64,000 nucleotides of DNA from Thiomicrospira sp. WB1 (GTDB lineage: Bacteria; Pseudomonadota; Gammaproteobacteria; Thiomicrospirales; Thiomicrospiraceae). Below are positions 1-64,000 of the stretch, one piece after another. Made by a program: the position numbers and the translations under genes. The stretch spans positions 372,001 through 436,000 of the forward strand of contig NZ_LQBN01000002.1 in assembly GCF_001507535.1 (NCBI RefSeq). Direction: 5' to 3'. The notes beneath the pieces were generated by a model. It was given only the letters and a program-made list of their open reading frames with translations, did not search any database and was not told the DNA's origin. Within the stretch, counting starts at the first letter, position 1, and each line of letters opens with the position of its first letter.

Positions 1-305
1 CCTTCCAGTTCAGCACGCGGTGCAAAAGCGACCGAATGCACCAGAATGTCCAAGCCATCCCAATGTTGTTTAAGGTCCGCAAACACCTGATCAATTTGAT
101 CGTCCGAGGCCACATCCAATGGGAATACCAGCTCGCTGCCCAGTTCCGCGGCAATTTTTTCCACACGTCCTTTGAGCTTGTCGTTCTGGTAAGTCAAAGC
201 AATCTCGGCCCCTTGCTCATGCATCTGTTTGGCAATGCCATACGCAATGGATTTGTTGTTTGCGACGCCGACGATCAATGCTTTTTTGCCTGAAAGAAAT
301 CCCAT
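1..305 (-). CDS. fabI: Enoyl-[acyl-carrier-protein] reductase (NADH), N-terminal part
   Basis: Reverse-strand reading starts [19 protein letters not shown] and continues with [21 protein letters not shown] and [16 protein letters not shown], which matches FabI closely. FabI catalyses the last reduction of each fatty acid elongation cycle. The Rossmann start ([13 protein letters not shown]) is present; the catalytic Tyr-x6-Lys lies beyond the window edge, so only about 101 residues are seen. The ATG at 305 has an AGGAG ribosome site about 7 bases upstream. It is divergent from the ABC transporter that starts at 472. Assignment is firm; only completeness is unknown. Confidence 0.95.
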
Positions 306-350
306 CCTGTCTCCTTAGTTTTGTTTCCCAGTGGATTCATGAATGAACGT

Positions 351-379
351 ATTATACCCGCAATGGACCGATCGCTGAA
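351..379 (-). promoter_or_regulatory. Possible fabI promoter
   Basis: On the minus strand a perfect TATAAT (356 to 351) lies about 46 bases before the fabI start. The matching -35 position (379 to 374) reads TTCAGC, a weak match. The -10 box is convincing, the -35 is not. Confidence 0.35.
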
Positions 380-471
380 AGTTTGCGATTTTGCTGGAAG
401 CCCACTAAACTTAATGGCTTGTATGCAGTGTCTGAACGGACAGGCGTTGCGGGTTTCCATCGAAGGCAAGA

Positions 472-2700
472 GTGGTGTCACCATTGGGCAGGATACAACA
501 ACGCATGGTCGGTGTCTTACTGGCGCTCATGTTTGGGCTTCAGTTGAGCGGTTGCAGCCAGGACGATCCCTGGAATCGTCCCTATACTCAATCTCAAGCC
601 CAAAGTAACACTCTGTTCAGCAGTTTTGCCACGCCGCCCAAGCATCTGGACCCGGTGCGCTCCTACAGCGCCAATGAGTGGGCGATTATCTCGCAAGTCT
701 ATGAACCGCCTTTGCAGTACCAGTACTTGAAACGCCCTTACACGCTCGAGCCATTGACCCTGACGCAGATGCCGGAGCAACGTTTTCTCGACGAACGTCA
801 ACAACCTGTTGATGCCGATTCCGACCAGGTTCGTTACACCGAATACCATTTCTACCTGCGTGACGACATCCGCTATCAGCCGCATCCGGCCTTTGCACGC
901 GATAAAGACGGACAGTTTCTCTATCACAATTTGACGCCCGCACAACTGGACGGTTTGGAACGGCCGGGAGATCTAGCTCAAAGCGGCACCCGTCGGTTGG
1001 TCGCGCAGGATTATGCGCTGGCGATCAAACGCATGGCTTACAAGCCCAATCATTCACCCATTCTGGGCAATATGCGTCATCTCATCGTCGGATTGGCGGA
1101 CTATTCCGACCGTGTCTCCCAGCAGCGCCTTGACTTAACCGCGTTGAGAGACACACCGATTGAAGGCGTTCACGTTCATTCGGACACGCATTTTTCCATT
1201 CGCATTCATGGGCGTTACCCCCAGTTTCTATACTGGCTGAGCATGAACTTCTTCGCCCCGATCCCTTGGGAGGCGCTGGCGTTTTACCAGCAACCAGGCC
1301 TGGTCAAAAAGAACCTGACTTTGGATACGTATCCGGTCGGAACCGGTCCGTACCGATTGGTGGAAAACAACCCGAACCGACAAATGCACCTGCAACGCAA
1401 CCCCCATTATCAGCATGGTACCTATCCCTCCGAAGGTCTGCCGGAGGGAGCCGACCCGGCGCTGTTGGCCGATGCAGGACGAGCCCTGCCATTGATTGAT
1501 GATGTAATTTATTCTCTGGAAAAAGAAAGCGTGCCCCTTTGGAACAAGTTCCTGCAAGGGTATTACGATGCTTCCGGCGTCAGTTCCGACAGTTTTGATC
1601 AGGCGATTTCGGTTTCGTCACAGGGCGAACTCAACCTGACACCGGAGATGCAGGAGAAGGGGATTGCCTTTCTGAGCGCGGTGCAACCAACGGTATTTTA
1701 TCTTGGGTTCAATATGGCCGATCCGGTCGTCGGCGGCTACGACCAATCGGCCCGTCAGTTAAGACAGGCCATCAGCATTGCCGTGGACATGGAAGAATAC
1801 ATCTCCATTTTTCTCAATGGCCGGGGGGTTGCGGCTCAAGGCCCCATTCCGCCTGGTATTTATGGGTATGAGCGCAGTCGTGAGCATTACAATGACGTGG
1901 TGTATCGCTGGCAGAAACAAGGACCGGTGCGCCGCTCACTGGACGAAGCCAGAGCCCTGCTCAGCAAGGCAGGGTATCCGAATGGACAAACGCCAGAGGG
2001 CGAGCCTTTGACCCTTTATTACGATACGCCTGCCACCGGACCGGATGCCAAGTCGCAATTGAACTGGTATCGCAAGCAACTGGCCAAGCTGGGCATTGAA
2101 CTGGTGATTCGGGCGACCGACTACAATCGGTTTCAGGAAAAAGTCCGTGGCGCCAAAGTACAACTGTTTTCCTGGGGCTGGAATGCGGACTATCCGGACC
2201 CGGAAAATTTTCTGTTTCTGTTGAGCGGAAATCAGGCGGTCATCAATACCAATGGCAGTGGCGTCAACGCGTCGAATTATGACCGGCCTCAATTCAATCA
2301 ATGGTTTGACCAGGTCAAACGTTTGCCGAATGGGCCCAAACGAAAGGCACTGATCCGAAAAATGGTGCGGCTGGTACAACACGATGCGCCCTGGGTCTGG
2401 GGCCTGCATCCCAAAAGCCTGTCCTTGTTCCATAACTGGTACCACAATGTCTGGCCCAACCCCATGGCCAATAACACCCTCAAATACCGGCGGCTTGACC
2501 CCGAAACCAGAGTGGCAAACCAACAGGCATGGAATCGGCCTGTGGTCTGGCCCCTGTGGCTGCTTGGTGCGCTGATTCTGGTTTCTATCTATCCCTTGAT
2601 GGCGGCTTACCGTAAACGGCAACAGCAAACCCTTACACAGCCGGCTATAAGTCAGAAAAGCACCTCGGATCAAGGCAAACAAACCCGGGAGGACGTCTGA
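472..2700 (+). CDS. Peptide-type ABC transporter substrate-binding protein with lipobox and C-terminal membrane helix
   Basis: A 742-residue solute-binding protein of family 5 (DppA/OppA/YejA group), the substrate-capture subunit of an oligopeptide-type importer. The N-terminus is a lipoprotein signal ending in LQLSGC (Cys28). Typical family segments follow, such as YPVGTGPYRL and a WNADYPDPENFLFLL stretch. The tail is odd: residues about 692-714 form a hydrophobic helix (WPLWLLGALILVSIYPLM) followed by a basic segment, so the protein may also be anchored in the inner membrane. GTG at 472 is chosen because GAAGG lies about 6 bases upstream; GTG at 475 and ATG at 505 are alternatives. The stop overlaps the next start (TGATG), so it is translationally coupled to the permease. 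Substrate is not deducible. Confidence 0.88.
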   Translation: MVSPLGRIQQRMVGVLLALMFGLQLSGCSQDDPWNRPYTQSQAQSNTLFSSFATPPKHLDPVRSYSANEWAIISQVYEPPLQYQYLKRPYTLEPLTLTQMPEQRFLDERQQPVDADSDQVRYTEYHFYLRDDIRYQPHPAFARDKDGQFLYHNLTPAQLDGLERPGDLAQSGTRRLVAQDYALAIKRMAYKPNHSPILGNMRHLIVGLADYSDRVSQQRLDLTALRDTPIEGVHVHSDTHFSIRIHGRYPQFLYWLSMNFFAPIPWEALAFYQQPGLVKKNLTLDTYPVGTGPYRLVENNPNRQMHLQRNPHYQHGTYPSEGLPEGADPALLADAGRALPLIDDVIYSLEKESVPLWNKFLQGYYDASGVSSDSFDQAISVSSQGELNLTPEMQEKGIAFLSAVQPTVFYLGFNMADPVVGGYDQSARQLRQAISIAVDMEEYISIFLNGRGVAAQGPIPPGIYGYERSREHYNDVVYRWQKQGPVRRSLDEARALLSKAGYPNGQTPEGEPLTLYYDTPATGPDAKSQLNWYRKQLAKLGIELVIRATDYNRFQEKVRGAKVQLFSWGWNADYPDPENFLFLLSGNQAVINTNGSGVNASNYDRPQFNQWFDQVKRLPNGPKRKALIRKMVRLVQHDAPWVWGLHPKSLSLFHNWYHNVWPNPMANNTLKYRRLDPETRVANQQAWNRPVVWPLWLLGALILVSIYPLMAAYRKRQQQTLTQPAISQKSTSDQGKQTREDV
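1293..1304. repeat. Iterated palindrome ACCAGGCCTGGT, copy 1
   Basis: Perfect 12-bp palindrome inside the substrate-binding protein gene, read there as Q-P-G-L-V. Right flank CAAAAA fits the consensus. See the finding on the iterated palindrome. Confidence 0.95.
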
Positions 2701-3680
2701 TGTTGGCTTACATGGTGCGACGGCTTCTCTACGCTGTGCCCATTCTAATCGGGGTGAACCTGATTACGTTTGCGTTGTTTTTTATGGTGAACACGCCTGA
2801 AGACATGGCACGCGCCCAGTTGGGTGCCAAACAGACCAGCCCGGAAATGATCCAGGCATGGAAAGAAAATCACGGTTACGACAAGCCTCTTTTTTTCAAC
2901 TCGCAGGCAGAGGGCGTCAACACACTGACACAAACCCTGTTTGTTCAGGAGTCGCTCAAACTGTTCATGCTGGACTTTGGTCAGGCAGATAATGGCCGCC
3001 AGATCAGTGAAGACATACAGGAGCGAATGTGGCCTTCGCTGGCCATTGCACTGCCAACATTTCTGATCGGCTTGGTGACCAACATCGCTCTGGCGCTACT
3101 GATTGTGCTGTTTCGTGGGTCGGTGCTCGACACCGCAACCATGGTCGTGGCGGTGGCAATCATGTCGATTTCCGGTTTGTTCTACATCATTGCCGGGCAG
3201 GTGTTGTTCAGCAAACTCTTGCACTGGGTGCCGATTTCCGGGTATCAGTCGGGCTGGGAAATGTGGCGTTTTCTGATTCTGCCGGTCGCCATTGGTGTGT
3301 TCGCGGGCTTAGGGGCAGGCGTGCGCTGGTACCGGAGCATTTTTCTGGAAGAAATCAACAAGGATTACATTCGAACCGCGCGAGCCAAAGGTTTGTCCGA
3401 AATTCGTTTGCTGTTTGGGCATCTCCTTCAAAACGGCTTATTACCGATCCTGACCGGGGTGGTGGTGATTATTCCGACCTTGTTTATGGGCAGTCTGATC
3501 ATGGAGTCATTTTTTGGCATTCCGGGGCTGGGCAGTTACACCATCGATGCGATCAATGCTCAGGATTTCGCCATTGTCAAAGCCATGGTGTTCCTGGGTG
3601 CTTTGTTGTACATCATTGGGCTGATCCTAACCGATCTATCCTATGCGCTGTTTGATCCAAGAGTGAGGTTTGACGCATGA
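2700..3680 (+). CDS. Peptide-type ABC transporter permease (DppB/YejB type)
   Basis: A 326-residue inner-membrane permease with about six hydrophobic segments. It starts MVRRLLYAVPILIGVNLITFALFF, the usual opening of DppB-like subunits, and carries the cytoplasmic EAA-type loop (FLEEINKDYIRTARAKGLSE) that contacts the ATPase. It ends DPRVRFDA, also typical. Its start overlaps the stop of the binding-protein gene and its stop overlaps the next permease, so the genes form one operon. With the partners at 3677 and 5038 it forms the translocation pore. Confidence 0.92.
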   Translation: MLAYMVRRLLYAVPILIGVNLITFALFFMVNTPEDMARAQLGAKQTSPEMIQAWKENHGYDKPLFFNSQAEGVNTLTQTLFVQESLKLFMLDFGQADNGRQISEDIQERMWPSLAIALPTFLIGLVTNIALALLIVLFRGSVLDTATMVVAVAIMSISGLFYIIAGQVLFSKLLHWVPISGYQSGWEMWRFLILPVAIGVFAGLGAGVRWYRSIFLEEINKDYIRTARAKGLSEIRLLFGHLLQNGLLPILTGVVVIIPTLFMGSLIMESFFGIPGLGSYTIDAINAQDFAIVKAMVFLGALLYIIGLILTDLSYALFDPRVRFDA

Positions 3681-5020
3681 TGGCCCCGCTTTGGAGTGAT
3701 TACATGATCTGGTTGCTGGTGTTGTCACTGTTGGCATGGGGGCGTGTATTGCGCCGCTCGCCTCAGGTTCGTGAACAGTGGCTGCAAATCTTTCAGTCCA
3801 AAATTGCGATGATCGCTGCCATCGTGCTTTTGGCCTACACTGCCGTCGCCCTTCTAGACTCGGTGCGCTTTGAGGCGGACACTCAGGGCCATCAAACCTT
3901 ACTGGATGTTGCGTTCGGTGCCACCGCCGACCAGTTCGAGCGCACCTATTCAGCCCCGTTTGCTCAGGTTGAGTATAACCAAAGTCTGGTGACGCTTCCC
4001 AACGGAGATGTCGTGCAGCAATATCAACCTCTGCAATGGGTTCAGCCCGAGACGTCGATCCTATGGGCGAGCGCTCAGGTGCTGATGGTCGTCGCTCTGA
4101 TGACAGCTTTCCTGGTCGCTGGGCATTTGTTCTGGCGTGCGCGAGTCCACGGTCTGACACTGCCAACCTACGCCCGGCAAGTCGGATTGGGGATGACCCG
4201 GCTGCCCTGGCGAACCGCGTACCTGACGTTGTTTGGAGTGCTGTTCACAGTGGGCTGGCTGGGATACCTCAGCCAGTTCTACCATGTACTGGGCACCGAC
4301 AAAGTGGGACAGGATGTGCTCTACACCGCGGTCAAAAGCATTCGCACCGGGGTGTTGATCGGGGTGCTGACCACGCTTGTCATGTTGCCGCTGGCTCTGT
4401 TTCTGGGAATCAGTGCCGGGCTTTTCAAAGGCTGGGTGGACGATGCCATTCAATATCTGTACACCACGCTGAATTCCATCCCAGGCGTGCTTTTGATTGC
4501 CGCAGCGGTGTTGGTGATGCAGACCATCCTCAATAACAACCCGCAGTGGTTCGGTTCAACCGAAGAGCGGGCCGATTTGCGTTTGCTGTTTCTGGTGTTT
4601 ATTCTCGGTATGACCAGCTGGACTGGCCTTTGCCGATTGTTACGCGCCGAAACTCTCAAGTTATCTCAGGTGGAATTCGTCACCTCCGCCCGTGCTTTTG
4701 GTGTGGGGCGCCTGACCATTATCGTGCGCCACATTATGCCCAATGTCATGCACATTGTGCTGATTGCGGTGGTGCTTGATTTCAGCGGCCTGGTGCTGGC
4801 CGAAGCCGTGTTATCCTACGTCGGAGTCGGGGTCGATCCGACCATGCACAGCTGGGGCAATATGATCAATCAAGCTCGCCTGGAAATGGCACGCGAGCCT
4901 ATGGTCTGGTGGTCGCTGTTTTCGGCCTTTATTTTTATGTTTTTACTGGTCCTTGCGGCCAATTTATTTTCCGATCGCGTGCAACGGGTGCTGGATCCAC
5001 GCACGCAGACGCGTCAATGA
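3677..5020 (+). CDS. Peptide-type ABC transporter permease (DppC/YejE type), enlarged
   Basis: A 447-residue second permease. The C-terminal two thirds carry the BPD_transp_1 domain with the EAA loop (RAETLKLSQVEFVTSARAFG) and the C-terminal WWSLFSAFIFMFLLVLAANLFSDRVQRVLDPR. The protein is about 100 residues longer than usual DppC/YejE proteins. The extra length lies between the first hydrophobic helix and the permease domain: a polar stretch of roughly residues 55-125, then another helix. This resembles the YejE subgroup. ATG at 3677 overlaps the preceding stop (ATGATG/TGA), which supports coupled translation. Confidence 0.9.
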   Translation: MMAPLWSDYMIWLLVLSLLAWGRVLRRSPQVREQWLQIFQSKIAMIAAIVLLAYTAVALLDSVRFEADTQGHQTLLDVAFGATADQFERTYSAPFAQVEYNQSLVTLPNGDVVQQYQPLQWVQPETSILWASAQVLMVVALMTAFLVAGHLFWRARVHGLTLPTYARQVGLGMTRLPWRTAYLTLFGVLFTVGWLGYLSQFYHVLGTDKVGQDVLYTAVKSIRTGVLIGVLTTLVMLPLALFLGISAGLFKGWVDDAIQYLYTTLNSIPGVLLIAAAVLVMQTILNNNPQWFGSTEERADLRLLFLVFILGMTSWTGLCRLLRAETLKLSQVEFVTSARAFGVGRLTIIVRHIMPNVMHIVLIAVVLDFSGLVLAEAVLSYVGVGVDPTMHSWGNMINQARLEMAREPMVWWSLFSAFIFMFLLVLAANLFSDRVQRVLDPRTQTRQ

Positions 5021-5037
5021 TCTGAAGGAAAAACGCT

Positions 5038-6654
5038 ATGACCACCGTGCTGGACGTGCAACAATTGACCATTCAAGCCGAGCAGGAAACCCTGGTGAAG
5101 TCGGTCAGTTTTTCCGTTGACGAAGGTGAGATTTTTGCCCTGGTGGGCGAATCCGGCAGTGGCAAATCATTGACGGCCATGGCGATTATGCGTCTGTTGC
5201 CCGAGGCATTGACTGTGACCGGCGGCCAGGTTGATCTGCATGGGGAAAACCTGTTTTCACTGCCTGAAAAAATGATGCAGACCGTACGGGGTCGCAAAAT
5301 TGCCATGATTTTTCAGGAACCGATGACCTCGTTGAACCCGGTGATGACCATCGGTGCTCAGGTCAGCGAAGTCCTGACTCGACACCTGAACCTTTCACGG
5401 GCCCGTGCCAAGGACCGCACCATTCAACTGTTTGAAGAGGTCGGCATCCCCAATCCATCCGAGCGCGTTGATTGGTATCCACATCAGTTGTCGGGTGGTC
5501 AGAAGCAACGGGTAATGATCGCCATGGCACTGGCCTGCGAACCGGATGTGCTGATCGCGGATGAACCCACCACTGCATTGGATGTCACCATTCAAGCTCA
5601 GGTTTTGCGTCTGCTTAAATCCTTGCGAGACAAACACGGCCTGTCAATTTTGTTCATTACTCACGACATGGGCGTGGTGTATGAAATGGCCGATCGGGTT
5701 GCGGTGATGCAGCGAGGCCAGTTGATTGAGCAGGCCGAAACCCAACACTTTTTTGACCGCCCGATTGAGGCCTACACCCAAAAATTACTGGCCGATGCCG
5801 TGCCGGTATCTGATTTTAAGCCGGTTTTGCAGCGCCCGCCTTTGCTGGAGATTACGGATCTGAAAGTACACTTTCCCATCCGAAAAGGAATTTTTCAGCG
5901 CACTGTGGACCATGTCCGGGCTGTTGATGGGGTCAGTCTCCGGATCGGCAAGGGAGAAACCCTGGCGCTGGTTGGGGAATCAGGCAGTGGCAAAAGCACC
6001 ATTGGTCAGGCCATTCTAAAATTAGTGCAGGCCACGCATGGCCGTGTGGTGTTTGAACAGGGCGGGGAATCGCATGAGCTGGTGGCCTTAAAAGAGAAGC
6101 AAATGAAACCCTTGCGACAGAAACTGCAAGTGATTTTTCAAGACCCATTTTCCGCACTGAATCCGCGCATGACGGTGGGCGACATCATCGCCGAAGGCAT
6201 GCAGAGTCTCAACGTCGGGCCCACTGACAAAGCAGGCCGGGCCAAACGCATTCAGACGTTACTGGAACAGGTCGGGCTTCGCCCGGAGCATGCACGCCGC
6301 TATCCGCATGAATTTTCCGGGGGTCAACGCCAACGCATCGGCATTGCCCGTGCGCTGGCGGTGGAGCCGGAGCTGATCATCTGCGATGAGCCCACCAGTG
6401 CACTCGATGTGTCGGTCCGGGCGCAGGTGCTGTCCCTGTTGAACCGCTTGCAGCAGGAATATCAGCTGTCGTTTCTGTTCATTACCCACGACCTGTCGAT
6501 CATTCCCGCCATCGCCCATAAAGTGGCGGTGATGCAGGCGGGCAAGATTGTCGAGCAAGGGGAGGTGGCACAGGTCATGACCCGTCCGCAGCATGCTTAC
6601 ACCCGCCAGTTACTTGACAGCGCTCCCAGCCTGATTCGCAAGCGACTGGCCTGA
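5038..6654 (+). CDS. Fused dual-ATPase subunit of peptide-type ABC transporter (YejF type)
   Basis: A 538-residue protein with two complete ABC ATPase domains in tandem. Walker A GESGSGKS occurs at residues about 37-44 and again at about 313-320. Each half has an LSGGQ-type signature (LSGGQKQR; FSGGQRQRIGIARA), Walker B (LIADEPTTALD; IICDEPTSALD) and a switch His (FITHD). It thus combines the DppD and DppF functions in one chain, as in YejF. An AAGGA site precedes ATG 5038, and 17 bases separate it from the permease gene. It closes the transporter operon; no terminator is evident before the convergent ppsA. Confidence 0.93.
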   Translation: MTTVLDVQQLTIQAEQETLVKSVSFSVDEGEIFALVGESGSGKSLTAMAIMRLLPEALTVTGGQVDLHGENLFSLPEKMMQTVRGRKIAMIFQEPMTSLNPVMTIGAQVSEVLTRHLNLSRARAKDRTIQLFEEVGIPNPSERVDWYPHQLSGGQKQRVMIAMALACEPDVLIADEPTTALDVTIQAQVLRLLKSLRDKHGLSILFITHDMGVVYEMADRVAVMQRGQLIEQAETQHFFDRPIEAYTQKLLADAVPVSDFKPVLQRPPLLEITDLKVHFPIRKGIFQRTVDHVRAVDGVSLRIGKGETLALVGESGSGKSTIGQAILKLVQATHGRVVFEQGGESHELVALKEKQMKPLRQKLQVIFQDPFSALNPRMTVGDIIAEGMQSLNVGPTDKAGRAKRIQTLLEQVGLRPEHARRYPHEFSGGQRQRIGIARALAVEPELIICDEPTSALDVSVRAQVLSLLNRLQQEYQLSFLFITHDLSIIPAIAHKVAVMQAGKIVEQGEVAQVMTRPQHAYTRQLLDSAPSLIRKRLA

Positions 6655-6668
6655 ACCGAACCGGCGGC

Positions 6669-9098
6669 TTAACTGTCAGCATCGCCTTGTTCCATGGCCA
6701 GCAATCGCTGTTGGGTTTTGAGCAGCGAGTCCGGGTTCAAACTGATGCTGTCGATGCCTTGTTCCACCAGAAACGCCGCCATCTCCGGGTAATCCGAAGG
6801 CGCCTGTCCACAAAAGCCGGTATGTAGCCCGCACTGCTTGGCGGTTTCAATCGCCATTTGAATCATGGTTTTCACACCGGCTTCGCGCTCATCAAAGCTG
6901 CCGGCCACCTGACCGGAATCCCGGTCCACGCCCAGAACTAACTGAGTCAAGTCGTTTGAGCCAATCGAAATCCCGTCAAAGAAGGGGGCAAACGCCTTCA
7001 TTTGCAACACATTGTTGGGGATTTCGCACATCATATACACCTCCAACCCGTTGTGATGACGGGGCAGGCCATTGTCGGCCATCACTTTCAACGCCTGCTG
7101 CGCCTCCGTTACCGTGCGCACAAAGGGCAACATCACCTTGAGATTGGTCAGGCCGAAATCTTCGCGCACGGCCTTGATGGCGGCGCATTCCATGGCAAAC
7201 GCCGGGGCAAATGATTCAGAAACGTAGCGTGCCACCCCGCGAAAGCCGAGCATCGGATTTTCTTCTCGCGGTTCAAAGGCCGGCCCCCCCAAAAGGGATC
7301 GATATTCATTGGATTTGAAATCCGACAGGCGCAACACCACCGGCCTTGGGTAAAAGGCGGCACACAGCGTGGCAATGCCTTCGCTCAGGCGTTGAATAAA
7401 AAAGGCTTCGCCCTCATTCTGGTCAAACCCTGCTTGACTCAGAATGTCGACAATCTCTTTCTGGGTTGCCTCGTCTTTGATTGCTTCGGGTTTGATCAGA
7501 GCAAGCGGGTGGATTTTGATCGATTCATTGATCATAAACTCCATGCGGGCCAGCCCGACCCCGGCACTGGGCAGAAAGCGATGGCTGAAGGCCATATCCG
7601 GATTGGCCAGGTTCAACATCAGATCGGTCTCAGTGGTGCCCAGCTCGCTCAGATCCGTCTCAATTTTTTCAAAAGGCTGTTCGTCTGCATACACCTTACC
7701 GGTGTCGCCTTCCACACAGGAGACAGTCACAGTCTGGGTGTCGACCGGCATCAGGTCTGTGGTGGCTTTGCCGCAACCGACAATCGCCGGAATCCCCAGC
7801 TCGCGTGCAATGATGGCAGCATGACAGGTCCGTCCGCCGCGGTTGGTGACAATCGCCGCGGCTTTTTTCATGATTGGCTCCCAGTCCGGCGTGGTCATGT
7901 CGGTCACCAGAATGTTCCCCGGCTCAAACTGGCTGATTTCGGCGACGTCTTCAATGATTTTGACACGTCCAACCGCGAGCCGATCGCCCACCGCACGACC
8001 AGAGGTCAGCACCTGTGCATCGGAGCGGGGATGGATCTGAAACTGGGTCAGACACTGATGGTTTTGGAGGGAACGCACGGTTTCAGGCCGCGCCTGCACG
8101 ATGTAAAGCTGGCCATCCACGCCGTCTTTGGCCCATTCAATGTCCATGGCTTTGGCCGCTTTCTGATCCACGCTGTAATGTTGTTCAATACGCATGGCGA
8201 AATCAGCGAGTTTTAACACCTCGTCATCCGATAAACAAAACCGTCGCCGCTCCTCAACCCGGGTTTGAATGTTTTTAACCGGTGATTTTTTCAGGCCGCT
8301 GGTGTCATAAATCATCTTGAGCTTTTTGGCCCCCAGATGACGGCGCAACACATGGCGAAACCCCTGCTCAAAAGTGGGCTTGTGGACATAAAATTCGTCC
8401 GGATCCACCGCGCCCTGGACCACATTTTCTCCCAGTCCCCAAGCCCCGGTGATAAACACCACCTGGTCAAAGCCAGATTCGGTGTCAAGGGTAAACATGA
8501 CCCCGGAACTGGCCAGATCCGAGCGCACCATTTTCTGCACGCCGATCGACAACCCGACCTGAAAATGGTCGAACCCCTTGTCGATGCGATAGTGGGTAGC
8601 GCGGTCGGTAAACAGTGAGGCAAAGCAACGTTTACAGGCTTCGACCAGGGCCTCATAGCCAGAAATATTTAGATAAGTTTCCTGCTGGCCGGCAAAACTG
8701 GCATCGGGCAAGTCTTCGGCTGTGGCGGAACTGCGCACCGCCAGCGTAATTTCTCCCTCAAAGCGCTGGTTCAGTTCCGACCAGGCCTGGTGAATTTCCC
8801 GTTTTAACACCTCGGGCCATTCCGCTTCGATAATGGCTTCACGGATTGCGTGGGTTCGCTCTCCCAGCTCGGTGACATTGTCTGCATCCAGCGTATCCAG
8901 TTGTGTGTGTAGAAAGTCCCACAGATCATTGTCGGTCAGAAGTTTCCGATAGGCCTCGGCGGTGATGGCAAAGCCGTCCGGCACGGGAATGCCTTTGGGC
9001 GTCAGTGCCTGGAACATCTCTCCCAGCGAAGCGTTTTTCCCCCCGACCAGAGGAATGTCATGAATACCGATTTCATTGAAAAAACGAATGTAGCGCAT
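6669..9098 (-). CDS. ppsA: Phosphoenolpyruvate synthase
   Basis: An 809-residue PEP synthase, which makes PEP from pyruvate, ATP and water for gluconeogenesis. Order of parts: N-terminal ATP-binding domain (VGGKNASLGEMF; AVRSSATAEDLPDASFAGQQETYLN), the swivelling domain with the phosphorylated His in GGRTCHAAIIARELGIPAIVG, and the C-terminal PEP/pyruvate barrel (GSNDLTQLVLGVDRDS; GFCGQAPSDYPE). Start 9098 (MRYIRFFNEIGIHD) is chosen over the in-frame site at 9167 because AGGAGAGG lies just upstream and the extra residues are unlike the family. No ppsR-like regulator gene is next to it in this window. The iterated palindrome occurs inside the gene (8780) and just upstream (9132). Confidence 0.96.
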   Translation of the reverse strand: MRYIRFFNEIGIHDIPLVGGKNASLGEMFQALTPKGIPVPDGFAITAEAYRKLLTDNDLWDFLHTQLDTLDADNVTELGERTHAIREAIIEAEWPEVLKREIHQAWSELNQRFEGEITLAVRSSATAEDLPDASFAGQQETYLNISGYEALVEACKRCFASLFTDRATHYRIDKGFDHFQVGLSIGVQKMVRSDLASSGVMFTLDTESGFDQVVFITGAWGLGENVVQGAVDPDEFYVHKPTFEQGFRHVLRRHLGAKKLKMIYDTSGLKKSPVKNIQTRVEERRRFCLSDDEVLKLADFAMRIEQHYSVDQKAAKAMDIEWAKDGVDGQLYIVQARPETVRSLQNHQCLTQFQIHPRSDAQVLTSGRAVGDRLAVGRVKIIEDVAEISQFEPGNILVTDMTTPDWEPIMKKAAAIVTNRGGRTCHAAIIARELGIPAIVGCGKATTDLMPVDTQTVTVSCVEGDTGKVYADEQPFEKIETDLSELGTTETDLMLNLANPDMAFSHRFLPSAGVGLARMEFMINESIKIHPLALIKPEAIKDEATQKEIVDILSQAGFDQNEGEAFFIQRLSEGIATLCAAFYPRPVVLRLSDFKSNEYRSLLGGPAFEPREENPMLGFRGVARYVSESFAPAFAMECAAIKAVREDFGLTNLKVMLPFVRTVTEAQQALKVMADNGLPRHHNGLEVYMMCEIPNNVLQMKAFAPFFDGISIGSNDLTQLVLGVDRDSGQVAGSFDEREAGVKTMIQMAIETAKQCGLHTGFCGQAPSDYPEMAAFLVEQGIDSISLNPDSLLKTQQRLLAMEQGDADS
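8780..8791. repeat. Iterated palindrome ACCAGGCCTGGT, copy 2
   Basis: Perfect copy inside ppsA. On the coding strand it is read H-Q-A-W-S, so the palindrome lies in the Q-A-W frame. Flanks are less AT-rich than in other copies. Confidence 0.95.
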
Positions 9099-9131
9099 CG
9101 CAGCCTCTCCTGTCATTGCTTGACCCAATTC

Positions 9132-9143
9132 ACCAGGCCTGGT
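9132..9143. repeat. Iterated palindrome ACCAGGCCTGGT, copy 3
   Basis: Perfect copy in the gap between slyX and ppsA, about 34 bases upstream of the ppsA start. The right flank TAAAA fits the extended consensus. Confidence 0.95.
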
Positions 9144-9175
9144 TAAAAGCGCATCGCCCCGGACCATCCCGCTAG

Positions 9176-9451
9176 CTAATAGTGCGGCGGCGGGGCCTCA
9201 TCTTTCAGGTCTTTGAGCCCGGCCAGGCCGGTTTGCTCTTCTTTGATCGACTTGAAGGCATCGGACAAGATATTGATCTGTTTCTGCAACAATTGCAGTT
9301 GCTGGTGTTGCTGCCCCACGGTGCGGTTCAGCGTTTCAATGGTATCCTGCTGATAGGCGCAGGTCATTTCCAGTTGATCCAGACGTTGTTGCCAATCGCT
9401 GTCAGATGGTACTTGGGAGGCGAGGCCCTCAGGGCTTACATCATTGGCCAT
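9176..9451 (-). CDS. slyX: SlyX family protein
   Basis: A 91-residue, mostly alpha-helical protein of the SlyX family, whose molecular function is unknown. Residues about 20-70 look like a coiled coil (RLDQLEMTCAYQQDTIETLN, then QQLQLLQKQINILSDAF). It ends in the family's typical PPPHY tail. Start 9451 is preferred over 9481 because GAGGAG sits 8 bases upstream. It overlaps the end of the M61 peptidase gene by 16 bases, so the two are probably cotranscribed. Confidence 0.88.
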   Translation of the reverse strand: MANDVSPEGLASQVPSDSDWQQRLDQLEMTCAYQQDTIETLNRTVGQQHQQLQLLQKQINILSDAFKSIKEEQTGLAGLKDLKDEAPPPHY

Positions 9452-11295
9452 TGTACCGGCTCCTCTGGTGACACATAACACAGGCTGACGCGGTCGTTGG
9501 GTGGCGTCTGCAACGTCAAATCGCTGCTCATTAATTCGTCGCGCCGGAAATAATGACAGCGCAGGGTTTCATTCGCCTGATGGCGACTCAAAAACCGCTC
9601 CAATGTGGCCAACGAATCCATTTTAAACCCGTTCAGCGCAATCAACTCATCGCCCGGCGCCAAACCCGCTTCGACTGCGGCTTGACGGTTCCAGATGTGG
9701 CGCACCTTCAAGGTTTGGTGTTCAGTCGGCACCAGGTTGACGCCAAGGATCAAAGGCGCTGGAGATTGGGTTTGTTTGGCCTCGTCCACCGGTCCGCCCA
9801 TGTCTTTGAGGTGGGTGGCAGCCCGCAATGAAAACGCAATGCCAAACTCGGCAAACAGGGTGTCAAAGGGCAGGTCTTCCTGCCCGTCCAGATAACGGGC
9901 AAAGAAATCCGTTAAATCCACGCCGCTGACGCGTTCGCAGACTTGTTCGATCTCGTCTTCTTTCAAGCCCCTGCCCGTGCGCCCGTAATCCTGCCAGAGC
10001 GTTTTGAGCACATCATCCAGGCTGATCTTTCCCTGAGTCTTATGGCGCAAGGTCAAATCCAATCCTAATGCAATCAAGGCCCCTTTGGTGTAATAGTTGA
10101 CGATGGCATTGGGTGCGTTTTCGTCCTGCTGATAAAACTTGGTCCAGGTCAGCCGGCTGGATTCGGCCACGCTTTGCTCAAAGCGTCCCGGCAGGCGATA
10201 GACTTTGGTCATTTCCTTGCTCAAACGAGCCAAATACGCCGACGCTGTCAGAATGCCCGCTCGCCAGAGGATATTGAGGTCATAAAACGAGGTAATGCCT
10301 TCAAACCACCACAGTTGACGGGTGTACACCGGCTCGGTCAGATTCGGGCGTTGATAGACCTCGGGTTGGATGCGTTTGACGTTCCAGGTATGAAAGTACT
10401 CGTGTGAACACAGTTCCAGAAAATTCAAATAGCCGTCGGGGTAGGTCGTTTCCCGGCCCAGATAGGGCAAGTCATCGCGGCTGATCATCAGGGCCGTGGA
10501 ATCCAGATGTTCCAGACCGCCGTAATCATTGGCGGTGACCATCACCTGAAACAGATAGCGCTGAATCGGGTAGGGCGCGCCAAACAGCGACAGTTCGGTT
10601 TCGCAGATGCGGGTCAGATCGGCACGGAGTTGTTCGGTGTCTACGCGCTCCCATTCGATTCGACCCGTGAAGACCGCCTGGTGCACAATGCCACAGGCTT
10701 CAAATTCGAGCCACTCAAACGATCCGATCTCAACCGGATACTCAATCAAATCCCAATAATCTTTTGCCTGGAAGCGCCCGAACCCCTGGTCGTCGGTCTC
10801 AACCGCTGGCAGCGTTGTGGCGACCTGCCAGTCGGTCTGAAAGGGGGCGCTGCCTTTTTCAATCACGACCTCAACCGGCTGCTCACGCTGACCTTCGACC
10901 GCCAGAAACACGCTGGTGCCATTGAAAAAGGCATGCGTCTGGTCAAAATGCGCACCTCGCACCGACAAATCCCAGGCGTAAACCTGGTAGCAAATCTCAA
11001 TCGCGGTCGCAGCGGGCTCGACCTGCCAGTGCGCGGTGTCCAACGGCGTCACAGTCAGTGGCTGACCTTGTTCTGTCTGGGCCCGCAATCCCACCACATG
11101 CTTGGCAAAATCGCGCAACAGGTAACTGCCGGGGATCCATTTGGGCAGCGACAGAACCTGACCGGTCGGATCCGGCAGTTCCACCCGAAGCGTGACCTCA
11201 AACAAATGCGCATGCGGATGAGCCAGCTGGAGACGGTAGTGCAAAGCAGGCGAGGGCGTGAAAGCCGGTTGCGGTTGCGACGCAAAAAGTGTCAT
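9436..11295 (-). CDS. M61 family glycyl aminopeptidase-like protein with PDZ domain
   Basis: A 619-residue M61 peptidase. After an N-terminal beta domain, the gluzincin core has the zinc motif HEYFH at residues 298-302 (SHEYFHTWNVKRI), preceded by GGLEHLDST. The segment LDVGLDLTLR-like LDLTLRHKT and a C-terminal PDZ-like region (about 515-600, GVNLVPTEHQTLKVRHIWNR, APGDELIALNG) follow. No signal peptide is seen, so it is probably cytoplasmic. Family members cleave N-terminal Gly or Ala from peptides; the role here is unknown. It is the first gene of an apparent M61-slyX unit, divergent from gltX. Confidence 0.9.
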   Translation of the reverse strand: MTLFASQPQPAFTPSPALHYRLQLAHPHAHLFEVTLRVELPDPTGQVLSLPKWIPGSYLLRDFAKHVVGLRAQTEQGQPLTVTPLDTAHWQVEPAATAIEICYQVYAWDLSVRGAHFDQTHAFFNGTSVFLAVEGQREQPVEVVIEKGSAPFQTDWQVATTLPAVETDDQGFGRFQAKDYWDLIEYPVEIGSFEWLEFEACGIVHQAVFTGRIEWERVDTEQLRADLTRICETELSLFGAPYPIQRYLFQVMVTANDYGGLEHLDSTALMISRDDLPYLGRETTYPDGYLNFLELCSHEYFHTWNVKRIQPEVYQRPNLTEPVYTRQLWWFEGITSFYDLNILWRAGILTASAYLARLSKEMTKVYRLPGRFEQSVAESSRLTWTKFYQQDENAPNAIVNYYTKGALIALGLDLTLRHKTQGKISLDDVLKTLWQDYGRTGRGLKEDEIEQVCERVSGVDLTDFFARYLDGQEDLPFDTLFAEFGIAFSLRAATHLKDMGGPVDEAKQTQSPAPLILGVNLVPTEHQTLKVRHIWNRQAAVEAGLAPGDELIALNGFKMDSLATLERFLSRHQANETLRCHYFRRDELMSSDLTLQTPPNDRVSLCYVSPEEPVQWPMM

Positions 11296-11361
11296 AAAAA
11301 ACGATTTCCTTTGCTCTTTTTTCGCGCCCCCGAGCGTTGGTGAAAACTCGTTCCACGGTCG

Positions 11362-11392
11362 TTCACGGCAGGCGGGCGGAATTGGTTATAAT
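11362..11392 (+). promoter_or_regulatory. Probable gltX promoter
   Basis: A perfect TATAAT lies at 11387-11392, about 70 bases before gltX. A weak -35 (TTCACG at 11362-11367) has a long 19-base spacer. The -10 is convincing; the -35 is not. Confidence 0.45.
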
Positions 11393-11462
11393 GTGTCCCA
11401 TTTTACGCCATTTGCCCGCACAGATGGTATGCATCGACACAGTTTAGATAAAGGAGACGCTT

Positions 11463-12878
11463 GTGGTAAAAACGCGATTCGCCCCCAGCCCGACGGGCTT
11501 TCTGCACATTGGCGGTGTGCGCACAGCCTTGTTTTCCTGGCTTTATGCACGCCAGCAAACCGGGCAGTTTGTTCTGCGCATCGAAGACACGGATCGCGAG
11601 CGTTCCACCCAGGCCTCGGTCGACGCCATCCTTGATGGCATGCACTGGCTGGGCCTGGACTATGATGACGGCCCGATTTATCAGACCGATCGTTTTGAAC
11701 GTTACAAGGCCATCATTGACCAGCTGCTGGCCGAAGACAAAGCCTATTATTGTTATGCCAGCCAGGAAGAGCTGGATCAAATGCGCGAAGCCCAGCGTGC
11801 GCGTGGTGAAAAACCCCGTTATGACGGGCGCTACCGGGACTTTACCGGTACGCCGCCGGAAGGGGTCAAGCCCGTGATCCGGTTTAAGAACCCGCAGGAG
11901 GGCAGTGTGGTCATCGATGATCTGGTCAAAGGGCAAATTACCGTGTCCAACAGTGAACTTGACGACCTGATCATCGCCCGGTCGGACGGCACGCCCACCT
12001 ATAACCTCACTGTGGTGGTGGACGACTGGGACATGGGCATGACCCACGTCATTCGCGGGGACGACCACATTAACAACACCCCACGCCAGATCAACCTATA
12101 TCAGGCATTGGGGGCGCCGGTACCCAAGTTTGCGCACATCCCCATGGTGCTCGGCAGTGATGGCGCACGCCTGTCCAAACGCCACGGTGCAGTGTCCGTG
12201 CTCCAATACAAAGAAGAAGGCTTTTTACCGGAAGCCTTACTGAACTATCTGGTCCGATTGGGGTGGTCTCATGGCGATCAGGAAATTTTCACCCTTGAAG
12301 AAATGGTGGCGCATTTTTCTTTGGAAGCGGTTAATGCCGCCCCGTCCACGTTTAACGAAGAAAAGCTGCTCTGGATCAATCAGCAGCATATTCAGACCAC
12401 ACCGCTTGCTAATTTAACCGCGCATCTGACCCCTTTTATGCAGGAGCGTGGGCTCGACACCGAGCAGGGACCGGCTTTGTCCGCTGTGGCCGACCTTTTG
12501 CGTGAGCGGGCAAAAACCCTGGTGGAGATGGCGGAGGCCGCCGATTACTTTTACCGTGAGTTTGACGCCTTTGATGCGGTGGCCACCAAAAAGCATCTGC
12601 GTCCGGTTGCCGAAACACCGTTACGCACACTCAAAGACAAACTGGCCGCGCTGACAGACTGGTCGACCAAATCCATCCATGAATGCATTCAGGCCACGGC
12701 AGCTGAGCTGGAAGTCGGCATGGGCAAAGTGGGCATGCCATTTCGCGTGGCAATCACTGGCGGCGGTCAATCGCCTTCGATTGATGCCACGGCGGAACTG
12801 ATTGGGCAGACACGCTGTTTGGCCCGTATGGATCGGGCTTTGGCCGTGATTGAGGAGCGCAAGGCGCAAAACGGCTAA
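11463..12878 (+). CDS. gltX: Glutamyl-tRNA synthetase
   Basis: A 471-residue class I synthetase that charges tRNA-Glu. The N-terminal active site has [15 protein letters not shown] with the HIGH-equivalent HIGG at residues 15-18, and the KMSKS-equivalent loop is [10 protein letters not shown]. The middle [21 protein letters not shown] is typical of GluRS. The start is GTG at 11463 with AAGGAGA 6 bases upstream. Its own substrate tRNA genes (two identical tRNA-Glu copies) lie directly downstream, behind a separate promoter. Confidence 0.97.
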
Positions 12879-12904
12879 AATTGTCAAAAAAGTGCAAAAA
12901 TGGC

Positions 12905-12932
12905 TTGACCGTCACGGTGAGTTCCTTATAAT
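12905..12932 (+). promoter_or_regulatory. Sigma-70 promoter of the tRNA array
   Basis: TTGACC at 12905-12910 and TATAAT at 12927-12932 with a 16-base spacer, ending about 18 bases before the tRNA-Ala gene. The bases after the -10 (ACGCACCC) are GC-rich, as is common in growth-rate-regulated stable RNA promoters. Confidence 0.85.
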
Positions 12933-12950
12933 ACGCACCCATCAGCTCGA

Positions 12951-13026
12951 GGGGCTATAGCTCAGCTGGGAGAGCGCAACACTGGCAGTGTTGAGGTCAG
13001 CGGTTCGATCCCGCTTAGCTCCACCA
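12951..13026 (+). tRNA. tRNA-Ala (anticodon GGC), CCA encoded
   Basis: A full cloverleaf can be drawn. The acceptor GGGGCTA pairs with TAGCTCC (one G-T), the anticodon stem CAACA/TGTTG holds the loop CTGGCAG (anticodon GGC), and the T arm contains GGTTCGATCCC. The gene ends in A-CCA. It is the first gene of the array. Confidence 0.96.
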
Positions 13027-13063
13027 TTTTACTTAGGCCAAATGGTAAAGAGATGATGTTTGT

Positions 13064-13139
13064 GTCCCGTTCGTCTAGAGGCCTAGGACACCGCCCTTTC
13101 ACGGCGGTAACAGGGGTTCGACTCCCCTACGGGACGCCA
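13064..13139 (+). tRNA. tRNA-Glu (anticodon TTC), copy 1
   Basis: Acceptor GTCCCGT pairs with ACGGGAC; the anticodon stem CCGCC/GGCGG holds loop CTTTCAC (anticodon TTC). The T loop is GTTCGACTC and CCA is encoded. It is identical over its whole 76 bases to the copy at 13333. Confidence 0.97.
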
Positions 13140-13141
13140 TT

Positions 13142-13216
13142 GCGGGAATAGCTCAGCGGTAGAGCACAACCTTGCCAAGGTTGGGGTCGCGAGTTCGAAC
13201 CTCGTTTCCCGCTCCA
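13142..13216 (+). tRNA. tRNA-Gly (anticodon GCC), CCA encoded
   Basis: Acceptor GCGGGAA pairs with TTCCCGC; the anticodon stem CAACC/GGTTG holds loop TTGCCAA (anticodon GCC). The T arm is present and CCA is encoded. Only two bases separate it from the first tRNA-Glu, so the two must be processed from one transcript. Confidence 0.96.
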
Positions 13217-13270
13217 AATTCAGATTGTATGAATGTTTCCTCTAGGCCGGAATCATACATTCACACAATC

Positions 13271-13295
13271 GCCTGCTTCGGCAGGCATTTTTTTT
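13271..13295 (+). terminator. Intrinsic terminator within the tRNA array
   Basis: Stem GCCTGC/GCAGGC with a stable TTCG tetraloop, followed by A and a run of eight T. It lies between tRNA-Gly and the second tRNA-Glu, so transcription of the last gene is expected to be reduced or to need its own start. Confidence 0.85.
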
Positions 13296-13332
13296 GTCTG
13301 GACAAAATTTGTTTCAGGCAAAAAACCCTCCC

Positions 13333-13408
13333 GTCCCGTTCGTCTAGAGGCCTAGGACACCGCCCTTTCACGGCGGTAACAGGGGTTCGACTCCCCTACG
13401 GGACGCCA
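13333..13408 (+). tRNA. tRNA-Glu (anticodon TTC), copy 2
   Basis: An exact 76-base duplicate of the tRNA-Glu gene at 13064. No clear promoter is visible in the 37 bases between the preceding terminator and this gene, so it may depend on read-through. Confidence 0.97.
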
Positions 13409-13416
13409 CATCTTAA

Positions 13417-13450
13417 CCCGCCGATTGCGAATGTGATCGGCGGGTTTTTT
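13417..13450 (+). terminator. Intrinsic terminator after tRNA-Glu copy 2
   Basis: A 9-bp stem CCCGCCGAT/ATCGGCGGG with a 10-base loop, followed directly by six T. It ends the tRNA transcription unit. Confidence 0.92.
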
Positions 13451-13473
13451 CTTTCTATAACCACCTGTTTTTT

Positions 13474-13485
13474 ACCAGGCCTGGT
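13474..13485. repeat. Iterated palindrome ACCAGGCCTGGT, copy 4
   Basis: Perfect intergenic copy 23 bases after the tRNA terminator, with TTTTTT on the left and CACTT on the right. Confidence 0.95.
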
Positions 13486-13727
13486 CACTTTTGGTGCGTT
13501 TTGAATCATCGCAGTCGTTTATTTCATGCGTTTGCATGACAACCCCTTAAGATTTCATTACTTTTTCTTTTGGGTGCACGCCTTGCTTTGTGTCGATAAC
13601 AGCAAACAACCCACCAATATCACATCACTGTCATCTGAACAGGGCAGGATGGCTGAATGATTGAAGCCCTCCGGGCAATTTGCTTTACAATGTGGCTAAA
13701 ACGTATCGACGAAAAGGGAGCACAGAC
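13486..13727. other. Leader region of gnd without a gene
   Basis: No convincing open reading frame is seen here. A weak promoter candidate for gnd is TTGAAG (13661-13666) with TACAAT (13686-13691), but the 19-base spacer is long. No hairpin or riboswitch-like structure was recognised. Confidence 0.4.
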
Positions 13728-15182
13728 ATGGCGCAGGCTGATATAGGCGTGATCGGTTTGGCCGTTATGGGTCAGAATTTGGTTCTGAACATGGCGGACC
13801 ATGGTTTCAAGGTAGCGGTGTACAACCGCTCTTATGAAAAGACCGATGCGTTTATTCGCCAACGAGTGGCAGGGCGCTCCATTGTTGGCGCACAAACGCT
13901 TTCCGAACTGGTCGATCAGTTAGCCACGCCCCGTAAAGTCATGCTGATGGTCAAAGCGGGCGCCGTGGTGGATCAGTTGATTGAGGATTTGATTCCGCTG
14001 CTGTCTGAAGGCGACATCATCATCGATGGCGGTAATTCCCTCTACACAGACTCGACTCGCCGCACTCAGCGCCTCCAAGCCGAAGGCTTGCATTTCATCG
14101 GCACCGGAGTGTCGGGCGGTGAAGAAGGCGCCCGCACTGGTCCGTCGATTATGCCGGGTGGCGACAAAACGGCCTGGCCCGCGGTCAAACCGATCTTTCA
14201 GGCCATTGCCGCCCAGTCCGATGATCAGCCCTGCTGTGACTGGGTGGGGCCGGAAGGCGCCGGGCATTACGTCAAGATGGTGCACAATGGCATCGAGTAT
14301 GGCGACATGCAGCTGATTGCGGAGGCGTATCATTTAATGCGCCAGGGCCTGGGGTTATCGGTTGAGGCCATCCAAGCGGTCTTTGCTGAATGGAATCAGG
14401 GTGTGTTGGACTCATACCTAATTGAAATCACGGCTGATTTACTGACGTTTAAAGACCAGGACGGCGAACCGTTGGTCGACAAGATTCTGGATGCCGCCGG
14501 GCAGAAAGGCACGGGCAAGTGGACGGGCATCAGCTCGCTGGAACTGGGCGTGCCGGTAACCTTGATCACCGAATCGGTTTACGCCCGTTGTCTGTCGGCC
14601 CTGAAAACCGAGCGCGAACAGGCCGCCGATCGCTATCCGGCGGGTGAGGCATCCACATTGAGTGAATTGGACACGCAGGCCATGATTGATGCGTTGCATG
14701 ATGCGTTGTATGCCTCAAAAATCATGTCGTATGCACAAGGCTACATGCTGATGCGCGAAGCGGCCAATGAGTTTGACTGGGATCTGAATTACGGCGGCAT
14801 TGCGCTGATGTGGCGCGGTGGGTGCATCATTCGCAGTCGTTTTCTGGAAAACATCAAACAGGCCTATGATCAGAACCCGACCTTAAGCAACCTGCTGCAC
14901 GATCAATTTTTTGAAGACGCGGTCAAACAGGCCGAGCGTCACTGGCGCAAAGCGGTGGCCTTTGCGGTCACAGAAGGCTTGCCGGTGCCGGCGATGAGTT
15001 CGGCGCTGGCGTTTTTTGACGGCTATCGCTGCGCCCGGTTGCCCGCCAACATTCTGCAGGCACAGCGCGATTATTTCGGTGCCCACACCTATGAACGCGT
15101 GGACGCCCCGCGAGGGGAGCGTTTCCATACCGACTGGATTCATTCCGGCGGCCACGCCCAATCCGGCAGTTACGAGGTGTAA
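13728..15182 (+). CDS. gnd: 6-phosphogluconate dehydrogenase, decarboxylating
   Basis: A 484-residue enzyme that oxidises 6-phosphogluconate to ribulose 5-phosphate and CO2 with NADP. The N-terminal Rossmann motif is [12 protein letters not shown]. It has the family segments [35 protein letters not shown] and the catalytic [16 protein letters not shown]. The C-terminal half contains QKGTGKWT and WRGGCIIRS. Start 13728 ([11 protein letters not shown]) is chosen because of AAGGGAG 8 bases upstream. It is the first gene of gnd-zwf-pgl, two bases ahead of zwf. Confidence 0.97.
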
Positions 15183-15184
15183 TC

Positions 15185-16663
15185 ATGGCGCAGGCCTGTA
15201 CCTATGTGGTGTTTGGCGCCACTGGCAATTTATCCCTGACCAAGCTGATGCCCAGCTTCTATCATTTGGAGCAGATGGGACGTCTGGATGAGGACATGCA
15301 CATTCTGGCAATCGGGCGCCGTGACTGGTCACGTCAGGACTGGGTGGACGAAGTACGTGCTCACTTGTCACCCAAAGCCCGTGGCGGGCTGGATGCCGAA
15401 GTGTTCGATCGCTTTGTGCAGCGGCTGGATTATTTACGCATGGACATCAATGATGCGGCGGCGTATGAACAGCTGGCCCAGAAAATCGACTCCGCTGGCT
15501 GGTCGGAAAACGTCGCTTATTATCTGTCACTGGCCCCGGACTTTTTTGCCGAAGTGGTTCGTCATTTGAGCAAAGCGGACCTGTTACTGGAACAGACCGG
15601 CTGGAAGCGCGTGGTATTGGAAAAACCGTTTGGGTATGACCTGACCAGCGCCAAAAACCTGCAGCGCGAACTGAACAAATACCTCAAGGAATCCCAGACC
15701 TATCGCATCGATCATTATCTGGGCAAAGGCATGGTGCAAAACATCATGGTGTTTCGCTTTGCCAACCTGCTGATGGAACCGTTGTGGAACCGAAATTTCA
15801 TCGAGCACGTCCAGATCACCCATGCCGAAGACCGCCCGATCGGCACCCGTGCAGGCTATTACGATACCAGTGGAGCCATGCGTGACATGATTCAAAGCCA
15901 TTTATTGCAGTTGCTGGCGCTGGTGGCGATGGAACCCCCGGCCTCCATGGAAGCCGAAGACCTGCGCGATGAAAAGGTCAAACTGCTTAAATCCATTCGC
16001 CCCATCCAGAAAAAGCACGTGGCCTCTCAAGCCTATCGCGCTCAGTACACCGCTGGCAAAGTCCATGGTCAACCCGTGCCGGGCTATCTGGACGAACCTG
16101 GAGTGGCGCCGGACAGCGTGACCGAAACCTATGCCGCCATGAAGCTCTACGTGGATAACTGGCGCTGGGCCGGGGTGCCGTTTTATGTGCAGACCGGGAA
16201 AAACCTGCCCAAAAACAAAACGCTGGTGTCGGTGTGCTTCAAACACCCGCCCAAACAGTTTTTCCGTGATTCCCAGATTGAAAAAATGGAACCCAACTGG
16301 ATTATTTTCGGCATTCAGCCGGATGAATCCATCAAAGTTGAAATGATGGCCAAACAGCCGGGTTTGGAAATCAACACCCAGCAGATCAGTCTGGATGCAG
16401 CCCTGCATCCGGACGAGGCCGATGCGTACGATGCTTATGAGGAGCTGTTGCTGGATGTGATCAAAGGGGACCGATCGCTGTTTTTGCGATACGACGAGGT
16501 CAAAGCCGCCTGGAAAGTGGTGGACCCGGTGATTGCCGCCTGGAGCACACAGACCAATTACATTGATACCTATGAATCGGGGACCTGGGGACCACAGGGC
16601 GCCAACAAACTCTTTGACTCCCCGGAACAGGCGTGGCGCTATCATACCCACCCGGAGCATTAG
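15185..16663 (+). CDS. zwf: Glucose-6-phosphate 1-dehydrogenase
   Basis: A 492-residue enzyme producing 6-phosphogluconolactone and NADPH. The active-site block RIDHYLGK is present, as is the second catalytic His in [18 protein letters not shown]. Two family signatures deviate: the N-terminal GxxGDL motif reads GATGNLS, and the usual GKE after RIDHYL reads GKG. The catalytic Asp-His pair is intact, so activity is likely. It sits between gnd and pgl in one operon and starts two bases after gnd. Confidence 0.94.
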
Positions 16664-16664
16664 T

Positions 16665-17372
16665 ATGACCGAACTCAACAGTCTGCCGGACAACTGGATG
16701 GTGTTTGACGAGGCACAAGGATTGTCGAATGATCTGTGTGCGGCAATCCTTGCCCACGCAGACGACGCTATCCGTCAGCGCGGTGCCTTTCATCTGGTTC
16801 TGGCGGGCGGCACCACACCTTTAGTGACTTACCGTCAACTGGCTCATTCACAGGCCGACTGGGCACACTGGCACATTTATCTCGGGGATGAGCGTGTTCT
16901 GCCGAGCGATGACCCCGAACGCAACAGTGTGCAAATTGACCAGGCCTGGTTAAATCATGTGCCGATCCCGACCCGTCAAGTACACTGGATTCCCGCCGAA
17001 TTGGGGTTGATGCTGGCACAGCGGGCGTATCAACACACGATTGAGCGACTGCTGGGCCAACAGCCGTTTGATGTGGTGTTATTGGGCATGGGCGAGGATG
17101 GTCATACGGCCAGTCTGTTCCCGGGGCACCGGCACGATCTGGATCAACTGGTGGTCACCGAAAGCCATTCACCCAAACCACCGTCTGAACGAGTGTCCCT
17201 CAACGAACCGGCACTGGCCAACACCCATCACCTTTATAAAATCGTGACCGGAGCCAGCAAACGTGACGCCGTGGCCCAATGGTTGAAAGGGGAAGCTTTG
17301 CCCATCAATCAGATCCAAGCGGAAAGTCAGGGTGGGCAAACCCAGGTCTGGGTCGATTCTCAGGCGCTCTGA
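16665..17372 (+). CDS. pgl: 6-phosphogluconolactonase
   Basis: A 235-residue DevB-type lactonase that hydrolyses 6-phosphogluconolactone, completing the oxidative pentose phosphate branch. Motifs LAGGTTPLVTYRQL, LGDERVLPSDDPERNS and GMGEDGHTASLFPG are all present. The ATG at 16665 follows the zwf stop by one base; the longer upstream frame overlaps zwf and is rejected. The 3' end overlaps relA by 13 bases in convergent orientation. It contains a perfect iterated palindrome. Confidence 0.94.
   Translation: MTELNSLPDNWMVFDEAQGLSNDLCAAILAHADDAIRQRGAFHLVLAGGTTPLVTYRQLAHSQADWAHWHIYLGDERVLPSDDPERNSVQIDQAWLNHVPIPTRQVHWIPAELGLMLAQRAYQHTIERLLGQQPFDVVLLGMGEDGHTASLFPGHRHDLDQLVVTESHSPKPPSERVSLNEPALANTHHLYKIVTGASKRDAVAQWLKGEALPINQIQAESQGGQTQVWVDSQAL
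16939..16950. repeat. Iterated palindrome ACCAGGCCTGGT, copy 5
   Basis: Perfect copy inside pgl, read D-Q-A-W-L, with the right flank TAAA matching the extended consensus. Confidence 0.95.
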
Positions 17373-19558
17373 TTCGACTGCGCTCGCGTCACATCGATGG
17401 AACTCGATACCACGTTTTGAATCTGTTCCAATTGGTCTAATAATTCGCCCAATTGGATGGCCTGATCCAGTTCCACTTCCAGTGTCATACTGACCGAACC
17501 GTCCACCCGGTCGGTTTTGGTATCAGACGACAAAAGGTTGATGTCCCATTGCGTTAATTGCGCCATCACATCCCGCAGAAGCCCTTTGCGGTCAAACGCC
17601 AGCAACTGAATTCTGGCCAGGGTGGGTTCGACCCGTGCCGGTTTCTGCCCGGCCCAGGCCACCTCCAGCAACCGTTTTTGCTCTTCAAATGTCAGATTCA
17701 GAATATTGCCGCAATCCTGGCGATGCACCGTGACGCCCCGGCCACGGGTTACATAGCCGATGATCTCATCGCCCGGCTCCGGGGTGCAACAGGGCGCCAA
17801 GCTGGTTGCCAATTGTGGGGCACCCACCACATAAACCCCACTCTCAGGCATGCCTTCAGGCTTGGTTTCATTTTCCACCGGAGCAGGGCGCGGCACACGC
17901 TTGGGCTCGGCCTGCCGGTTAGGTTGCAGCCAACGCTGAATCGCATCGGTCAACTGACGTTCATTGATCTGGCCTTTTCCAAGGTCTTCAAACAGGGCTT
18001 CCGGGCTGGACAGGTGAAACCGTTCCGCCAGTGTCTGAGCACTGATGTCGGCATTGAGGCGCTTACACTCTTTTTGGAACAACGTCTGACCCGCTTCAAT
18101 ATTGGCGTCTTTGTTCTGTTGGTTAAACCAGTGGCGGACTTTGGTGCGCGCTCGACTGGTGCCGAGATAATGCAGGTTGGGGTTGAGCCAGTTACGATTG
18201 GGGGCCCCGTTTTTGACTGAAAGAATCTCGACCTTGTCCCCGGTCTGAAGCTGGTAGGTTAAGGGTTGGATCTTGCCGTTGATTTTGGCCCCGCGGCAAC
18301 TGTGGCCCAGATTGGTGTGGATCTGGTAAGCAAAGTCCAACGCCGTGGCGCCCTGAGACAGAGTGATCACTTCGTTGTCGGGCGTCATCACATAAATCTG
18401 CTCGCTCAGAAGCTCGGTGCTGATTTCATTGAGCAGGTCGGGATTGTCATTGTATTCAAGCATTTGGCGAACCAGGTTAATGCTTTTTTCCAACCGTTCA
18501 TCCAGACGTTTGCCGCCTTCCTTGTAACGCCAATGCGCGGCCACGCCATATTCGGCATGGTAGTGCATTTCATGAGTACGGATCTGAATTTCCACCGGTT
18601 TGTTGCCATCGCCCAATACCACAGTGTGGATGGACTGATAGCCATTGTCTTTGGGGCTGGCAATGTAGTCATCGAACTCGGGCTTGATGTAATTCCAGTG
18701 GCTGTGGATCACCCCAAGTGCTTCATAACATTCGGACACGGAGTTGACGTAAATGCGTACGGCTCTGAGGTCATAGAGCTCTTCCATGCTCAAATGCTTC
18801 TGGCTCATTTTTTTCCAGATGCTGAAAATGTGTTTGGGTCGTCCGCTGATCTGGCAATCAATGCGTGACTGAGCAAACAATTCACGCAACCGAACCATAA
18901 ATGCATCGATATACGCTTCACGCTGATCTCGCTTGGCATCCAAACGCTTTGCAATATCCTTGTAGGTGTCCGGCATCAGGTAACGGAAGGAAAGGTCTTC
19001 CAGCTCCCACTTCAACTGAGCGATGCCCAGACGATTGGCCAGCGGTGCAAAGACCAGCTGGGTTTCCTGAGCAATACGGTGGCGCGCGTCCGGTGGGGCG
19101 TCTTTCAGATGGCGCAAGCGCACCACACGATATCCAAGTTTAACGATCATAATCCGGATATCGGAGATCATGGCCAGCAGCATCTGGCGCAGTCGTTCGG
19201 TTTGCTCCTCGTTGGTCATGGCCACCGTCTGCAGATCTTTAAACTGATTCAGGCGCCGAATGCCCATCACCAGGGCGGTGACGGTTTTGCCGTAGTGGTC
19301 CAACAAGGTCTTTTCCGGCAAGTGGGTTTCCAACGCCGGGTCACTGAGCAGGGTGGCCATCAGTGTCTCACGGTCCAGCTTTAACTGCGCCAAGGCCCGG
19401 GCCACATCCACGCTGCGCACAGGAAAGGCCTGGCTGGTCGAATCGGCGACCGACAGAGCCCACTGGCAGGCCTCGCGCGCCAGCGCGTCTTCTTCGGATG
19501 TGACCAGATGGGAAAATAACGATTGGTAGAGCTTATCGCTCTGTACTTGTGTGCTCAT
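17360..19558 (-). CDS. relA: (p)ppGpp synthetase, RelA type
   Basis: A 732-residue RelA. Order: degenerate HD hydrolase region (residues about 40-200, lacking clear metal-binding HD residues), synthetase domain (YDLRAVRIYV, then SPKDNGYQSIHTVV and VEIQIRTHEMH), TGS domain (VMTPDNEVITLSQGATALDFAY), a zinc/conserved-cysteine region (CCTPEPGDEIIGYVTRGRG) and an ACT domain at the end. The charged motif ahead of the synthetase loop is EFDD, which marks monofunctional RelA rather than the RxKD of SpoT. It acts on stalled ribosomes, making ppGpp that works together with DksA. No strong ribosome site precedes ATG 19558. Confidence 0.95.
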   Translation of the reverse strand: MSTQVQSDKLYQSLFSHLVTSEEDALAREACQWALSVADSTSQAFPVRSVDVARALAQLKLDRETLMATLLSDPALETHLPEKTLLDHYGKTVTALVMGIRRLNQFKDLQTVAMTNEEQTERLRQMLLAMISDIRIMIVKLGYRVVRLRHLKDAPPDARHRIAQETQLVFAPLANRLGIAQLKWELEDLSFRYLMPDTYKDIAKRLDAKRDQREAYIDAFMVRLRELFAQSRIDCQISGRPKHIFSIWKKMSQKHLSMEELYDLRAVRIYVNSVSECYEALGVIHSHWNYIKPEFDDYIASPKDNGYQSIHTVVLGDGNKPVEIQIRTHEMHYHAEYGVAAHWRYKEGGKRLDERLEKSINLVRQMLEYNDNPDLLNEISTELLSEQIYVMTPDNEVITLSQGATALDFAYQIHTNLGHSCRGAKINGKIQPLTYQLQTGDKVEILSVKNGAPNRNWLNPNLHYLGTSRARTKVRHWFNQQNKDANIEAGQTLFQKECKRLNADISAQTLAERFHLSSPEALFEDLGKGQINERQLTDAIQRWLQPNRQAEPKRVPRPAPVENETKPEGMPESGVYVVGAPQLATSLAPCCTPEPGDEIIGYVTRGRGVTVHRQDCGNILNLTFEEQKRLLEVAWAGQKPARVEPTLARIQLLAFDRKGLLRDVMAQLTQWDINLLSSDTKTDRVDGSVSMTLEVELDQAIQLGELLDQLEQIQNVVSSSIDVTRAQSNQSA

Positions 19559-19713
19559 AGTTCACCACGTAATATCTAAGCGACGATTTTAGACCAAAGC
19601 GTTGGCGGGGTTAAGGCGAAAATATGAATTGATACTGGAATTTCCCGCCCGGATCAGTGCGATTCATACACAGGTGGGCTAGAATATCGGTTTTTAAACC
19701 AATCATTTATTTT

Positions 19714-20796
19714 ATGCCTGCAGATTCATATCGGCCGATTGAACAGGCCCGCAACAGCGCCGAAGCGTTCAGCGTCGCCCCGATGCTTGACTGGACCGAT
19801 GCCCATTGCCGTGTGTTCCATCGGGTGATTTCTGACCAGGCCTGGTTGTACACCGAGATGGTCACCACCGGGGCGATTCTTCACGGTGACAACTTGCCGC
19901 GCTTTTTGGGACATGACCCCACGGATGCCCCCTGTAGCCTGCAGTTGGGTGGCAGCGATGCCAAAGATCTGGCTCAGTGCGCCCGCCTGGGAGAAGAGTG
20001 GGGCTACCAGGAAATCGACCTCAATGTCGGCTGTCCCTCGGATCGGGTTCAAAATAATTTGATCGGTGCCTGCCTGATGGCGCATCCCAAGACCGTCGCG
20101 CAGGCTGTGGCGGAAATGAAGTCAGCCGTCCAGCATATCCCCATTACCCTCAAATGCCGTATTGGCATTGATGAGCAAGAAGATTTTGACAGTTTCATGG
20201 CCTTTGTCGAACCCCAGATCAAAGCCGGGGTGGATGGGCTGATTGTGCATGCGCGCAAAGCCTGGCTGCAAGGACTGTCGCCCAAGGAAAACCGCACCAT
20301 ACCGCCATTGCGTTACGATTGGGTGCGGCGTTTGAAACAGCTTTATCCAGATTTGCCTGTGGCCATCAATGGCGGGATCGAAGGACCCATAAGCGGTTTG
20401 CGGTTTCTTTCGACCGACACCGAGCGCAATCTGCCTCGCCTCGATGGCGTTATGATCGGGCGGGCGGTGTATGAAAAACCTTATCTCCTCAACCAGCTCA
20501 ATGATAACGCCCACAAAATCAGCCGGTTTGATGCGGTTGAACGCATGCTGCCTTACATTGAACAACACCTTGAAAAGGGGGGGAAGCTCAACCAGGTGAC
20601 GCGCCACATGCTCGGCTTGTATGCCGGATTGCCGGGTGGACGAAAATGGCGGCGTTATTTGTCCGAACGCGCCTTTCGCCCGGAGGCCGGGCTGCATACG
20701 TTGCTGGAGGCCCGGACACTGGTTGAAAACGAAATTGAACGCATGCGTGATCAATACCCGGATAAGACCCGACGCATGCTGGAGGAGGCTTCATGA
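19714..20796 (+). CDS. dusA: tRNA-dihydrouridine(20/20a) synthase
   Basis: A 360-residue FMN-dependent enzyme that reduces uridines in the tRNA D-loop. It shows FSVAPMLDWTDAHCR at the start, the catalytic Cys at about residue 107 in NVGCPSDRVQ, CRIGID for substrate contact, INGGI for FMN phosphate binding, and the DusA-type C-terminus (MLGLYAGLPGGRKWRRYLSE). ATG 19714 is chosen because the upstream extension is unlike the family. Its last four bases overlap the xseA start. An iterated palindrome lies near its 5' end. Confidence 0.95.
   Translation: MPADSYRPIEQARNSAEAFSVAPMLDWTDAHCRVFHRVISDQAWLYTEMVTTGAILHGDNLPRFLGHDPTDAPCSLQLGGSDAKDLAQCARLGEEWGYQEIDLNVGCPSDRVQNNLIGACLMAHPKTVAQAVAEMKSAVQHIPITLKCRIGIDEQEDFDSFMAFVEPQIKAGVDGLIVHARKAWLQGLSPKENRTIPPLRYDWVRRLKQLYPDLPVAINGGIEGPISGLRFLSTDTERNLPRLDGVMIGRAVYEKPYLLNQLNDNAHKISRFDAVERMLPYIEQHLEKGGKLNQVTRHMLGLYAGLPGGRKWRRYLSERAFRPEAGLHTLLEARTLVENEIERMRDQYPDKTRRMLEEAS
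19835..19846. repeat. Iterated palindrome ACCAGGCCTGGT, copy 6
   Basis: Perfect copy inside dusA, again read D-Q-A-W-L, the same peptide as in pgl although the two proteins are unrelated. Confidence 0.95.
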
Positions 20797-22385
20797 TTCC
20801 TTTGCAAGTGCCGTTTGCGGAAAAGGATGAAGCCAAGGCATTGGGCGCGCGCTGGGACCCGATGCAAAAAATCTGGTACATCCCGGACGCTCTTGAAACG
20901 CAGGCTGACCAATTTCAGCGCTGGCTGCCGGGTGGTTCGGTCACTCAACCCGGCGCTGTCACCGATTCGCCTCTGGCTGAACAGGCCATTCCTGCCAATG
21001 ACCAGGAAAAAGGGGTGCCGCTGAGCCAATTAATGTTCCAGGTGCAAACGGCTTTGCGCCAACGCTTTCAGGGTGGCATCTGGGTCAGAGCGGAAATCGC
21101 CAACCTGAATGAACGGCGGGGGCATATTTATCTGGAGTTGTCCGAAACCGCGGAAACCGGTCAGCCGATTGCCACCTGTCGCGCCATGATCTGGCAGTCA
21201 CAGGCCACGCACTTACTGGCACAGTTTGAATCGGTGACAGGCGTGTCTCTTCAGACCGGACAGAGTGTTCTGCTGTTGACCGAGGTCAACTTCCATGAAA
21301 AATTCGGTTTTTCATTGATGGTGCAGGACATTGATCCCAGTTTTACGCTGGGTGAAATTGAAGCCAATCTCAACAAAATTCGTGAGCAACTGAAACAGGA
21401 AGGGCTGTTAGCGCATAATAAGCGTTTTGCCATGCCCACCGACTTTATGCGACTCGCCGTGGTGGCCCCGCCCAATGCGGCTGGACTGGGTGATTTTCGA
21501 GCCGATGCCGATCATCTGCACCAGCTCGGTCTGTGTGAGTTTCTTTATTTTTACGCCAGTTTTCAGGGCGACAAGGCTGAAACCGAACTCGGACTGGCCT
21601 TTGAAAACGTCTGGGCCCTGCATGAAGAAAAGCCGTTCGATGCTATGATCATCATCCGTGGTGGCGGGGCCAAACTCGACCTGAATCCGCTCAATACCTA
21701 CACGCTCGCCAAACAGGTTGCCCAGGCATCATTGCCGGTATTGACCGGCATTGGGCATGAGCGCGACAACACCATACTGGATGAAGTGGCCGCCGTGCGT
21801 TTCGACACCCCGAGCAAGGTCATCGCCGCCGTGCGCCACCAGATTGTGACCGGCGCGCAAACGGCTCGTCAGCACTGGGAGCAGGTGCAACATCTGAGTC
21901 GGCGTTTTCTGGATCGCCAGAAACAACAGCTTCAATCCGCCGAGCACACAATTCAGCATCAATCACTGGTTTGGCTGCATCGCCATCAATCCAAGCTGAC
22001 CCCCTGGATGCAGACCATCCAGCAACAGGCACAGGCCAAGGTGCAACATGAGTCATACCAATTGTCTCAACACCAGCAACAGGTTCAGACCCAGACCCAG
22101 CATCGCTTGACCATGCACCGCCAGCATCTGTCGCAGATGCACTCGATCATTCAGACCGTGCCGCACACCTTGCTGGAACGCGCACGCAAGCACAACAAAC
22201 AAATGATTGGTTATGTGCTCAGTGCCGGCCCCAAAACCCAGCTCAGCCGAGGCTTTGCCTTGGTGCGTAATTCAAAGGGCGAACCCATCACCGAGGCCGA
22301 ACAGGCGCGCCATCAAGCACAATTGGCCATCCAATTTCGCGACGGCACCGTTAAGGCCGTTCCTTTGGATGACCCAGACCAGTAA
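20793..22385 (+). CDS. xseA: Exodeoxyribonuclease VII large subunit with N-terminal DUF5710-like domain
   Basis: A 530-residue protein. Residues from about 68 onward are XseA: LSQLMFQVQTALRQRFQGGIWVRAEIANL (OB fold), then the catalytic region with IIIRGGGAKLDLNPLN and GIGHERDNTILDEVA, and a long Gln/His-rich helical segment before the C-terminal TQLSRGFALVRN. The first 48 residues (IPLQVPFAEKDEAKALGARW, then KIWYIP) are a separate DUF5710-like module not found in classical XseA. A low-complexity linker joins the two. It is coupled to dusA by a 4-base overlap and is followed by xseB. Together they form the single-strand-specific exonuclease VII. Confidence 0.93.
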   Translation: MIPLQVPFAEKDEAKALGARWDPMQKIWYIPDALETQADQFQRWLPGGSVTQPGAVTDSPLAEQAIPANDQEKGVPLSQLMFQVQTALRQRFQGGIWVRAEIANLNERRGHIYLELSETAETGQPIATCRAMIWQSQATHLLAQFESVTGVSLQTGQSVLLLTEVNFHEKFGFSLMVQDIDPSFTLGEIEANLNKIREQLKQEGLLAHNKRFAMPTDFMRLAVVAPPNAAGLGDFRADADHLHQLGLCEFLYFYASFQGDKAETELGLAFENVWALHEEKPFDAMIIIRGGGAKLDLNPLNTYTLAKQVAQASLPVLTGIGHERDNTILDEVAAVRFDTPSKVIAAVRHQIVTGAQTARQHWEQVQHLSRRFLDRQKQQLQSAEHTIQHQSLVWLHRHQSKLTPWMQTIQQQAQAKVQHESYQLSQHQQQVQTQTQHRLTMHRQHLSQMHSIIQTVPHTLLERARKHNKQMIGYVLSAGPKTQLSRGFALVRNSKGEPITEAEQARHQAQLAIQFRDGTVKAVPLDDPDQ

Positions 22386-22412
22386 CCATTTATTCAAACA
22401 AAGGCAACAAAC

Positions 22413-22628
22413 ATGAGTGACAACATTGAAAGCTACCAAAAAAACTACCAGGCCTTGCAACAGATCGCTCAAAAGCTGTCCCAGGCGGATGACATAGACA
22501 TCGATGAACTGGTGCCCATGGTTGACGAAGCCACCAAAGCTTACCAGATCTGTCAGTCACGCATCGAAGCCGTGGAAAAAGCCCTGAACCAGCGACTGGG
22601 GCATGAAGGCGAAAAAGATCCGGAATAA
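22413..22628 (+). CDS. xseB: Exodeoxyribonuclease VII small subunit
   Basis: A 71-residue, highly charged helical protein (SYQKNYQALQQIAQKLSQAD, then IDELVPMVDEATKAYQICQSRIEAVEKAL) that matches XseB in size and pattern. It binds along the helical stalk of XseA. It follows xseA by 27 bases on the same strand. Confidence 0.92.
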   Translation: MSDNIESYQKNYQALQQIAQKLSQADDIDIDELVPMVDEATKAYQICQSRIEAVEKALNQRLGHEGEKDPE

Positions 22629-22692
22629 ATACTGAAATAAATAACAACGAGAAAATGTTCGCACACGGCCTGGAAATGGAGACGGCTGAGTT

Positions 22693-22704
22693 ACCAGGCC
22701 TGGT
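22693..22704. repeat. Iterated palindrome ACCAGGCCTGGT, copy 7
   Basis: Perfect intergenic copy 65 bases after the xseB stop, flanked by GTT on the left and TAAAAA on the right. Confidence 0.95.
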
Positions 22705-22935
22705 TAAAAATGACTTTCTGAACATTCTGCGATCATGCCCCGATCAATCATGTTCTGAATTCCAAAGAGCTTTGAATACGAAGGGGTAGGACGAAAGGAG
22801 ATATAAAATGCGCCTTGCACTCAATTTAACATAATATACATTATGCGAAGTTTAGATCGGTGTGGAGAGAGGCCAAAATCCGGTTTATACCGATGATTGG
22901 TTGCAAAAAGATGACATATAACGATTGGCTAAGAC

Positions 22936-22960
22936 ACGGGTCAATGTGATTTTGACCCGT
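22936..22960. terminator. Perfect 9-bp hairpin between convergent genes
   Basis: ACGGGTCAA and TTGACCCGT are separated by a 7-base loop. There is no T run on either side, so it may be a Rho-assisted or processing structure for the minus-strand gene at 22990 rather than a classical terminator. Confidence 0.45.
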
Positions 22961-22989
22961 GGCGGTTTAACACTCAGGTGGTGTTTTTC

Positions 22990-23439
22990 TTAAAAATAAG
23001 ACACATGCTCGTTGAGCACCATGATCATTGGCGCAATGGAGACAACAGCCATCAGAATCGGCACCCAGGCTTTTTCCTGATGTTTTTTCAGCCCCATGGC
23101 ACCGGCAACAATGGCGATGGGCGCGGCAATCCATGAAATGGGTGGAAACACGAACGCAAAGAAAATGGCAACAATCCCGGCCACCATACCCATGGTTGCC
23201 TCGTTCCCAGGACGGTAATCACGGGTGTTGCGCATGTCATCCGGTACCCGTCTGGCTGACTGCAAGCGCCCCATGATTGCGGCCACATCGTCTTCCGTCA
23301 AAGGCGACTTTGATAATTCCAGATCCGTCATGCCCAGTGTGATTTTTTTGTTTAAATACAGGGCTTTAACCAAGTCATTCCAATCCGCATTTTCAGGCAG
23401 ATCCGCCAGGATTTTTTGTGCTTCTTCTTTGACAGACAC
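22990..23439 (-). CDS. Small membrane protein with antitoxin-like N-terminus, function unknown
   Basis: A 149-residue protein that I do not recognise as a named gene. The first 60 residues are soluble (EEAQKILADLPENADWNDLV, then ALYLNKKITLGMTDLE) and resemble the short helical module at the start of some antitoxin-type small proteins. Residues about 82-145 contain two or three hydrophobic segments (MGMVAGIVAIFFAFVFPPIS; IAAPIAIVAGAMG; VPILMAVVSIAPMIMVL). It stands alone, divergent from rpoN. A stress or envelope role is only a guess. Confidence 0.6.
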   Translation of the reverse strand: MSVKEEAQKILADLPENADWNDLVKALYLNKKITLGMTDLELSKSPLTEDDVAAIMGRLQSARRVPDDMRNTRDYRPGNEATMGMVAGIVAIFFAFVFPPISWIAAPIAIVAGAMGLKKHQEKAWVPILMAVVSIAPMIMVLNEHVSYF

Positions 23440-23623
23440 GATGGGCGCTCCTCTTATTAGTCGATTCGTGTGAAATCATACCGTTTTTGGTGTTTTTTCG
23501 TTATTATATAGTCAAAAGTCGTTACTTGAAATAACACTGACATAAAGACCTTGGCAGGTGATCCACTCAATATAGACCTGCCACAAAAGGTTTCGCACAT
23601 TTGTTTATGAGGAGCACCCTTTT

Positions 23624-25132
23624 ATGGCGTTGATGCCAGGCTTGCAATTGAACATGGGGCAGCAACTGAAGCTGACCCCCCAGCTGCAACAGTCGATTAA
23701 AATTCTGCAATATTCAGCCCTGGAAGTTCAACAAACCATTGCGACCACGCTCGAAACCAACTTCATGCTTGAACTCGACGATGAATTTGTTGAGGAAGAG
23801 TTGGCGGATGAGCCCAGGGACGAAGCAAGCGACGAACAAACGCACGCAGACGAAAAAGAAATCGACCTGGAAAGCGCCGACAAACTTGATGATGACATGC
23901 AAGTCGACTGCGAATGGGAAGAAGTCTACACAGACATTCCCGTCGCCACCCGCTCCGCCTCACTCGACAGCGAATACACCGCGCCGGAAAACTACACCGC
24001 TGCTGAACTGTCTTTGGCGGAAAAGCTCTACTGGCAAGCCGACATTTATCCCTGGCCAAATCCCGACAACCAGGAAGTGCCCGACCAGGCTGTGATTGCA
24101 AGTTATCTGATTGATGAAATCGATGACGAAGGTTATCTGAAAACGCCGCTGGAACAAATCGAAGCCGCGATCAAAAAAAATGAACCCGAGCTCGCAATCT
24201 CGGTTGAACAGTTGGAACAGGTTTTGGCCGTCATTTGGGAGTTCGAACCCACTGGCGTCGGCGCACGAGACCTCAGTGAGTGTCTGTTGCTGCAGCTGAA
24301 ACCCCTCAAGCAAACCCCTTATGTTGTGACCGCTCGCAAAATCATCGAAGACCATTTCGATCTGCTCAGTGTGCGCGATTACAAACGGCTGAAAAAAATC
24401 TACCTGCTGGATGATGATGATCTGATGGAAGTCATTCATGTCATTCAGGCATTGAGCCCGCGTCCGGGCCGCGCTTATGCGTCCACCCAAAACGAGCTGG
24501 TGATACCCGATCTGCGCCTTCACCGCACCGCAACCGGTTACATGGTAGAACTCAACCAGGAGGCGTTTCCCCGTTTATCGATTAACCGTGCTTACGTTGA
24601 TATGGCCAATGATCTCCAGGGACAATCGGGCGAATCAAAACAGATCAAGGAACAGCTGTTTGAAGCAAAAAGCCTGATCAAAAGCATCCAGAGCCGTGGC
24701 GAAACCCTGCTGCGCGTCGGGCGCTACATCGTGGAAAAGCAGGCCCGGTTCTTTGAAGAAGGCGAACAGGCGATGCAGCCCATGGTCCTACGTGACCTGG
24801 CCGAAGCCCTGGATCTGCATGAATCGACCATTTCGCGCGCCACCAATCAGAAATACATCCAAACGCCGCGCGGCACGTTTGAGCTGAAATACTTCTTTTC
24901 AACCGGCGTTTCTCAATATGGCAGTGACGATCAGTCAGCCATAGCGATCAAATCTCACATCAAGCAATTGATCGAAAACGAAGATCCCAAAAAACCACTC
25001 AGTGACAACAAACTGATGCAATTGCTGGAAGACAAGGACATTTCGGTGGCGCGCCGCACCATTGCCAAATACCGCGAAGCCATGCACATCCCCTCTTCCA
25101 GCGAACGCAAACGGATGAATCAATACCGCTAA
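23624..25132 (+). CDS. rpoN: RNA polymerase sigma-54 factor
   Basis: A 502-residue sigma-54. Region I is the Gln/Leu-rich activator-responsive segment (LQLNMGQQLKLTPQLQQSIK), followed by an acidic region II (residues about 50-100). The core-binding domain comes next, then the DNA-binding domain (VLRDLAEALDLHESTISRAT), and the RpoN box ARRTIAKYRE at residues about 476-485. It needs an NtrC-type activator ATPase, none of which is encoded nearby. The usual neighbours (lptB, hpf, ptsN) are absent; a two-component system follows 19 bases downstream. It could be a relocated or second rpoN. Confidence 0.95.
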   Translation: MALMPGLQLNMGQQLKLTPQLQQSIKILQYSALEVQQTIATTLETNFMLELDDEFVEEELADEPRDEASDEQTHADEKEIDLESADKLDDDMQVDCEWEEVYTDIPVATRSASLDSEYTAPENYTAAELSLAEKLYWQADIYPWPNPDNQEVPDQAVIASYLIDEIDDEGYLKTPLEQIEAAIKKNEPELAISVEQLEQVLAVIWEFEPTGVGARDLSECLLLQLKPLKQTPYVVTARKIIEDHFDLLSVRDYKRLKKIYLLDDDDLMEVIHVIQALSPRPGRAYASTQNELVIPDLRLHRTATGYMVELNQEAFPRLSINRAYVDMANDLQGQSGESKQIKEQLFEAKSLIKSIQSRGETLLRVGRYIVEKQARFFEEGEQAMQPMVLRDLAEALDLHESTISRATNQKYIQTPRGTFELKYFFSTGVSQYGSDDQSAIAIKSHIKQLIENEDPKKPLSDNKLMQLLEDKDISVARRTIAKYREAMHIPSSSERKRMNQYR

Positions 25133-25151
25133 ACAAACCAGGATCACGCGA

Positions 25152-25850
25152 ATGTTGAACCACGATTATCACATCACTGTCATTGAAGACGACCCGGTCC
25201 AACTGGAAACCCTGGAAACCGCCTTGAAAGGACAGGGGTTTAAGGTTCACGGCTACGCCGATCGCACAGCGGCGGAAGCCGGGTTTGAGCAGCAACTGCC
25301 CGACCTGGTGATCTCTGACATCATTCTGGGTGACGAAGTGGATGGCGGGTTTGAATTGGCAAAGCATCTGCTCAGCTATGAGCGCGCGATTCCGGTGATT
25401 TTTCTGTCCGAACGTCAGTCCGAATTCGACATCTACACCGGCCACGCTCTGGGCGCCATCGACTATCTGCCCAAGCCCATCACCCTGGCGGTTCTGATCG
25501 CCAAGGTGAAAAATCTGCTTCGCATCACCGCCTCATCCGGTCAGGGCAGCAAGGTATCAAAAATTGAAGGACTGGAGCTCAATGAAAGCCAGTTCAAAGC
25601 ATATTGGCAGTCCAAGCCTCTGGACCTGACCGCCACCGAATTTGAAATGCTGAAACAGTTTGCGCTGGCAGGCGAGCGCGGCGTGGTCACCTATGAAACC
25701 CTTCAAGCCGCGACGCAAGGCGTGGTCGAGCGCAATACCATTAACACCCATATATGCCGTATCCGCTCAGCGTTTCGGGCCGTGGATCCGGATTTCAACC
25801 TGATTCACAACGAATACGGGCGCGGATACAGTTGGTATCAGAAGGACTGA
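25152..25850 (+). CDS. OmpR/PhoB-family response regulator
   Basis: A 232-residue regulator. The receiver domain has the acidic pair E12-D13-D14, the phosphoacceptor Asp56 (LVISDIILGDE), Ser86 (VIFLSERQ) and Lys108 (DYLPKP). The C-terminal winged helix (LTATEFEMLKQFALAGERGV; NTINTHICRIRSAFRAVD; YGRGYSWYQ) binds DNA. It works with the histidine kinase 78 bases downstream. It is not of the NtrC class despite its position next to rpoN. Confidence 0.93.
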   Translation: MLNHDYHITVIEDDPVQLETLETALKGQGFKVHGYADRTAAEAGFEQQLPDLVISDIILGDEVDGGFELAKHLLSYERAIPVIFLSERQSEFDIYTGHALGAIDYLPKPITLAVLIAKVKNLLRITASSGQGSKVSKIEGLELNESQFKAYWQSKPLDLTATEFEMLKQFALAGERGVVTYETLQAATQGVVERNTINTHICRIRSAFRAVDPDFNLIHNEYGRGYSWYQKD

Positions 25851-25882
25851 ATGGGGCCCCGCCCTGACCGAACCAGGTTTTT

Positions 25883-25894
25883 ACCAGGCCTGGT
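25883..25894. repeat. Iterated palindrome ACCAGGCCTGGT, copy 8 (most extended)
   Basis: Perfect intergenic copy between the response regulator and kinase genes. Symmetry extends five T/A pairs on each side, so the palindrome is 22 bp long, the best form of the motif in the window. A further partial half-site (AACCAGG) lies just to its left. Confidence 0.97.
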
Positions 25895-25927
25895 AAAAAA
25901 CCACTCTCTGACTACGCAGGTTGTTTT

Positions 25928-27469
25928 ATGCGCTTCCCCTTTTGGTCGCCCCGCCTTTCCATTCGAACCCGTTTTTTTGTTCTGTTACTGATTTTGACCA
26001 TTCTGCCGTTTCTGGCCTACAAGTTTGCGGTGGATCTGCATCGGCTGCTGTTAAAAAACCAGGCGATCATTCAGCAACAGACCGTGGTTAACCTGTCCTA
26101 TATATTGGAAAATCGGCCCGACTTATGGGCTTTGCAAATCCAGGCGGGCAACCCGACCAGTCAGCTGGCCCATTTAAACCTGGACCGTTCGGTGCTCTGG
26201 ATTGTCAATGAAGTCGGTCAGGCCACTTACGTGGTGGGTCGCCTGGCCAATTACCAATCCAATGCCTACCAGGACCCGTTTACCACGCTCGGCCACTTTG
26301 CCATCAAGGGACTGTCAAAGCTGATTCCCTACTCACTGCCCTATCCGTTCCCACAGAGCCTGACACCGGAAGTGGCATTGATCAAACAAGCCATCCGTGG
26401 ACGTACCTTTCAGCAGTACCGAATGAACCGTGACAACAAACCCGTCTCCCTGATGTCAGCCACCCCACTTAAGATCAAGGATCAGATTGTCGGCGCCATC
26501 ATTCTCGAACAAACCATGGACAGCCTGCTCACCGAATCATTGAGCATGTTTTACCGTCTCATTGGCATCGGCAGCATAGTGTTTTTGCTGGTCATCCTCG
26601 GGGCCGTGATCTATACCGCGTCCCTGTCAAACCGAATTCTGCGGCTGGACCGTGACGTGCGCCAGACATTTGACCCTTACGGTCGTGCGCATCAGTTGGA
26701 TTTTCAGGATCAGAGCGAACGCGGTTACCGTGATGAGCTGTCTGATTTGCGCCATCATATTTATGAAATGCTCAGTCAGCTATCAGGCTATGAGCGTTAC
26801 CTCAAACAACTGCCCCGTGCCCTTCGCCATGAAATTCACAACCCCTTGAATCGACTGGCCATGTCGCTGTCAATGCTGGAAAAAGATGTGCAACACAAGC
26901 AACTTTCTTATGCCCAGCGTGCTTTAGAACAACTCAAACAGATCATCGCCTCCATGTCAGAGGCCTCCAGCATCGAAGACAGCCTGCACGCGCAGCCACG
27001 TGAAGCGTTTCCTGTGGGCGAAATGCTGACCCACTATTTCGACAGCATCACCTCAATGGATGCCGAACGATTTGACGTTCAGCAGACATTGACCGGCCAG
27101 CTGCAGGTTTTGGGCGATGGCTTCATGCTGGAACAGCTTCTCGACAAGCTGATCAGCAATGCCAAAGACTTTGATAACGGCCAGTGCCCGATCAGCTTAA
27201 GTGCACACAAGCGCGGTCAGTGGATCGAGATTCGGGTTAAGAACTGTGGGCCACATTTACCGGAAGGTTATGAAACACAGATTTTTGACGGGATGCTGTC
27301 CATTCGCCGCTTTAATCAGGACGAGCAGGCGCATTTAGGCTTGGGCCTTTATATTGCCCGCTTGATTGCCAATTTTCATCAGGGCACACTGGAGGCGGAA
27401 AACTGGTCAGACACATCGGAAAAGACAGGCGTTGTGTTTATTTTGCGTTTGCCACTCGCTGACGAATAG
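25928..27469 (+). CDS. Membrane sensor histidine kinase
   Basis: A 513-residue kinase. Transmembrane helices lie at about 17-34 and 210-232, enclosing a periplasmic sensor domain of about 175 residues (ends SATPLKIKDQIVGAIILEQT, a Cache-like pattern). A HAMP-like linker and the dimerisation domain follow, with the phosphorylated His301 in RHEIHNPLNRLAMS. The ATPase domain shows the N box LISNAKDFDNG and G box LGLGLYIARLIANFHQG. It partners the regulator upstream. The signal is unknown. It ends eight bases from the convergent pyrF. Confidence 0.93.
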   Translation: MRFPFWSPRLSIRTRFFVLLLILTILPFLAYKFAVDLHRLLLKNQAIIQQQTVVNLSYILENRPDLWALQIQAGNPTSQLAHLNLDRSVLWIVNEVGQATYVVGRLANYQSNAYQDPFTTLGHFAIKGLSKLIPYSLPYPFPQSLTPEVALIKQAIRGRTFQQYRMNRDNKPVSLMSATPLKIKDQIVGAIILEQTMDSLLTESLSMFYRLIGIGSIVFLLVILGAVIYTASLSNRILRLDRDVRQTFDPYGRAHQLDFQDQSERGYRDELSDLRHHIYEMLSQLSGYERYLKQLPRALRHEIHNPLNRLAMSLSMLEKDVQHKQLSYAQRALEQLKQIIASMSEASSIEDSLHAQPREAFPVGEMLTHYFDSITSMDAERFDVQQTLTGQLQVLGDGFMLEQLLDKLISNAKDFDNGQCPISLSAHKRGQWIEIRVKNCGPHLPEGYETQIFDGMLSIRRFNQDEQAHLGLGLYIARLIANFHQGTLEAENWSDTSEKTGVVFILRLPLADE

Positions 27470-27477
27470 GGGAGCGC

Positions 27478-28179
27478 TCAGGCAATGCTATGATTGATCG
27501 CATCCAGCGCGGCCTGAGGATCAGCCGCCTGGGTAATGGGACGACCAATGACCAGGTAACTTGACCCGGCCTCAATCGCTTCTTCAGGACTCATCACCCG
27601 TTGCTGATCATCCAGGCTGGCCTCGACAGGACGGATACCGGGCGTCACTAACTGGAATGCCTCGCCAAATTGCCGACGCAAAGCATTGGCTTCGCGAGCC
27701 GAACAGACGACCCCGTCCAGCCCGGCTTCTTTGGCCAGGCCTGCCAGACGCATCACATTCGCTTCAGGCGTGCCGGGCAAGCCAAGCTCTTCCAGATCAG
27801 ACGCCGAATGACTGGTCAGAACGGTCACCGCAATCAACAGAGGTGAATCGGGGGACTCCGCCAATGCGGCCTTGGCGGCTTCCATCATTTTACGTCCGCC
27901 CAGCGCATGCACATTAAGCATCCAGACCCCAAGCTCCGCTGCGGCACGGCAGGCTTTCGCCACCGTGGTTGGAATGTCGTGGTATTTTAAATCCAGAAAC
28001 ACATCAAACCCACGCTTCACCAGCGTTTTGACCAATTCCGGCCCGCCGGCGGCAAACAACTCCTTCCCTACCTTGAGTCGACAATCCGACGGATTCAGCC
28101 GATCCACCAAAGACAAGGCGGCTTCAGGACGGTCATAATCCAGCGCAACAATAATACGTGGTGAAGCAATATGTGACAT
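27478..28179 (-). CDS. pyrF: Orotidine 5'-phosphate decarboxylase
   Basis: A 233-residue enzyme making UMP from OMP. The catalytic DxKxxD motif is seen in [13 protein letters not shown], and the phosphate-binding end reads [13 protein letters not shown]. Start 28179 ([16 protein letters not shown]) has AAGGAA 5 bases upstream; the longer frame is rejected. It lies 47 bases after lapA on the same strand. In many gammaproteobacteria lapB stands between lapA and pyrF; here it does not. Confidence 0.95.
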
Positions 28180-28226
28180 GGTGTTCCTTGTGATGTTTAG
28201 CAAACAATGACATCCACCGAGCCGAA

Positions 28227-28613
28227 TCAAGCATCGTTTTGACTGACAGGCAGGCGTGCGGCGGGTACATTCGTTGATTTTGTCTGTTCCAGCGCTTGAT
28301 GGATGGTTTCCCGGGTCTGGTTGTGACGATCAGACTGCTGCTGTCTTTGCCAGTGCAGTTGCTCACGCGCCTGCTGGTTGATCTGATGCTTCAAGCGTTG
28401 GTTCTGCCAGTGCATCCGGGTAAGCTTGAGCCCCATGTAGACAGCCGACAGCAAAGCCCCCAGCGCAAACATGGCCGCCAACAGAACCGACAAAGGCCAC
28501 TGAACGTCGATCACTATCATGTGAAACGGAACGGATTGCGGATTGCTGATTCCCAGCACAAAACCGGCGGTTAAAAACAGCAACACAAGCAGAAAAGAGA
28601 ATAAACGGTGCAT
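28227..28613 (-). CDS. lapA: LapA domain membrane protein (lipopolysaccharide assembly protein A)
   Basis: A 128-residue inner-membrane protein with two N-terminal helices ([38 protein letters not shown]), the family's [10 protein letters not shown] loop, and a long charged cytoplasmic helix (coiled-coil-like, Gln/Arg-rich). LapA normally works with LapB in control of LPS synthesis. The position after ihfB matches the conserved gammaproteobacterial order, but lapB is missing downstream. Confidence 0.88.
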
Positions 28614-28656
28614 AAAAAAAGGGCGACAACGTTAAAAATAACATTGTAACCCTTTT

Positions 28657-28681
28657 AAAAACCGGAATTGAAAAAATTCCG
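28657..28681 (-). terminator. Intrinsic terminator after ihfB
   Basis: A 7-bp stem CGGAATT/AATTCCG with a 5-base loop. On the minus strand it is followed by G and five T. It lies just beyond the ihfB stop, so lapA probably has separate transcription or depends on read-through. Confidence 0.7.
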
Positions 28682-28689
28682 TCGGTTGG

Positions 28690-28995
28690 TTAACTGATAA
28701 TGTCTGTGGTCTCGCGTGACGCATTCACGCGGTCGCGTAACGATTTGCCAGGTTTAAAATGCGGCACACGCTTTTCGCTCAATGCCACTTTTTCACCGGT
28801 TTTGGGGTTACGCCCCATGCGTGCCTTGCGATAATGGAGACTGAAGCTGCCAAAGCCACGAATTTCAATTCGATCACCTTCGGACAGGGATTCAATCATC
28901 GAGTCCAGAATCTGATTGACAGCGAGTTCCACATCCTTTTGCGTGAATTGTGTCTGTTTTCGAGCAATGCGCTCGATCAACTCTGACTTGGTCAT
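28690..28995 (-). CDS. ihfB: Integration host factor beta subunit
   Basis: A 101-residue HU/IHF protein that bends DNA as a heterodimer with IhfA. Features are [14 protein letters not shown], the DNA-arm region [15 protein letters not shown] and the signature [10 protein letters not shown]. The [12 protein letters not shown] ending is typical of IhfB. Its position just after rpsA is the conserved one. Confidence 0.96.
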
Positions 28996-29033
28996 TCGAC
29001 TGTCTCTTGGATTGATTAAAAGAGAATTTTAGA

Positions 29034-29058
29034 CACACCAACCGCCATGGCTGGTGTG
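29034..29058 (-). terminator. Hairpin after rpsA
   Basis: CACACCA and TGGTGTG enclose an 11-base loop in the rpsA-ihfB gap. On the minus strand the following bases are only partly T-rich, so it may be a weak terminator or attenuator. Confidence 0.4.
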
Positions 29059-29089
29059 CCCAAAGACTTTTCGAATCCGTCAGGACAGA

Positions 29090-30763
29090 TCAGTCTTCCG
29101 CTGAAAGCTGATCTTTCAGCAAGTCGCCCAGCGTATTCTGCGCTTGAGGCTGGTTTGCGGAGTAGTTTTTCACCGCATTGGCCTCTTCCTGAATCGCTTT
29201 GGCTTTTTCAGACAGGGACAGGTTACGGTTTTTGCGATCCACATTGACGATTTTCGCTTCAACCGTATCACCTTCGCTCAAGACAGAGCTGGCATCACGC
29301 GTATTGGCTTCAAGTTCAGAGGCACGAATGTACCCTTCCACTTCGTCTGCCAGGTCAATCACAGCGCCCTTCTCATCCACGGATTTAACCGTGCCGGTCA
29401 CGATGCTGTTTTTGCCGTGTTCTGCCAGGTACTCACCGAATGGATCCTGCTCAAGCTGCTTCAGACCCAGTGAAATACGCTCACGGTCCGGATCAATGGA
29501 AAGGATAACGGTTTCCAGTTCATCCCCTTTCTTGAACTCGCGCACCGCTTCTTCGCCAGGCTGAGACCAGGAAATATCCGTCAGGTGAACCAGACCGTCG
29601 ATGTTGCCTTCCAGGCCGATAAAGATACCGAAGTCAGTGATCGATTTGATTTTACCGGTGATCTTGTCCCCTTTGGTGTGGGTCGCAGCAAACGCTTCCC
29701 AAGGGTTCACGGTGCACTGTTTGATTGACAGCGAAATACGGCGGCGTTCCTGATCCACATCCAGAATCTTGACCTTGACTTCTTCACCCAGGTGAACCAC
29801 CTTGGATGGGTGAATATTGCGGTTGGTCCAGTCCAGCTCTGAGGTATGCACCAGCCCTTCGATGCCTTCTTCGATTTCAATGAACGCACCGTAGTCGGTG
29901 ATGTTGGCCACTTTGCCCATGATCTCGGAACCGATTGGGTAACGCGCAACCATGTCATTCCATGGATCTTCCTGCAGTTGCTTCATACCCAACGACACAC
30001 GGCTGCGCTCACGGTCGAATTTCAGCACTTTCACTTCCACTTCGTCACCCACATTGATGACTTCGGATGGGTGATTCACACGACGCCATGCCATGTCGGT
30101 AATGTGCAACAGACCGTCGATGCCGCCCAAGTCGATGAAGGCACCGTAGTCGGTCAGGTTCTTGACAATCCCTTCCAGAATTGCACCTTCTTCCATGTTC
30201 GCCAGAAGCGCTTCACGCTCTACGGAGTTTTCCGCTTCGATGACGGCGCGACGAGATACGACCACGTTGTTACGCTTACGATCCAGCTTCACCAGTTTCA
30301 GCTCAACTTCTTTCCCTTCCAGGAAGCTGAAATCACGGATCGGACGCACATCCACAAGTGAACCAGGCAAGAAGCCACGAACACCATCAATGTCGACCGT
30401 CAGGCCACCTTTAACTTTACCGGTGACGCGACCTTTGACAGTTTCGTCTTCGTCCATCGCCGCTTCAAGGCGATCCCAAGTTTTGGCACGCTTGGCTTTT
30501 TCACGCGACAGACGCGTTTCACCAAAGCCGTCTTCCAGGGTTTCCAGATAAACTTCGACTTCATCCCCAACTTCAACTTCCAGTTCGCCTTCGGCGTTTT
30601 CAAACTGGTATTTAGGAATGCTGGATTCCGATTTCATGCCTGCATCAACCAGAACGGTTTCTTTGTCGATGCCAACCACAGTACCCAGAATCAGGGAACC
30701 TGTCTGAAATTTTTCTTGTTCAAGGGATTGCTCAAATAGTTCAGCGAAAGATAATTCACTCAT
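29090..30763 (-). CDS. rpsA: 30S ribosomal protein S1
   Basis: A 557-residue S1, the mRNA-binding ribosomal protein, with the usual six S1 repeats. The repeat pattern G-x-V-x(4)[14 protein letters not shown] / ...[10 protein letters not shown] / ...[10 protein letters not shown] is plain through the chain. Start 30763 ([19 protein letters not shown]) is chosen to match the family; the extra 32 residues upstream are not S1-like. It is preceded by cmk, from which a bidirectional terminator separates it. Confidence 0.97.
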
Positions 30764-30882
30764 GAATAATATACCAAGTTGTTGTTCAAACCGGCCAGGC
30801 CTGTCAAATTGGGGTTTCCAGTGCCTGGTCGGGTCAATGATTAGTCGCCGATTTCCCAAACAATCGACGGTGTTAATAAAAT

Positions 30883-30919
30883 AAAAATCCCCGCTGATAG
30901 ACGACAGCAGGGATTTTTT
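30883..30919. terminator. Bidirectional terminator between cmk and rpsA
   Basis: A 10-bp stem ATCCCCGCTG/CAGCAGGGAT (one G-T pair) with an 8-base loop. It has five A on the left and a T run on the right, so it can stop transcription in both directions. On the minus strand it should uncouple rpsA from the upstream aro genes. Confidence 0.85.
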
Positions 30920-30949
30920 AAATACTTTAAAATCAGTCAGAAAGCTTTA

Positions 30950-31633
30950 TCAAACGGACTGAATGCCGGAGTCATCGCACAAACGAATAGCCTGTTGACA
31001 GACTTCGTCGATCGACAAAGACGTCGTGTCAATTTCTACAGCATCGTCAGCAGGGATCAAAGGTGACGACTGACGCGTGCGATCGCGCGCGTCTCGTTGT
31101 TCAATGTCCTGCGTTATTTGGGCAATATTAGCATCAACCCCTTGATTTTTCAACTGAATAACGCGTCTTTTTGCTCTTTCTTCGGCCGAAGCGGTTAGAA
31201 ACAGTTTTACCGGAGCTTGCGGAAAAACCACCGTTCCCATATCTCGCCCATCTGCGACCAGTCCCGGCGCTTTGGCAAAATCACGCTGACGCTGCAGCAA
31301 TGCAGCCCGGACCGGTTGAATGGCAGCAACCTGAGAGGCGACTGCAGCCACCGTTTCCGTTCGGATTGCGCGCGTAATCGTTTCATCTTCATACAGCACC
31401 TCACCGTTTTCAAAACGAACAGGCAGGGCGCGAGCTAAGTCAACAATCGCTTTTTCGTCTTCGATGTCCAAATCGTTATGAGTGACCCCATAAGCCAGTG
31501 TGCGGTAAATGGCGCCACTGTCGAGCAGATGAAAACCGTAATGCTCGCAAAGAAATTGCGCCAAAGTCCCTTTTCCTACACCGCTTGGGCCATCAATGGC
31601 AATCACGGGAATCGTGGTTTCTGTCATCATCAT
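30950..31633 (-). CDS. cmk: Cytidylate kinase
   Basis: A 227-residue kinase that phosphorylates CMP and dCMP. The P-loop is AIDGPSGVGKGT at residues about 12-23. Family segments LDSGAIYRTLAYG, GLVADGRDMGTVVFP and the arginine-rich lid AKRRVIQLK are present. Three ATG codons stand in a row at the start; the first (31633) has AAGGAT 6 bases upstream. It lies in the conserved aroA-cmk-rpsA order. Confidence 0.96.
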   Translation of the reverse strand: MMMTETTIPVIAIDGPSGVGKGTLAQFLCEHYGFHLLDSGAIYRTLAYGVTHNDLDIEDEKAIVDLARALPVRFENGEVLYEDETITRAIRTETVAAVASQVAAIQPVRAALLQRQRDFAKAPGLVADGRDMGTVVFPQAPVKLFLTASAEERAKRRVIQLKNQGVDANIAQITQDIEQRDARDRTRQSSPLIPADDAVEIDTTSLSIDEVCQQAIRLCDDSGIQSV

Positions 31634-31670
31634 AAATATCCTTGTTTGAAACGACCGCTGAAAAATTGAT

Positions 31671-32999
31671 TCACGTCACGTCAATTTCCAGCCCCACCTG
31701 ACGCATCAATGCCACAAAACTGGGAAAGGATGTGTTCACATTGGCGCAGTCATCAATGACCAGCGGCTGTTTGGCACGTAATGCGGCCACGGCCATAGCC
31801 ATGGAGATACGGTGGTCGTGATGGGAGTGAATCACGGCATTTTGCGACGTTTGAGCGCCACCCTGAATGATCATGCCATCAGGCGTCGGTGTCGCATCAA
31901 TGCCCACGGCCTGAAGTCCATCCGCCATCACTTGAATGCGATCGGACTCTTTCACTCGCAGCTCTTCGGCACCGGTCAGAATGGTTTGCCCTTCCGCCGC
32001 TGAAGCCGCCACAAACAGGACGGGAAATTCATCAATCGCCAAAGGCACCAAATGCGCCGGGATTTCAATGCCTTTCAGATTCGAGCTGCGTACCCGAACG
32101 TCTGCGACCGGTTCGCCACCCACTTCATCCGCATTTTCCAGCGTGATGTCAGCGCCCATGAGTTTTAAAATATCAATCACCCCGGTTCGGGTCGGGTTCA
32201 AACCGACGTGCTCGATCACCAAATCACTGTCGTCCGCAATCGCAGCGGCCACCATAAAAAAAGCCGCCGAGGAAATGTCGCTGGGCACATCAATCGCACA
32301 GGCCTGCAGTCGTCCGCCGCCTTGTAAAGAGACCTTGGTACGCAATGCATCCAGTTTTTCGACCTCTAAGGAATAACCGAACCCTTTGAGCATCCGCTCG
32401 GTGTGATCACGCGTGGGGGCCGGCTCAATCACAGAGGTTTGTCCCTTGGCAAACAAACCGGCCAGGAGCAGGCAGGATTTGACCTGTGCACTGGCCATGG
32501 GCAAGGTGTAGTCAATGCCATGCAAAGCCGGGCTGGGTGAAATTCGAATCGGTGGTGTCCCACCCTCGTCGGTGTCCACTTGAGCCCCCATGGCCTTCAA
32601 GGGATCGGTCACCCGTTTCATGGGGCGTTTGGACAACGAAGCATCCCCCACCAGCCGGGATTGAAAATTCTGCCCGGCGAGAATCCCCGCCATCAAGCGC
32701 ATGGCCGTGCCGGAATTGCCCATATCCAGATCCGCAGTCGGGGCTTTCAACCCGCGCAAGCCAACGCCCTGGACTGTCACACGTCCCTGATCCGGCTCGG
32801 AAATATCCACACCCATCGTCTGGAACGCGCGCAAGGTAGCCAAAGCGTCCTCGCCCTGAAGAAAACCGGTGATTTCGGTTGTCCCCTCGGCCAGTGCACC
32901 CAGCATGATACTGCGGTGTGAAATGGATTTATCCCCCGGCACGCGAACCCGTCCTTTTAACGAACGGCTGGGAGAAACAGTAAATTGCACATTTTGCAT
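31671..32999 (-). CDS. aroA: 3-phosphoshikimate 1-carboxyvinyltransferase (EPSP synthase)
   Basis: A 442-residue shikimate pathway enzyme that joins shikimate 3-phosphate and PEP. It shows VPGDKSISHRSIMLGALAEG at the N-terminus, MGNSGTAMRLMAGIL, and the catalytic region RVKESDRIQVMADGLQ and DHRISMAMAVAALRA. It starts 33 bases after tyrA. In pseudomonads the two are fused; here they are separate genes. Confidence 0.96.
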   Translation of the reverse strand: MQNVQFTVSPSRSLKGRVRVPGDKSISHRSIMLGALAEGTTEITGFLQGEDALATLRAFQTMGVDISEPDQGRVTVQGVGLRGLKAPTADLDMGNSGTAMRLMAGILAGQNFQSRLVGDASLSKRPMKRVTDPLKAMGAQVDTDEGGTPPIRISPSPALHGIDYTLPMASAQVKSCLLLAGLFAKGQTSVIEPAPTRDHTERMLKGFGYSLEVEKLDALRTKVSLQGGGRLQACAIDVPSDISSAAFFMVAAAIADDSDLVIEHVGLNPTRTGVIDILKLMGADITLENADEVGGEPVADVRVRSSNLKGIEIPAHLVPLAIDEFPVLFVAASAAEGQTILTGAEELRVKESDRIQVMADGLQAVGIDATPTPDGMIIQGGAQTSQNAVIHSHHDHRISMAMAVAALRAKQPLVIDDCANVNTSFPSFVALMRQVGLEIDVT

Positions 33000-33032
33000 G
33001 GTTGAATCCTTATCTCGTCAGAGACGCTTTGT

Positions 33033-33932
33033 CTATTCTTTGGGAGATTGAATGCTTTGCCCGAGAATGTGGTGATCACGCGCCTGTTTGGCGCGATCAA
33101 ACCGCCGGTAGAGCCCATCCCAGTTTTCTTGTTCAATGGCTTCGATCAACTGATCGACTTCGTCACGATAATGCCTGAGCCATTTGGCTATGGTCGGCCC
33201 ATTATGTTTGCCAATGTCCCGCCACATGGTCGGATCACTGGAAGCGATGCGTGTAAAGTCACGAAAGCCTCCAGCCGTGTACTGAAACACATTGCCCAGC
33301 TCTTCGTGCTCATTGAGCAGATCGACCAACGCATAAGCCAGAAAATGGGGCAAGTGACTGGTGGCCGCAAACACATTGTCGTGAAAATGAGGCGGCATTT
33401 CGCAGACCTGAGCGCCCAGCGCCTGCCAGGTGGTGATCACCGCTTCCAGCGCATCGGACCGGGTGCTTTGATCCGGGGTCAGCACCACACGATGCGCCTG
33501 ATAGAGGTCCGCACACGCCGCCGCCGCACCGGATTGTTCTTTGCCTGCGATGGGGTGCCCAGGCACAAACCGACTGGCCTGATCGGACGTGAAGATCGCT
33601 TCGACATTGGCCACCACTGACTGCTTGGTGCTGCCGGCATCAGTGACAAAGGTGTTGTCAGACAGGTGTGGTTGCATGGCGCGCAGAACGCCGTCAAACG
33701 CATCCATGGGCACACTGATGAAAACCAGATCCGCGCCGCTTACTGCCTGTGCGATGTCATCACTGGCTTCGTCGATCAATCCACGCGCCATGGCCACATC
33801 CAGATGCGCCTTCTGGCGTGCGTAACCGATGACCTTTTTTACCAGGCCTGCCTGTTTTAAGCCCAAGGCAAAGGAGCCGCCGATCAATCCCACACCAATC
33901 ACGGTCACACGCTCAAACACAGTCGGGGTCAT
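33033..33932 (-). CDS. tyrA: Prephenate dehydrogenase
   Basis: A 299-residue NAD-dependent enzyme making 4-hydroxyphenylpyruvate for tyrosine. The Rossmann motif is VTVIGVGLIGGSFALGLK. It has FVTDAGSTK, FVPGHPIAGKEQSG and TSHLPHFLAYALV, all typical of TyrA. It overlaps the hisC stop by four bases, so translation is coupled. A degenerate palindrome (ACCAGGCCTGCC) occurs at 33841-33852. Confidence 0.95.
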   Translation of the reverse strand: MTPTVFERVTVIGVGLIGGSFALGLKQAGLVKKVIGYARQKAHLDVAMARGLIDEASDDIAQAVSGADLVFISVPMDAFDGVLRAMQPHLSDNTFVTDAGSTKQSVVANVEAIFTSDQASRFVPGHPIAGKEQSGAAAACADLYQAHRVVLTPDQSTRSDALEAVITTWQALGAQVCEMPPHFHDNVFAATSHLPHFLAYALVDLLNEHEELGNVFQYTAGGFRDFTRIASSDPTMWRDIGKHNGPTIAKWLRHYRDEVDQLIEAIEQENWDGLYRRFDRAKQARDHHILGQSIQSPKE

Positions 33933-35068
33933 GCCGGATTCCGCAGAATTTTCATCAATGCTTGCATAAAATGACGGTTTTCACTGAACGTACCAATGGA
34001 AACACGCAGGAAAGGCGCTAATTCGCCCGTTTGAGCCAAGGGCCGCACAATCACGCCTTCTTTTAACAAGGCTTCGTTCATGGCCTGAGCTTTCTCACCA
34101 AAATCCACACAAATGAAGTTGGCACTGGAAGGGATAAAGCTCAACTGATGCTCTTTGAGGAAACTTTCCAACTGCTGCATGCCCTGATGATTGGTTTCAA
34201 TGGTTTTTTGCACAAACACCGGGTCTTTTAGCGCCGCAGTGGCGGCCACCTGCGCCATATGATTAACATTGAAAGGTTCACGCAAGCGGTTGATTAAATG
34301 AATGATTTCAGGGTGCGCGACAGCATAGCCGACCCGCAACGCTGCAAGCCCATAGGCTTTGGAAAAGGTCCGTGTCACAATCAGATTGGGATAACGGCCC
34401 AGGTAGTGCAAGCCGTTAAAGGCATCGTCGCGGGATTGCGCATACTCAAAATACGCTTCGTCCAGAACCACCACCACCTCGGGTGGAATTTTGCTCATAA
34501 ACGTTTCCCATTCACGCTTGCCAAAACGCGTGCCGGTGGGATTATTGGGATTGGCCAGATAAATCAGACGGGTTTGATCGGTGACAGCCGCCGCCATGGC
34601 GTTCAGGTCATGGCCCCAGTTTCGGGCTGGCACTTCCACCGCGTCGGCGCCGACAGCCTGAGTGCTGATGGCATAAACGGCAAACGCATGCTGGCTGTAA
34701 ATGACTTCATCCCCTGGCCCGGCAAAAACACGCGCCACCAGCTCCAGCAACTCATTTGACCCATTGCCGGTGGCAATGCACTCTTCTGGTTGATCCAGAT
34801 GCTCCGACAAGCCACGCTTGAGATAGAAACCGTGACCATCCGGGTAGCGCCCCATGTCTTTGAGCGCATTCTGAATGGCCTGAGTGGCTTTGTGACTGCT
34901 GCCAAGCGGGTTTTCATTGGATGCCAGCTTGGAAATCCGCGTCAGGTGATATTCGCGCTGCAGCTCATCAATCGGCTTGCCCGGCTGATAGGGATGAATG
35001 CCTTTGACAGCCGCATTGGCTTTGGCCGCAACCGGACAGGAGGCGTTGGAAGGTGAATATTCGGTCAT
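33929..35068 (-). CDS. hisC: Histidinol-phosphate / aromatic aminotransferase
   Basis: A 379-residue PLP aminotransferase of the HisC2 type. Motifs are LASNENPLGSS, PDGHGFYLKRGL, ANPNNPTGT, VVLDEAYFEYA and the PLP lysine block RTFSKAYGLAALRVGY. Its place between pheA and tyrA suggests that it also transaminates phenylpyruvate or hydroxyphenylpyruvate. ATG 35068 has AAGGAA upstream. The downstream tyrA start overlaps its stop. Confidence 0.93.
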   Translation of the reverse strand: MTEYSPSNASCPVAAKANAAVKGIHPYQPGKPIDELQREYHLTRISKLASNENPLGSSHKATQAIQNALKDMGRYPDGHGFYLKRGLSEHLDQPEECIATGNGSNELLELVARVFAGPGDEVIYSQHAFAVYAISTQAVGADAVEVPARNWGHDLNAMAAAVTDQTRLIYLANPNNPTGTRFGKREWETFMSKIPPEVVVVLDEAYFEYAQSRDDAFNGLHYLGRYPNLIVTRTFSKAYGLAALRVGYAVAHPEIIHLINRLREPFNVNHMAQVAATAALKDPVFVQKTIETNHQGMQQLESFLKEHQLSFIPSSANFICVDFGEKAQAMNEALLKEGVIVRPLAQTGELAPFLRVSIGTFSENRHFMQALMKILRNPA

Positions 35069-35095
35069 ACGTTCCTTGCTTTTAAAGATTGGCCG

Positions 35096-36208
35096 CTAAT
35101 CCAAAGGCGAAACCGGGTAGGAGCCCAGTAGCTTAAAATAACTGCATTGTGCCTGCACTTCGGTCAGGGCTTCATGCACATCAGGTTGTTGCTGATGGCC
35201 CAAAATATCAATGTAAAAAATATAGTCCCAGCGTGTCTCCGTAGACGGCACTGAAATGATCCGGGTCATACTGATGCCTCGCTTGGCAAACCCATCCAGA
35301 ACACGAATCAAGGATCCGGCTTGGTTGGGCACCGACAGAATCATCGCGGTTTTATCCACTCCGCTGGGACCGGCCGCCTCATGGCCCAGCACCCAAAACT
35401 TGGTGGTGTTGCTCTTTTGATCTTCAATGTGCGTTTCCAGTATCTTCAACCCGTACAACCGGGCCGCCTGTTCCGACGCAATGGCACCGATTTTCGGATC
35501 GGCCTCGGCCATTTGCGCGGCCACGGCATTGGACGCCACCTCTTCAATCACCAGGCCTGGTAAGTTTTGACTCAACCAGTTTTCGCATTGGCCCAGAGCC
35601 TGAGGATGCGCCACAATTTTTTTCAACTGATGCGGATCAGGGGTTTGTGCCAACAGACAATGGTGAATGGCCAGATCCACTTCACCGGTGATGGTCAAAG
35701 ACGTATCCATCAGGGACTTTTGCGTCTGCTTGACCACCCCTTCGCTGGAATTTTCTACCGGAACCACGCCATACTGAACGTGCTTTTTTTCAACGGCCTG
35801 AAACACTTCCTGAATGCTGCCAACCGCATGCGGATGAACCGACGTACCGAACTGCTTGATGACACAGGCATGGCTGTAGCTGCCCTCCGGCCCCAGATAA
35901 GCAACTTTGATTGGCTGTTCCAGCGCCAGACACAATGACATGATCTCACGGAACAAACGTGCCATGTCTTCGTCGGGAATCAGACTGTGATTGCGCTCTT
36001 TGACCGCACGCAATACTTGCGCTTCGCGTTCGGGCCGGTAAAACACCGCCTCGACCTGCCCGCCTCGGGTTTTGATGTCGGCCACTTTCTGAGCGCATTC
36101 AGCCCGTTGTGCAATCAGAGACTGGATCTGCGCATCAATCGCATCAATTTCTTCACGAATCACACCGAGCTCGGCTTGTTCAGAGGCAGAAGGAGTTGCG
36201 TTCGACAT
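35096..36208 (-). CDS. pheA: Bifunctional chorismate mutase / prephenate dehydratase
   Basis: A 370-residue P-protein for phenylalanine synthesis. Residues about 10-95 form the AroQ chorismate mutase (REEIDAIDAQIQSLIAQRAE, FYRPEREAQVLRAV). The dehydratase follows (VAYLGPEGSYSHACVIKQFG, VVPVENSSEGVVKQT, NTTKFWVLG), and a C-terminal ACT domain (VPNQAGSLIRVLDGFAKRGI, SVPSTETRWDYIFYIDI) binds phenylalanine for feedback inhibition. It starts 12 bases after serC on the same strand. A perfect iterated palindrome lies within it. Confidence 0.96.
   Translation of the reverse strand: MSNATPSASEQAELGVIREEIDAIDAQIQSLIAQRAECAQKVADIKTRGGQVEAVFYRPEREAQVLRAVKERNHSLIPDEDMARLFREIMSLCLALEQPIKVAYLGPEGSYSHACVIKQFGTSVHPHAVGSIQEVFQAVEKKHVQYGVVPVENSSEGVVKQTQKSLMDTSLTITGEVDLAIHHCLLAQTPDPHQLKKIVAHPQALGQCENWLSQNLPGLVIEEVASNAVAAQMAEADPKIGAIASEQAARLYGLKILETHIEDQKSNTTKFWVLGHEAAGPSGVDKTAMILSVPNQAGSLIRVLDGFAKRGISMTRIISVPSTETRWDYIFYIDILGHQQQPDVHEALTEVQAQCSYFKLLGSYPVSPLD
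35550..35561. repeat. Iterated palindrome ACCAGGCCTGGT, copy 9
   Basis: Perfect copy inside pheA. On the coding strand it is read L-P-G-L-V, a different frame from the Q-A-W copies. Confidence 0.95.
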
Positions 36209-36220
36209 TGGGCTTGCCTC

Positions 36221-37285
36221 TCAGGCGTGGCGTTGTTCAAAATCAGTCATAAAGGACACCAACGCATCCACCCCGGCTTCGGGCATGGCGTTGTAGATAC
36301 TGGCACGCATCCCACCATAGGTTTTGTGCCCGCGCAGGCTCAAGAGTCCGGCGGCACGGGATTCGTCCAGAAAGGCCTGATTCAGACTTTCATCCTTGAG
36401 TTTGAAGGTGACATTCATCCAGGAGCGCACCTCCGGCGCCACTTCGTTGTAATAGAGTGACGAGGCGTCAATCAGTCGATACAGTTTCTGTGCTTTGCGC
36501 TCATTAATCTGCGCCATCGCCGCCAAACCGCCCTGTTGTTTCAACCATTTGAACACCTTGCCCGCCAGATACCAGGCAAAGGTCGAAGGCGTATTGAACA
36601 TCGATTCAAACTGATCGTAAGTCGCCCAGTTCATCAAAGTCGGGGTGTCGTCACGTGCCTGGCCGATCAGATCTTCCCGTACAATCACAATGGCCAGTCC
36701 GGCTGGGCCGATGTTTTTTTGTGCACCGGCATAAATCATGCCATAGTCTTCCACCTTGATGGGGCGCGACAAAATGGTCGAAGAAAAATCGGCAATGATG
36801 GGCTTGTCGGTTTGGGGCAATGACTGGAACTCAACCCCGGTAATGGTTTCATTCTGGCAGATATGAAGGTACTTGGCATTTTCAGACAATTGCCACTGGT
36901 CAAACGCCGGAATCGACGTTTCGGCTTTGGCCACTTCATTGACGTTCACAAAGCGTGACGCTTCTTTAATCGCCTTGGCAGACCAGACACCGGTATTGCA
37001 ATAATCGACCGTATCGCCCGCTTGCGTCAGATTCAACGGAATTCCGGCAAACTGCAGCGACGCGCCCCCATGCACAAACAACACTTTGTAATGATCCGGA
37101 ATGGCCATCAGGTCACGCAAATCGGCTTCCATCTCTTTGGCCACGGACATGAATTCCGGGCTGCGATGGCTCATTTCCATCACCGACATGCCGGTGTTTT
37201 GCCAATCCAAAAATTCTGCCTGGGCTTCTTGCATCACCGCTTCCGGTAACATGGCCGGACCGGCACTGAAATTAAATGCTCTCAT
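36221..37285 (-). CDS. serC: Phosphoserine / phosphohydroxythreonine aminotransferase
   Basis: A 354-residue PLP enzyme of serine and pyridoxal phosphate synthesis. It has FNFSAGPAMLPEAVM at the start, HGGASLQFAGIPLNL, the lysine block IYAGAQKNIGPAG, and GLLSLRGHKTYGGMRASIYNAMPEAGV at the end. It lies 28 bases after gyrA in the conserved gyrA-serC-pheA order. Confidence 0.97.
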   Translation of the reverse strand: MRAFNFSAGPAMLPEAVMQEAQAEFLDWQNTGMSVMEMSHRSPEFMSVAKEMEADLRDLMAIPDHYKVLFVHGGASLQFAGIPLNLTQAGDTVDYCNTGVWSAKAIKEASRFVNVNEVAKAETSIPAFDQWQLSENAKYLHICQNETITGVEFQSLPQTDKPIIADFSSTILSRPIKVEDYGMIYAGAQKNIGPAGLAIVIVREDLIGQARDDTPTLMNWATYDQFESMFNTPSTFAWYLAGKVFKWLKQQGGLAAMAQINERKAQKLYRLIDASSLYYNEVAPEVRSWMNVTFKLKDESLNQAFLDESRAAGLLSLRGHKTYGGMRASIYNAMPEAGVDALVSFMTDFEQRHA

Positions 37286-37313
37286 CTGTGCTTTCTATCT
37301 TATTGATTTAAAA

Positions 37314-39914
37314 TTACTCTTCTGCTTGATCGACCGCTTTCTCAGCTTCTGAACCGGCCTCTGCGTCATCATCCGGCAACTCTTCGGCCTGAACATCGAC
37401 CACGGCCAGACCGACCACTTTTTCGCCTTTACCGACGTTGATCAGCTTCACGCCCTGGGTATTGCGCCCCACCACCGATACGCCTTCAACCTGGGTTCGA
37501 ACCAGCGTGCCTTTATTGGTGATGAGGACCACTTCCTGGTCGGGCTTGACCGCGACCGACTTGACCACCTGGCCATTGCGCTCAGACTGTTTGATCGAAA
37601 TCACACCCTGACCACCGCGGTTAATGGTTGAATAGTCATCCACAGGCGTGCACTTGCCAAAGCCATGCTCGGTTGCGGTCAGAATCAATGTATCCGGCTG
37701 CGCCACCTGCATACTGACAATGTGCATGTCGTCTTTCAGCTTCATGCCACGCACGCCCCGGGCCTGACGTCCCATGACCCGGACATCGGTCTCCTGAAAG
37801 CGAATCGCTTTGCCCACATTGGAGAACAGCATAATGTCCTGTTCCCCATCGGTCAGCGCCGTACCGACCAGAGCGTCATCCTCCAGCAAATCCAACGCAA
37901 TGATGCCATTGGCTCGGGGGCGTGAGAAATCACTCAGCGCCACCCGTTTGACCGTGGACTGTCGCGTCGCCATAAAGACGTAATACCCCTCAGAGAACTC
38001 GGATACTGGCAAAATCGAAGTAATGAATTCGTCTTTTTCCAAAGGCAGGACATTAACGATCGGCTTGCCTTTGGCACCGCGCCCGGCCAATGGCAACTGC
38101 CAGGTTTTCTGCCAGTAGAGTTTGCCTCGGTTGGAGAAACACAACAGCATATCGTGGGTGTTGGCCACCAGAATCTGATCGACCTCATCGTCCTCTTTCA
38201 TCTGGGTCGCCGATTTACCGCGTCCGCCTCGTCGCTGCGCCTGATAATCCGAAAGCGGCTGGGTTTTGATGTAGCCGTCCTGCGACAAGGTCACGATGCG
38301 ATCTTCACTGGCAATCAGGTCTTCGGCTTCCAGATCCTGATAGGAATGATCGATTTCCGTACGCCGCGCGTCACCGAAATCATCAATAACCTGAAGCAAC
38401 TCTTCTCGAACCACTTGGGTCAACTTGTCCGGATTACGTAAGATTTCCAGGTATTCGGCAATGCGCTCGATCAACTCACGGTATTCTTCCAGGATTTTGT
38501 CCTGTTCCAACCCGGTCAGCTTGTGCAGACGCATTTCCAGAATGGCTTGCGCCTGTACCGGTGAAAGCTTGTATACATCCTCCCCCACGGCGCCGAAACC
38601 ATCTGCCAAGTCCTCCGGACGAATGTCATCCAGCTCAACGCGTTCCAACAACTGCTTCACATGGCCAATCGCCCAATCGCGCGACAGCATCCGCTCTTTG
38701 GCCACCGCCGGAGTGGGTGAGTCTTTGATCAGTTCAATCATCTCATCGATGTTGGTCAATGCCAGCGCCAGCCCTTCAAGCAAATGGGCCTTCTCGCGTG
38801 CTTTGCGCAAATCATAAATGGTACGACGAGTGACCACTTCCCGACGGTGCTTGATAAAGGCTTCCAGAATCTGCTTCAGATTCAGAAGCTTGGGCTGGCC
38901 ATCAATCAGAGCGACCATGTTGATGCCAAACACCGTCTGCATCGCGGTTTGTTTATAGAGGTTATTGATCAGCACTTCCGGCACTTCGCCTTTGCGTACC
39001 TCAATCACAATGCGCATGCCTTCCTTGTCGGACTCATCCCGCAAAGCACTGATGCCCTCGATTTTTTTATCCTTCACCAGTTCGGCGATACGCTCGATCA
39101 GCTTGGCCTTGTTCACCAGATAAGGAATTTCATCGACCACAATCGATGCTTTGCCTTTGGCATCGGTTTCGATGTGCGTACGGGCGCGCATGTGGACACG
39201 ACCGCGACCGGTTTCATAGGCTTCGCGAATGCCTTTGGTCCCGTTGATGATGCCGTGGGTTGGAAAATCCGGTCCGGGCAGATGTTCCATCAACTCACTG
39301 ATCGAACTTTCCGGACGATCGATCAGAGCCACACAGGCCTCAATCGTCTCATTGATATTGTGCGGAGGGATATTGGTGGCCATCCCCACCGCAATCCCGG
39401 AGGAGCCATTCACCAGAAGGTTGGGGATGCGAGTGGGCAATACCACCGGTTCATGTTCGGATTCGTCATAGTTGGGATTGAAATCGACGGTTTCTTTGTC
39501 CAGATCGGCCAACAGCTCATGCGCAACCTTGGCCATGCGCACTTCGGTGTAACGCATCGCCGCCGGCGCATCGCCATCGATGGAACCAAAGTTCCCCTGC
39601 CCGTCGACCAGCATGTAGCGCAAAGAAAAAGGCTGCGCCATACGTACGATGGTGTCATAGACCGCACTGTCCCCGTGCGGATGGTATTTACCGATGACAT
39701 CACCCACGATACGAGCCGATTTTTTATAGGGCCGGTTCCAGCCATTGCCCAGCTCATTCATGGCGTAGAGCACACGGCGATGAACCGGCTTGAGGCCGTC
39801 TCGTACATCGGGCAACGCCCGCCCGACAATCACACTCATCGCATAACTGAGGTAGGACTGCTCCATTTCATCTTCAAGGGAGATCGGCAGGATTTCTCTG
39901 GCAAACTCTGACAT
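37314..39914 (-). CDS. gyrA: DNA gyrase subunit A
   Basis: An 866-residue gyrase subunit. With start 39914 the residue numbers match E. coli: catalytic Tyr122 in [11 protein letters not shown], and the quinolone-determining residues Ser83 and Asp87 in [13 protein letters not shown] are the unmutated forms. The GyrA box is QRRGGRG ([11 protein letters not shown]) and the beta-pinwheel repeats follow. The tail is highly acidic ([20 protein letters not shown]). ATG 39920 is in frame two codons upstream but sits too close to the ribosome site. Divergent from ubiG. Confidence 0.97.
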
Positions 39915-40024
39915 AGGCATTTCTTCTCTGATTATTGAGCGGCCGCGTTTTTATATTATGAAGGGGTTGCAACCGGGTTCGAGCCGGATGAAGCCACCCC
40001 ATCCGACGCTAAAAAATTTGCCGT

Positions 40025-40030
40025 ATTATA
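40025..40030 (-). promoter_or_regulatory. Possible gyrA -10 element
   Basis: TATAAT on the minus strand, about 110 bases before gyrA. No good -35 is seen at the right distance. Confidence 0.35.
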
Positions 40031-40085
40031 CCTTAAAATGCCCCAAGAAAGCGAATATGACAAGCCAACAGGCCGGGCCAGGATT

Positions 40086-40094
40086 TGCTATACT
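40086..40094 (+). promoter_or_regulatory. Possible extended -10 promoter of ubiG
   Basis: TGC-TATACT fits an extended -10 element 44 bases before the ubiG start. No clear -35 accompanies it. Confidence 0.4.
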
Positions 40095-40137
40095 TCAGAT
40101 TCTGTTTTTTGAGCCAGACGCGAGTAGCAAACCGACC

Positions 40138-40848
40138 ATGACTTCCGCTGAACACAATGCCGATCCGGCTGAATTGAACCGCTTCAATGCTCACGCTCAA
40201 AATTGGTGGGATCAAAACGGTGAATTCAAAGCATTGCACGCAATCAACCCGCTCAGGGTCGCTTTTATGCAGAACCATGTGTCACTGACTTCTCAGCGGA
40301 TTCTGGACATCGGCTGCGGTGGCGGCATTTTGTCAGAGGCAATGGCGAAAGCAGGCGCAGACGTCACAGGGATTGACCTGGCCGATGACGTGCTGACCGT
40401 CGCTCGGCTTCATGCAATGGAAGCAAACCTGAGCATTGACTATCAGACCGTCAGTGCCGAAAGCAAAGCCGAAAACGAGCCCGAGCACTATGACTGTGTG
40501 ACCTGCATGGAGATGCTTGAGCACGTCCCGGACCCGGCCAGTGTCATTCAGGCTGCCAGTCATGCACTCAAGCCCGGCGGATGGCTGTTTGTTTCCACCA
40601 TCAACCGCCACCCCAAAGCTTATGCGCTGGCGATCGTGGCCGCGGAACGACTGTTGAATCTGGTTCCGGCCGGAACACACCAATATGACAAGCTGCTCAA
40701 GCCTTCGGAACTTGAGCGTATGGGCCGCCAGAGCGGCCTAAACCTGCAGGCCAGCGCGGGCATTGACTACAACCCCCTTCTGAAACGTTGCCGCCTGACT
40801 CACGACCTGCGCGTCAACTACCTGCTGGCGTTTCGAAAACCTTTTTAA
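40138..40848 (+). CDS. ubiG: Ubiquinone biosynthesis O-methyltransferase
   Basis: A 236-residue SAM-dependent methyltransferase for both O-methylations in ubiquinone synthesis. The start MTSAEHNADPAELNRFNAHA and NWWDQNGEFKALHAINPLR match UbiG. The SAM motif is ILDIGCGGGILSEAMAKAGA and the end reads GIDYNPLLKRCRLTHDLRVNYLLA. The longer in-frame start is rejected because it has no family similarity. It begins the ubiG-mupP-yciK cluster. Confidence 0.95.
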   Translation: MTSAEHNADPAELNRFNAHAQNWWDQNGEFKALHAINPLRVAFMQNHVSLTSQRILDIGCGGGILSEAMAKAGADVTGIDLADDVLTVARLHAMEANLSIDYQTVSAESKAENEPEHYDCVTCMEMLEHVPDPASVIQAASHALKPGGWLFVSTINRHPKAYALAIVAAERLLNLVPAGTHQYDKLLKPSELERMGRQSGLNLQASAGIDYNPLLKRCRLTHDLRVNYLLAFRKPF

Positions 40849-40876
40849 CTCAACTGACAAGTGATCCTCAATCCCC

Positions 40877-41530
40877 ATGAAATGTGTGCTGTTTGACCTG
40901 GACGGAACCCTGCTGGATACGTCCTATGACTTTGCCTATGCGCTCAACCAAACCTGTCGTCATTATGGTGTGCGTCCCCTGCACTACCAGACCATCCGAA
41001 AAACGGTTTCGCAAGGCGGTCTCGCCATGACACAACTGGCCTTTCCCAATTTGTCCGATGCCGAAATCCAGGAGCGACGCGAACATTTTTTGTCCGTGTA
41101 TTACCGCCACATTGATCATCACACACGTTTGTTTCCGGGCTTGGAAGGCGGTTTGAAGCACCTGGCTGAAAACAAGATTCCCTGGGGCATCGTGACCAAT
41201 AAGCCCACCTGGCTGACCGAACGATTGCTGGAGACTCTGACCTTTCCCAGCGAACCCAAAACGGTCATTTGTGGCGACACCTTGGCTCAGAAAAAACCCA
41301 ATCCGGAACCCATGTGGCTTGCGGCCGAACAAAGCGGGGTTTCGCCCAAAGACTGTCTCTATCTGGGGGACCACCCCAGAGACATCGAAGCCGGCGTCAA
41401 CGCTGGCATGCAAACCGGCGCGGCGTTGTTTGGCTACCTACCGGAAGGCGCCGGCGAGGATGCCTGGCCCGCCGACTTCCACTTTGAAACCCCGATTGAA
41501 ATCAGCCATTTTTTACAGGAGCGTTTATGA
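40877..41530 (+). CDS. mupP: HAD phosphatase, MupP/Gph family
   Basis: A 217-residue haloacid dehalogenase phosphatase. Motif I is FDLDGTLLDT, motif II GIVTNKP, motif III/IV KKPNPEP and YLGDHPRDIEAG. In pseudomonads the gene between ubiG and yciK encodes MupP, the N-acetylmuramate 6-phosphate phosphatase of cell wall recycling; the same synteny here makes that likely. Phosphoglycolate phosphatase (Gph) is the alternative and would also be useful to a Calvin-cycle organism. The stop overlaps the yciK start by four bases. Confidence 0.75.
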   Translation: MKCVLFDLDGTLLDTSYDFAYALNQTCRHYGVRPLHYQTIRKTVSQGGLAMTQLAFPNLSDAEIQERREHFLSVYYRHIDHHTRLFPGLEGGLKHLAENKIPWGIVTNKPTWLTERLLETLTFPSEPKTVICGDTLAQKKPNPEPMWLAAEQSGVSPKDCLYLGDHPRDIEAGVNAGMQTGAALFGYLPEGAGEDAWPADFHFETPIEISHFLQERL

Positions 41531-42228
41531 GTGCCATTTTGATTACGGGCGCCGCTCAGGGACTGGGACGCAGTCTGGCCTTGGCGCTGGCCAACACGCT
41601 TAACACCCCAACCGACCTGGTATTGCTGGACAAAGATCAGAAAGCGCTGAACCTGCTCTATGACGAATTGATCTCTCTGAACTCTACTCAGGTTGAACCG
41701 GCCCTGTATCCCATGGACCTGAGCGGCGCCGAGCCACGACATTTCCAACAGCTGGCGCAGGCCCTGCATGAGTTGGGCGGTGTTGACAGCGTCTGGCTCA
41801 ATGCCGCCGAACTGCCCGCGTTTACCCCCATCGCTCATTTTGATGAAGCCCAATGGCTGCAATTGTTGCAGACCAATCTGACGGCCAATTTTTATCTGAT
41901 GAAAGCCCTGTTGCCGGTCTTAAACGACAATGCTGATCTGATCACCATTCTCGACCAACAAACCGGGCAGAACCCAGCTTATTATGGCGCCTATGGCGTT
42001 GCTAAAGCCGGCCTGGCACAACTGATGACCACCGTCGCGGCCGAACACAGCGATCAAAACTGGCATTTTTACCAGGCCTGGTTACCCGCGTTTCAATCCA
42101 ATACCCGCTCACGACAGTTTCCGTCCGAAAACCCGGCCACTCTGCCCCACCACGAACAGATAGCCAACGAGCTGATGGCAGCATTGCAACAAACAGCCAC
42201 GCCGGCCTGGTGGGTCAAACTCAATTAG
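41527..42228 (+). CDS. YciK-like short-chain dehydrogenase
   Basis: A 233-residue SDR protein placed like yciK. It has the cofactor motif ITGAAQGLGRSLALAL, NAAEL in place of NNAG, and the catalytic YGVAK. The usual Ser before the YxxxK is not evident: the segment reads ILDQQTGQNPAYYGAYGVAK. Substrate is unknown for the family. The gene contains an iterated palindrome (read Y-Q-A-W-L) and converges with the CIA30 gene with an 8-base overlap. Confidence 0.8.
   Translation: MSAILITGAAQGLGRSLALALANTLNTPTDLVLLDKDQKALNLLYDELISLNSTQVEPALYPMDLSGAEPRHFQQLAQALHELGGVDSVWLNAAELPAFTPIAHFDEAQWLQLLQTNLTANFYLMKALLPVLNDNADLITILDQQTGQNPAYYGAYGVAKAGLAQLMTTVAAEHSDQNWHFYQAWLPAFQSNTRSRQFPSENPATLPHHEQIANELMAALQQTATPAWWVKLN
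42071..42082. repeat. Iterated palindrome ACCAGGCCTGGT, copy 10
   Basis: Perfect copy inside the yciK-like gene, with TTTTT on the left and TACCC on the right; read Y-Q-A-W-L. Confidence 0.95.
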
Positions 42229-42718
42229 CTGGCGACCGATAAATCCCCATTGCCTTCACCCGCAGTGACACGTCCATGGCCTCGCCACCAATCAAGAGCG
42301 AACATTTGGTCACGCGCGCCAGGTTTAAGCGGGTTTTTGTCCGGTAAGGCTCGAAGGCAGAAAAAGGCGCATAAAAACGTTGCCACGCCGTGCCGACCAC
42401 CGCGCTCTGCCGATACGACTGCCACGGCAACCAAAGCTGAGAAGATTTAAGCACCCAGTCCACAGACACCGCCGAATCCGAACAGGCATCCATATAAAGA
42501 CCGGTATAGGACGCAAGTGACGCGATGCCTTTCAAAGGCCACTGCACCTGCACAAACCCGCCGTTGTCATCCAGACTGATGTGGCAGGTCAAGTGAAGCC
42601 CGCTGTCATCCGACTGCATCTGCGCCTGTGAATGTCCGCCCATCACCTGATCGGTCACCAGACGCCAACGGTTGTGATGAGGGGCATCAGCCCCCTGGTA
42701 TAAGGGATGGTGTTCCAT
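42221..42718 (-). CDS. CIA30 domain protein
   Basis: A 165-residue protein of the CIA30 family (named after complex I intermediate-associated protein 30). The diagnostic part is WRLVTDQVMGGHSQ followed by LTCHISLDDNGGFVQVQWPL; the rest is a galactose-binding-like beta fold. No signal peptide is seen. The role of bacterial members is not established. It is divergent from the DMT transporter at 42891. Confidence 0.82.
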   Translation of the reverse strand: MEHHPLYQGADAPHHNRWRLVTDQVMGGHSQAQMQSDDSGLHLTCHISLDDNGGFVQVQWPLKGIASLASYTGLYMDACSDSAVSVDWVLKSSQLWLPWQSYRQSAVVGTAWQRFYAPFSAFEPYRTKTRLNLARVTKCSLLIGGEAMDVSLRVKAMGIYRSPAN

Positions 42719-42890
42719 GGTGTGTCCTCCAAAGCAAAATAATCCGATATCTTTATCACCTTACCACTGCGCTGACACATTGGAAACCGATTGATTTTGC
42801 CTTGCCCTCTTTCGTATGAAAGCTTGAAAATGTTACGGTTTCAGAACATTCACAGCGTTTTAAAACGCGCGGCAACATAGGAGGGCACTG

Positions 42891-43802
42891 ATGTCGATGC
42901 TCTCTCCCTCTCTACGCAAACCACTCTCCCTCTCTGTGCGCCACTTTGGCCCGCTTCTGGTGATCATTGCCGCCATTTTCTGGGGCATTACCGGCGGACT
43001 GGGAGGGTGGTTGATGGCCAATGGCTGGGACCCGCTAACCATTGCCTTCTATCGTGGCAGCGTGGGCTGGCTGTTTGTGAGCGTCTGGTTGCTATGGCAC
43101 CCCGGACACAGCGGTCTGAACAATCCCTGGCTGTGGCTCTGGTCAGTGGTCGCAGGCCTTGGCATCGCAGGAAATTTTACGTTTTACTTCATCAGCATCG
43201 CCCAGGGCAGTGTGGCTGTGGCCGCCACACTGATGTATTGCGCGCCCGTGTTCGTGTTGCTGATTTCGTTTGCCTTAAAGCTGGAAACACCGACTTTTGC
43301 CAAATGGAGTGCCATGGCGGTGGTGAGCTTCGGCATTGTTCTACTCACTCAGGTCTATCAATCCGGTGCCAGCCATGTCAGCTTTTTTGGGGTCATTGCG
43401 GGCTTACTGGCGGGGCTCGCCTATGCCGGGTTTATATTTGGCCTCAAATACGCTGCCCCCCACGGCAGTCCACAGGCCATACTGATGATCGCTTTTTCGG
43501 TCCTGGTCATCCTGCTGGCAGGCTTGGTGGATGGGCACGAGGTCATGGCAGCGATTCAGAGCCAGCATGTGTTGTGGTTTGCGGGCATTGGTGTATTGGG
43601 GGCGGGACTCTCATTCATTCTTTATGTGATCGGGCTACACCACACCGCGCCCGCCGTCGCTGCGATCATTGCCATGGTCGAGCCTGTGACCGCGTCCATT
43701 CTGGGCGTCTGGTTGCTCAACCAGGGCCTTGAACCGGTTCAACTTCTGGGCATGGGCCTGATTTTGGCGACGGTCACAGCACTCAGCCGTGCGTCGGCCT
43801 GA
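42891..43802 (+). CDS. EamA/DMT-family transporter
   Basis: A 303-residue permease with ten predicted hydrophobic helices in two EamA repeats (ITGGLGGWLMANGWDPLTIA; AYAGFIFGLKYAAPHGSP; ALVMVEPVTAS-like IAMVEPVTASILG). It starts with a basic N-terminal segment, and an AGGAGG site precedes the ATG. The exported metabolite cannot be told from the sequence. Confidence 0.9.
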   Translation: MSMLSPSLRKPLSLSVRHFGPLLVIIAAIFWGITGGLGGWLMANGWDPLTIAFYRGSVGWLFVSVWLLWHPGHSGLNNPWLWLWSVVAGLGIAGNFTFYFISIAQGSVAVAATLMYCAPVFVLLISFALKLETPTFAKWSAMAVVSFGIVLLTQVYQSGASHVSFFGVIAGLLAGLAYAGFIFGLKYAAPHGSPQAILMIAFSVLVILLAGLVDGHEVMAAIQSQHVLWFAGIGVLGAGLSFILYVIGLHHTAPAVAAIIAMVEPVTASILGVWLLNQGLEPVQLLGMGLILATVTALSRASA

Positions 43803-43810
43803 AACGCCGA

Positions 43811-43827
43811 CGCGGGAAAAGCCCGCG
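43811..43827. terminator. Short GC hairpin between convergent genes
   Basis: CGCGGG and CCCGCG around a 5-base AAAAG loop, between the convergent DMT transporter and DUF445 genes. No T run follows on either strand, so termination here is uncertain. Confidence 0.4.
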
Positions 43828-43841
43828 AGGCTCAATTCCGA

Positions 43842-44570
43842 TCAGGCTCCGACAAACCTGGCCAGAAACGCAGACGCCAGGCCGATCAACCCACCAAGCA
43901 CGCCGCCCCAGATGACGAGCCAGCTCAGATGGTCCTTGATCAATGTCTGCACAATGACCTTGACCGATTCAGGGGTCAGCTCGGCCAGGCGTGCTTCAAT
44001 GATTCTGGAAACGTCTTGCTGGAGCCTGTCAAGCACATCCGGACGGTCCATCTGACTGTTCATTTGCGCATGCAAAACGTCCTGAAATTCATCGGATTGC
44101 GTCACCTCCTGCAGCGCTGACTTCAAGTTGGTCAGAAAAGGCGTTTTCAAACTCTGCAAGGCTTTTTCGCCGCCAAATAGACTCAAAGCACCACCGAATT
44201 TGGAGGCCAGAATGACCTCACTGAGGCGATCGTAAGCGGGCGTCAGATCAGCCTGTTCGATCAATGGAGACAGATCGATGCGCTGCGTTTCGGTCTCTGA
44301 AAACAAAAACCGTTCAATATTGTCCTGAGTGAAAAACTGCGTCATCATCAAGCGATGCAATGCGGCGGTCACGTCATCAAAACGGGCAGCAATGACCCCG
44401 GAGCCGGCCATGCCCGGCACTTTTTCAAACAACATATGAATGGCCAGCGCATTGGTCAGGGCACCGGACAAAGCAAAGCCACCCGCCCAAAACGCCATGG
44501 GCCAATCAAAAATCAACCCGGCCAGCAACAACGTTATGGCTGAAAAATAAACCAGACTGACCAGGTTCAT
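43842..44570 (-). CDS. DUF445 membrane protein
   Basis: A 242-residue DUF445 protein, function unknown. The diagnostic part is the N-terminal membrane region with GALTNALAIHMLFEKVPGMAGSGVI, then a long helical soluble part, and a C-terminal helix (WLVIWGGVLGGLIGLASAFLARF). Its start overlaps the rluB stop by four bases, so the two are translated together. Confidence 0.85.
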   Translation of the reverse strand: MNLVSLVYFSAITLLLAGLIFDWPMAFWAGGFALSGALTNALAIHMLFEKVPGMAGSGVIAARFDDVTAALHRLMMTQFFTQDNIERFLFSETETQRIDLSPLIEQADLTPAYDRLSEVILASKFGGALSLFGGEKALQSLKTPFLTNLKSALQEVTQSDEFQDVLHAQMNSQMDRPDVLDRLQQDVSRIIEARLAELTPESVKVIVQTLIKDHLSWLVIWGGVLGGLIGLASAFLARFVGA

Positions 44571-45484
44571 CGTGGCTTGCGCCCTTTTTTGTTGAAGCCG
44601 GGCTTGCCTTTGGCAGGCTGACTGCGGCTGTGCATACGCTTGCGCGTGGCCGCGTTTTTGGGCAAGGCCGCCTGATCGGGCCTGGGATCGGGTGGCAGCC
44701 CCACCTGGGTCAACAGCTCGTTAACCTGCTTCCAGGTCAGTTCGCGAGTTTTCCCCTGGCGCAAATCGCGTGGCAAGCTCCAGTCCCCATAGCGGGTACG
44801 GATCAAACGATTGACCTGAAGCCCGACGGCTTCAAACAAACGACGCACTTCGCGGTTGCGGCCTTCTTTGAGCGACACCTTCAACCAGTGATTGGCGGAA
44901 TCCTGGTCCTGTTGGGGCAGGCGCGAAACCTGATCAAACGATGCGGGACCGTCTTCCAGCTGCACGCCTTTTTTCAATTGGGCCAGACGCTCGTCGGTCA
45001 ATTTACCGAACACCCGCACCGAATAAACCCGGCTTAACTGCTGGGAAGGATGCATCAGGCGGCTGGCCAGCTCACCATTATTGGTAAACAGCAACAGGCC
45101 TGAGGTATTCAAATCCAGCCGCCCCACACTTACCCAGCGGCTGTTGATGATGCGCGGCAAAGCCGCAAAAACGGTGGCCCGTCCCTGTTCGTCCTGACGG
45201 CTGCAGACCTCCCCTTCGGGTTTGTTATACAGCAATACACGCGTCAGTTGCGGTGCCAGACGGGTGGCTTTGATGCGCTGGCCATCCACTTCAATCCGGT
45301 CAGAGAGATGGGCCCGGTCTCCCAGTCTGGCCGGTTTGCCATTGACCGAAACGCGTCCCTGTTCAATCAATTTTTCGACCCCGCGTCGGGATCCGACGCC
45401 GCCGCGTGCCAGAATTTTTTGCAACTTTTCCGTTTCAGAGGCGACCGTGGCCTGAGAGGGTTGCGAAATGGGTGTTTTGCTCAT
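44567..45484 (-). CDS. rluB: 23S rRNA pseudouridine(2605) synthase
   Basis: A 305-residue pseudouridine synthase of the RluB/RsuA group. It has an N-terminal S4 RNA-binding domain (KLQKILARGGVGSRRGVEKL), the catalytic Asp in GRLDLNTSGLLLFTNNGEL, and the late motif EGRNREVRRLFEAVG. The C-terminal extension is basic (RKRMHSRSQPAKGKPGFNKK). It lies in a minus-strand group with the M50 peptidase and yciO, as in many gammaproteobacteria. Confidence 0.92.
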   Translation of the reverse strand: MSKTPISQPSQATVASETEKLQKILARGGVGSRRGVEKLIEQGRVSVNGKPARLGDRAHLSDRIEVDGQRIKATRLAPQLTRVLLYNKPEGEVCSRQDEQGRATVFAALPRIINSRWVSVGRLDLNTSGLLLFTNNGELASRLMHPSQQLSRVYSVRVFGKLTDERLAQLKKGVQLEDGPASFDQVSRLPQQDQDSANHWLKVSLKEGRNREVRRLFEAVGLQVNRLIRTRYGDWSLPRDLRQGKTRELTWKQVNELLTQVGLPPDPRPDQAALPKNAATRKRMHSRSQPAKGKPGFNKKGRKPR

Positions 45485-45508
45485 AAGCGAAAATTCCTTA
45501 AAAAGGCA

Positions 45509-46168
45509 TTAAAGCCACGTAAATAACATCTGGCGCAGCCACAAAAACGGGCCGGAAATCAACGGGCCGAGTATGCCCAGAAACAGCAGGCCCAAAAGAA
45601 TAAACAAACCATAAGGTTCCAGTCGATAATAATGCCAGACCCACTTACGAGGCAAAAACGCGGCCAGTACGCGGCTGCCATCCAAAGGCGGCAGCGGCAG
45701 CAGATTCAGGACCATCAGCAATAAATTAATGGTGACCCCCGCAACCCCCGCATAGAGCAGAAATTGCGCACTGCCCGTCCCCCCACTTTCAAGCGTGGCG
45801 CCCAGACTCATGGCCACTTTGATCAGCGCCAGCCAGCCCAGCGCCATCACCAGATTGGCCGCAGGCCCGGCAAGGGCGACCCAAGCCATATCACGTTGTG
45901 GACGTTTGAAATTGCGTTGTGACACCGGCACGGCCTTGGCCCAGCCAAACACAAAGCCGCCCAGAAACAACAGTGCCAACGGAACCAGGACCGTGCCGAT
46001 GGGATCAATGTGTTTGAATGGATTGAGGGTGACCCGTCCCAGCATGCGTGCGGTCTGGTCACCCAGACGGGATGCCATCCAGCCATGCGCTACTTCGTGC
46101 AGAGTGATGGCCAGCAGTACGGGCAGCGACCAGACGGCCAGCGTTTGCATGGGGTTCAATTCAAACAC
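45509..46168 (-). CDS. Site-2 protease family (M50) membrane peptidase
   Basis: A 219-residue intramembrane metalloprotease. The zinc motif HEVAH is at residues 24-28 and the third ligand region is NLLPLPPLDGSRVL. About five or six hydrophobic helices are present. It lacks PDZ and CBS domains, so it belongs to the small YwhC-like class found next to rluB and yciO genes. Its substrate is unknown. Confidence 0.9.
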   Translation of the reverse strand: MFELNPMQTLAVWSLPVLLAITLHEVAHGWMASRLGDQTARMLGRVTLNPFKHIDPIGTVLVPLALLFLGGFVFGWAKAVPVSQRNFKRPQRDMAWVALAGPAANLVMALGWLALIKVAMSLGATLESGGTGSAQFLLYAGVAGVTINLLLMVLNLLPLPPLDGSRVLAAFLPRKWVWHYYRLEPYGLFILLGLLFLGILGPLISGPFLWLRQMLFTWL

Positions 46169-46183
46169 AATGGCCTCCTGAAT

Positions 46184-46819
46184 TCATTCGCCGGGTTGAG
46201 TAAACGCGCCCTGCCCCTGACGGATCAGTTGCGGGACATCGTCGGTGAAGTCAATGATGGTGGTGGGCTCAAATCCACAGTGCCCGCCGTCGACCACGCC
46301 ATCCAGCGCATGGCCGATCGTTTCCTGAATTTCCCACGGGTCGGTCATCGGGACCGTTTCCCCCGGCAGGATGAGGGAGACGGTAATCAGTGGCTGCTCA
46401 AAACAGTCCAAAATCGCCCGGGCAACGGCATTCGGCGTTACACGAAGACCGATGTATTTTTTCTTGGGACTTTGCAGCCGTCGCGGCACCTCGCGACTGG
46501 CCGGTAAAATAAACGTATAAGGCCCGGGCAAACTGGCTTTCAGGTAGCGAAATTGCGTGTTTCCCACCTTGGCGTAGGAAGACAGATGGCTGAGGTCATG
46601 ACACATCAGCGCAAAGGGATGCTTGGGATCAAGCTGGCGAATCTCACGAATCCGATCCGCGCCTTCCTTGTTGTCGAGCAGACACCCCAATGCGTAACCG
46701 GATTCGGTGGGATAGGCAATCACCCCGCCCTGCTGCAACAGATCGGCGACCTGCCCCACTAGCCTCGGCTGCGGTGTTTCGGGATGAATGGCGATGTACT
46801 CACATGCGTTCTTGGCCAT
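46184..46819 (-). CDS. yciO: YciO-type Sua5/YrdC family protein
   Basis: A 211-residue protein of the threonylcarbamoyl-AMP synthase superfamily. It has the YrdC motifs GVIAYPTESGYALGC, RLQSPKKKYIGLRV and a C-terminal DVPQLIRQGQG. It matches YciO rather than TsaC in its length and neighbours. Its exact role is uncertain in the family. Start 46819 (MAKNACEYIAIHP) is used; a TTG frame farther upstream begins within the palindrome and is rejected. Confidence 0.88.
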   Translation of the reverse strand: MAKNACEYIAIHPETPQPRLVGQVADLLQQGGVIAYPTESGYALGCLLDNKEGADRIREIRQLDPKHPFALMCHDLSHLSSYAKVGNTQFRYLKASLPGPYTFILPASREVPRRLQSPKKKYIGLRVTPNAVARAILDCFEQPLITVSLILPGETVPMTDPWEIQETIGHALDGVVDGGHCGFEPTTIIDFTDDVPQLIRQGQGAFTQPGE

Positions 46820-46867
46820 ATCGCTCTGTCTTTTCCTCTCTATGCGATGCTCTGGAGTGGTTTTTTT

Positions 46868-46879
46868 ACCAGGCCTGGT
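46868..46879. repeat. Iterated palindrome ACCAGGCCTGGT, copy 11
   Basis: Perfect copy between the PHP-domain gene and yciO, with seven T on the left and CAAAA on the right. Confidence 0.95.
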
Positions 46880-46894
46880 CAAAACCGGACTGCA

Positions 46895-47773
46895 TTATAC
46901 GTCAGTTGACGTCTTTGCACAGGGTACCGATTCAAACTGCCCCCGGGCTGCCAACCATTCCCAAACCGGTCGACAGCGAGCCGGCAACGGCTGCAACCAG
47001 CCCAGGTTGCGCCAATGCTGCTCCGGGCGATGAAAATCCGACCCCATAGAGGCATAGAGACCGAATTTTTCAGCCCGCTGCGCCATGGCAAATTGTTCAC
47101 TGCACACACGGGGTTGATTGACCACCTCCAGCCCCTGACCACCGGCGTTCACAAACTCAACCAGCATTTGATTCAGCTTGTTGGACGTAAGCTTATAAAG
47201 ATGCGGATGGGCCACAATCGCCATGCCTCCGGCCTGCGTGATCCACTGTGTGATCTCTGCCAGAGAAGGCCAGACCACGTCCACAAACATGGGCTTGCCT
47301 TTTTTTAAAAACCGATCAAACGCTTGCTTTTGCGTGCTGACATGCCCTTGCGCCATCAGAGCCTGGGCAAAATGGTTGCGTCCGATCATGCCTTCCTTCA
47401 CCTGCGGCAAGATGTCGGGCAGCAAAGACCAGCCTTTTTTCTGGCGAAACCGATCCTCCATTGCCAGAGCCCGTTTCCAGCGCAATACACGGTTGTATTG
47501 CAGCCCACTCTGCAGACGCGGATGGGTCACATCCACCCCCAGCCCCACCACATGAATGGTATGGCCGCGCCACTGGCAGGAAATTTCCGAACCGGGCACC
47601 AGACAGATACCCTGTTGCTGCGCACATTCTCTGGCCTCCTCATAGCCCTTTGTGGTGTCATGATCGGTAATGGCCAGATGAGTGATGCCCTGGCTGACCG
47701 CCCGGTCAATCAGTTCACAAGGCGTCAGACTGCCATCGGAGGCGGTTGTATGACAATGAAAATCGGGCTTCAT
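46895..47773 (-). CDS. rnm: PHP-domain 5'-3' exoribonuclease (TrpH/YciV, RNase AM type)
   Basis: A 292-residue PHP protein. Metal ligands are visible in DFHCHTTASDGSLTP (His6, His8), ITDHDTTKGYEEA, VPGSEISC, and later VAHPHLYKL and GSDFHRPEQH. E. coli YciV with this pattern is RNase AM, which trims 5' ends of RNAs. It is followed by yciO, the order seen in enterics. It is divergent from yciB. Confidence 0.87.
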   Translation of the reverse strand: MKPDFHCHTTASDGSLTPCELIDRAVSQGITHLAITDHDTTKGYEEARECAQQQGICLVPGSEISCQWRGHTIHVVGLGVDVTHPRLQSGLQYNRVLRWKRALAMEDRFRQKKGWSLLPDILPQVKEGMIGRNHFAQALMAQGHVSTQKQAFDRFLKKGKPMFVDVVWPSLAEITQWITQAGGMAIVAHPHLYKLTSNKLNQMLVEFVNAGGQGLEVVNQPRVCSEQFAMAQRAEKFGLYASMGSDFHRPEQHWRNLGWLQPLPARCRPVWEWLAARGQFESVPCAKTSTDV

Positions 47774-47956
47774 GGCCCTCCTTTTGTTTCGACTCGAAAG
47801 CGTGCCCGGCCCTTTCCTTCCAATGAAAAGGCCGCTAGAATGATGTTTTTTATTCAGCGCACCGACTGAACTGTGACATCAGTGCCTGAGACAGTTTACC
47901 AGACGCCATCCCTGATCGGCGATCCGACCGTTGGTCTTGGCTGCACAAGAGGTATT

Positions 47957-48625
47957 ATGAAGCTTTTATTTGATCTGTTCCCCGTCATTCTGTTTTTCAT
48001 TGCGTTCAAGATGTATGACATCTACGTTGCCACTGCGGTCGCGATTGTCGCCTCCATCGCGCAGGTTGCATTTGTGTATGCCAAAAACCGCACAATTGAA
48101 AAAATGCACCTGATCACGTTGGCGCTGATTGTGATTCTTGGGGGCGCCACACTCATTTTCCAAGACGAAGCCTTTATCAAATGGAAACCGTCTGTGGTCA
48201 ACTGGGGCTTTGCCCTGGTTTTTGCCGCCAGCCACTTTATCGGCAAAAAGCCGATCATTCAGCGCATGATGGATCAGGCGATTACGCTGCCTGCTCACGC
48301 CTGGACACGCCTCAGCCAGATGTGGATCGCGTTTTTTATTTTCTCCGGTGTGGCCAATATCTATGTCGCCTATCAGTTTGACACCGACACCTGGGTCAAT
48401 TTCAAATTGTTCGGCCTGATGGGCCTGACGTTTGTCTTCATCGTCCTGCAAGGCTTCTACATCGCCCGTTATGTCAAACAGGACGAACAGGAAGAGACCG
48501 AGGCCAAGGTCTTTGACCGATCCATGGAAACGCTGGGGGATGCTGAAATGGATTCCGGCGCGATTCACCAACAAACTCGCACCGAACAAACCGATGACCA
48601 AGCCAATCGATCTGAAAAGGGGTAA
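47957..48625 (+). CDS. yciB: Inner membrane septation protein A family (YciB)
   Basis: A 222-residue protein with about five transmembrane helices. It starts MKLLFDLFPVILFFIAFKMYDIYVATA, the typical YciB opening, and contains KWKPSVVNWGFALVFAASHF and WTRLSQMWIAFFIFSGVANIYVA. YciB is linked to septation and envelope maintenance. Start 47957 has AGAGG upstream. A hydrophilic C-terminal tail of about 45 residues is longer than in E. coli. It opens the operon that runs to 51164. Confidence 0.92.
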   Translation: MKLLFDLFPVILFFIAFKMYDIYVATAVAIVASIAQVAFVYAKNRTIEKMHLITLALIVILGGATLIFQDEAFIKWKPSVVNWGFALVFAASHFIGKKPIIQRMMDQAITLPAHAWTRLSQMWIAFFIFSGVANIYVAYQFDTDTWVNFKLFGLMGLTFVFIVLQGFYIARYVKQDEQEETEAKVFDRSMETLGDAEMDSGAIHQQTRTEQTDDQANRSEKG

Positions 48626-48627
48626 CC

Positions 48628-48942
48628 ATGTACTACGCCATTTATGCCGAAGACGTTGCCAACAGTGTGCCTTTGCGAGCTCAGGCGCGTGACGCTCATA
48701 TCGCCCGCCTCAAAGAAATGGAGGCGGCCGGCCGATTGATGCTTGCAGGCCCTTTTCCGAACGCCGACACCGACATCCCCGGAGACGCGGGCTTCAGCGG
48801 CAGCCTGATCGTGGCGCAGTTTGACTCGTTGGCGGCAGCCCAAGCCTGGGCTGAAGCCGACCCTTACAAAGCTGCGGGCGTCTATCAGTCGGTCACGGTC
48901 AAACCTTTCAAGCCGGTCTTACCGGCCAATATGACAGCCTGA
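48628..48942 (+). CDS. yciI: YciI family protein
   Basis: A 104-residue ferredoxin-like-fold protein. It has MYYAIYAEDV, RDAHIARLKEMEAAGRLMLA with the conserved His, GPFPNAD, and WAEADPYKAAGVYQSVTVKPFKPV. The conserved His-Asp pair is present, but the reaction is unknown. It starts two bases after yciB, the usual partner. Confidence 0.92.
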   Translation: MYYAIYAEDVANSVPLRAQARDAHIARLKEMEAAGRLMLAGPFPNADTDIPGDAGFSGSLIVAQFDSLAAAQAWAEADPYKAAGVYQSVTVKPFKPVLPANMTA

Positions 48943-48965
48943 TTCACGGGAAGAGGAACACACCC

Positions 48966-49439
48966 ATGCCCAATGTCGCCTACCTGATCCCCAAACGCCA
49001 ACTCAAAAGCCAGCGTCCCGACCTGACGCCGGAAGACCCGGTCGAACTGATGGACATTGACCTGGTGGAAGTGCCACTGCTTGGCTGGACCTCCGCGGGT
49101 GATCCCATCCAGATGGAAATGGATTACGACACTGTGTCGGTGCCGCAATCCATGGTGCGCAAGGAAACCTTTGCCCTGCGGGTCAAGGGCGACTCCATGA
49201 TTGATGAAAACATCCAGGACGGTGACATCGTGATCATCGAGCGCCGGTCTTCCGCTGAAAACGGTGAATCCGTGGTTGTTCGCATCAACCAGGAAGAGGT
49301 GACCATGAAAAAATTCTACATTGAAAAAGGCGGCATTCGCCTGCAACCGGCCAATGCCCGCCTGGAACCGATTTACATCACCAATGACCAGATCGAGATT
49401 CTGGGCATTGTCACCGGCATTTTGCGCCAACCTGATTAA
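48966..49439 (+). CDS. LexA/UmuD-like S24 autoprotease without DNA-binding domain
   Basis: A 157-residue protein that contains only the LexA-type C-terminal protease domain. Ser77 (VKGDSMIDENIQDGD) and Lys115 (EVTMKKFYIE) are the catalytic pair, and an Ala44-Gly45 cleavage site is seen in SAGDPIQ. The first 35 residues have no winged-helix motif. UmuD has the same layout, but no umuC gene follows. It could be a self-cleaving regulator or a UmuD-like polymerase partner. Its stop overlaps the asparaginase-like start (TAATG). Confidence 0.85.
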   Translation: MPNVAYLIPKRQLKSQRPDLTPEDPVELMDIDLVEVPLLGWTSAGDPIQMEMDYDTVSVPQSMVRKETFALRVKGDSMIDENIQDGDIVIIERRSSAENGESVVVRINQEEVTMKKFYIEKGGIRLQPANARLEPIYITNDQIEILGIVTGILRQPD

Positions 49440-49942
49440 TGATGACCACCGCCATTCTGGTCACCGGGGGCACCCTCGACAAAGACTATGACGCCATCCG
49501 GGGCGAACTGGGATTTGCGCAAACGCATCTGCCGAAAATGCTCGAAACCGGCCGTGCCATCCCGGCACCCGAGGTGGAAATTCTGATGCTGAAAGACAGT
49601 CTGGCCATGACTGAGGCCGACAGACAAATCATCGTTGAGGCCTGTCTGAATCACCCAGCATCAAGACTGGTGATCACCCATGGCACCGATACCATGACCG
49701 ACACCGCCAAAGCGCTGATGGAAACATCAAAACTGCATGTGAAAACGCTGGTGCTGACCGGGGCCATGCGTCCCTGGGCACTGGGGCGCTCGGATGCCGA
49801 CTTCAACCTCGGGGCGGCTCTGATGGCCGCGCAAACCGCACCGAGCGGTGTTTACGTCTGCATGAACGGGCAACTGTTCACGGCCGATGATGTCCAGAAG
49901 AACCGCCAGACCGGCTGTTTCGAACCACTCACCGACGCATGA
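49439..49942 (+). CDS. Asparaginase-like protein, N-terminal domain only
   Basis: A 167-residue protein equal to the N-terminal half of asparaginases. Both active-site motifs are present: ILVTGGTLDKDY (TGGT) and ITHGTDTMTDTAKAL (HGTDT). The C-terminal domain, about 150 residues in full enzymes, is missing, although the frame ends cleanly. A half-size asparaginase family does occur in bacteria, so it is probably a real small protein, not a pseudogene. It overlaps its neighbours on both sides. The substrate is unproven. Confidence 0.85.
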   Translation: MMTTAILVTGGTLDKDYDAIRGELGFAQTHLPKMLETGRAIPAPEVEILMLKDSLAMTEADRQIIVEACLNHPASRLVITHGTDTMTDTAKALMETSKLHVKTLVLTGAMRPWALGRSDADFNLGAALMAAQTAPSGVYVCMNGQLFTADDVQKNRQTGCFEPLTDA

Positions 49943-50850
49943 AACTGACGTTATCCTATCTGGGCGTGGTCTTCATCTGGGCCACCACACCACTGGCGAT
50001 ACAATGGAGCGGTCAGGACGACTGGTTTCTGGGCGTCGCCGGACGCATTCTGATCAGCGCCCTGCTCATCCTGCCGATTCTGATCTGGATCACACGCCGC
50101 CGCCTCACTTTTCAAGCTCAGGCGTTCAAAGTCTATGCAGCGGCGGCTCTGGGCATGCTCGGTGGCATGACCCCTATGTATTATGCGGCCCAGACCATGC
50201 CCTCTGGCTGGATTTCCCTGATTTTCGGGCTCACCCCGATGCTGATCGGTCTGTTTGCCGCCGGGCTCCTGCAGGACAACGTCATGACCCTGAAAAAATG
50301 GACTGGCATTCTGGTCAGTTTCAGTGGTCTGGCACTGGTGCTGGGCCCTCAATGGTCAGCGCAGCTAAACCCTCAACTGGGAATCGGTGTGGGACTGGCC
50401 CTGCTGGCTGCCGCCAGCCATTCCTTGAGCACCGTACTGGTAAAACGCTTTAACCGGACCTTGCAGCTTCCCAACACCCATATTGTGGCCGCTGCCGTCT
50501 GGCTCACCAGTCTGGTCTATCTGATGAGTGTGCCCGGCTTTGTCACACAATTACCCCAGTTATCGACGCAGGCACTGGGCGCCATTGTTTACCTGGGTGT
50601 TTTAGGTTCTCTGCTTGGGTTTATCCTCTATTATTATGTGCTTCATCACTTGGATGCAGTGCGCATCGGCCTGATTCCATTGATCACGCCGGTGATGGCC
50701 TTGTTGCTTGGGTATTTTCTCAATCAGGAACCACTGACGACGACCATCGCCGCCGGTGCCGCGCTGGTGGTCTTTGGGCTTTTAATTTTTGAATTCGGCC
50801 AACACCTCTCACGGCGAACGCTTCGTCTGATCACGGCCCGTTGGTTTTAA
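49939..50850 (+). CDS. EamA/DMT-family transporter
   Basis: A 303-residue permease with ten hydrophobic helices and two EamA repeats (LGVVFIWATTPLAIQWSGQD; GLTPMLIGLFAAGLL; LIPLITPVMALLLGYFLNQE). It overlaps the small asparaginase gene by four bases. This suggests a link to amino acid or amide export, but that is inference from context only. Confidence 0.9.
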   Translation: MKLTLSYLGVVFIWATTPLAIQWSGQDDWFLGVAGRILISALLILPILIWITRRRLTFQAQAFKVYAAAALGMLGGMTPMYYAAQTMPSGWISLIFGLTPMLIGLFAAGLLQDNVMTLKKWTGILVSFSGLALVLGPQWSAQLNPQLGIGVGLALLAAASHSLSTVLVKRFNRTLQLPNTHIVAAAVWLTSLVYLMSVPGFVTQLPQLSTQALGAIVYLGVLGSLLGFILYYYVLHHLDAVRIGLIPLITPVMALLLGYFLNQEPLTTTIAAGAALVVFGLLIFEFGQHLSRRTLRLITARWF

Positions 50851-50864
50851 CGCAGGGAAACGCA

Positions 50865-51164
50865 ATGAATTATCAATTGCTGAAATTCATGGCTTTGCTG
50901 GAGGGCACCTCACTGTTGCTTCTGATCGGGATTGCCATGCCTTTGAAGTATGGATTGGGTTACGAACAAGCTGTGAGTGTGGTGGGCATGGCGCATGGCG
51001 TGTTGTTTCTCGCTTTCAACGCGGTGCTGGTCTATTATGCATTTCGCAGCCCCATGAACGAAATGCAGGCCTTCAAAGGGTTTATCGCCTCGCTGATACC
51101 GGCGGGCACGTTTGTCTACAAAGCCACGGTGATCAAACGCTTAAGCCAGCAAGACTCATTTTGA
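50865..51164 (+). CDS. DUF3817 membrane protein
   Basis: A 99-residue protein with three hydrophobic helices (MALLEGTSLLLLIGIAMPLK; VVGMAHGVLFLAFNAVLVY; GFIASLIPAGTFVY), matching DUF3817. The function is unknown. ATG 50865 has a GGGAAA site upstream. Its TGA stop shares the A with the iterated palindrome at 51164, and it ends the yciB operon. Confidence 0.85.
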   Translation: MNYQLLKFMALLEGTSLLLLIGIAMPLKYGLGYEQAVSVVGMAHGVLFLAFNAVLVYYAFRSPMNEMQAFKGFIASLIPAGTFVYKATVIKRLSQQDSF

Positions 51165-51175
51165 CCAGGCCTGGT
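51164..51175. repeat. Iterated palindrome ACCAGGCCTGGT, copy 12
   Basis: Perfect copy whose first base is the last base of the DUF3817 stop codon. It has TTTTG on the left and TAAAAA on the right. Confidence 0.95.
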
Positions 51176-51203
51176 TAAAAAGCCACCGAACTCGTGCCTT
51201 CCG

Positions 51204-51749
51204 TTACAGGTACAGCTCTTTCAGGTACTGAAAAATCTGGCGACTGGCTTTTGGCGGCTTGCCAGCGCTGGCTTCACGCTGCGCATTGCGAATCAGCTGG
51301 CGCATGTGCGAACGGTCCAGCGTCGGGTCGGCGTCAATTAATGCCGACAGCGCCGCATCCCCTTCCGACACCAGACGATCGCGCCATTTTTCCAGTTTGT
51401 GCAAATGCGCGTTCTGACGGTTTGCGGCCTGTTCCAGCTCCAGAAACCGCTGCTTGATGCCGGGCAGAAGCGGTTCATTCTGGCGCAGCAGTTTGCCGAC
51501 AAACTGTCGCTGTCGTTTGATTGCCGGCCCTTTTTTGAGCTTTCGCAATGTCAGCACCGCCGCTTCCACCTCGTCAGGCAATGCAAAGGTTTTGAGCGTC
51601 TCCGGGCTGAGGTCGGCCAGTTGCCCGCCCAGATCGGTCACTGCCTGGGCGGCCTTTTTGATGTCGGTGCGACTTTCAAACGCTTCCTGTTCCCAGTCCG
51701 GCGTTTCTTTTTCCGCTTTGTGTCGGTTCACATTTCGAGGTCGAACCAT
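51204..51749 (-). CDS. darP: Ribosome biogenesis protein DarP (YjgA)
   Basis: A 181-residue basic helical protein. Matching parts are the N-terminal RPRNVNRHKAEK, ETLKTFALPDEVEAAVLTLR, GPAIKRQRQFVGKLLR and the C-terminal HMRQLIRNAQREASAGKPPK then RQIFQYLKELYL. DarP (DUF615) assists 50S subunit assembly. It lies 27 bases after ligA on the same strand. Confidence 0.92.
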   Translation of the reverse strand: MVRPRNVNRHKAEKETPDWEQEAFESRTDIKKAAQAVTDLGGQLADLSPETLKTFALPDEVEAAVLTLRKLKKGPAIKRQRQFVGKLLRQNEPLLPGIKQRFLELEQAANRQNAHLHKLEKWRDRLVSEGDAALSALIDADPTLDRSHMRQLIRNAQREASAGKPPKASRQIFQYLKELYL

Positions 51750-51776
51750 GCTGAGGCATCCTTAATTTGAATTGGT

Positions 51777-54708
<2,932 letters not shown>

Positions 54709-54887
54709 CCGGTATTCCTCTGATTGGGATGGCACAGGTGAACAAGGCCGACATGATGGGCGTTCACGCTTTCTATTGATGTGCCGATTTTACTTTAATT
54801 ACGCACTAAAAAAAAGCGCTTCGAGTGGTCGACTGACGCGATTGAGCCGCTAAAATAGCAATTTCATCCACTCAAAGGGAGACAGTC

Positions 54888-56261
54888 GTGAACCAAAAAA
54901 GCGCCGCACCATTGCAACAGGATGAGTCTTATCTCCTGGGCATCGACTTGGGGACGTCAGGGGTGCGTCTATGCCTGTATCGTTGCCGGGATCAGGCCGC
55001 TGAGGGACTGGCTGTCGCGAATTTTCATGACGCTGACGGTGCCTACGACTGCCCCAAAACCTGGGAGGCGGCTCTCATCCAGGCCTTCTCGTCCCTGCAC
55101 CGGATGCACGGGGGCGCTCTGCGCCAAGTGATCGGCATAATGGCCGATGCCACGTCTTCCAGCGTCTGTTTGAGTCAAGATGGTCGCCCTGTCACTGACT
55201 TTCTGATGTATGACGACAAGCGGGCGCAACCTCAAGCAGAACGCTATGCGGAAACGGCCCCAAACGACAGCGCGGCGCATGGCGCATCCAGCACTTTGGC
55301 CAAAACCCTTTGGTTGCTGGAAAACACCGCTCTTTCGGATCCTGAGCATTCCCATAATCTGCGCATTATGCATCAAATTGATTGGCTGACGCATTGGCTA
55401 ACCGGGCAAACCGACCTGGCCACCGACGCCAACAACGCGCTGAAACTTGGTTTTGACCCAGTGACGAATCAGTGGCCTCACTGGGTTCAAACTGAACTCC
55501 TGACAGATCGCGGAGCGGGTATCGGGATCCTTCCCTCTGTGGTGACACCGGGAACACCGCTGGCACCCATTGCTCCGACCCTCGCTGCCCGCTTTGGCAT
55601 CTCGCCTCAAGCCTGTGTGCACGCCGGCACCACCGACAGCATTGCCGGTTTTTTTGCCACCGGCGCCAGCAAAACCGGGGAGGCCGTCACGTCCCTGGGT
55701 TCCACTCTGGCATTGAAACTGTTGAGCGATCGGCCGGTTTTCGCGCCGCAATACGGGGTTTACAGCCACAAAGTCGGTCCCTGGTGGCTGGCAGGCGGTG
55801 CCTCCAATGCCGGTGGCAACGCGCTGGTTACCCGCTACGGCCTGGACCCAATCAAGCATTGGTGCCAAAAGCCCCTCAGTGCTGCGGACATTCATGACCG
55901 CATCGGCGCTCTGGACTATTATCCGCTTAAATCAAAGGGAGAGCGTTTTCCATTCCAGGACCCGAATAAGTGCCCCGACTTTGAACCGCCCGCCCCGGAT
56001 GCCTTCACGGAGTTTCTGGCCGCGCTGGCAGGCCTGGTAAAAATCGAAGTTCTGGGCTACCAGCGTCTGGCCGAATTGGGCGCGTCATCGGTTCAGTCCA
56101 TCCACAGTGTTGGCGGCGGACTGAAAAACCCGCTGTGGCAGACCCTACGCAAGGAAGCGCTGCCCATTTCAGACATAGCCCCCCTACACGACCAGGCCGC
56201 TTTCGGGGTCGCTCGGCTGTTACACCTTGCCAAAGAGGGCTTTGATATCAGTCAGACGTAG
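54888..56261 (+). CDS. FGGY-family pentulose kinase, D-ribulose kinase-like
   Basis: A 457-residue ATP-dependent sugar kinase. The N-terminal phosphate loop is LLGIDLGTSGVR, and the second catalytic Asp is in AGTTDSIAGFF. VTSLGSTLALKLLSD, YSHKVGPWWLAGGASNAGG and ALDYYPLKSKGERFPF match the plant/cyanobacterial D-ribulose kinase group (AtXK-1, SePSK) better than bacterial xylulokinase, as far as I can judge from memory. It starts at GTG 54888 with AAAGGGAGA upstream. It overlaps the convergent cbbY by 14 bases. A substrate in the ribulose/xylulose group fits both family and context. Confidence 0.8.
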   Translation: MNQKSAAPLQQDESYLLGIDLGTSGVRLCLYRCRDQAAEGLAVANFHDADGAYDCPKTWEAALIQAFSSLHRMHGGALRQVIGIMADATSSSVCLSQDGRPVTDFLMYDDKRAQPQAERYAETAPNDSAAHGASSTLAKTLWLLENTALSDPEHSHNLRIMHQIDWLTHWLTGQTDLATDANNALKLGFDPVTNQWPHWVQTELLTDRGAGIGILPSVVTPGTPLAPIAPTLAARFGISPQACVHAGTTDSIAGFFATGASKTGEAVTSLGSTLALKLLSDRPVFAPQYGVYSHKVGPWWLAGGASNAGGNALVTRYGLDPIKHWCQKPLSAADIHDRIGALDYYPLKSKGERFPFQDPNKCPDFEPPAPDAFTEFLAALAGLVKIEVLGYQRLAELGASSVQSIHSVGGGLKNPLWQTLRKEALPISDIAPLHDQAAFGVARLLHLAKEGFDISQT

Positions 56262-57039
56262 CCTCCGATGCAGCACGCATTAACTGCTCCAACACACTCA
56301 AATTCACATAAGGGTGTTGACGCCCCAGCTCGGCACAACGCCCGCCCAAAACCTGATACGGCGTTTCCGGTTCACCCAGATCGCTCAGGGTCAGCAGCGC
56401 TTTGGAAAAATCATCATCGCGCGTGTAGTCGTTGATGGTAACCAGTGTCGGAACCTGAGCCGCCAAAGCGGAGCGAATACCATTGTCGGAGTCTTCAAAG
56501 GCCAAACACTGTTCCGGCGTCAAGTCCATGTTTCTCAATGTCCAATCATAAATGTCCGGCGCCGGTTTTTTTGCAGGGACAATGTCGCCGGCGGCAATCA
56601 CTTCAAACCACGTCTCTGCGTTCTGTCCCAAAGTATGGGTAAGCAAGGCGGTGACATTGGCCGGTGTCGTGGTGGTGACCACAGCCATGCGAACCCCGGC
56701 GTCTCTGGCTTCATGAATCAGCCGTTCAACGCCTGGACGCAAGGGAATGCGCCCCTCACTTAAAAGCTGGGTGTAAAAGCGGGTTTTGGCCGCATGCAAG
56801 CCTTTGACAAAGCCATCAAAATCACCAGGCCTGGTAAAATCCGTATGAAAGCGATCCAAAAAATAACGAATCCGTTCTTTGCCGCCCGTCACCGCCAGCA
56901 GTTGACCGTACAAGGCTTCATCCCAGTGCCAGTCCAGACCGGCTTCTTCAAACGCCAGGTTGAACGCGACCCGATGACCGTCCTTTTCGGTGTCTGCCAG
57001 TGTGCCGTCGACGTCAAATAATAAGGCTTGCAACGCCAT
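56248..57039 (-). CDS. cbbY: HAD phosphatase CbbY (xylulose-1,5-bisphosphate phosphatase)
   Basis: A 263-residue HAD enzyme. Motif I is LLFDVDGTLADTEKDGHRVAFN, followed by the cap-domain segment DWHWDEALYGQLLAVTGGKERI, which is distinctive of CbbY. Motif II is AVVTTTTPANV, and later VPAKKPAPDIYDWTL and FEDSDNGIRSAL. CbbY removes xylulose 1,5-bisphosphate, a misfire product that inhibits Rubisco. Start 57039 has AAGGAG upstream. Rubisco itself is not in the window. Confidence 0.88.
   Translation of the reverse strand: MALQALLFDVDGTLADTEKDGHRVAFNLAFEEAGLDWHWDEALYGQLLAVTGGKERIRYFLDRFHTDFTRPGDFDGFVKGLHAAKTRFYTQLLSEGRIPLRPGVERLIHEARDAGVRMAVVTTTTPANVTALLTHTLGQNAETWFEVIAAGDIVPAKKPAPDIYDWTLRNMDLTPEQCLAFEDSDNGIRSALAAQVPTLVTINDYTRDDDFSKALLTLSDLGEPETPYQVLGGRCAELGRQHPYVNLSVLEQLMRAASEATSD
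56824..56835. repeat. Iterated palindrome ACCAGGCCTGGT, copy 13
   Basis: Perfect copy inside cbbY. On the coding strand it is read T-R-P-G-D, a third frame usage. The right flank is AAAAT. Confidence 0.95.
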
Positions 57040-57174
57040 AAACTTGCTCCTTCCAAAATGCTACGGTTGAACTTGGATCGCTATTAAAGCCGATCCAATC
57101 TAATTTACAAGGGGGCCTGATCAAAAAACCCGGACTTAGCCTGACAAATGCTCGGGGATTTGAGCGGATTTTTG

Positions 57175-57203
57175 TTGTCACTGTCTGGAAAACTTGGTAT
57201 AAA
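57175..57203 (+). promoter_or_regulatory. Sigma-70 promoter of the dksA-like gene
   Basis: TTGTCA (57175-57180) and TATAAA (57198-57203) have an ideal 17-base spacer, and TGG before the -10 makes it an extended -10. Start of transcription is expected near 57210, about 58 bases before the gene. Confidence 0.8.
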
Positions 57204-57267
57204 ACGCAGTTAATTTCAACGAAGGCTTTTGCATCGCGCAAAGCTGCGTCAAGCTAAGGAAATCATT

Positions 57268-57696
57268 ATGGGTGATTCAAGCGATTTTATTGAAAATTAT
57301 CCGGCCTACCAGCCCAAACCGGGTGAAGAGTATATGAGCCCCGAAATGTTGGAGCATTTCCGTGAGAAGTTGCTGGCCTGGCGTCGTCAACTGGTGGCCG
57401 AAGCCACCACCACGGTCAGCCATCTGCGCTCTGACTCGTCCACACCGGCCGACCCGAGTGATCGGGCGTCGCAGGAGGAAGAATTTGCTCTGGAGCTGCG
57501 CACCCGCGATCGTGAACGCAAGCTGATTTCCAAAATTGACAAATCCCTCAAAGACATCGAAACCGGTGATTATGGTTTCTGTAAGGTCAGCGGGGATGAA
57601 ATCGGCCTGGCACGCATGGAAGCGCGCCCGACTGCCACCATGACCGTTGAAATGAAAACCAAACAGGAAATGCGTGAAAAACAGGGCATTGCCTGA
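57268..57696 (+). CDS. dksA: DksA-like RNA polymerase regulator lacking most zinc cysteines
   Basis: A 142-residue DksA homologue that binds the secondary channel of RNA polymerase and acts with ppGpp. The coiled-coil tip DPSDRAS (Asp62, Asp65, Ala67) is intact, as is QEEEFALELRTRDRERKLI. The four-Cys zinc finger is not: C105 remains, and the other positions are Ser108, Thr126 and Met129 (FCKVSGDE; TMTVEMK). It therefore resembles zinc-independent DksA2-type proteins. ATG 57268 has AAGGA upstream. A strong promoter lies in front, and the APH-AAA gene follows. Confidence 0.93.
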   Translation: MGDSSDFIENYPAYQPKPGEEYMSPEMLEHFREKLLAWRRQLVAEATTTVSHLRSDSSTPADPSDRASQEEEFALELRTRDRERKLISKIDKSLKDIETGDYGFCKVSGDEIGLARMEARPTATMTVEMKTKQEMREKQGIA

Positions 57697-57727
57697 TCTT
57701 TGACCCCTCAAACGACTGGGTGGGCCT

Positions 57728-59341
57728 GTGCCGGAACCAACGCCATCGCTGGAACAGAAAATTAAGTATTTGAGCGATCCGGCGGCTTACCCGCACCCCG
57801 TTTCAATGATCACGACCATTGAAACGCACATTTCCATTGTTTTTCTGACCGGTGAATACGCCTACAAACTCAAAAAGCCGGTCGATTTCGGCTTTCTGGA
57901 TTTTTCCACGCTGGCACGCCGTCAACGGTTTTGCCAACTGGAACTTACCCTTAATCGTCGCACGGCCCCGGAACTCTATCTGGACGTCTGTGCTTTATAC
58001 ACCGCCGACCAGGGGGTGAGTCTGACCGCCGAAGGCGATGAACCATGCATTTGTGACTATCTGGTCAAGATGCGCCAGTTTGACCCCAACCAGGTGTTGG
58101 GCAAACAGTTATCCCCCTCCCATCGACTCACGCCTGCGCAAACGCATCAGCTGGCCAACACCATTGCCGACCTCCATATTCAGGCCGAAACCTGCCCGGC
58201 TGAAGCCCCTTATGGCCATCCTGATGACCTGATCCACCCGATGCTGGACAACTTCCCCACCTTGTTGCAAGATCTGAATCACCCCGAAGACCAGTATCGC
58301 TTGCGTCAGCTGGCCGATTGGACACGCCACCGCCAGAAAGAATTATGGCAGGCTCTGATGCAACGCAAACAACATGGCTGGATTCGCGCTTGTCACGGCG
58401 ACTTACACCTGGATAACATCACACTGATCGACCAGACCCCCGTGCTGTTTGATGGCATTGAATTCAATGAACAATTCCGTTGGATTGACCCCATCAATGA
58501 TCTGGCATTTCTCATGACCGATCTGATTCACCGGCGCCAATGGGACATGAAAAATGCGCTGCTCAGTGACTACCTCCAAACCACCGGTGACTATGCGGGC
58601 ATGCTTTTCTTGCGGTTTTACCAGGCTTATCGCGCTTTGGTTCGAGCCAAAATCACCCTATTGCGTCGTCGCCAACTCCCCGCGGAGTCCGATCAGCACC
58701 ACCACCTGACGCAAACGGCCAAAGATTATGTGCGTCAGGCTGAGGACGATGCCTATGACGTGTCACCGCCTCAACTGATCTTAATGCACGGGGTCAGTGG
58801 CAGTGGCAAAAGCACGGTTGCGCGCCGTCTCCTACCTTTTTTTGACGCGACGCCCGCCGTGATCATCAGTTCTGACATCGAGCGCAAGCGTCTCTATGGG
58901 ATCGATCCGACGGCACGCGTCAGTGATACCGAAAAGACAACGCTTTATGGACCGGAAATGAATCGACGGACTTACCAGCGCCTGCATGCATTGGTTGATA
59001 CGTTGCTTGCCAGTGGCTGCCATGTCATTGTGGATGCGACCAATCTCAAAGCCCGATTCCGCGAAGCATTTTTCGAACAAGCGCAAACGCACCAGGCCCG
59101 TTACAAGGTCTGCGGTATCCGTTTTAAAGGTGAAAATGACCAGGCCTGCCTAAAACAGCGGCTGAAACAGCGCGCGCAGGCGAATCACGACCCTTCCGAT
59201 GCCGACGTCAACATCATGACCGGTCAGTGCGCACAGGTCGAAACGCCCGCTGCTCACGAAAATGCCTGGCTGTTCTCGCTTTCTCACATCGACAGCGATC
59301 TTCAGTCTGAAGCCTTTCGTCATTGGTTGGATCACACCTGA
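57728..59341 (+). CDS. APH-like domain fused to an AAA-type P-loop kinase
   Basis: A 537-residue two-domain protein. The N-terminal part (to about 330) is aminoglycoside phosphotransferase-like, with the catalytic loop HGDLHLDNI at residue 223 and DGIEFNEQFRWID as the metal site. The C-terminal part (about 345-537) is a P-loop kinase with Walker A GVSGSGKST at 355-363 and SSDIERKRLYG. The fusion is a known conserved hypothetical family. The substrate is unknown, and an antibiotic resistance role is not implied. It starts at GTG 57728, 31 bases after dksA. Confidence 0.85.
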   Translation: MPEPTPSLEQKIKYLSDPAAYPHPVSMITTIETHISIVFLTGEYAYKLKKPVDFGFLDFSTLARRQRFCQLELTLNRRTAPELYLDVCALYTADQGVSLTAEGDEPCICDYLVKMRQFDPNQVLGKQLSPSHRLTPAQTHQLANTIADLHIQAETCPAEAPYGHPDDLIHPMLDNFPTLLQDLNHPEDQYRLRQLADWTRHRQKELWQALMQRKQHGWIRACHGDLHLDNITLIDQTPVLFDGIEFNEQFRWIDPINDLAFLMTDLIHRRQWDMKNALLSDYLQTTGDYAGMLFLRFYQAYRALVRAKITLLRRRQLPAESDQHHHLTQTAKDYVRQAEDDAYDVSPPQLILMHGVSGSGKSTVARRLLPFFDATPAVIISSDIERKRLYGIDPTARVSDTEKTTLYGPEMNRRTYQRLHALVDTLLASGCHVIVDATNLKARFREAFFEQAQTHQARYKVCGIRFKGENDQACLKQRLKQRAQANHDPSDADVNIMTGQCAQVETPAAHENAWLFSLSHIDSDLQSEAFRHWLDHT

Positions 59342-59382
59342 GCGTCGTTCAAGTTTCATCAAGGTCAGCCGTTAACCACGGT

Positions 59383-59979
59383 ATGAAACGAATCCACGCA
59401 ACCTATCTGCTGCCGCTACTGACCCTCGCCTGCTTGAGCAGCCTGGCCAGTCGGGTAATGGGGGCTGACAACCCGGCCAAGGTTGACGCTGTCACGCTAG
59501 CTGGCATTGAATTGGCCGACGCCACCATGGAAAGTGTCCGCAAACATTTATGGCAGGTCGGCGGTTTTACCCTGGCGCGCAAATCCAACGGCCACAACCT
59601 GGACAAATTTTTCACCCGTACACGCATGGAAGACAGTTATTACCTACGGTTTCGCTATGATCCTCAAGGCAAGCTGGTATCGGCTTACCGCTTGTACCGC
59701 CCGCAAAGCACACATCAGAGCAACCATCGTGGCCCCATTCAAACCCGACAGGTGGCACGTGACCTGATTCGCGATCTGGGCCAGCCCACACGAACCGAAT
59801 ACAAAACCTGGGCAGGCATGCCCGGCTATCGCGCTTATGTCTGGGAAGGGGAAACGGTTCGCATCCGAGTGGATCGGGTCGGCAGCGACCCTCTGAGCCC
59901 GGTGTTTGTTGAATACGCGCTGGAGCGTGATCCCTACGCAGTGGATCCGGCACTTGCCTTACGCCAGGCACAGAACTAG
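59383..59979 (+). CDS. Secreted protein of unknown function
   Basis: A 198-residue protein with an N-terminal signal (KRIHATYLLPLLTLACLSSL). Cleavage is probably near VMGA-DN. The Cys in LTLAC lacks a standard lipobox, so it is more likely periplasmic than a lipoprotein. No known domain is recognised. The start at 59383 is chosen because the longer frame overlaps the previous gene and lacks a signal-like start. Confidence 0.65.
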   Translation: MKRIHATYLLPLLTLACLSSLASRVMGADNPAKVDAVTLAGIELADATMESVRKHLWQVGGFTLARKSNGHNLDKFFTRTRMEDSYYLRFRYDPQGKLVSAYRLYRPQSTHQSNHRGPIQTRQVARDLIRDLGQPTRTEYKTWAGMPGYRAYVWEGETVRIRVDRVGSDPLSPVFVEYALERDPYAVDPALALRQAQN

Positions 59980-60030
59980 AATGAAAGTTAGGGTCGTCAA
60001 GGTCGTCAGACTCTGAGTAAAGGAGGCCGT

Positions 60031-60255
60031 ATGGAAATCAATGGGCAAAACGCCGCTTATCAGGCGATGCAAGGCATGCAGGATGGCTTTCAGCGTTTGA
60101 ATCAGAATGCTCAGGTTCTGGCCACGCCCGCTCACCCAGATCAATCGGAATCACTGGTCAACCTCAACCAGAACGAAACTCAGGTGCAAAGCAACGCCAA
60201 AGCCGTCAAAGCATACGATGACATGCTGGGCACATTGATTGACATTATGGCCTAG
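60031..60255 (+). CDS. Small protein with flagellar rod-like C-terminus
   Basis: A 74-residue protein with a very good ribosome site (AAAGGAGG) before ATG 60031. Residues about 45-74 (NQNETQVQSNAKAVKAYDDM then LGTLIDIMA) resemble the C-terminal helix of flagellar rod and hook proteins (FlgC/FlgG type), which pack into the axial core. No other flagellar gene is nearby. It is probably a genuine small protein; its function is unknown. Confidence 0.65.
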   Translation: MEINGQNAAYQAMQGMQDGFQRLNQNAQVLATPAHPDQSESLVNLNQNETQVQSNAKAVKAYDDMLGTLIDIMA

Positions 60256-60379
60256 CCCGAATATTTAACAAATTTGCACCGACCTTGCTTGCCCCTTGAA
60301 TTACACAAGCAATATTTCCTCAGTCGGTCGTAATCATGGATACGACGCTTCTTCGTAAATTTCCTTGTGAAACGAAGAA

Positions 60380-60405
60380 CTCGACGCCCGAAGGGGTAAG
60401 TCGAG
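60380..60405. other. Nested inverted repeat in the 60256-60487 gap
   Basis: CTCGAC (60380-60385) and GTCGAG (60400-60405) enclose a second small hairpin, CCC-GAA-GGG. It lies in a 232-base stretch without a gene, between the small plus-strand gene and the convergent yqiA. There is no T run, and I do not recognise the element. Confidence 0.45.
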
Positions 60406-60487
60406 AAAACAAGTTCCTGCGCAATCTCAGCACAAATTCATGAAACATTCGGGCTAGTATTCGCGGCCACCAACCGACACACCTTTC

Positions 60488-61096
60488 TCAGCAAAACGAC
60501 TGTGTCACCACGTCCTGCGTCTTCAAAAACGCTCGCACTGCTGGCCACGCCTGTTCACAGTGCTCAAACGCGTGACTCCCACCATCAAACCAGGCAATAC
60601 TGACTTGCTCGAAGGGTTCATAAACCACTCGCGTCTGCGCCGAATCAATCACCTCATCCCCGCCATCCAACAGAATTAATGACGGTGCCACCTCTGAAGG
60701 CGATACCTCATACTGCTTCAAAGACCGCAAATAATCGGTATTGATCCGAATGGTCTCCCCGGTGTGCGGGTGAATGTATTCACCATAATAGGGTTCAAAC
60801 ACCGCATCCAGGGCCAAAGCTGGGTTGATCCAGATCGAGGGCAACCCATAGCGCGCGCCCAGCCACCTTGCCCAATAGCCGCCCAGTGAAGACCCCATAA
60901 TGGCGCGGATTGGCTCCGAGCTGGCCTGTGCCGATTCAAGCACGCGACACAGATAGCGCGCACTTTTTTCAGGGGCCGATTGCGGCCAGGTCGGACGGGC
61001 AAATGCCTCTGACAGACAGCGTGTAACGCGTGCGTCAAACCACCGCCCTTTCGCGCTTTCCCCGCTGCTTAAAAAGCCATGCAGATACAAAATCAT
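60488..61096 (-). CDS. yqiA: YqiA/YcfP-type alpha/beta-hydrolase esterase
   Basis: A 202-residue serine hydrolase. The opening MILYLHGFLSSGESAKG provides the oxyanion region, and the nucleophile elbow is IMGSSLGGYWA. The acid residue is in LLDGGDEVID and the His in FDGGSHAFEHCEQA. YqiA proteins are esterases of unknown natural substrate. It overlaps the 5' region of recJ by opposite orientation only within the recJ leader. Confidence 0.88.
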   Translation of the reverse strand: MILYLHGFLSSGESAKGRWFDARVTRCLSEAFARPTWPQSAPEKSARYLCRVLESAQASSEPIRAIMGSSLGGYWARWLGARYGLPSIWINPALALDAVFEPYYGEYIHPHTGETIRINTDYLRSLKQYEVSPSEVAPSLILLDGGDEVIDSAQTRVVYEPFEQVSIAWFDGGSHAFEHCEQAWPAVRAFLKTQDVVTQSFC

Positions 61097-61111
61097 GGTA
61101 GGATACCGTAC

Positions 61112-62986
61112 ATGTTAAATGCCTCCTCTTCCGCACCCCGTATCCCTGACACTTCTGCCAACCAACAAACTCTGGCCGAGACGAATACTCAGACGGTGGT
61201 AGAGCGAAGCTGTGACGCTGTCATTCAGAAAGCCGCCTTGGCATTGGGCCTAACCCCGCTGCAGGCAAATCTCGCCGCCAGACGGCTCAGGCGCACAGAT
61301 TTACCGGAGGCGGCGCAAAACGCGGACACCCCAGAGGCAGTCTCTCCACTGATTGACCCCATTGTACGGCCGCGCTTGCAACACCTGCAACCGCCCAAGG
61401 CCATGCATCAGGCAGAACGCGCCGGTGAATTAATCGCCGATGCCGTGCAGGCAAGCGGAACCATTGTCTTGGCCACGGATTACGACACAGACGGAGTGAC
61501 ATCTGCCAGCATTGCCACCCGGGCGCTCACCGAATGTTTTGGGGTATCACCCGAGCGCATCTGTCCGGTCATCAGCGAACGCCAACATGGTTATGGCATT
61601 AACGACGACACCGTCACCCGCATTCTGGCACTGCCAGGTCCGGTGGAATTGGTGCTTTCCGCCGACCAGGGTTCCAGCGATGAACCCCGGATCGCTCGCC
61701 TCAAGCAAGCGGGTCTGCGGGTCTGTGTCACCGACCACCACCAGATTCCGGCCGAAGGCCCGCCCGCCAGTGCCGATTGTGTGGTCAACCCTCAGCAGTC
61801 ATTGTGTGGGTATGATCCACGTGTGGCTGGTTGTTTTGTGGTGTTTCTGGTCATGAGCCAAGCCCGCCAGGAATTGATCAATCGTGGTCACCTGCCTGGC
61901 GATACTCCGTCGCTCAAATCATTGCTGGATCTGGTCGCGCTGGGCACCGTCGCCGATAGTGTCAGCCTCAAAAGCCACAACAACCGTGCTGTGGTCAAAG
62001 CCGGTCTTCAAGCAATCAATCAACAGCAGACACCACCATGGCAAGCGTTGACTCAGTTTCAGCCGATCAAAGAAACCACCGTTGACGCGGAATACCTCGG
62101 TTTTCAGGTGGCAACGCGCATCAATGCCGCGAGCCGGGTGAGCGACGTCAAGACCGCTTTTGATTTTTTGAATGCGCCAGACCTGTCAAGCGCCCAATCA
62201 GCGCTGCAGCAACTCGAAGCCGACAATCAAGAGAGACGTGCCCAGCAATCTCAAATGCTGGAACAGGCTGATGCCATCGCTAAAGAACTGTACCACGAAA
62301 ACAAATTTTCGCTCTGCCTGTCACTGGAAGGCAACGCTGGCATTCAGGGCATCATCGCCACACGCATTGGTGAGCGCTACCATCGCCCCACACTTGCCAT
62401 GACCGACCTCAAGGACGGAACGCTGGCCGGCAGTGGCCGCGCGATTGTGCCAGCCGTCAATCTGAAACAGGCCTTTGAAACCATTGCCAGTGCACACCCG
62501 GGTTTATTTCGCTCATTGGGCGGACACAGTGCGGCGGCAGGCTGCATGATTGAAAAAAGCGGGTTCGAGACGTTTGCTCGGGCCCTGGAAGAAGACATCG
62601 CCAACCAGTTGAACCATCAACCGCCCATCCCACAACTGGAAACGGACGGCCATTTGGCGCCCGAAATGCTGTCACTGGCAACGGTTCAGGAAATCAATGC
62701 GTTGGCCCCTTATGGAAGAGAATGGCCCAAGCCGTTGTTTTATGGCGATTTTTTAATCCTGCACTACCGCTGCATCGGCCAGACGCGAACCCACGTGGTA
62801 CTGCAACTACAATCCCCAGATGGCAAACGTCATGAAGCCATCTGGTTCAATGCACTGCCCCAGGCCGGGGCGCCTTTTCCATTTGCGCTCAACAGTGTGG
62901 TGCGTTGTGTCTACGAGCTCAGCGGCAAACGTTTTCGCGGGCGCGAAAGCCTGCAACTCAAAATCGCTCACATTCACTTGCCTTAA
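61112..62986 (+). CDS. recJ: Single-stranded-DNA-specific exonuclease RecJ
   Basis: A 624-residue DHH-family nuclease that degrades single strands 5' to 3' in recombination and repair. Metal-binding motifs are DYDTDGVTSASIATRAL, SADQGSSDEPRIARLK and TDHHQIP, with VALGTVADSVSL as motif IV. The DHHA1 part has GNAGIQGIIATRIGERYHRP and GGHSAAAGCM. The C-terminal OB domain ends the chain. It is somewhat longer than E. coli RecJ, with an unusual N-terminal 40 residues. Start 61112 has AGGA 8 bases upstream. thrC is adjacent, as in pseudomonads, but convergent. Confidence 0.9.
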   Translation: MLNASSSAPRIPDTSANQQTLAETNTQTVVERSCDAVIQKAALALGLTPLQANLAARRLRRTDLPEAAQNADTPEAVSPLIDPIVRPRLQHLQPPKAMHQAERAGELIADAVQASGTIVLATDYDTDGVTSASIATRALTECFGVSPERICPVISERQHGYGINDDTVTRILALPGPVELVLSADQGSSDEPRIARLKQAGLRVCVTDHHQIPAEGPPASADCVVNPQQSLCGYDPRVAGCFVVFLVMSQARQELINRGHLPGDTPSLKSLLDLVALGTVADSVSLKSHNNRAVVKAGLQAINQQQTPPWQALTQFQPIKETTVDAEYLGFQVATRINAASRVSDVKTAFDFLNAPDLSSAQSALQQLEADNQERRAQQSQMLEQADAIAKELYHENKFSLCLSLEGNAGIQGIIATRIGERYHRPTLAMTDLKDGTLAGSGRAIVPAVNLKQAFETIASAHPGLFRSLGGHSAAAGCMIEKSGFETFARALEEDIANQLNHQPPIPQLETDGHLAPEMLSLATVQEINALAPYGREWPKPLFYGDFLILHYRCIGQTRTHVVLQLQSPDGKRHEAIWFNALPQAGAPFPFALNSVVRCVYELSGKRFRGRESLQLKIAHIHLP

Positions 62987-63026
62987 AGCTAAGGCATCTC
63001 CCGAGCAAGCCCCCTCACTCGGGTGC

Positions 63027-64000
63027 TCAGGCGTCGTCTTTTTTCAGAAACGACAAGATGGTCGGTTCAATGTCATCCTTGTCAATCAGGGTTGTCTGCG
63101 CAATCGGCAACTCAAACAAGCGATCGATTTGTGGCGAGATCCTGGAACCGCTCAACCTGGCCACGGCTTTCAGTGCTTCCACATCATGCTCGTAGGACTG
63201 GCCGCTCAATGCCTCGGCGATGATGGTTGAAAACTTGGTCCATTCCGCAGTGGAATAGGCAATGGTCATCAAGGAAGGATCTTTGCGCTGCGTCTCGTAA
63301 GGCTTCAAACAGGTCGCCGTATGTGGGCACATCAGATACCCTTCTTGCTCATACGCCTGTTGAATGTACTGCTTACCTTCGGCGTCGGTACAATAATCGG
63401 CTGCAAAAATCGCTTGAATCTCAGCCAGTTCCGAATCACTCAATTGATAATATTGCTCGCTGTCGAGCTGCTGCATCAACGCACGCGTACGCTCCGGGCC
63501 AAACAAATCAAACAAAATCCGTTCGATGTTGGACGACTTCAAAATATCCATCGCGGGGGATATGGTCGGAATCACATCACGGTCACGCAAATCATAACAG
63601 CCTGTCTCAATAAACCGCGTCAAGACGTTGTTTTGATTGGAGGCAATGTGAATCTGTTCCACCGGCAGCCCCATCTTGTAAGCATAATACCCGCCCAGTG
63701 CGTTACCAAAATTACCACTGGGCACATTGAGGTAGACCTTTTCACCAAGCGTAATGGCATTTTGTCGAACCAGAGCCAGGTAACTGTAAAGATGATAAAT
63801 CGTCTGGAAGATAATCCGCCCGAAATTCACCGAGTTGGCGGCGGACAGATGAATGGCTTCCTCTTCGAGCGTTTCACGGAACGAATCCGATGTCAGTAAT
63901 TTTTTCAGCGCGGTCTGCGCATCATCAAAATCACCGTGAATCCCAATGACTTTCAGATTGTCGGCGTTTTCAGTCACCATCTGCAGTCGCTGCACATCGG
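63027..64000 (-). CDS. thrC: Threonine synthase, C-terminal part
   Basis: The last 324 or so residues of a PLP-dependent threonine synthase; the N-terminus with the PLP lysine lies outside the window. Visible parts are SVNFGRIIFQTIYHLYSYLA, VPSGNFGNALGGYYAYKMG, and CPHTATCLKPYE (the end-domain motif). It ends SFLKKDDA. It makes threonine from O-phosphohomoserine. Its 5' partner is probably hom, but that is not visible. Confidence 0.95.
   Translation of the reverse strand, partial: DVQRLQMVTENADNLKVIGIHGDFDDAQTALKKLLTSDSFRETLEEEAIHLSAANSVNFGRIIFQTIYHLYSYLALVRQNAITLGEKVYLNVPSGNFGNALGGYYAYKMGLPVEQIHIASNQNNVLTRFIETGCYDLRDRDVIPTISPAMDILKSSNIERILFDLFGPERTRALMQQLDSEQYYQLSDSELAEIQAIFAADYCTDAEGKQYIQQAYEQEGYLMCPHTATCLKPYETQRKDPSLMTIAYSTAEWTKFSTIIAEALSGQSYEHDVEALKAVARLSGSRISPQIDRLFELPIAQTTLIDKDDIEPTILSFLKKDDA

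What the first reader, a model, noticed from the sequence alone, without database searches (positions are those of the whole stretch)
1293..56835. Perfect 12-bp palindrome ACCAGGCCTGGT repeated 13 times in 64 kb
Copies read directly from the sequence start at 1293, 8780, 9132, 13474, 16939, 19835, 22693, 25883, 35550, 42071, 46868, 51164 and 56824. At equal base frequency one 12-mer is expected 64000/4^12, about 0.004 times. Most copies also have T-rich left and A-rich right flanks, giving a wider consensus close to TTTTACCAGGCCTGGTAAAA. The motif is short, perfectly symmetric and dispersed, so it resembles highly iterated palindromes such as HIP1 of cyanobacteria more than REP or IS elements. 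It may be the site of a sequence-specific DNA-binding protein (nucleoid organiser, methylase or regulator) that has not been described for this lineage. This is inference; the excess is seen.
Basis: partly seen in the sequence, partly recalled or inferred. Interest (0 to 1): 0.88.

Follow-up and report, generated by a model that had tools for sequence, protein, structure and literature searches.

The report
Family-wide probable DNA uptake sequence
A 12-letter DNA word repeated about 400 times in this sulfur-oxidising bacterium's genome, rewritten as related "dialects" in its relatives, looks like the tag by which such cells would recognise and take up DNA of their own kind, a trait so far reported only in two other bacterial families.

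Summary
ACCAGGCCTGGT occurs 13 times in the window and 400 times in the 2.28-Mb genome (reversed control 0; Markov expectation about 0.3 in a 604-kb sample holding 112). The host is a Hydrogenovibrio close to H. halophilus, family Thiomicrospiraceae.

The full site is about 22 bp, WWWTn-ACCAGGCCTGGT-nAWWW. Ten of 11 alignable window sites are unchanged in H. halophilus, although the DNA around them is only 78% identical. Sites are evenly spaced, avoid an 83-kb mobile island, and are four-fold enriched between genes, more often between converging genes than at divergent promoters.

The motif is confined to this family among about 430 Gammaproteobacteria searched. It exists as species dialects: GCCAGGCCTGGC, AGCAGGCCTGCT, ACCGGCCGGT, and one non-palindromic dialect, AACAGGCCGGGT, with an A-tract on one side only. 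Some clades have lost it.

C5- and N4/N6-methyltransferase families do not track the motif, so the HIP1/methylase reading is disfavoured. The pattern best fits a DNA uptake sequence (DUS/USS) for natural transformation; ComEC is present and a pilus locus was found. This would make a third family and the first mostly palindromic kind. No receptor was identified and no uptake experiment exists.

The parts
1293..1304 (.). ACCAGGCCTGGT, coding (frame 2 of gene 472-2700)
   Evidence: identical in H. halophilus
8780..8791 (.). ACCAGGCCTGGT, coding (PEP-utilising synthase-like gene 6669-9167)
   Evidence: identical in H. halophilus
9132..9143 (.). ACCAGGCCTGGT, near the 5' end of gene 6669-9167
   Evidence: not alignable, but H. 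halophilus has a site at about the corresponding place
13474..13485 (.). ACCAGGCCTGGT, intergenic, after the tRNA cluster
   Evidence: identical in H. halophilus
16939..16950 (.). ACCAGGCCTGGT, intergenic by the simple gene caller used
   Evidence: identical in H. halophilus
19835..19846 (.). ACCAGGCCTGGT, coding (gene 19657-20796)
   Evidence: identical in H. halophilus
22693..22704 (.). ACCAGGCCTGGT, intergenic by the simple gene caller used
   Evidence: not alignable to H. halophilus
25883..25894 (.). ACCAGGCCTGGT, intergenic; the only copy with the full TTTTT...AAAAA flanks
   Evidence: identical in H. halophilus
35550..35561 (.). ACCAGGCCTGGT, coding (pheA-like gene 35096-36208)
   Evidence: identical in H. 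halophilus
42071..42082 (.). ACCAGGCCTGGT, coding (gene 41527-42228)
   Evidence: identical in H. halophilus
46868..46879 (.). ACCAGGCCTGGT, at the listed start of ORF 46184-46882 (start codon uncertain)
   Evidence: one mismatch in H. halophilus
51164..51175 (.). ACCAGGCCTGGT, overlapping the end of ORF 50841-51164
   Evidence: identical in H. halophilus
56824..56835 (.). ACCAGGCCTGGT, coding (gene 56248-57039)
   Evidence: identical in H. halophilus

Best explanation
The motif is most likely a DNA uptake sequence of the DUS/USS kind. A surface receptor, probably on the type IV pilus, would bind the GGCC-centred core and adjoining A/T-rich DNA, so that DNA carrying it is taken up preferentially through the pilus/ComEC route and recombined. 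Uptake bias plus recombination (molecular drive) would then accumulate and repair copies at roughly one per 5 kb, preferentially where they cost least. When the receptor's specificity changes, the whole genome is slowly rewritten into a new dialect; when specificity is lost, the motif decays. Shown here: enrichment, extended motif, positional conservation, even spacing, island avoidance, family restriction, dialects, loss, and presence of ComEC. Inferred: the uptake function, the receptor and the drive.
For: 400 copies genome-wide. Core plus A/T-rich flanks resemble the H. influenzae consensus aAAGTGCGGTnrwttttnnnnnnrwtttw (PMC1939737). Dialects share an inner GGCC core but differ outside it; on a GyrA tree the named examples group by clade, as DUS dialects do (PMC3630211, PMC12616744). 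One dialect is asymmetric, AAAAA-CTC-AACAGGCCGGGT, with its A-tract on one side only, as in USS. 38% of sites lie outside genes against about 10% of DNA (p about 1e-11), close to the 35% of H. influenzae (PMC1939737). 9 of 32 convergent but 2 of 44 divergent gaps hold a site (p=0.006). Spacing CV 0.60 against 0.97 for random (p<0.0005). No site in an 83-kb relaxase/integrase island, 18 expected. 10 of 11 sites unchanged at 78% identity, against 8.6% of GGCC-centred 12-mers (p=2e-10). ComEC in 57 of 63 family genomes; a pilus ATPase/T2SSF/pilin locus was seen in one motif-rich Thiomicrospira.
Against: No receptor was found: neisserial ComP_DUS has no match over cut-off, and neither pilin presence nor sequence cleanly separates motif+ from motif- genomes. 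ComEC is equally present in motif- genomes, so the motif does not track competence as such. Palindromic uptake sequences are not known. Even spacing is clear only in the Hydrogenovibrio genomes, not in G027 or G062. No paper held reports natural transformation or uptake bias in this family.
Confidence: 0.6

Rival explanations
1. Binding site of a chromosome-organising protein (nucleoid-associated, occlusion or loop-anchoring), spaced evenly to structure the nucleoid; a dimer reads the palindrome.
For: Palindromic core and A/T flanks in most dialects, even spacing of about 4.6 kb, strong positional conservation.
Against: One dialect is asymmetric with a one-sided flank. Copy number runs from 0 to over 1,000 cores between related species. 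Whole clades lack the motif, and about 1,000 sites have been rewritten in some dialects. No regional bias is visible in the parts of the genome listed, unlike matS, SlmA or Noc sites. Even spacing is not general.
Confidence: 0.2
2. HIP1-like palindrome created and kept by a DNA methyltransferase coupled to mismatch repair (Elhai 2015, PMC4390886).
For: GC-rich palindrome, species-specific replacement by other palindromes, high copy number; the site contains GGCC and two CCWGG boxes (sequence).
Against: C5-MTases (PF00145) are absent from G000, G006, G009, G012, all g6 genomes and others that are motif-rich. N4/N6-MTases (PF01555) are absent or marginal in many, and several motif-rich genomes (G009, G012, G024, G026, G047, G050, G061, G062) have neither. 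The asymmetric dialect is not a palindrome. Other MTase families were not searched.
Confidence: 0.1
3. Transcription terminator, RNA element or regulator operator.
For: Enriched near gene ends.
Against: Folding of five window sites is no better than shuffles; no hairpin plus T-run of useful strength; most sites lie inside genes; divergent promoter gaps are avoided; copy number is far too high for a regulon.
Confidence: 0.04
4. Remnant of a mobile element or chance cluster.
For: None beyond repetition.
Against: Only the 22-bp site is shared between copies; it is absent from the mobile island and is fixed at orthologous positions.
Confidence: 0.01

Closest known systems
USS of Pasteurellaceae (AAGTGCGGT / ACAAGCGGT)
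   Same: Hundreds to thousands of copies, short core plus A/T-rich flank, about 35% outside genes, invariant inner core with family-internal dialects (PMC1939737, PMC12616744).
   Different: Unrelated sequence; mostly palindromic here, with A/T flanks on both sides except in the AACAGGCCGGGT dialect; lower density (about 1 per 5 kb); uptake not tested.
DUS of Neisseriaceae (ATGCCGTCTGAA and seven other dialects)
   Same: 12-mer, dialects congruent with phylogeny around an invariant core, accumulation in permissive regions (PMC3630211).
   Different: DUS is not a palindrome; the ComP receptor family is not detected here.
HIP1 (GCGATCGC) of cyanobacteria
   Same: Highly iterated palindrome, replaced by other palindromes in some lineages, sometimes extended by flanks (PMC4390886).
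   Different: HIP1 and its alternates track cognate methyltransferases; this motif does not track PF00145 or PF01555 and has a non-palindromic dialect.
matS/MatP, SlmA and Noc sites (own knowledge)
   Same: 12-14-bp palindromes bound by dimeric nucleoid proteins.
   Different: Those have tens of copies and a regional bias; here hundreds to over 1,000 with no bias seen, and dispensable across clades.

Membership tests
DNA uptake sequence (DUS/USS) | Short motif present in hundreds to thousands of genomic copies | tested here: met
   400 copies in G000; up to 718 12-mers or 1,173 cores in relatives
DNA uptake sequence (DUS/USS) | Dialects within the family around an invariant inner core | tested here: met
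DNA uptake sequence (DUS/USS) | Enriched in permissive or intergenic DNA and depleted in foreign DNA | tested here: met
DNA uptake sequence (DUS/USS) | Host carries transformation machinery (pilus, ComEC) | tested here: met
   ComEC and pilins in G000; pilus ATPase and T2SSF seen in G053 only; ComEA, DprA and PilQ not searched
DNA uptake sequence (DUS/USS) | Known receptor family (ComP) | tested here: not met
   PF16732: no match over cut-off in 63 genomes. ComP is the receptor of Neisseriaceae only; the Pasteurellaceae receptor is a different, predicted pilin (PMC12616744)
DNA uptake sequence (DUS/USS) | Motif increases DNA uptake or transformation | not testable with these tools
   needs a transformation assay
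HIP1-type highly iterated palindrome | Perfect palindrome | tested here: inconclusive
   met in most dialects, not in AACAGGCCGGGT
HIP1-type highly iterated palindrome | Cognate DNA methyltransferase co-occurs with the motif | tested here: not met
   PF00145 and PF01555 do not track the motif; D12, HsdM and other MTase families not searched
matS/SlmA/Noc-type chromosome sites | Regional bias relative to origin or terminus | tested here: inconclusive
   density uniform in the parts listed; origin and terminus not mapped
REP/BIME or intrinsic terminator | Stable stem-loop, mainly extragenic | tested here: not met

The most novel reading that the evidence does not exclude
Thiomicrospiraceae are a third bacterial family with self-specific DNA uptake sequences, independently evolved, mostly palindromic, and with dialects that include one symmetric-to-asymmetric switch, read by an unidentified receptor unrelated to ComP.
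Probability: 0.55. Interest if true: 0.9.

Novelty: new variant of a known kind. Interest (0 to 1): 0.8.

Why it matters
[quoted passage not shown] A third, unrelated instance in free-living sulfur oxidisers would show that such specificity evolves repeatedly and outside animal hosts, give a natural series of gains, dialect switches and losses for testing molecular drive, and suggest a transformation route for organisms of biotechnological interest (fast CO2 fixers). If it is instead a chromosome-organising site, it is still an undescribed system with hundreds of conserved sites.

Tried and rejected
ComP_DUS (PF16732) and GspH/FimT (PF12019) as receptor families: the first has no match over cut-off, the second appears only in three motif-poor genomes. 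Presence or absence of prepilins across 21 genomes: no clean split; the 460-aa pilin is missing in motif- G007 and G008, but motif- G030, G031 and G052 keep similar ones. C5 and N4/N6 methyltransferases as cause: rejected by distribution. ComEC as correlate: nearly universal, not informative. RNA structure: not significant. Alternative enriched motif in motif- genomes G008, G030, G031 and G052: none found in 55-79 kb each; repeats dominate two of the samples. One-sided flank rule in G000: flank sides only weakly anticorrelated (r=-0.20), so not claimed.

Full report
OBSERVATION. The genome (2,279,450 bp, six contigs) holds 400 perfect copies; the same word read backwards occurs 0 times. With one mismatch allowed the count is 503 against 5. 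In 604 kb, 112 copies stand against 0.27 expected by an order-3 or order-4 Markov model. Of the 90 palindromes that can be made from the same half-site letters, this one occurs 81 times in 464 kb and the others 0 or 1 times. The proposed refutation (a count near the Markov expectation) is not met.

HOST. GyrA in the window is 94% identical to Hydrogenovibrio halophilus DSM 15072; the next relatives are Hydrogenovibrio, Thiomicrorhabdus and Thiomicrospira.

ANATOMY. The aligned sites show a symmetric 22-bp element, WWWTn-ACCAGGCCTGGT-nAWWW: position 7 from the dyad is free, 8 is A in 76%, and 9-11 are 82-91% A/T in G000, with much the same in G006.

PLACEMENT. With a simple codon-usage gene caller, 31 of 81 sites lie fully outside genes, which make up about 90% of the sequence (p about 1e-11). 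Gaps between convergent genes hold a site in 9 of 32 cases, divergent gaps in 2 of 44 (p=0.006). Inside genes one frame dominates, reading xAC-CAG-GCC-TGG-T (31 of 47). Spacing is far more even than random: CV 0.60 against 0.97, p<0.0005, separately significant in H. halophilus; weaker in G005; not seen in G027 or G062. An 83-kb stretch of lower GC (C1:209-292 kb) with a TrwC relaxase and an integrase core has no site where 18 are expected.

CONSERVATION. Of the 11 window sites that can be aligned to H. halophilus, 10 are unchanged over all 12 bases and one has a single change. The aligned DNA is 78% identical, and only 8.2% of all 12-mers (8.6% of those centred on GGCC) are unchanged (p=2e-10). 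Two H. halophilus sites in the aligned part lack a site here, differing by three bases each.

DISTRIBUTION AND DIALECTS. In 63 genomes of the family the 8-mer core CAGGCCTG is bimodal: about 240 to 1,170 copies or 0 to 74. In 364 Gammaproteobacteria outside the family the 10-mer CCAGGCCTGG never exceeds 46, against 263-747 in the family members with the motif in that sample. Relatives carry related words: gCCAGGCCTGGc (G005), AGCAGGCCTGCT (G042), mixed half-sites (G024, G053), ACCGGCCGGT (G027; about 1,100 matches to ACMGGCCGG per strand), and AACAGGCCGGGT (G023; a closely similar form in T. cannonii). The last is not a palindrome: 37 exact copies in 180 kb, with an A-rich tract at positions -4 to -8 on one side only and none on the other. 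A GyrA tree suggests an ancestral motif with losses in at least two Thiomicrorhabdus clades, and the dialects of the named examples group by clade (Hydrogenovibrio SC-1 and CG07 fell just under the cut-off there but carry low counts of CAGGCCTG-containing forms). Motif status for the named genomes rests on 4-23 kb each, so the number of losses is approximate.

MECHANISM. The combination of a short core with A/T-rich flanks, hundreds of copies, an excess in permissive non-coding DNA, avoidance of mobile DNA, an invariant inner core with clade-wise dialects, whole-genome rewriting between dialects, and occasional complete loss is the signature of DNA uptake sequences. About 35% of H. influenzae uptake sequences lie outside genes, and their consensus has one-sided A/T tracts (PMC1939737); dialects follow phylogeny around an invariant core in both known families (PMC3630211, PMC12616744). 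The even spacing fits a drive that needs about one site per incoming fragment (inference). ComEC is present in 57 of 63 genomes, including this one. Pilins are present throughout the 21 genomes searched, and a pilus ATPase (MshEN/T2SSE) and T2SSF lie beside one in G053. Uptake itself is inferred, not shown.

RIVALS. A methylase-driven HIP1-like process predicts a cognate methyltransferase in every motif+ genome (PMC4390886); C5-type enzymes are absent from this genome, H. halophilus and all Thiomicrospira (g6), and N4/N6-type enzymes are absent or marginal in many motif-rich genomes, several of which have neither. Other MTase families were not searched. A dimeric nucleoid protein would explain the palindrome and the spacing, but not the asymmetric dialect, the swings in copy number or the wholesale losses; it remains the main rival. 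RNA and terminator roles have no folding support.

WEAK POINTS. No receptor was found: ComP_DUS has no match over cut-off, GspH appears only in three motif-poor genomes, and neither presence nor sequence of the prepilins separates motif+ from motif- genomes. ComEC does not track the motif. The literature held has no report of transformation or uptake bias in this family; papers outside that library were not searched.

Noticed in passing
G000 C1:209038-292354 (L141-L145): 83-kb motif-free island of about 46% GC with TrwC relaxase, integrase core, HipA-like protein, TonB receptor, RTX-repeat protein and a type II secretion cluster with four pseudopilins.
   Followed up: partly
window 60252-60376: About 120-bp segment that matches H. 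halophilus (G006) in several other places, on the other strand: a dispersed repeat of unknown nature.
   Followed up: no
G006 (L160, L219-L225): CTGAGCGAAGCC repeated 14 times in 159 kb of H. halophilus; one copy in the window at 51798 (reverse strand).
   Followed up: no
L199:8216-8746, L200:8607-9131, L201:8155-8676, L202:7958-8575, L203:7892-8452: Solitary prepilin of about 174 aa in Thiomicrorhabdus with an unusually conserved C-terminal half (PGEDxxxPGRLKTVLS ... FKATWGGSSGANYGLIAG ... NGSQLCM); present in motif+ and one motif- genome.
   Followed up: partly
L159 (G000 C1:834000-852000), L204, L205, L206: Large prepilins (230-590 aa) sharing an LPCPDT(N/D)GDG signature, some with repeat-rich C-terminal parts; no Pfam family beyond the N-terminal methylation motif in those scanned.
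   Followed up: partly
L237-L238 (G021), G052 loci (L130, L174, L195, L196), G062 loci (L178, L194, L234-L236): High-copy local repeats: CAGTGGCCATCA x24 in 40 kb, CCAAGGCAGCTA x96 in 79 kb, and a 47-copy repeat (CGCGGGAGAAAC) of possible CRISPR type.
   Followed up: no

Follow-up and report, generated by a model that had tools for sequence, protein, structure and literature searches.

The only DksA of a Hydrogenovibrio genome lacks three of the four zinc cysteines and most likely derives from a four-Cys dksA at its original locus

The gene at 57268..57696 (plus strand) of the window, which is the whole stretch of 64,000 nucleotides analyzed here (contig C2:372001-436000), encodes a DksA of 142 aa with the residues C105-S108-T126-M129 at the four zinc-ligand positions, and it is the only DksA/TraR-family gene of its genome. 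We consider, with a probability of about 0.8, that it encodes a housekeeping, zinc-free DksA, which is constitutively expressed and arose when a four-Cys dksA lost its ligands in place, and that type B L31 and L36 have become fixed as well. The host belongs to Hydrogenovibrio (Thiomicrospiraceae, a family of sulfur oxidizers), and among named DksAs the one from Hydrogenovibrio halophilus is the closest (97%). What is new is the C-S-T-M motif, fixed in the family, at a dksA1 locus; a zinc-free sole DksA was already known elsewhere.

The 142-aa open reading frame was assigned to DksA by Pfam (DksA_N, E 1.8e-30), by NCBIfam (TIGR02420, 147.5 bits versus a cut-off of 115.5) and by comparison with solved structures. 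Alignment with E. coli DksA (PDB 1TJL, E 5e-43) placed C105, S108, T126 and M129 at the positions of C114, C117, C135 and C138, showing that the C4 zinc finger defining four-Cys DksA1 proteins is absent from the product. The codons of this former zinc module (residues 105-129) lie at 57580..57654 on the plus strand. The earlier note had described a DksA homologue keeping one of four zinc cysteines and having an intact polymerase-acting tip, DPSDRAS; the open reading frame, coordinates, start codon and residues were all verified, and the tip, encoded at 57448..57471 (plus strand), reads ADPSDRAS (residues 61-68). Within it, D62, D65 and A67 of the DxxDxA motif were unchanged across 86 aligned DksAs. 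The residues R82, K89, R120 and K130 correspond in the alignment to E. coli R91, K98, R129 and K139, which we take to be the ppGpp site-2 residues. Both the tip and the putative ppGpp residues were invariant in 49 family rows.

The structure of the protein was predicted by AlphaFold2 from an alignment of 86 homologues, and the model showed a mean pLDDT of 87.7, with block means of 94-95 over residues 101-130, which cover the former zinc module. The best PDB matches of the model were E. coli DksA (1TJL, TM 0.90) and P. aeruginosa DksA2 (4IJJ, TM 0.80). By analogy with P. aeruginosa DksA2 and alphaproteobacterial DksA, the globular domain would fold without zinc, with Ser/Thr, Thr and Met/Ala replacing three of the four cysteines; function without zinc and without a bound metal is what we infer from the sequence. 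The remaining cysteine, C105 (codon 57580-57582), was invariant in 86/86 aligned DksAs, whether or not they keep the other three cysteines, and this would fit a site that is altered rather than lost, in which C105 and other residues still bind metal or serve as a redox switch. DksA cysteines are known to act as thiol switches (Henard et al., as described in PMC4370453). However, one Cys plus Ser/Thr/Met or Ala can form neither a Cys4 site nor an intramolecular disulfide, and the invariance of the first Cys arises partly by selection, since the non-family zinc-less rows of the alignment were chosen for carrying it. A retained metal or redox site is therefore unlikely, and weak metal binding by one thiol and other side chains could occur.

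The absence of the C4 finger is a trait shared with DksA2, and zinc-less DksA paralogues are under Zur control in Pseudomonas (PMC2770081; PMC9213440). The gene could on this ground be an ordinary DksA2, a reserve for zinc starvation in a genome that has its canonical dksA at another locus. The 2.28 Mb, 100%-complete genome was examined by targeted searches, and no second DksA/TraR-family gene, four-Cys or other, was found by protein and family searches. Two sub-threshold PF01258 matches were considered as a hidden second DksA and rejected, because they sit in unrelated reading frames, one inside a TniQ-like protein and the other in a frame that overlaps with an MFS-like gene (both named from sequence reading). 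The gene thus stands as a single copy, without the coexisting four-Cys DksA that accompanies a DksA2 back-up.

A putative sigma-70 promoter, TTGTCA-17-TATAAA with an extended -10 (TGG), was located at 57175..57203 and a Shine-Dalgarno sequence, AAGGAA, at 57256..57261, both on the plus strand. The extended -10 element TGNTATAA is conserved in the family, being present in 51/54 family dksA upstream regions compared with about 2.4 in shuffles; a stock consensus scanner misses this promoter because it demands the final T. The genome encodes Fur and a Zur-like regulator, and in a zur-zrgA-ABC ATPase gene cluster (contig C1 near 191438) zur is preceded by a perfect palindrome, ATGTTATAACAT. Even with one mismatch allowed, no other Zur-box palindrome was found in the genome. 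No Zur site was found upstream of dksA here, and no Zur-box enrichment was found among the 54 family dksA upstream regions, so that the Zur-controlled promoter typical of a DksA2 back-up is not seen at dksA. Given the missing Zur box and the conserved extended -10, dksA is probably expressed constitutively from the sigma-70 promoter, outside Zur control. The earlier note had proposed a strong promoter without a visible Zur-type site and a gene that may be the main DksA; the former holds in substance and the latter is borne out by the genome search, and neither a canonical dksA nor, by sequence, Zur control, the two findings that would have made it an ordinary DksA2, came to light. The lack of any other DksA, together with the lack of a Zur box, supports this gene as the main, housekeeping DksA of the genome.

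The same state was observed across the family. The gene was found in 59/63 family genomes, as a single match in 57, and 48 of the 50 good family genomes carry it, nearly all as the sole copy, which also counts against a DksA2 back-up and leaves that explanation with almost no credibility. The four family genomes without a match, two of which are at least 90% complete, probably reflect assembly gaps. The other two of the 59 genomes (G059 and G011) have an extra short C4 TraR/DksA-like protein of 115-116 aa (L143:995-1342 and L144:857-1207), encoded directly after a UspA-domain-like protein and seen in these two relatives only. All family orthologues read were CSTM or CTTA and none was CCCC; the CTTA forms came from genera g2 and g4 plus a single g1 genome. 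Sequencing error, chance or decay was ruled out by the fixation of the motif across the family. Named relatives outside the family, namely Ectothiorhodospiraceae, SUP05/Thioglobus, Marinobacter and Thiotrichaceae, were CCCC, with one CTSA.

Whether the gene is a dksA1 that lost zinc in place or an incoming DksA2 was assessed from its locus and from a tree. Directly upstream of dksA lies a divergent HAD-family hydrolase gene (56248..57039, minus strand), and a gene of the same position and orientation accompanies four-Cys dksA at 15 CCCC loci, most of them from SUP05/PS1; it also flanks four-Cys dksA in Ectothiorhodospira and others. This common neighbor marks the chromosomal neighborhood of dksA1 and favors zinc loss in place. 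HAD hydrolases form a large family, which weakens this marker, although position and orientation match as well, with about 50-60% identity in most loci and mostly 42-60% across the CCCC loci. Downstream and co-oriented with dksA is an APH-like/AAA_33 kinase-like gene (57728..59341, plus strand), which is linked to dksA family-wide and is also found near dksA in Marinobacter-type genomes. In a DksA tree built without the four zinc columns, the family (99/92) was placed beside the CCCC Pseudothioglobaceae (98/94), nested among four-Cys DksAs. The product also shares more identity with E. coli DksA (about 52%) than with P. aeruginosa DksA2 (about 38-41%). These three observations argue against a DksA2-type gene whose ancestor was under Zur and which took the place of dksA1 and then lost Zur control, even though the CTTA of some family genera is the motif of other zinc-less DksAs and AU tests were compatible with all zinc-less DksAs having arisen once (p 0.33 and 0.58). 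Because those tests fail to reject a common origin, loss in place rests on synteny and branch supports. Displacement by a DksA2 is quite improbable on this evidence, and the gene is most likely a dksA1 that lost its zinc ligands in place.

We propose that a four-Cys dksA of an ancestral Thiomicrospiraceae lost its zinc ligands at its own locus, perhaps passing through C-T-T-A first and C-S-T-M later, and is now transcribed constitutively from a sigma-70 promoter rather than under Zur. The product would enter the secondary channel of RNA polymerase and, with ppGpp from two RelA/SpoT proteins, tune the promoters of rRNA and amino-acid genes in the manner of E. coli DksA, a role suggested by the conservation of the key residues. 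Two RelA/SpoT (RSH) genes are present in the genome, one of them in the window (18512-18844, minus strand; open frame of 733 aa). Zinc-free forms that other bacteria reserve for starvation would here be fixed. The DksA zinc site appears to be dispensable in the only copy, family-wide and at the original locus, which would set the core role of DksA apart from its zinc/thiol-switch function, and culturable chemolithoautotrophs are available for asking what the loss of the site costs.

The only L31 of the genome, whose gene sits just after rho (contig C4 near 229305; L149:1501-1752), is of the zinc-less type B, and L31 was zinc-less in 31/31 family members read. The only L36 is likewise of the zinc-less type B (contig C2:459129; L180:1501-1623). 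Since type B forms of both proteins are common in other bacteria, they are suggestive only as a sign of zinc economy. Together with DksA, they suggest that zinc-sparing proteins may become permanent equipment instead of being kept for emergencies. A wider reading, that the whole family permanently dropped zinc from DksA, L31 and L36, with Zur kept for uptake only, as a zinc-economized lineage perhaps tied to zinc-poor sulfidic habitats, is tentative and on balance doubtful. A sulfidic habitat alone is no sufficient explanation, because the sulfur-oxidizing SUP05/Thioglobus relatives keep CCCC.

The family-wide state, the ancestral dksA1 neighborhood and the prior sole zinc-less DksAs of alphaproteobacteria could not be seen in the earlier note. 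Among the papers searched, none mentioned both DksA and Thiomicrospira. RSP2654 of R. sphaeroides and SMc00469 of S. meliloti, with the residues C-T-x-A, are the main DksAs of their organisms. Both are functional DksAs without the C4 zinc finger (PMC9239242); theirs are alphaproteobacterial, whereas the present gene carries C-S-T-M in a gammaproteobacterial dksA1-type locus. P. aeruginosa DksA2 (PDB 4IJJ) shares the zinc-free DksA fold and the retained first Cys (its motif is C-T-C-A) but is repressed by Zur and serves as a back-up to a four-Cys DksA1 (PMC9213440), a difference from the sole copy without a Zur box described here. E. coli DksA (PDB 1TJL, 5VSW) is alike in fold, tip and interface residues but, unlike the present protein, has the Cys4 zinc site. 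The Chlamydia trachomatis DksA-like protein (PDB 6PTG) has a similar former zinc module, C-S-T-S, and is distant elsewhere (about 30% identity). Among 276 class-level genomes, 47 had a DksA-type module whose first pair reads C-x-x-[S/T], a pattern that misses some codons, and about 31 of these 47 had a single DksA match, an approximate count because a second gene may have fallen outside the E-value limits. A zinc-less DksA would accordingly be the sole DksA in roughly a tenth of the sampled gammaproteobacterial genomes.
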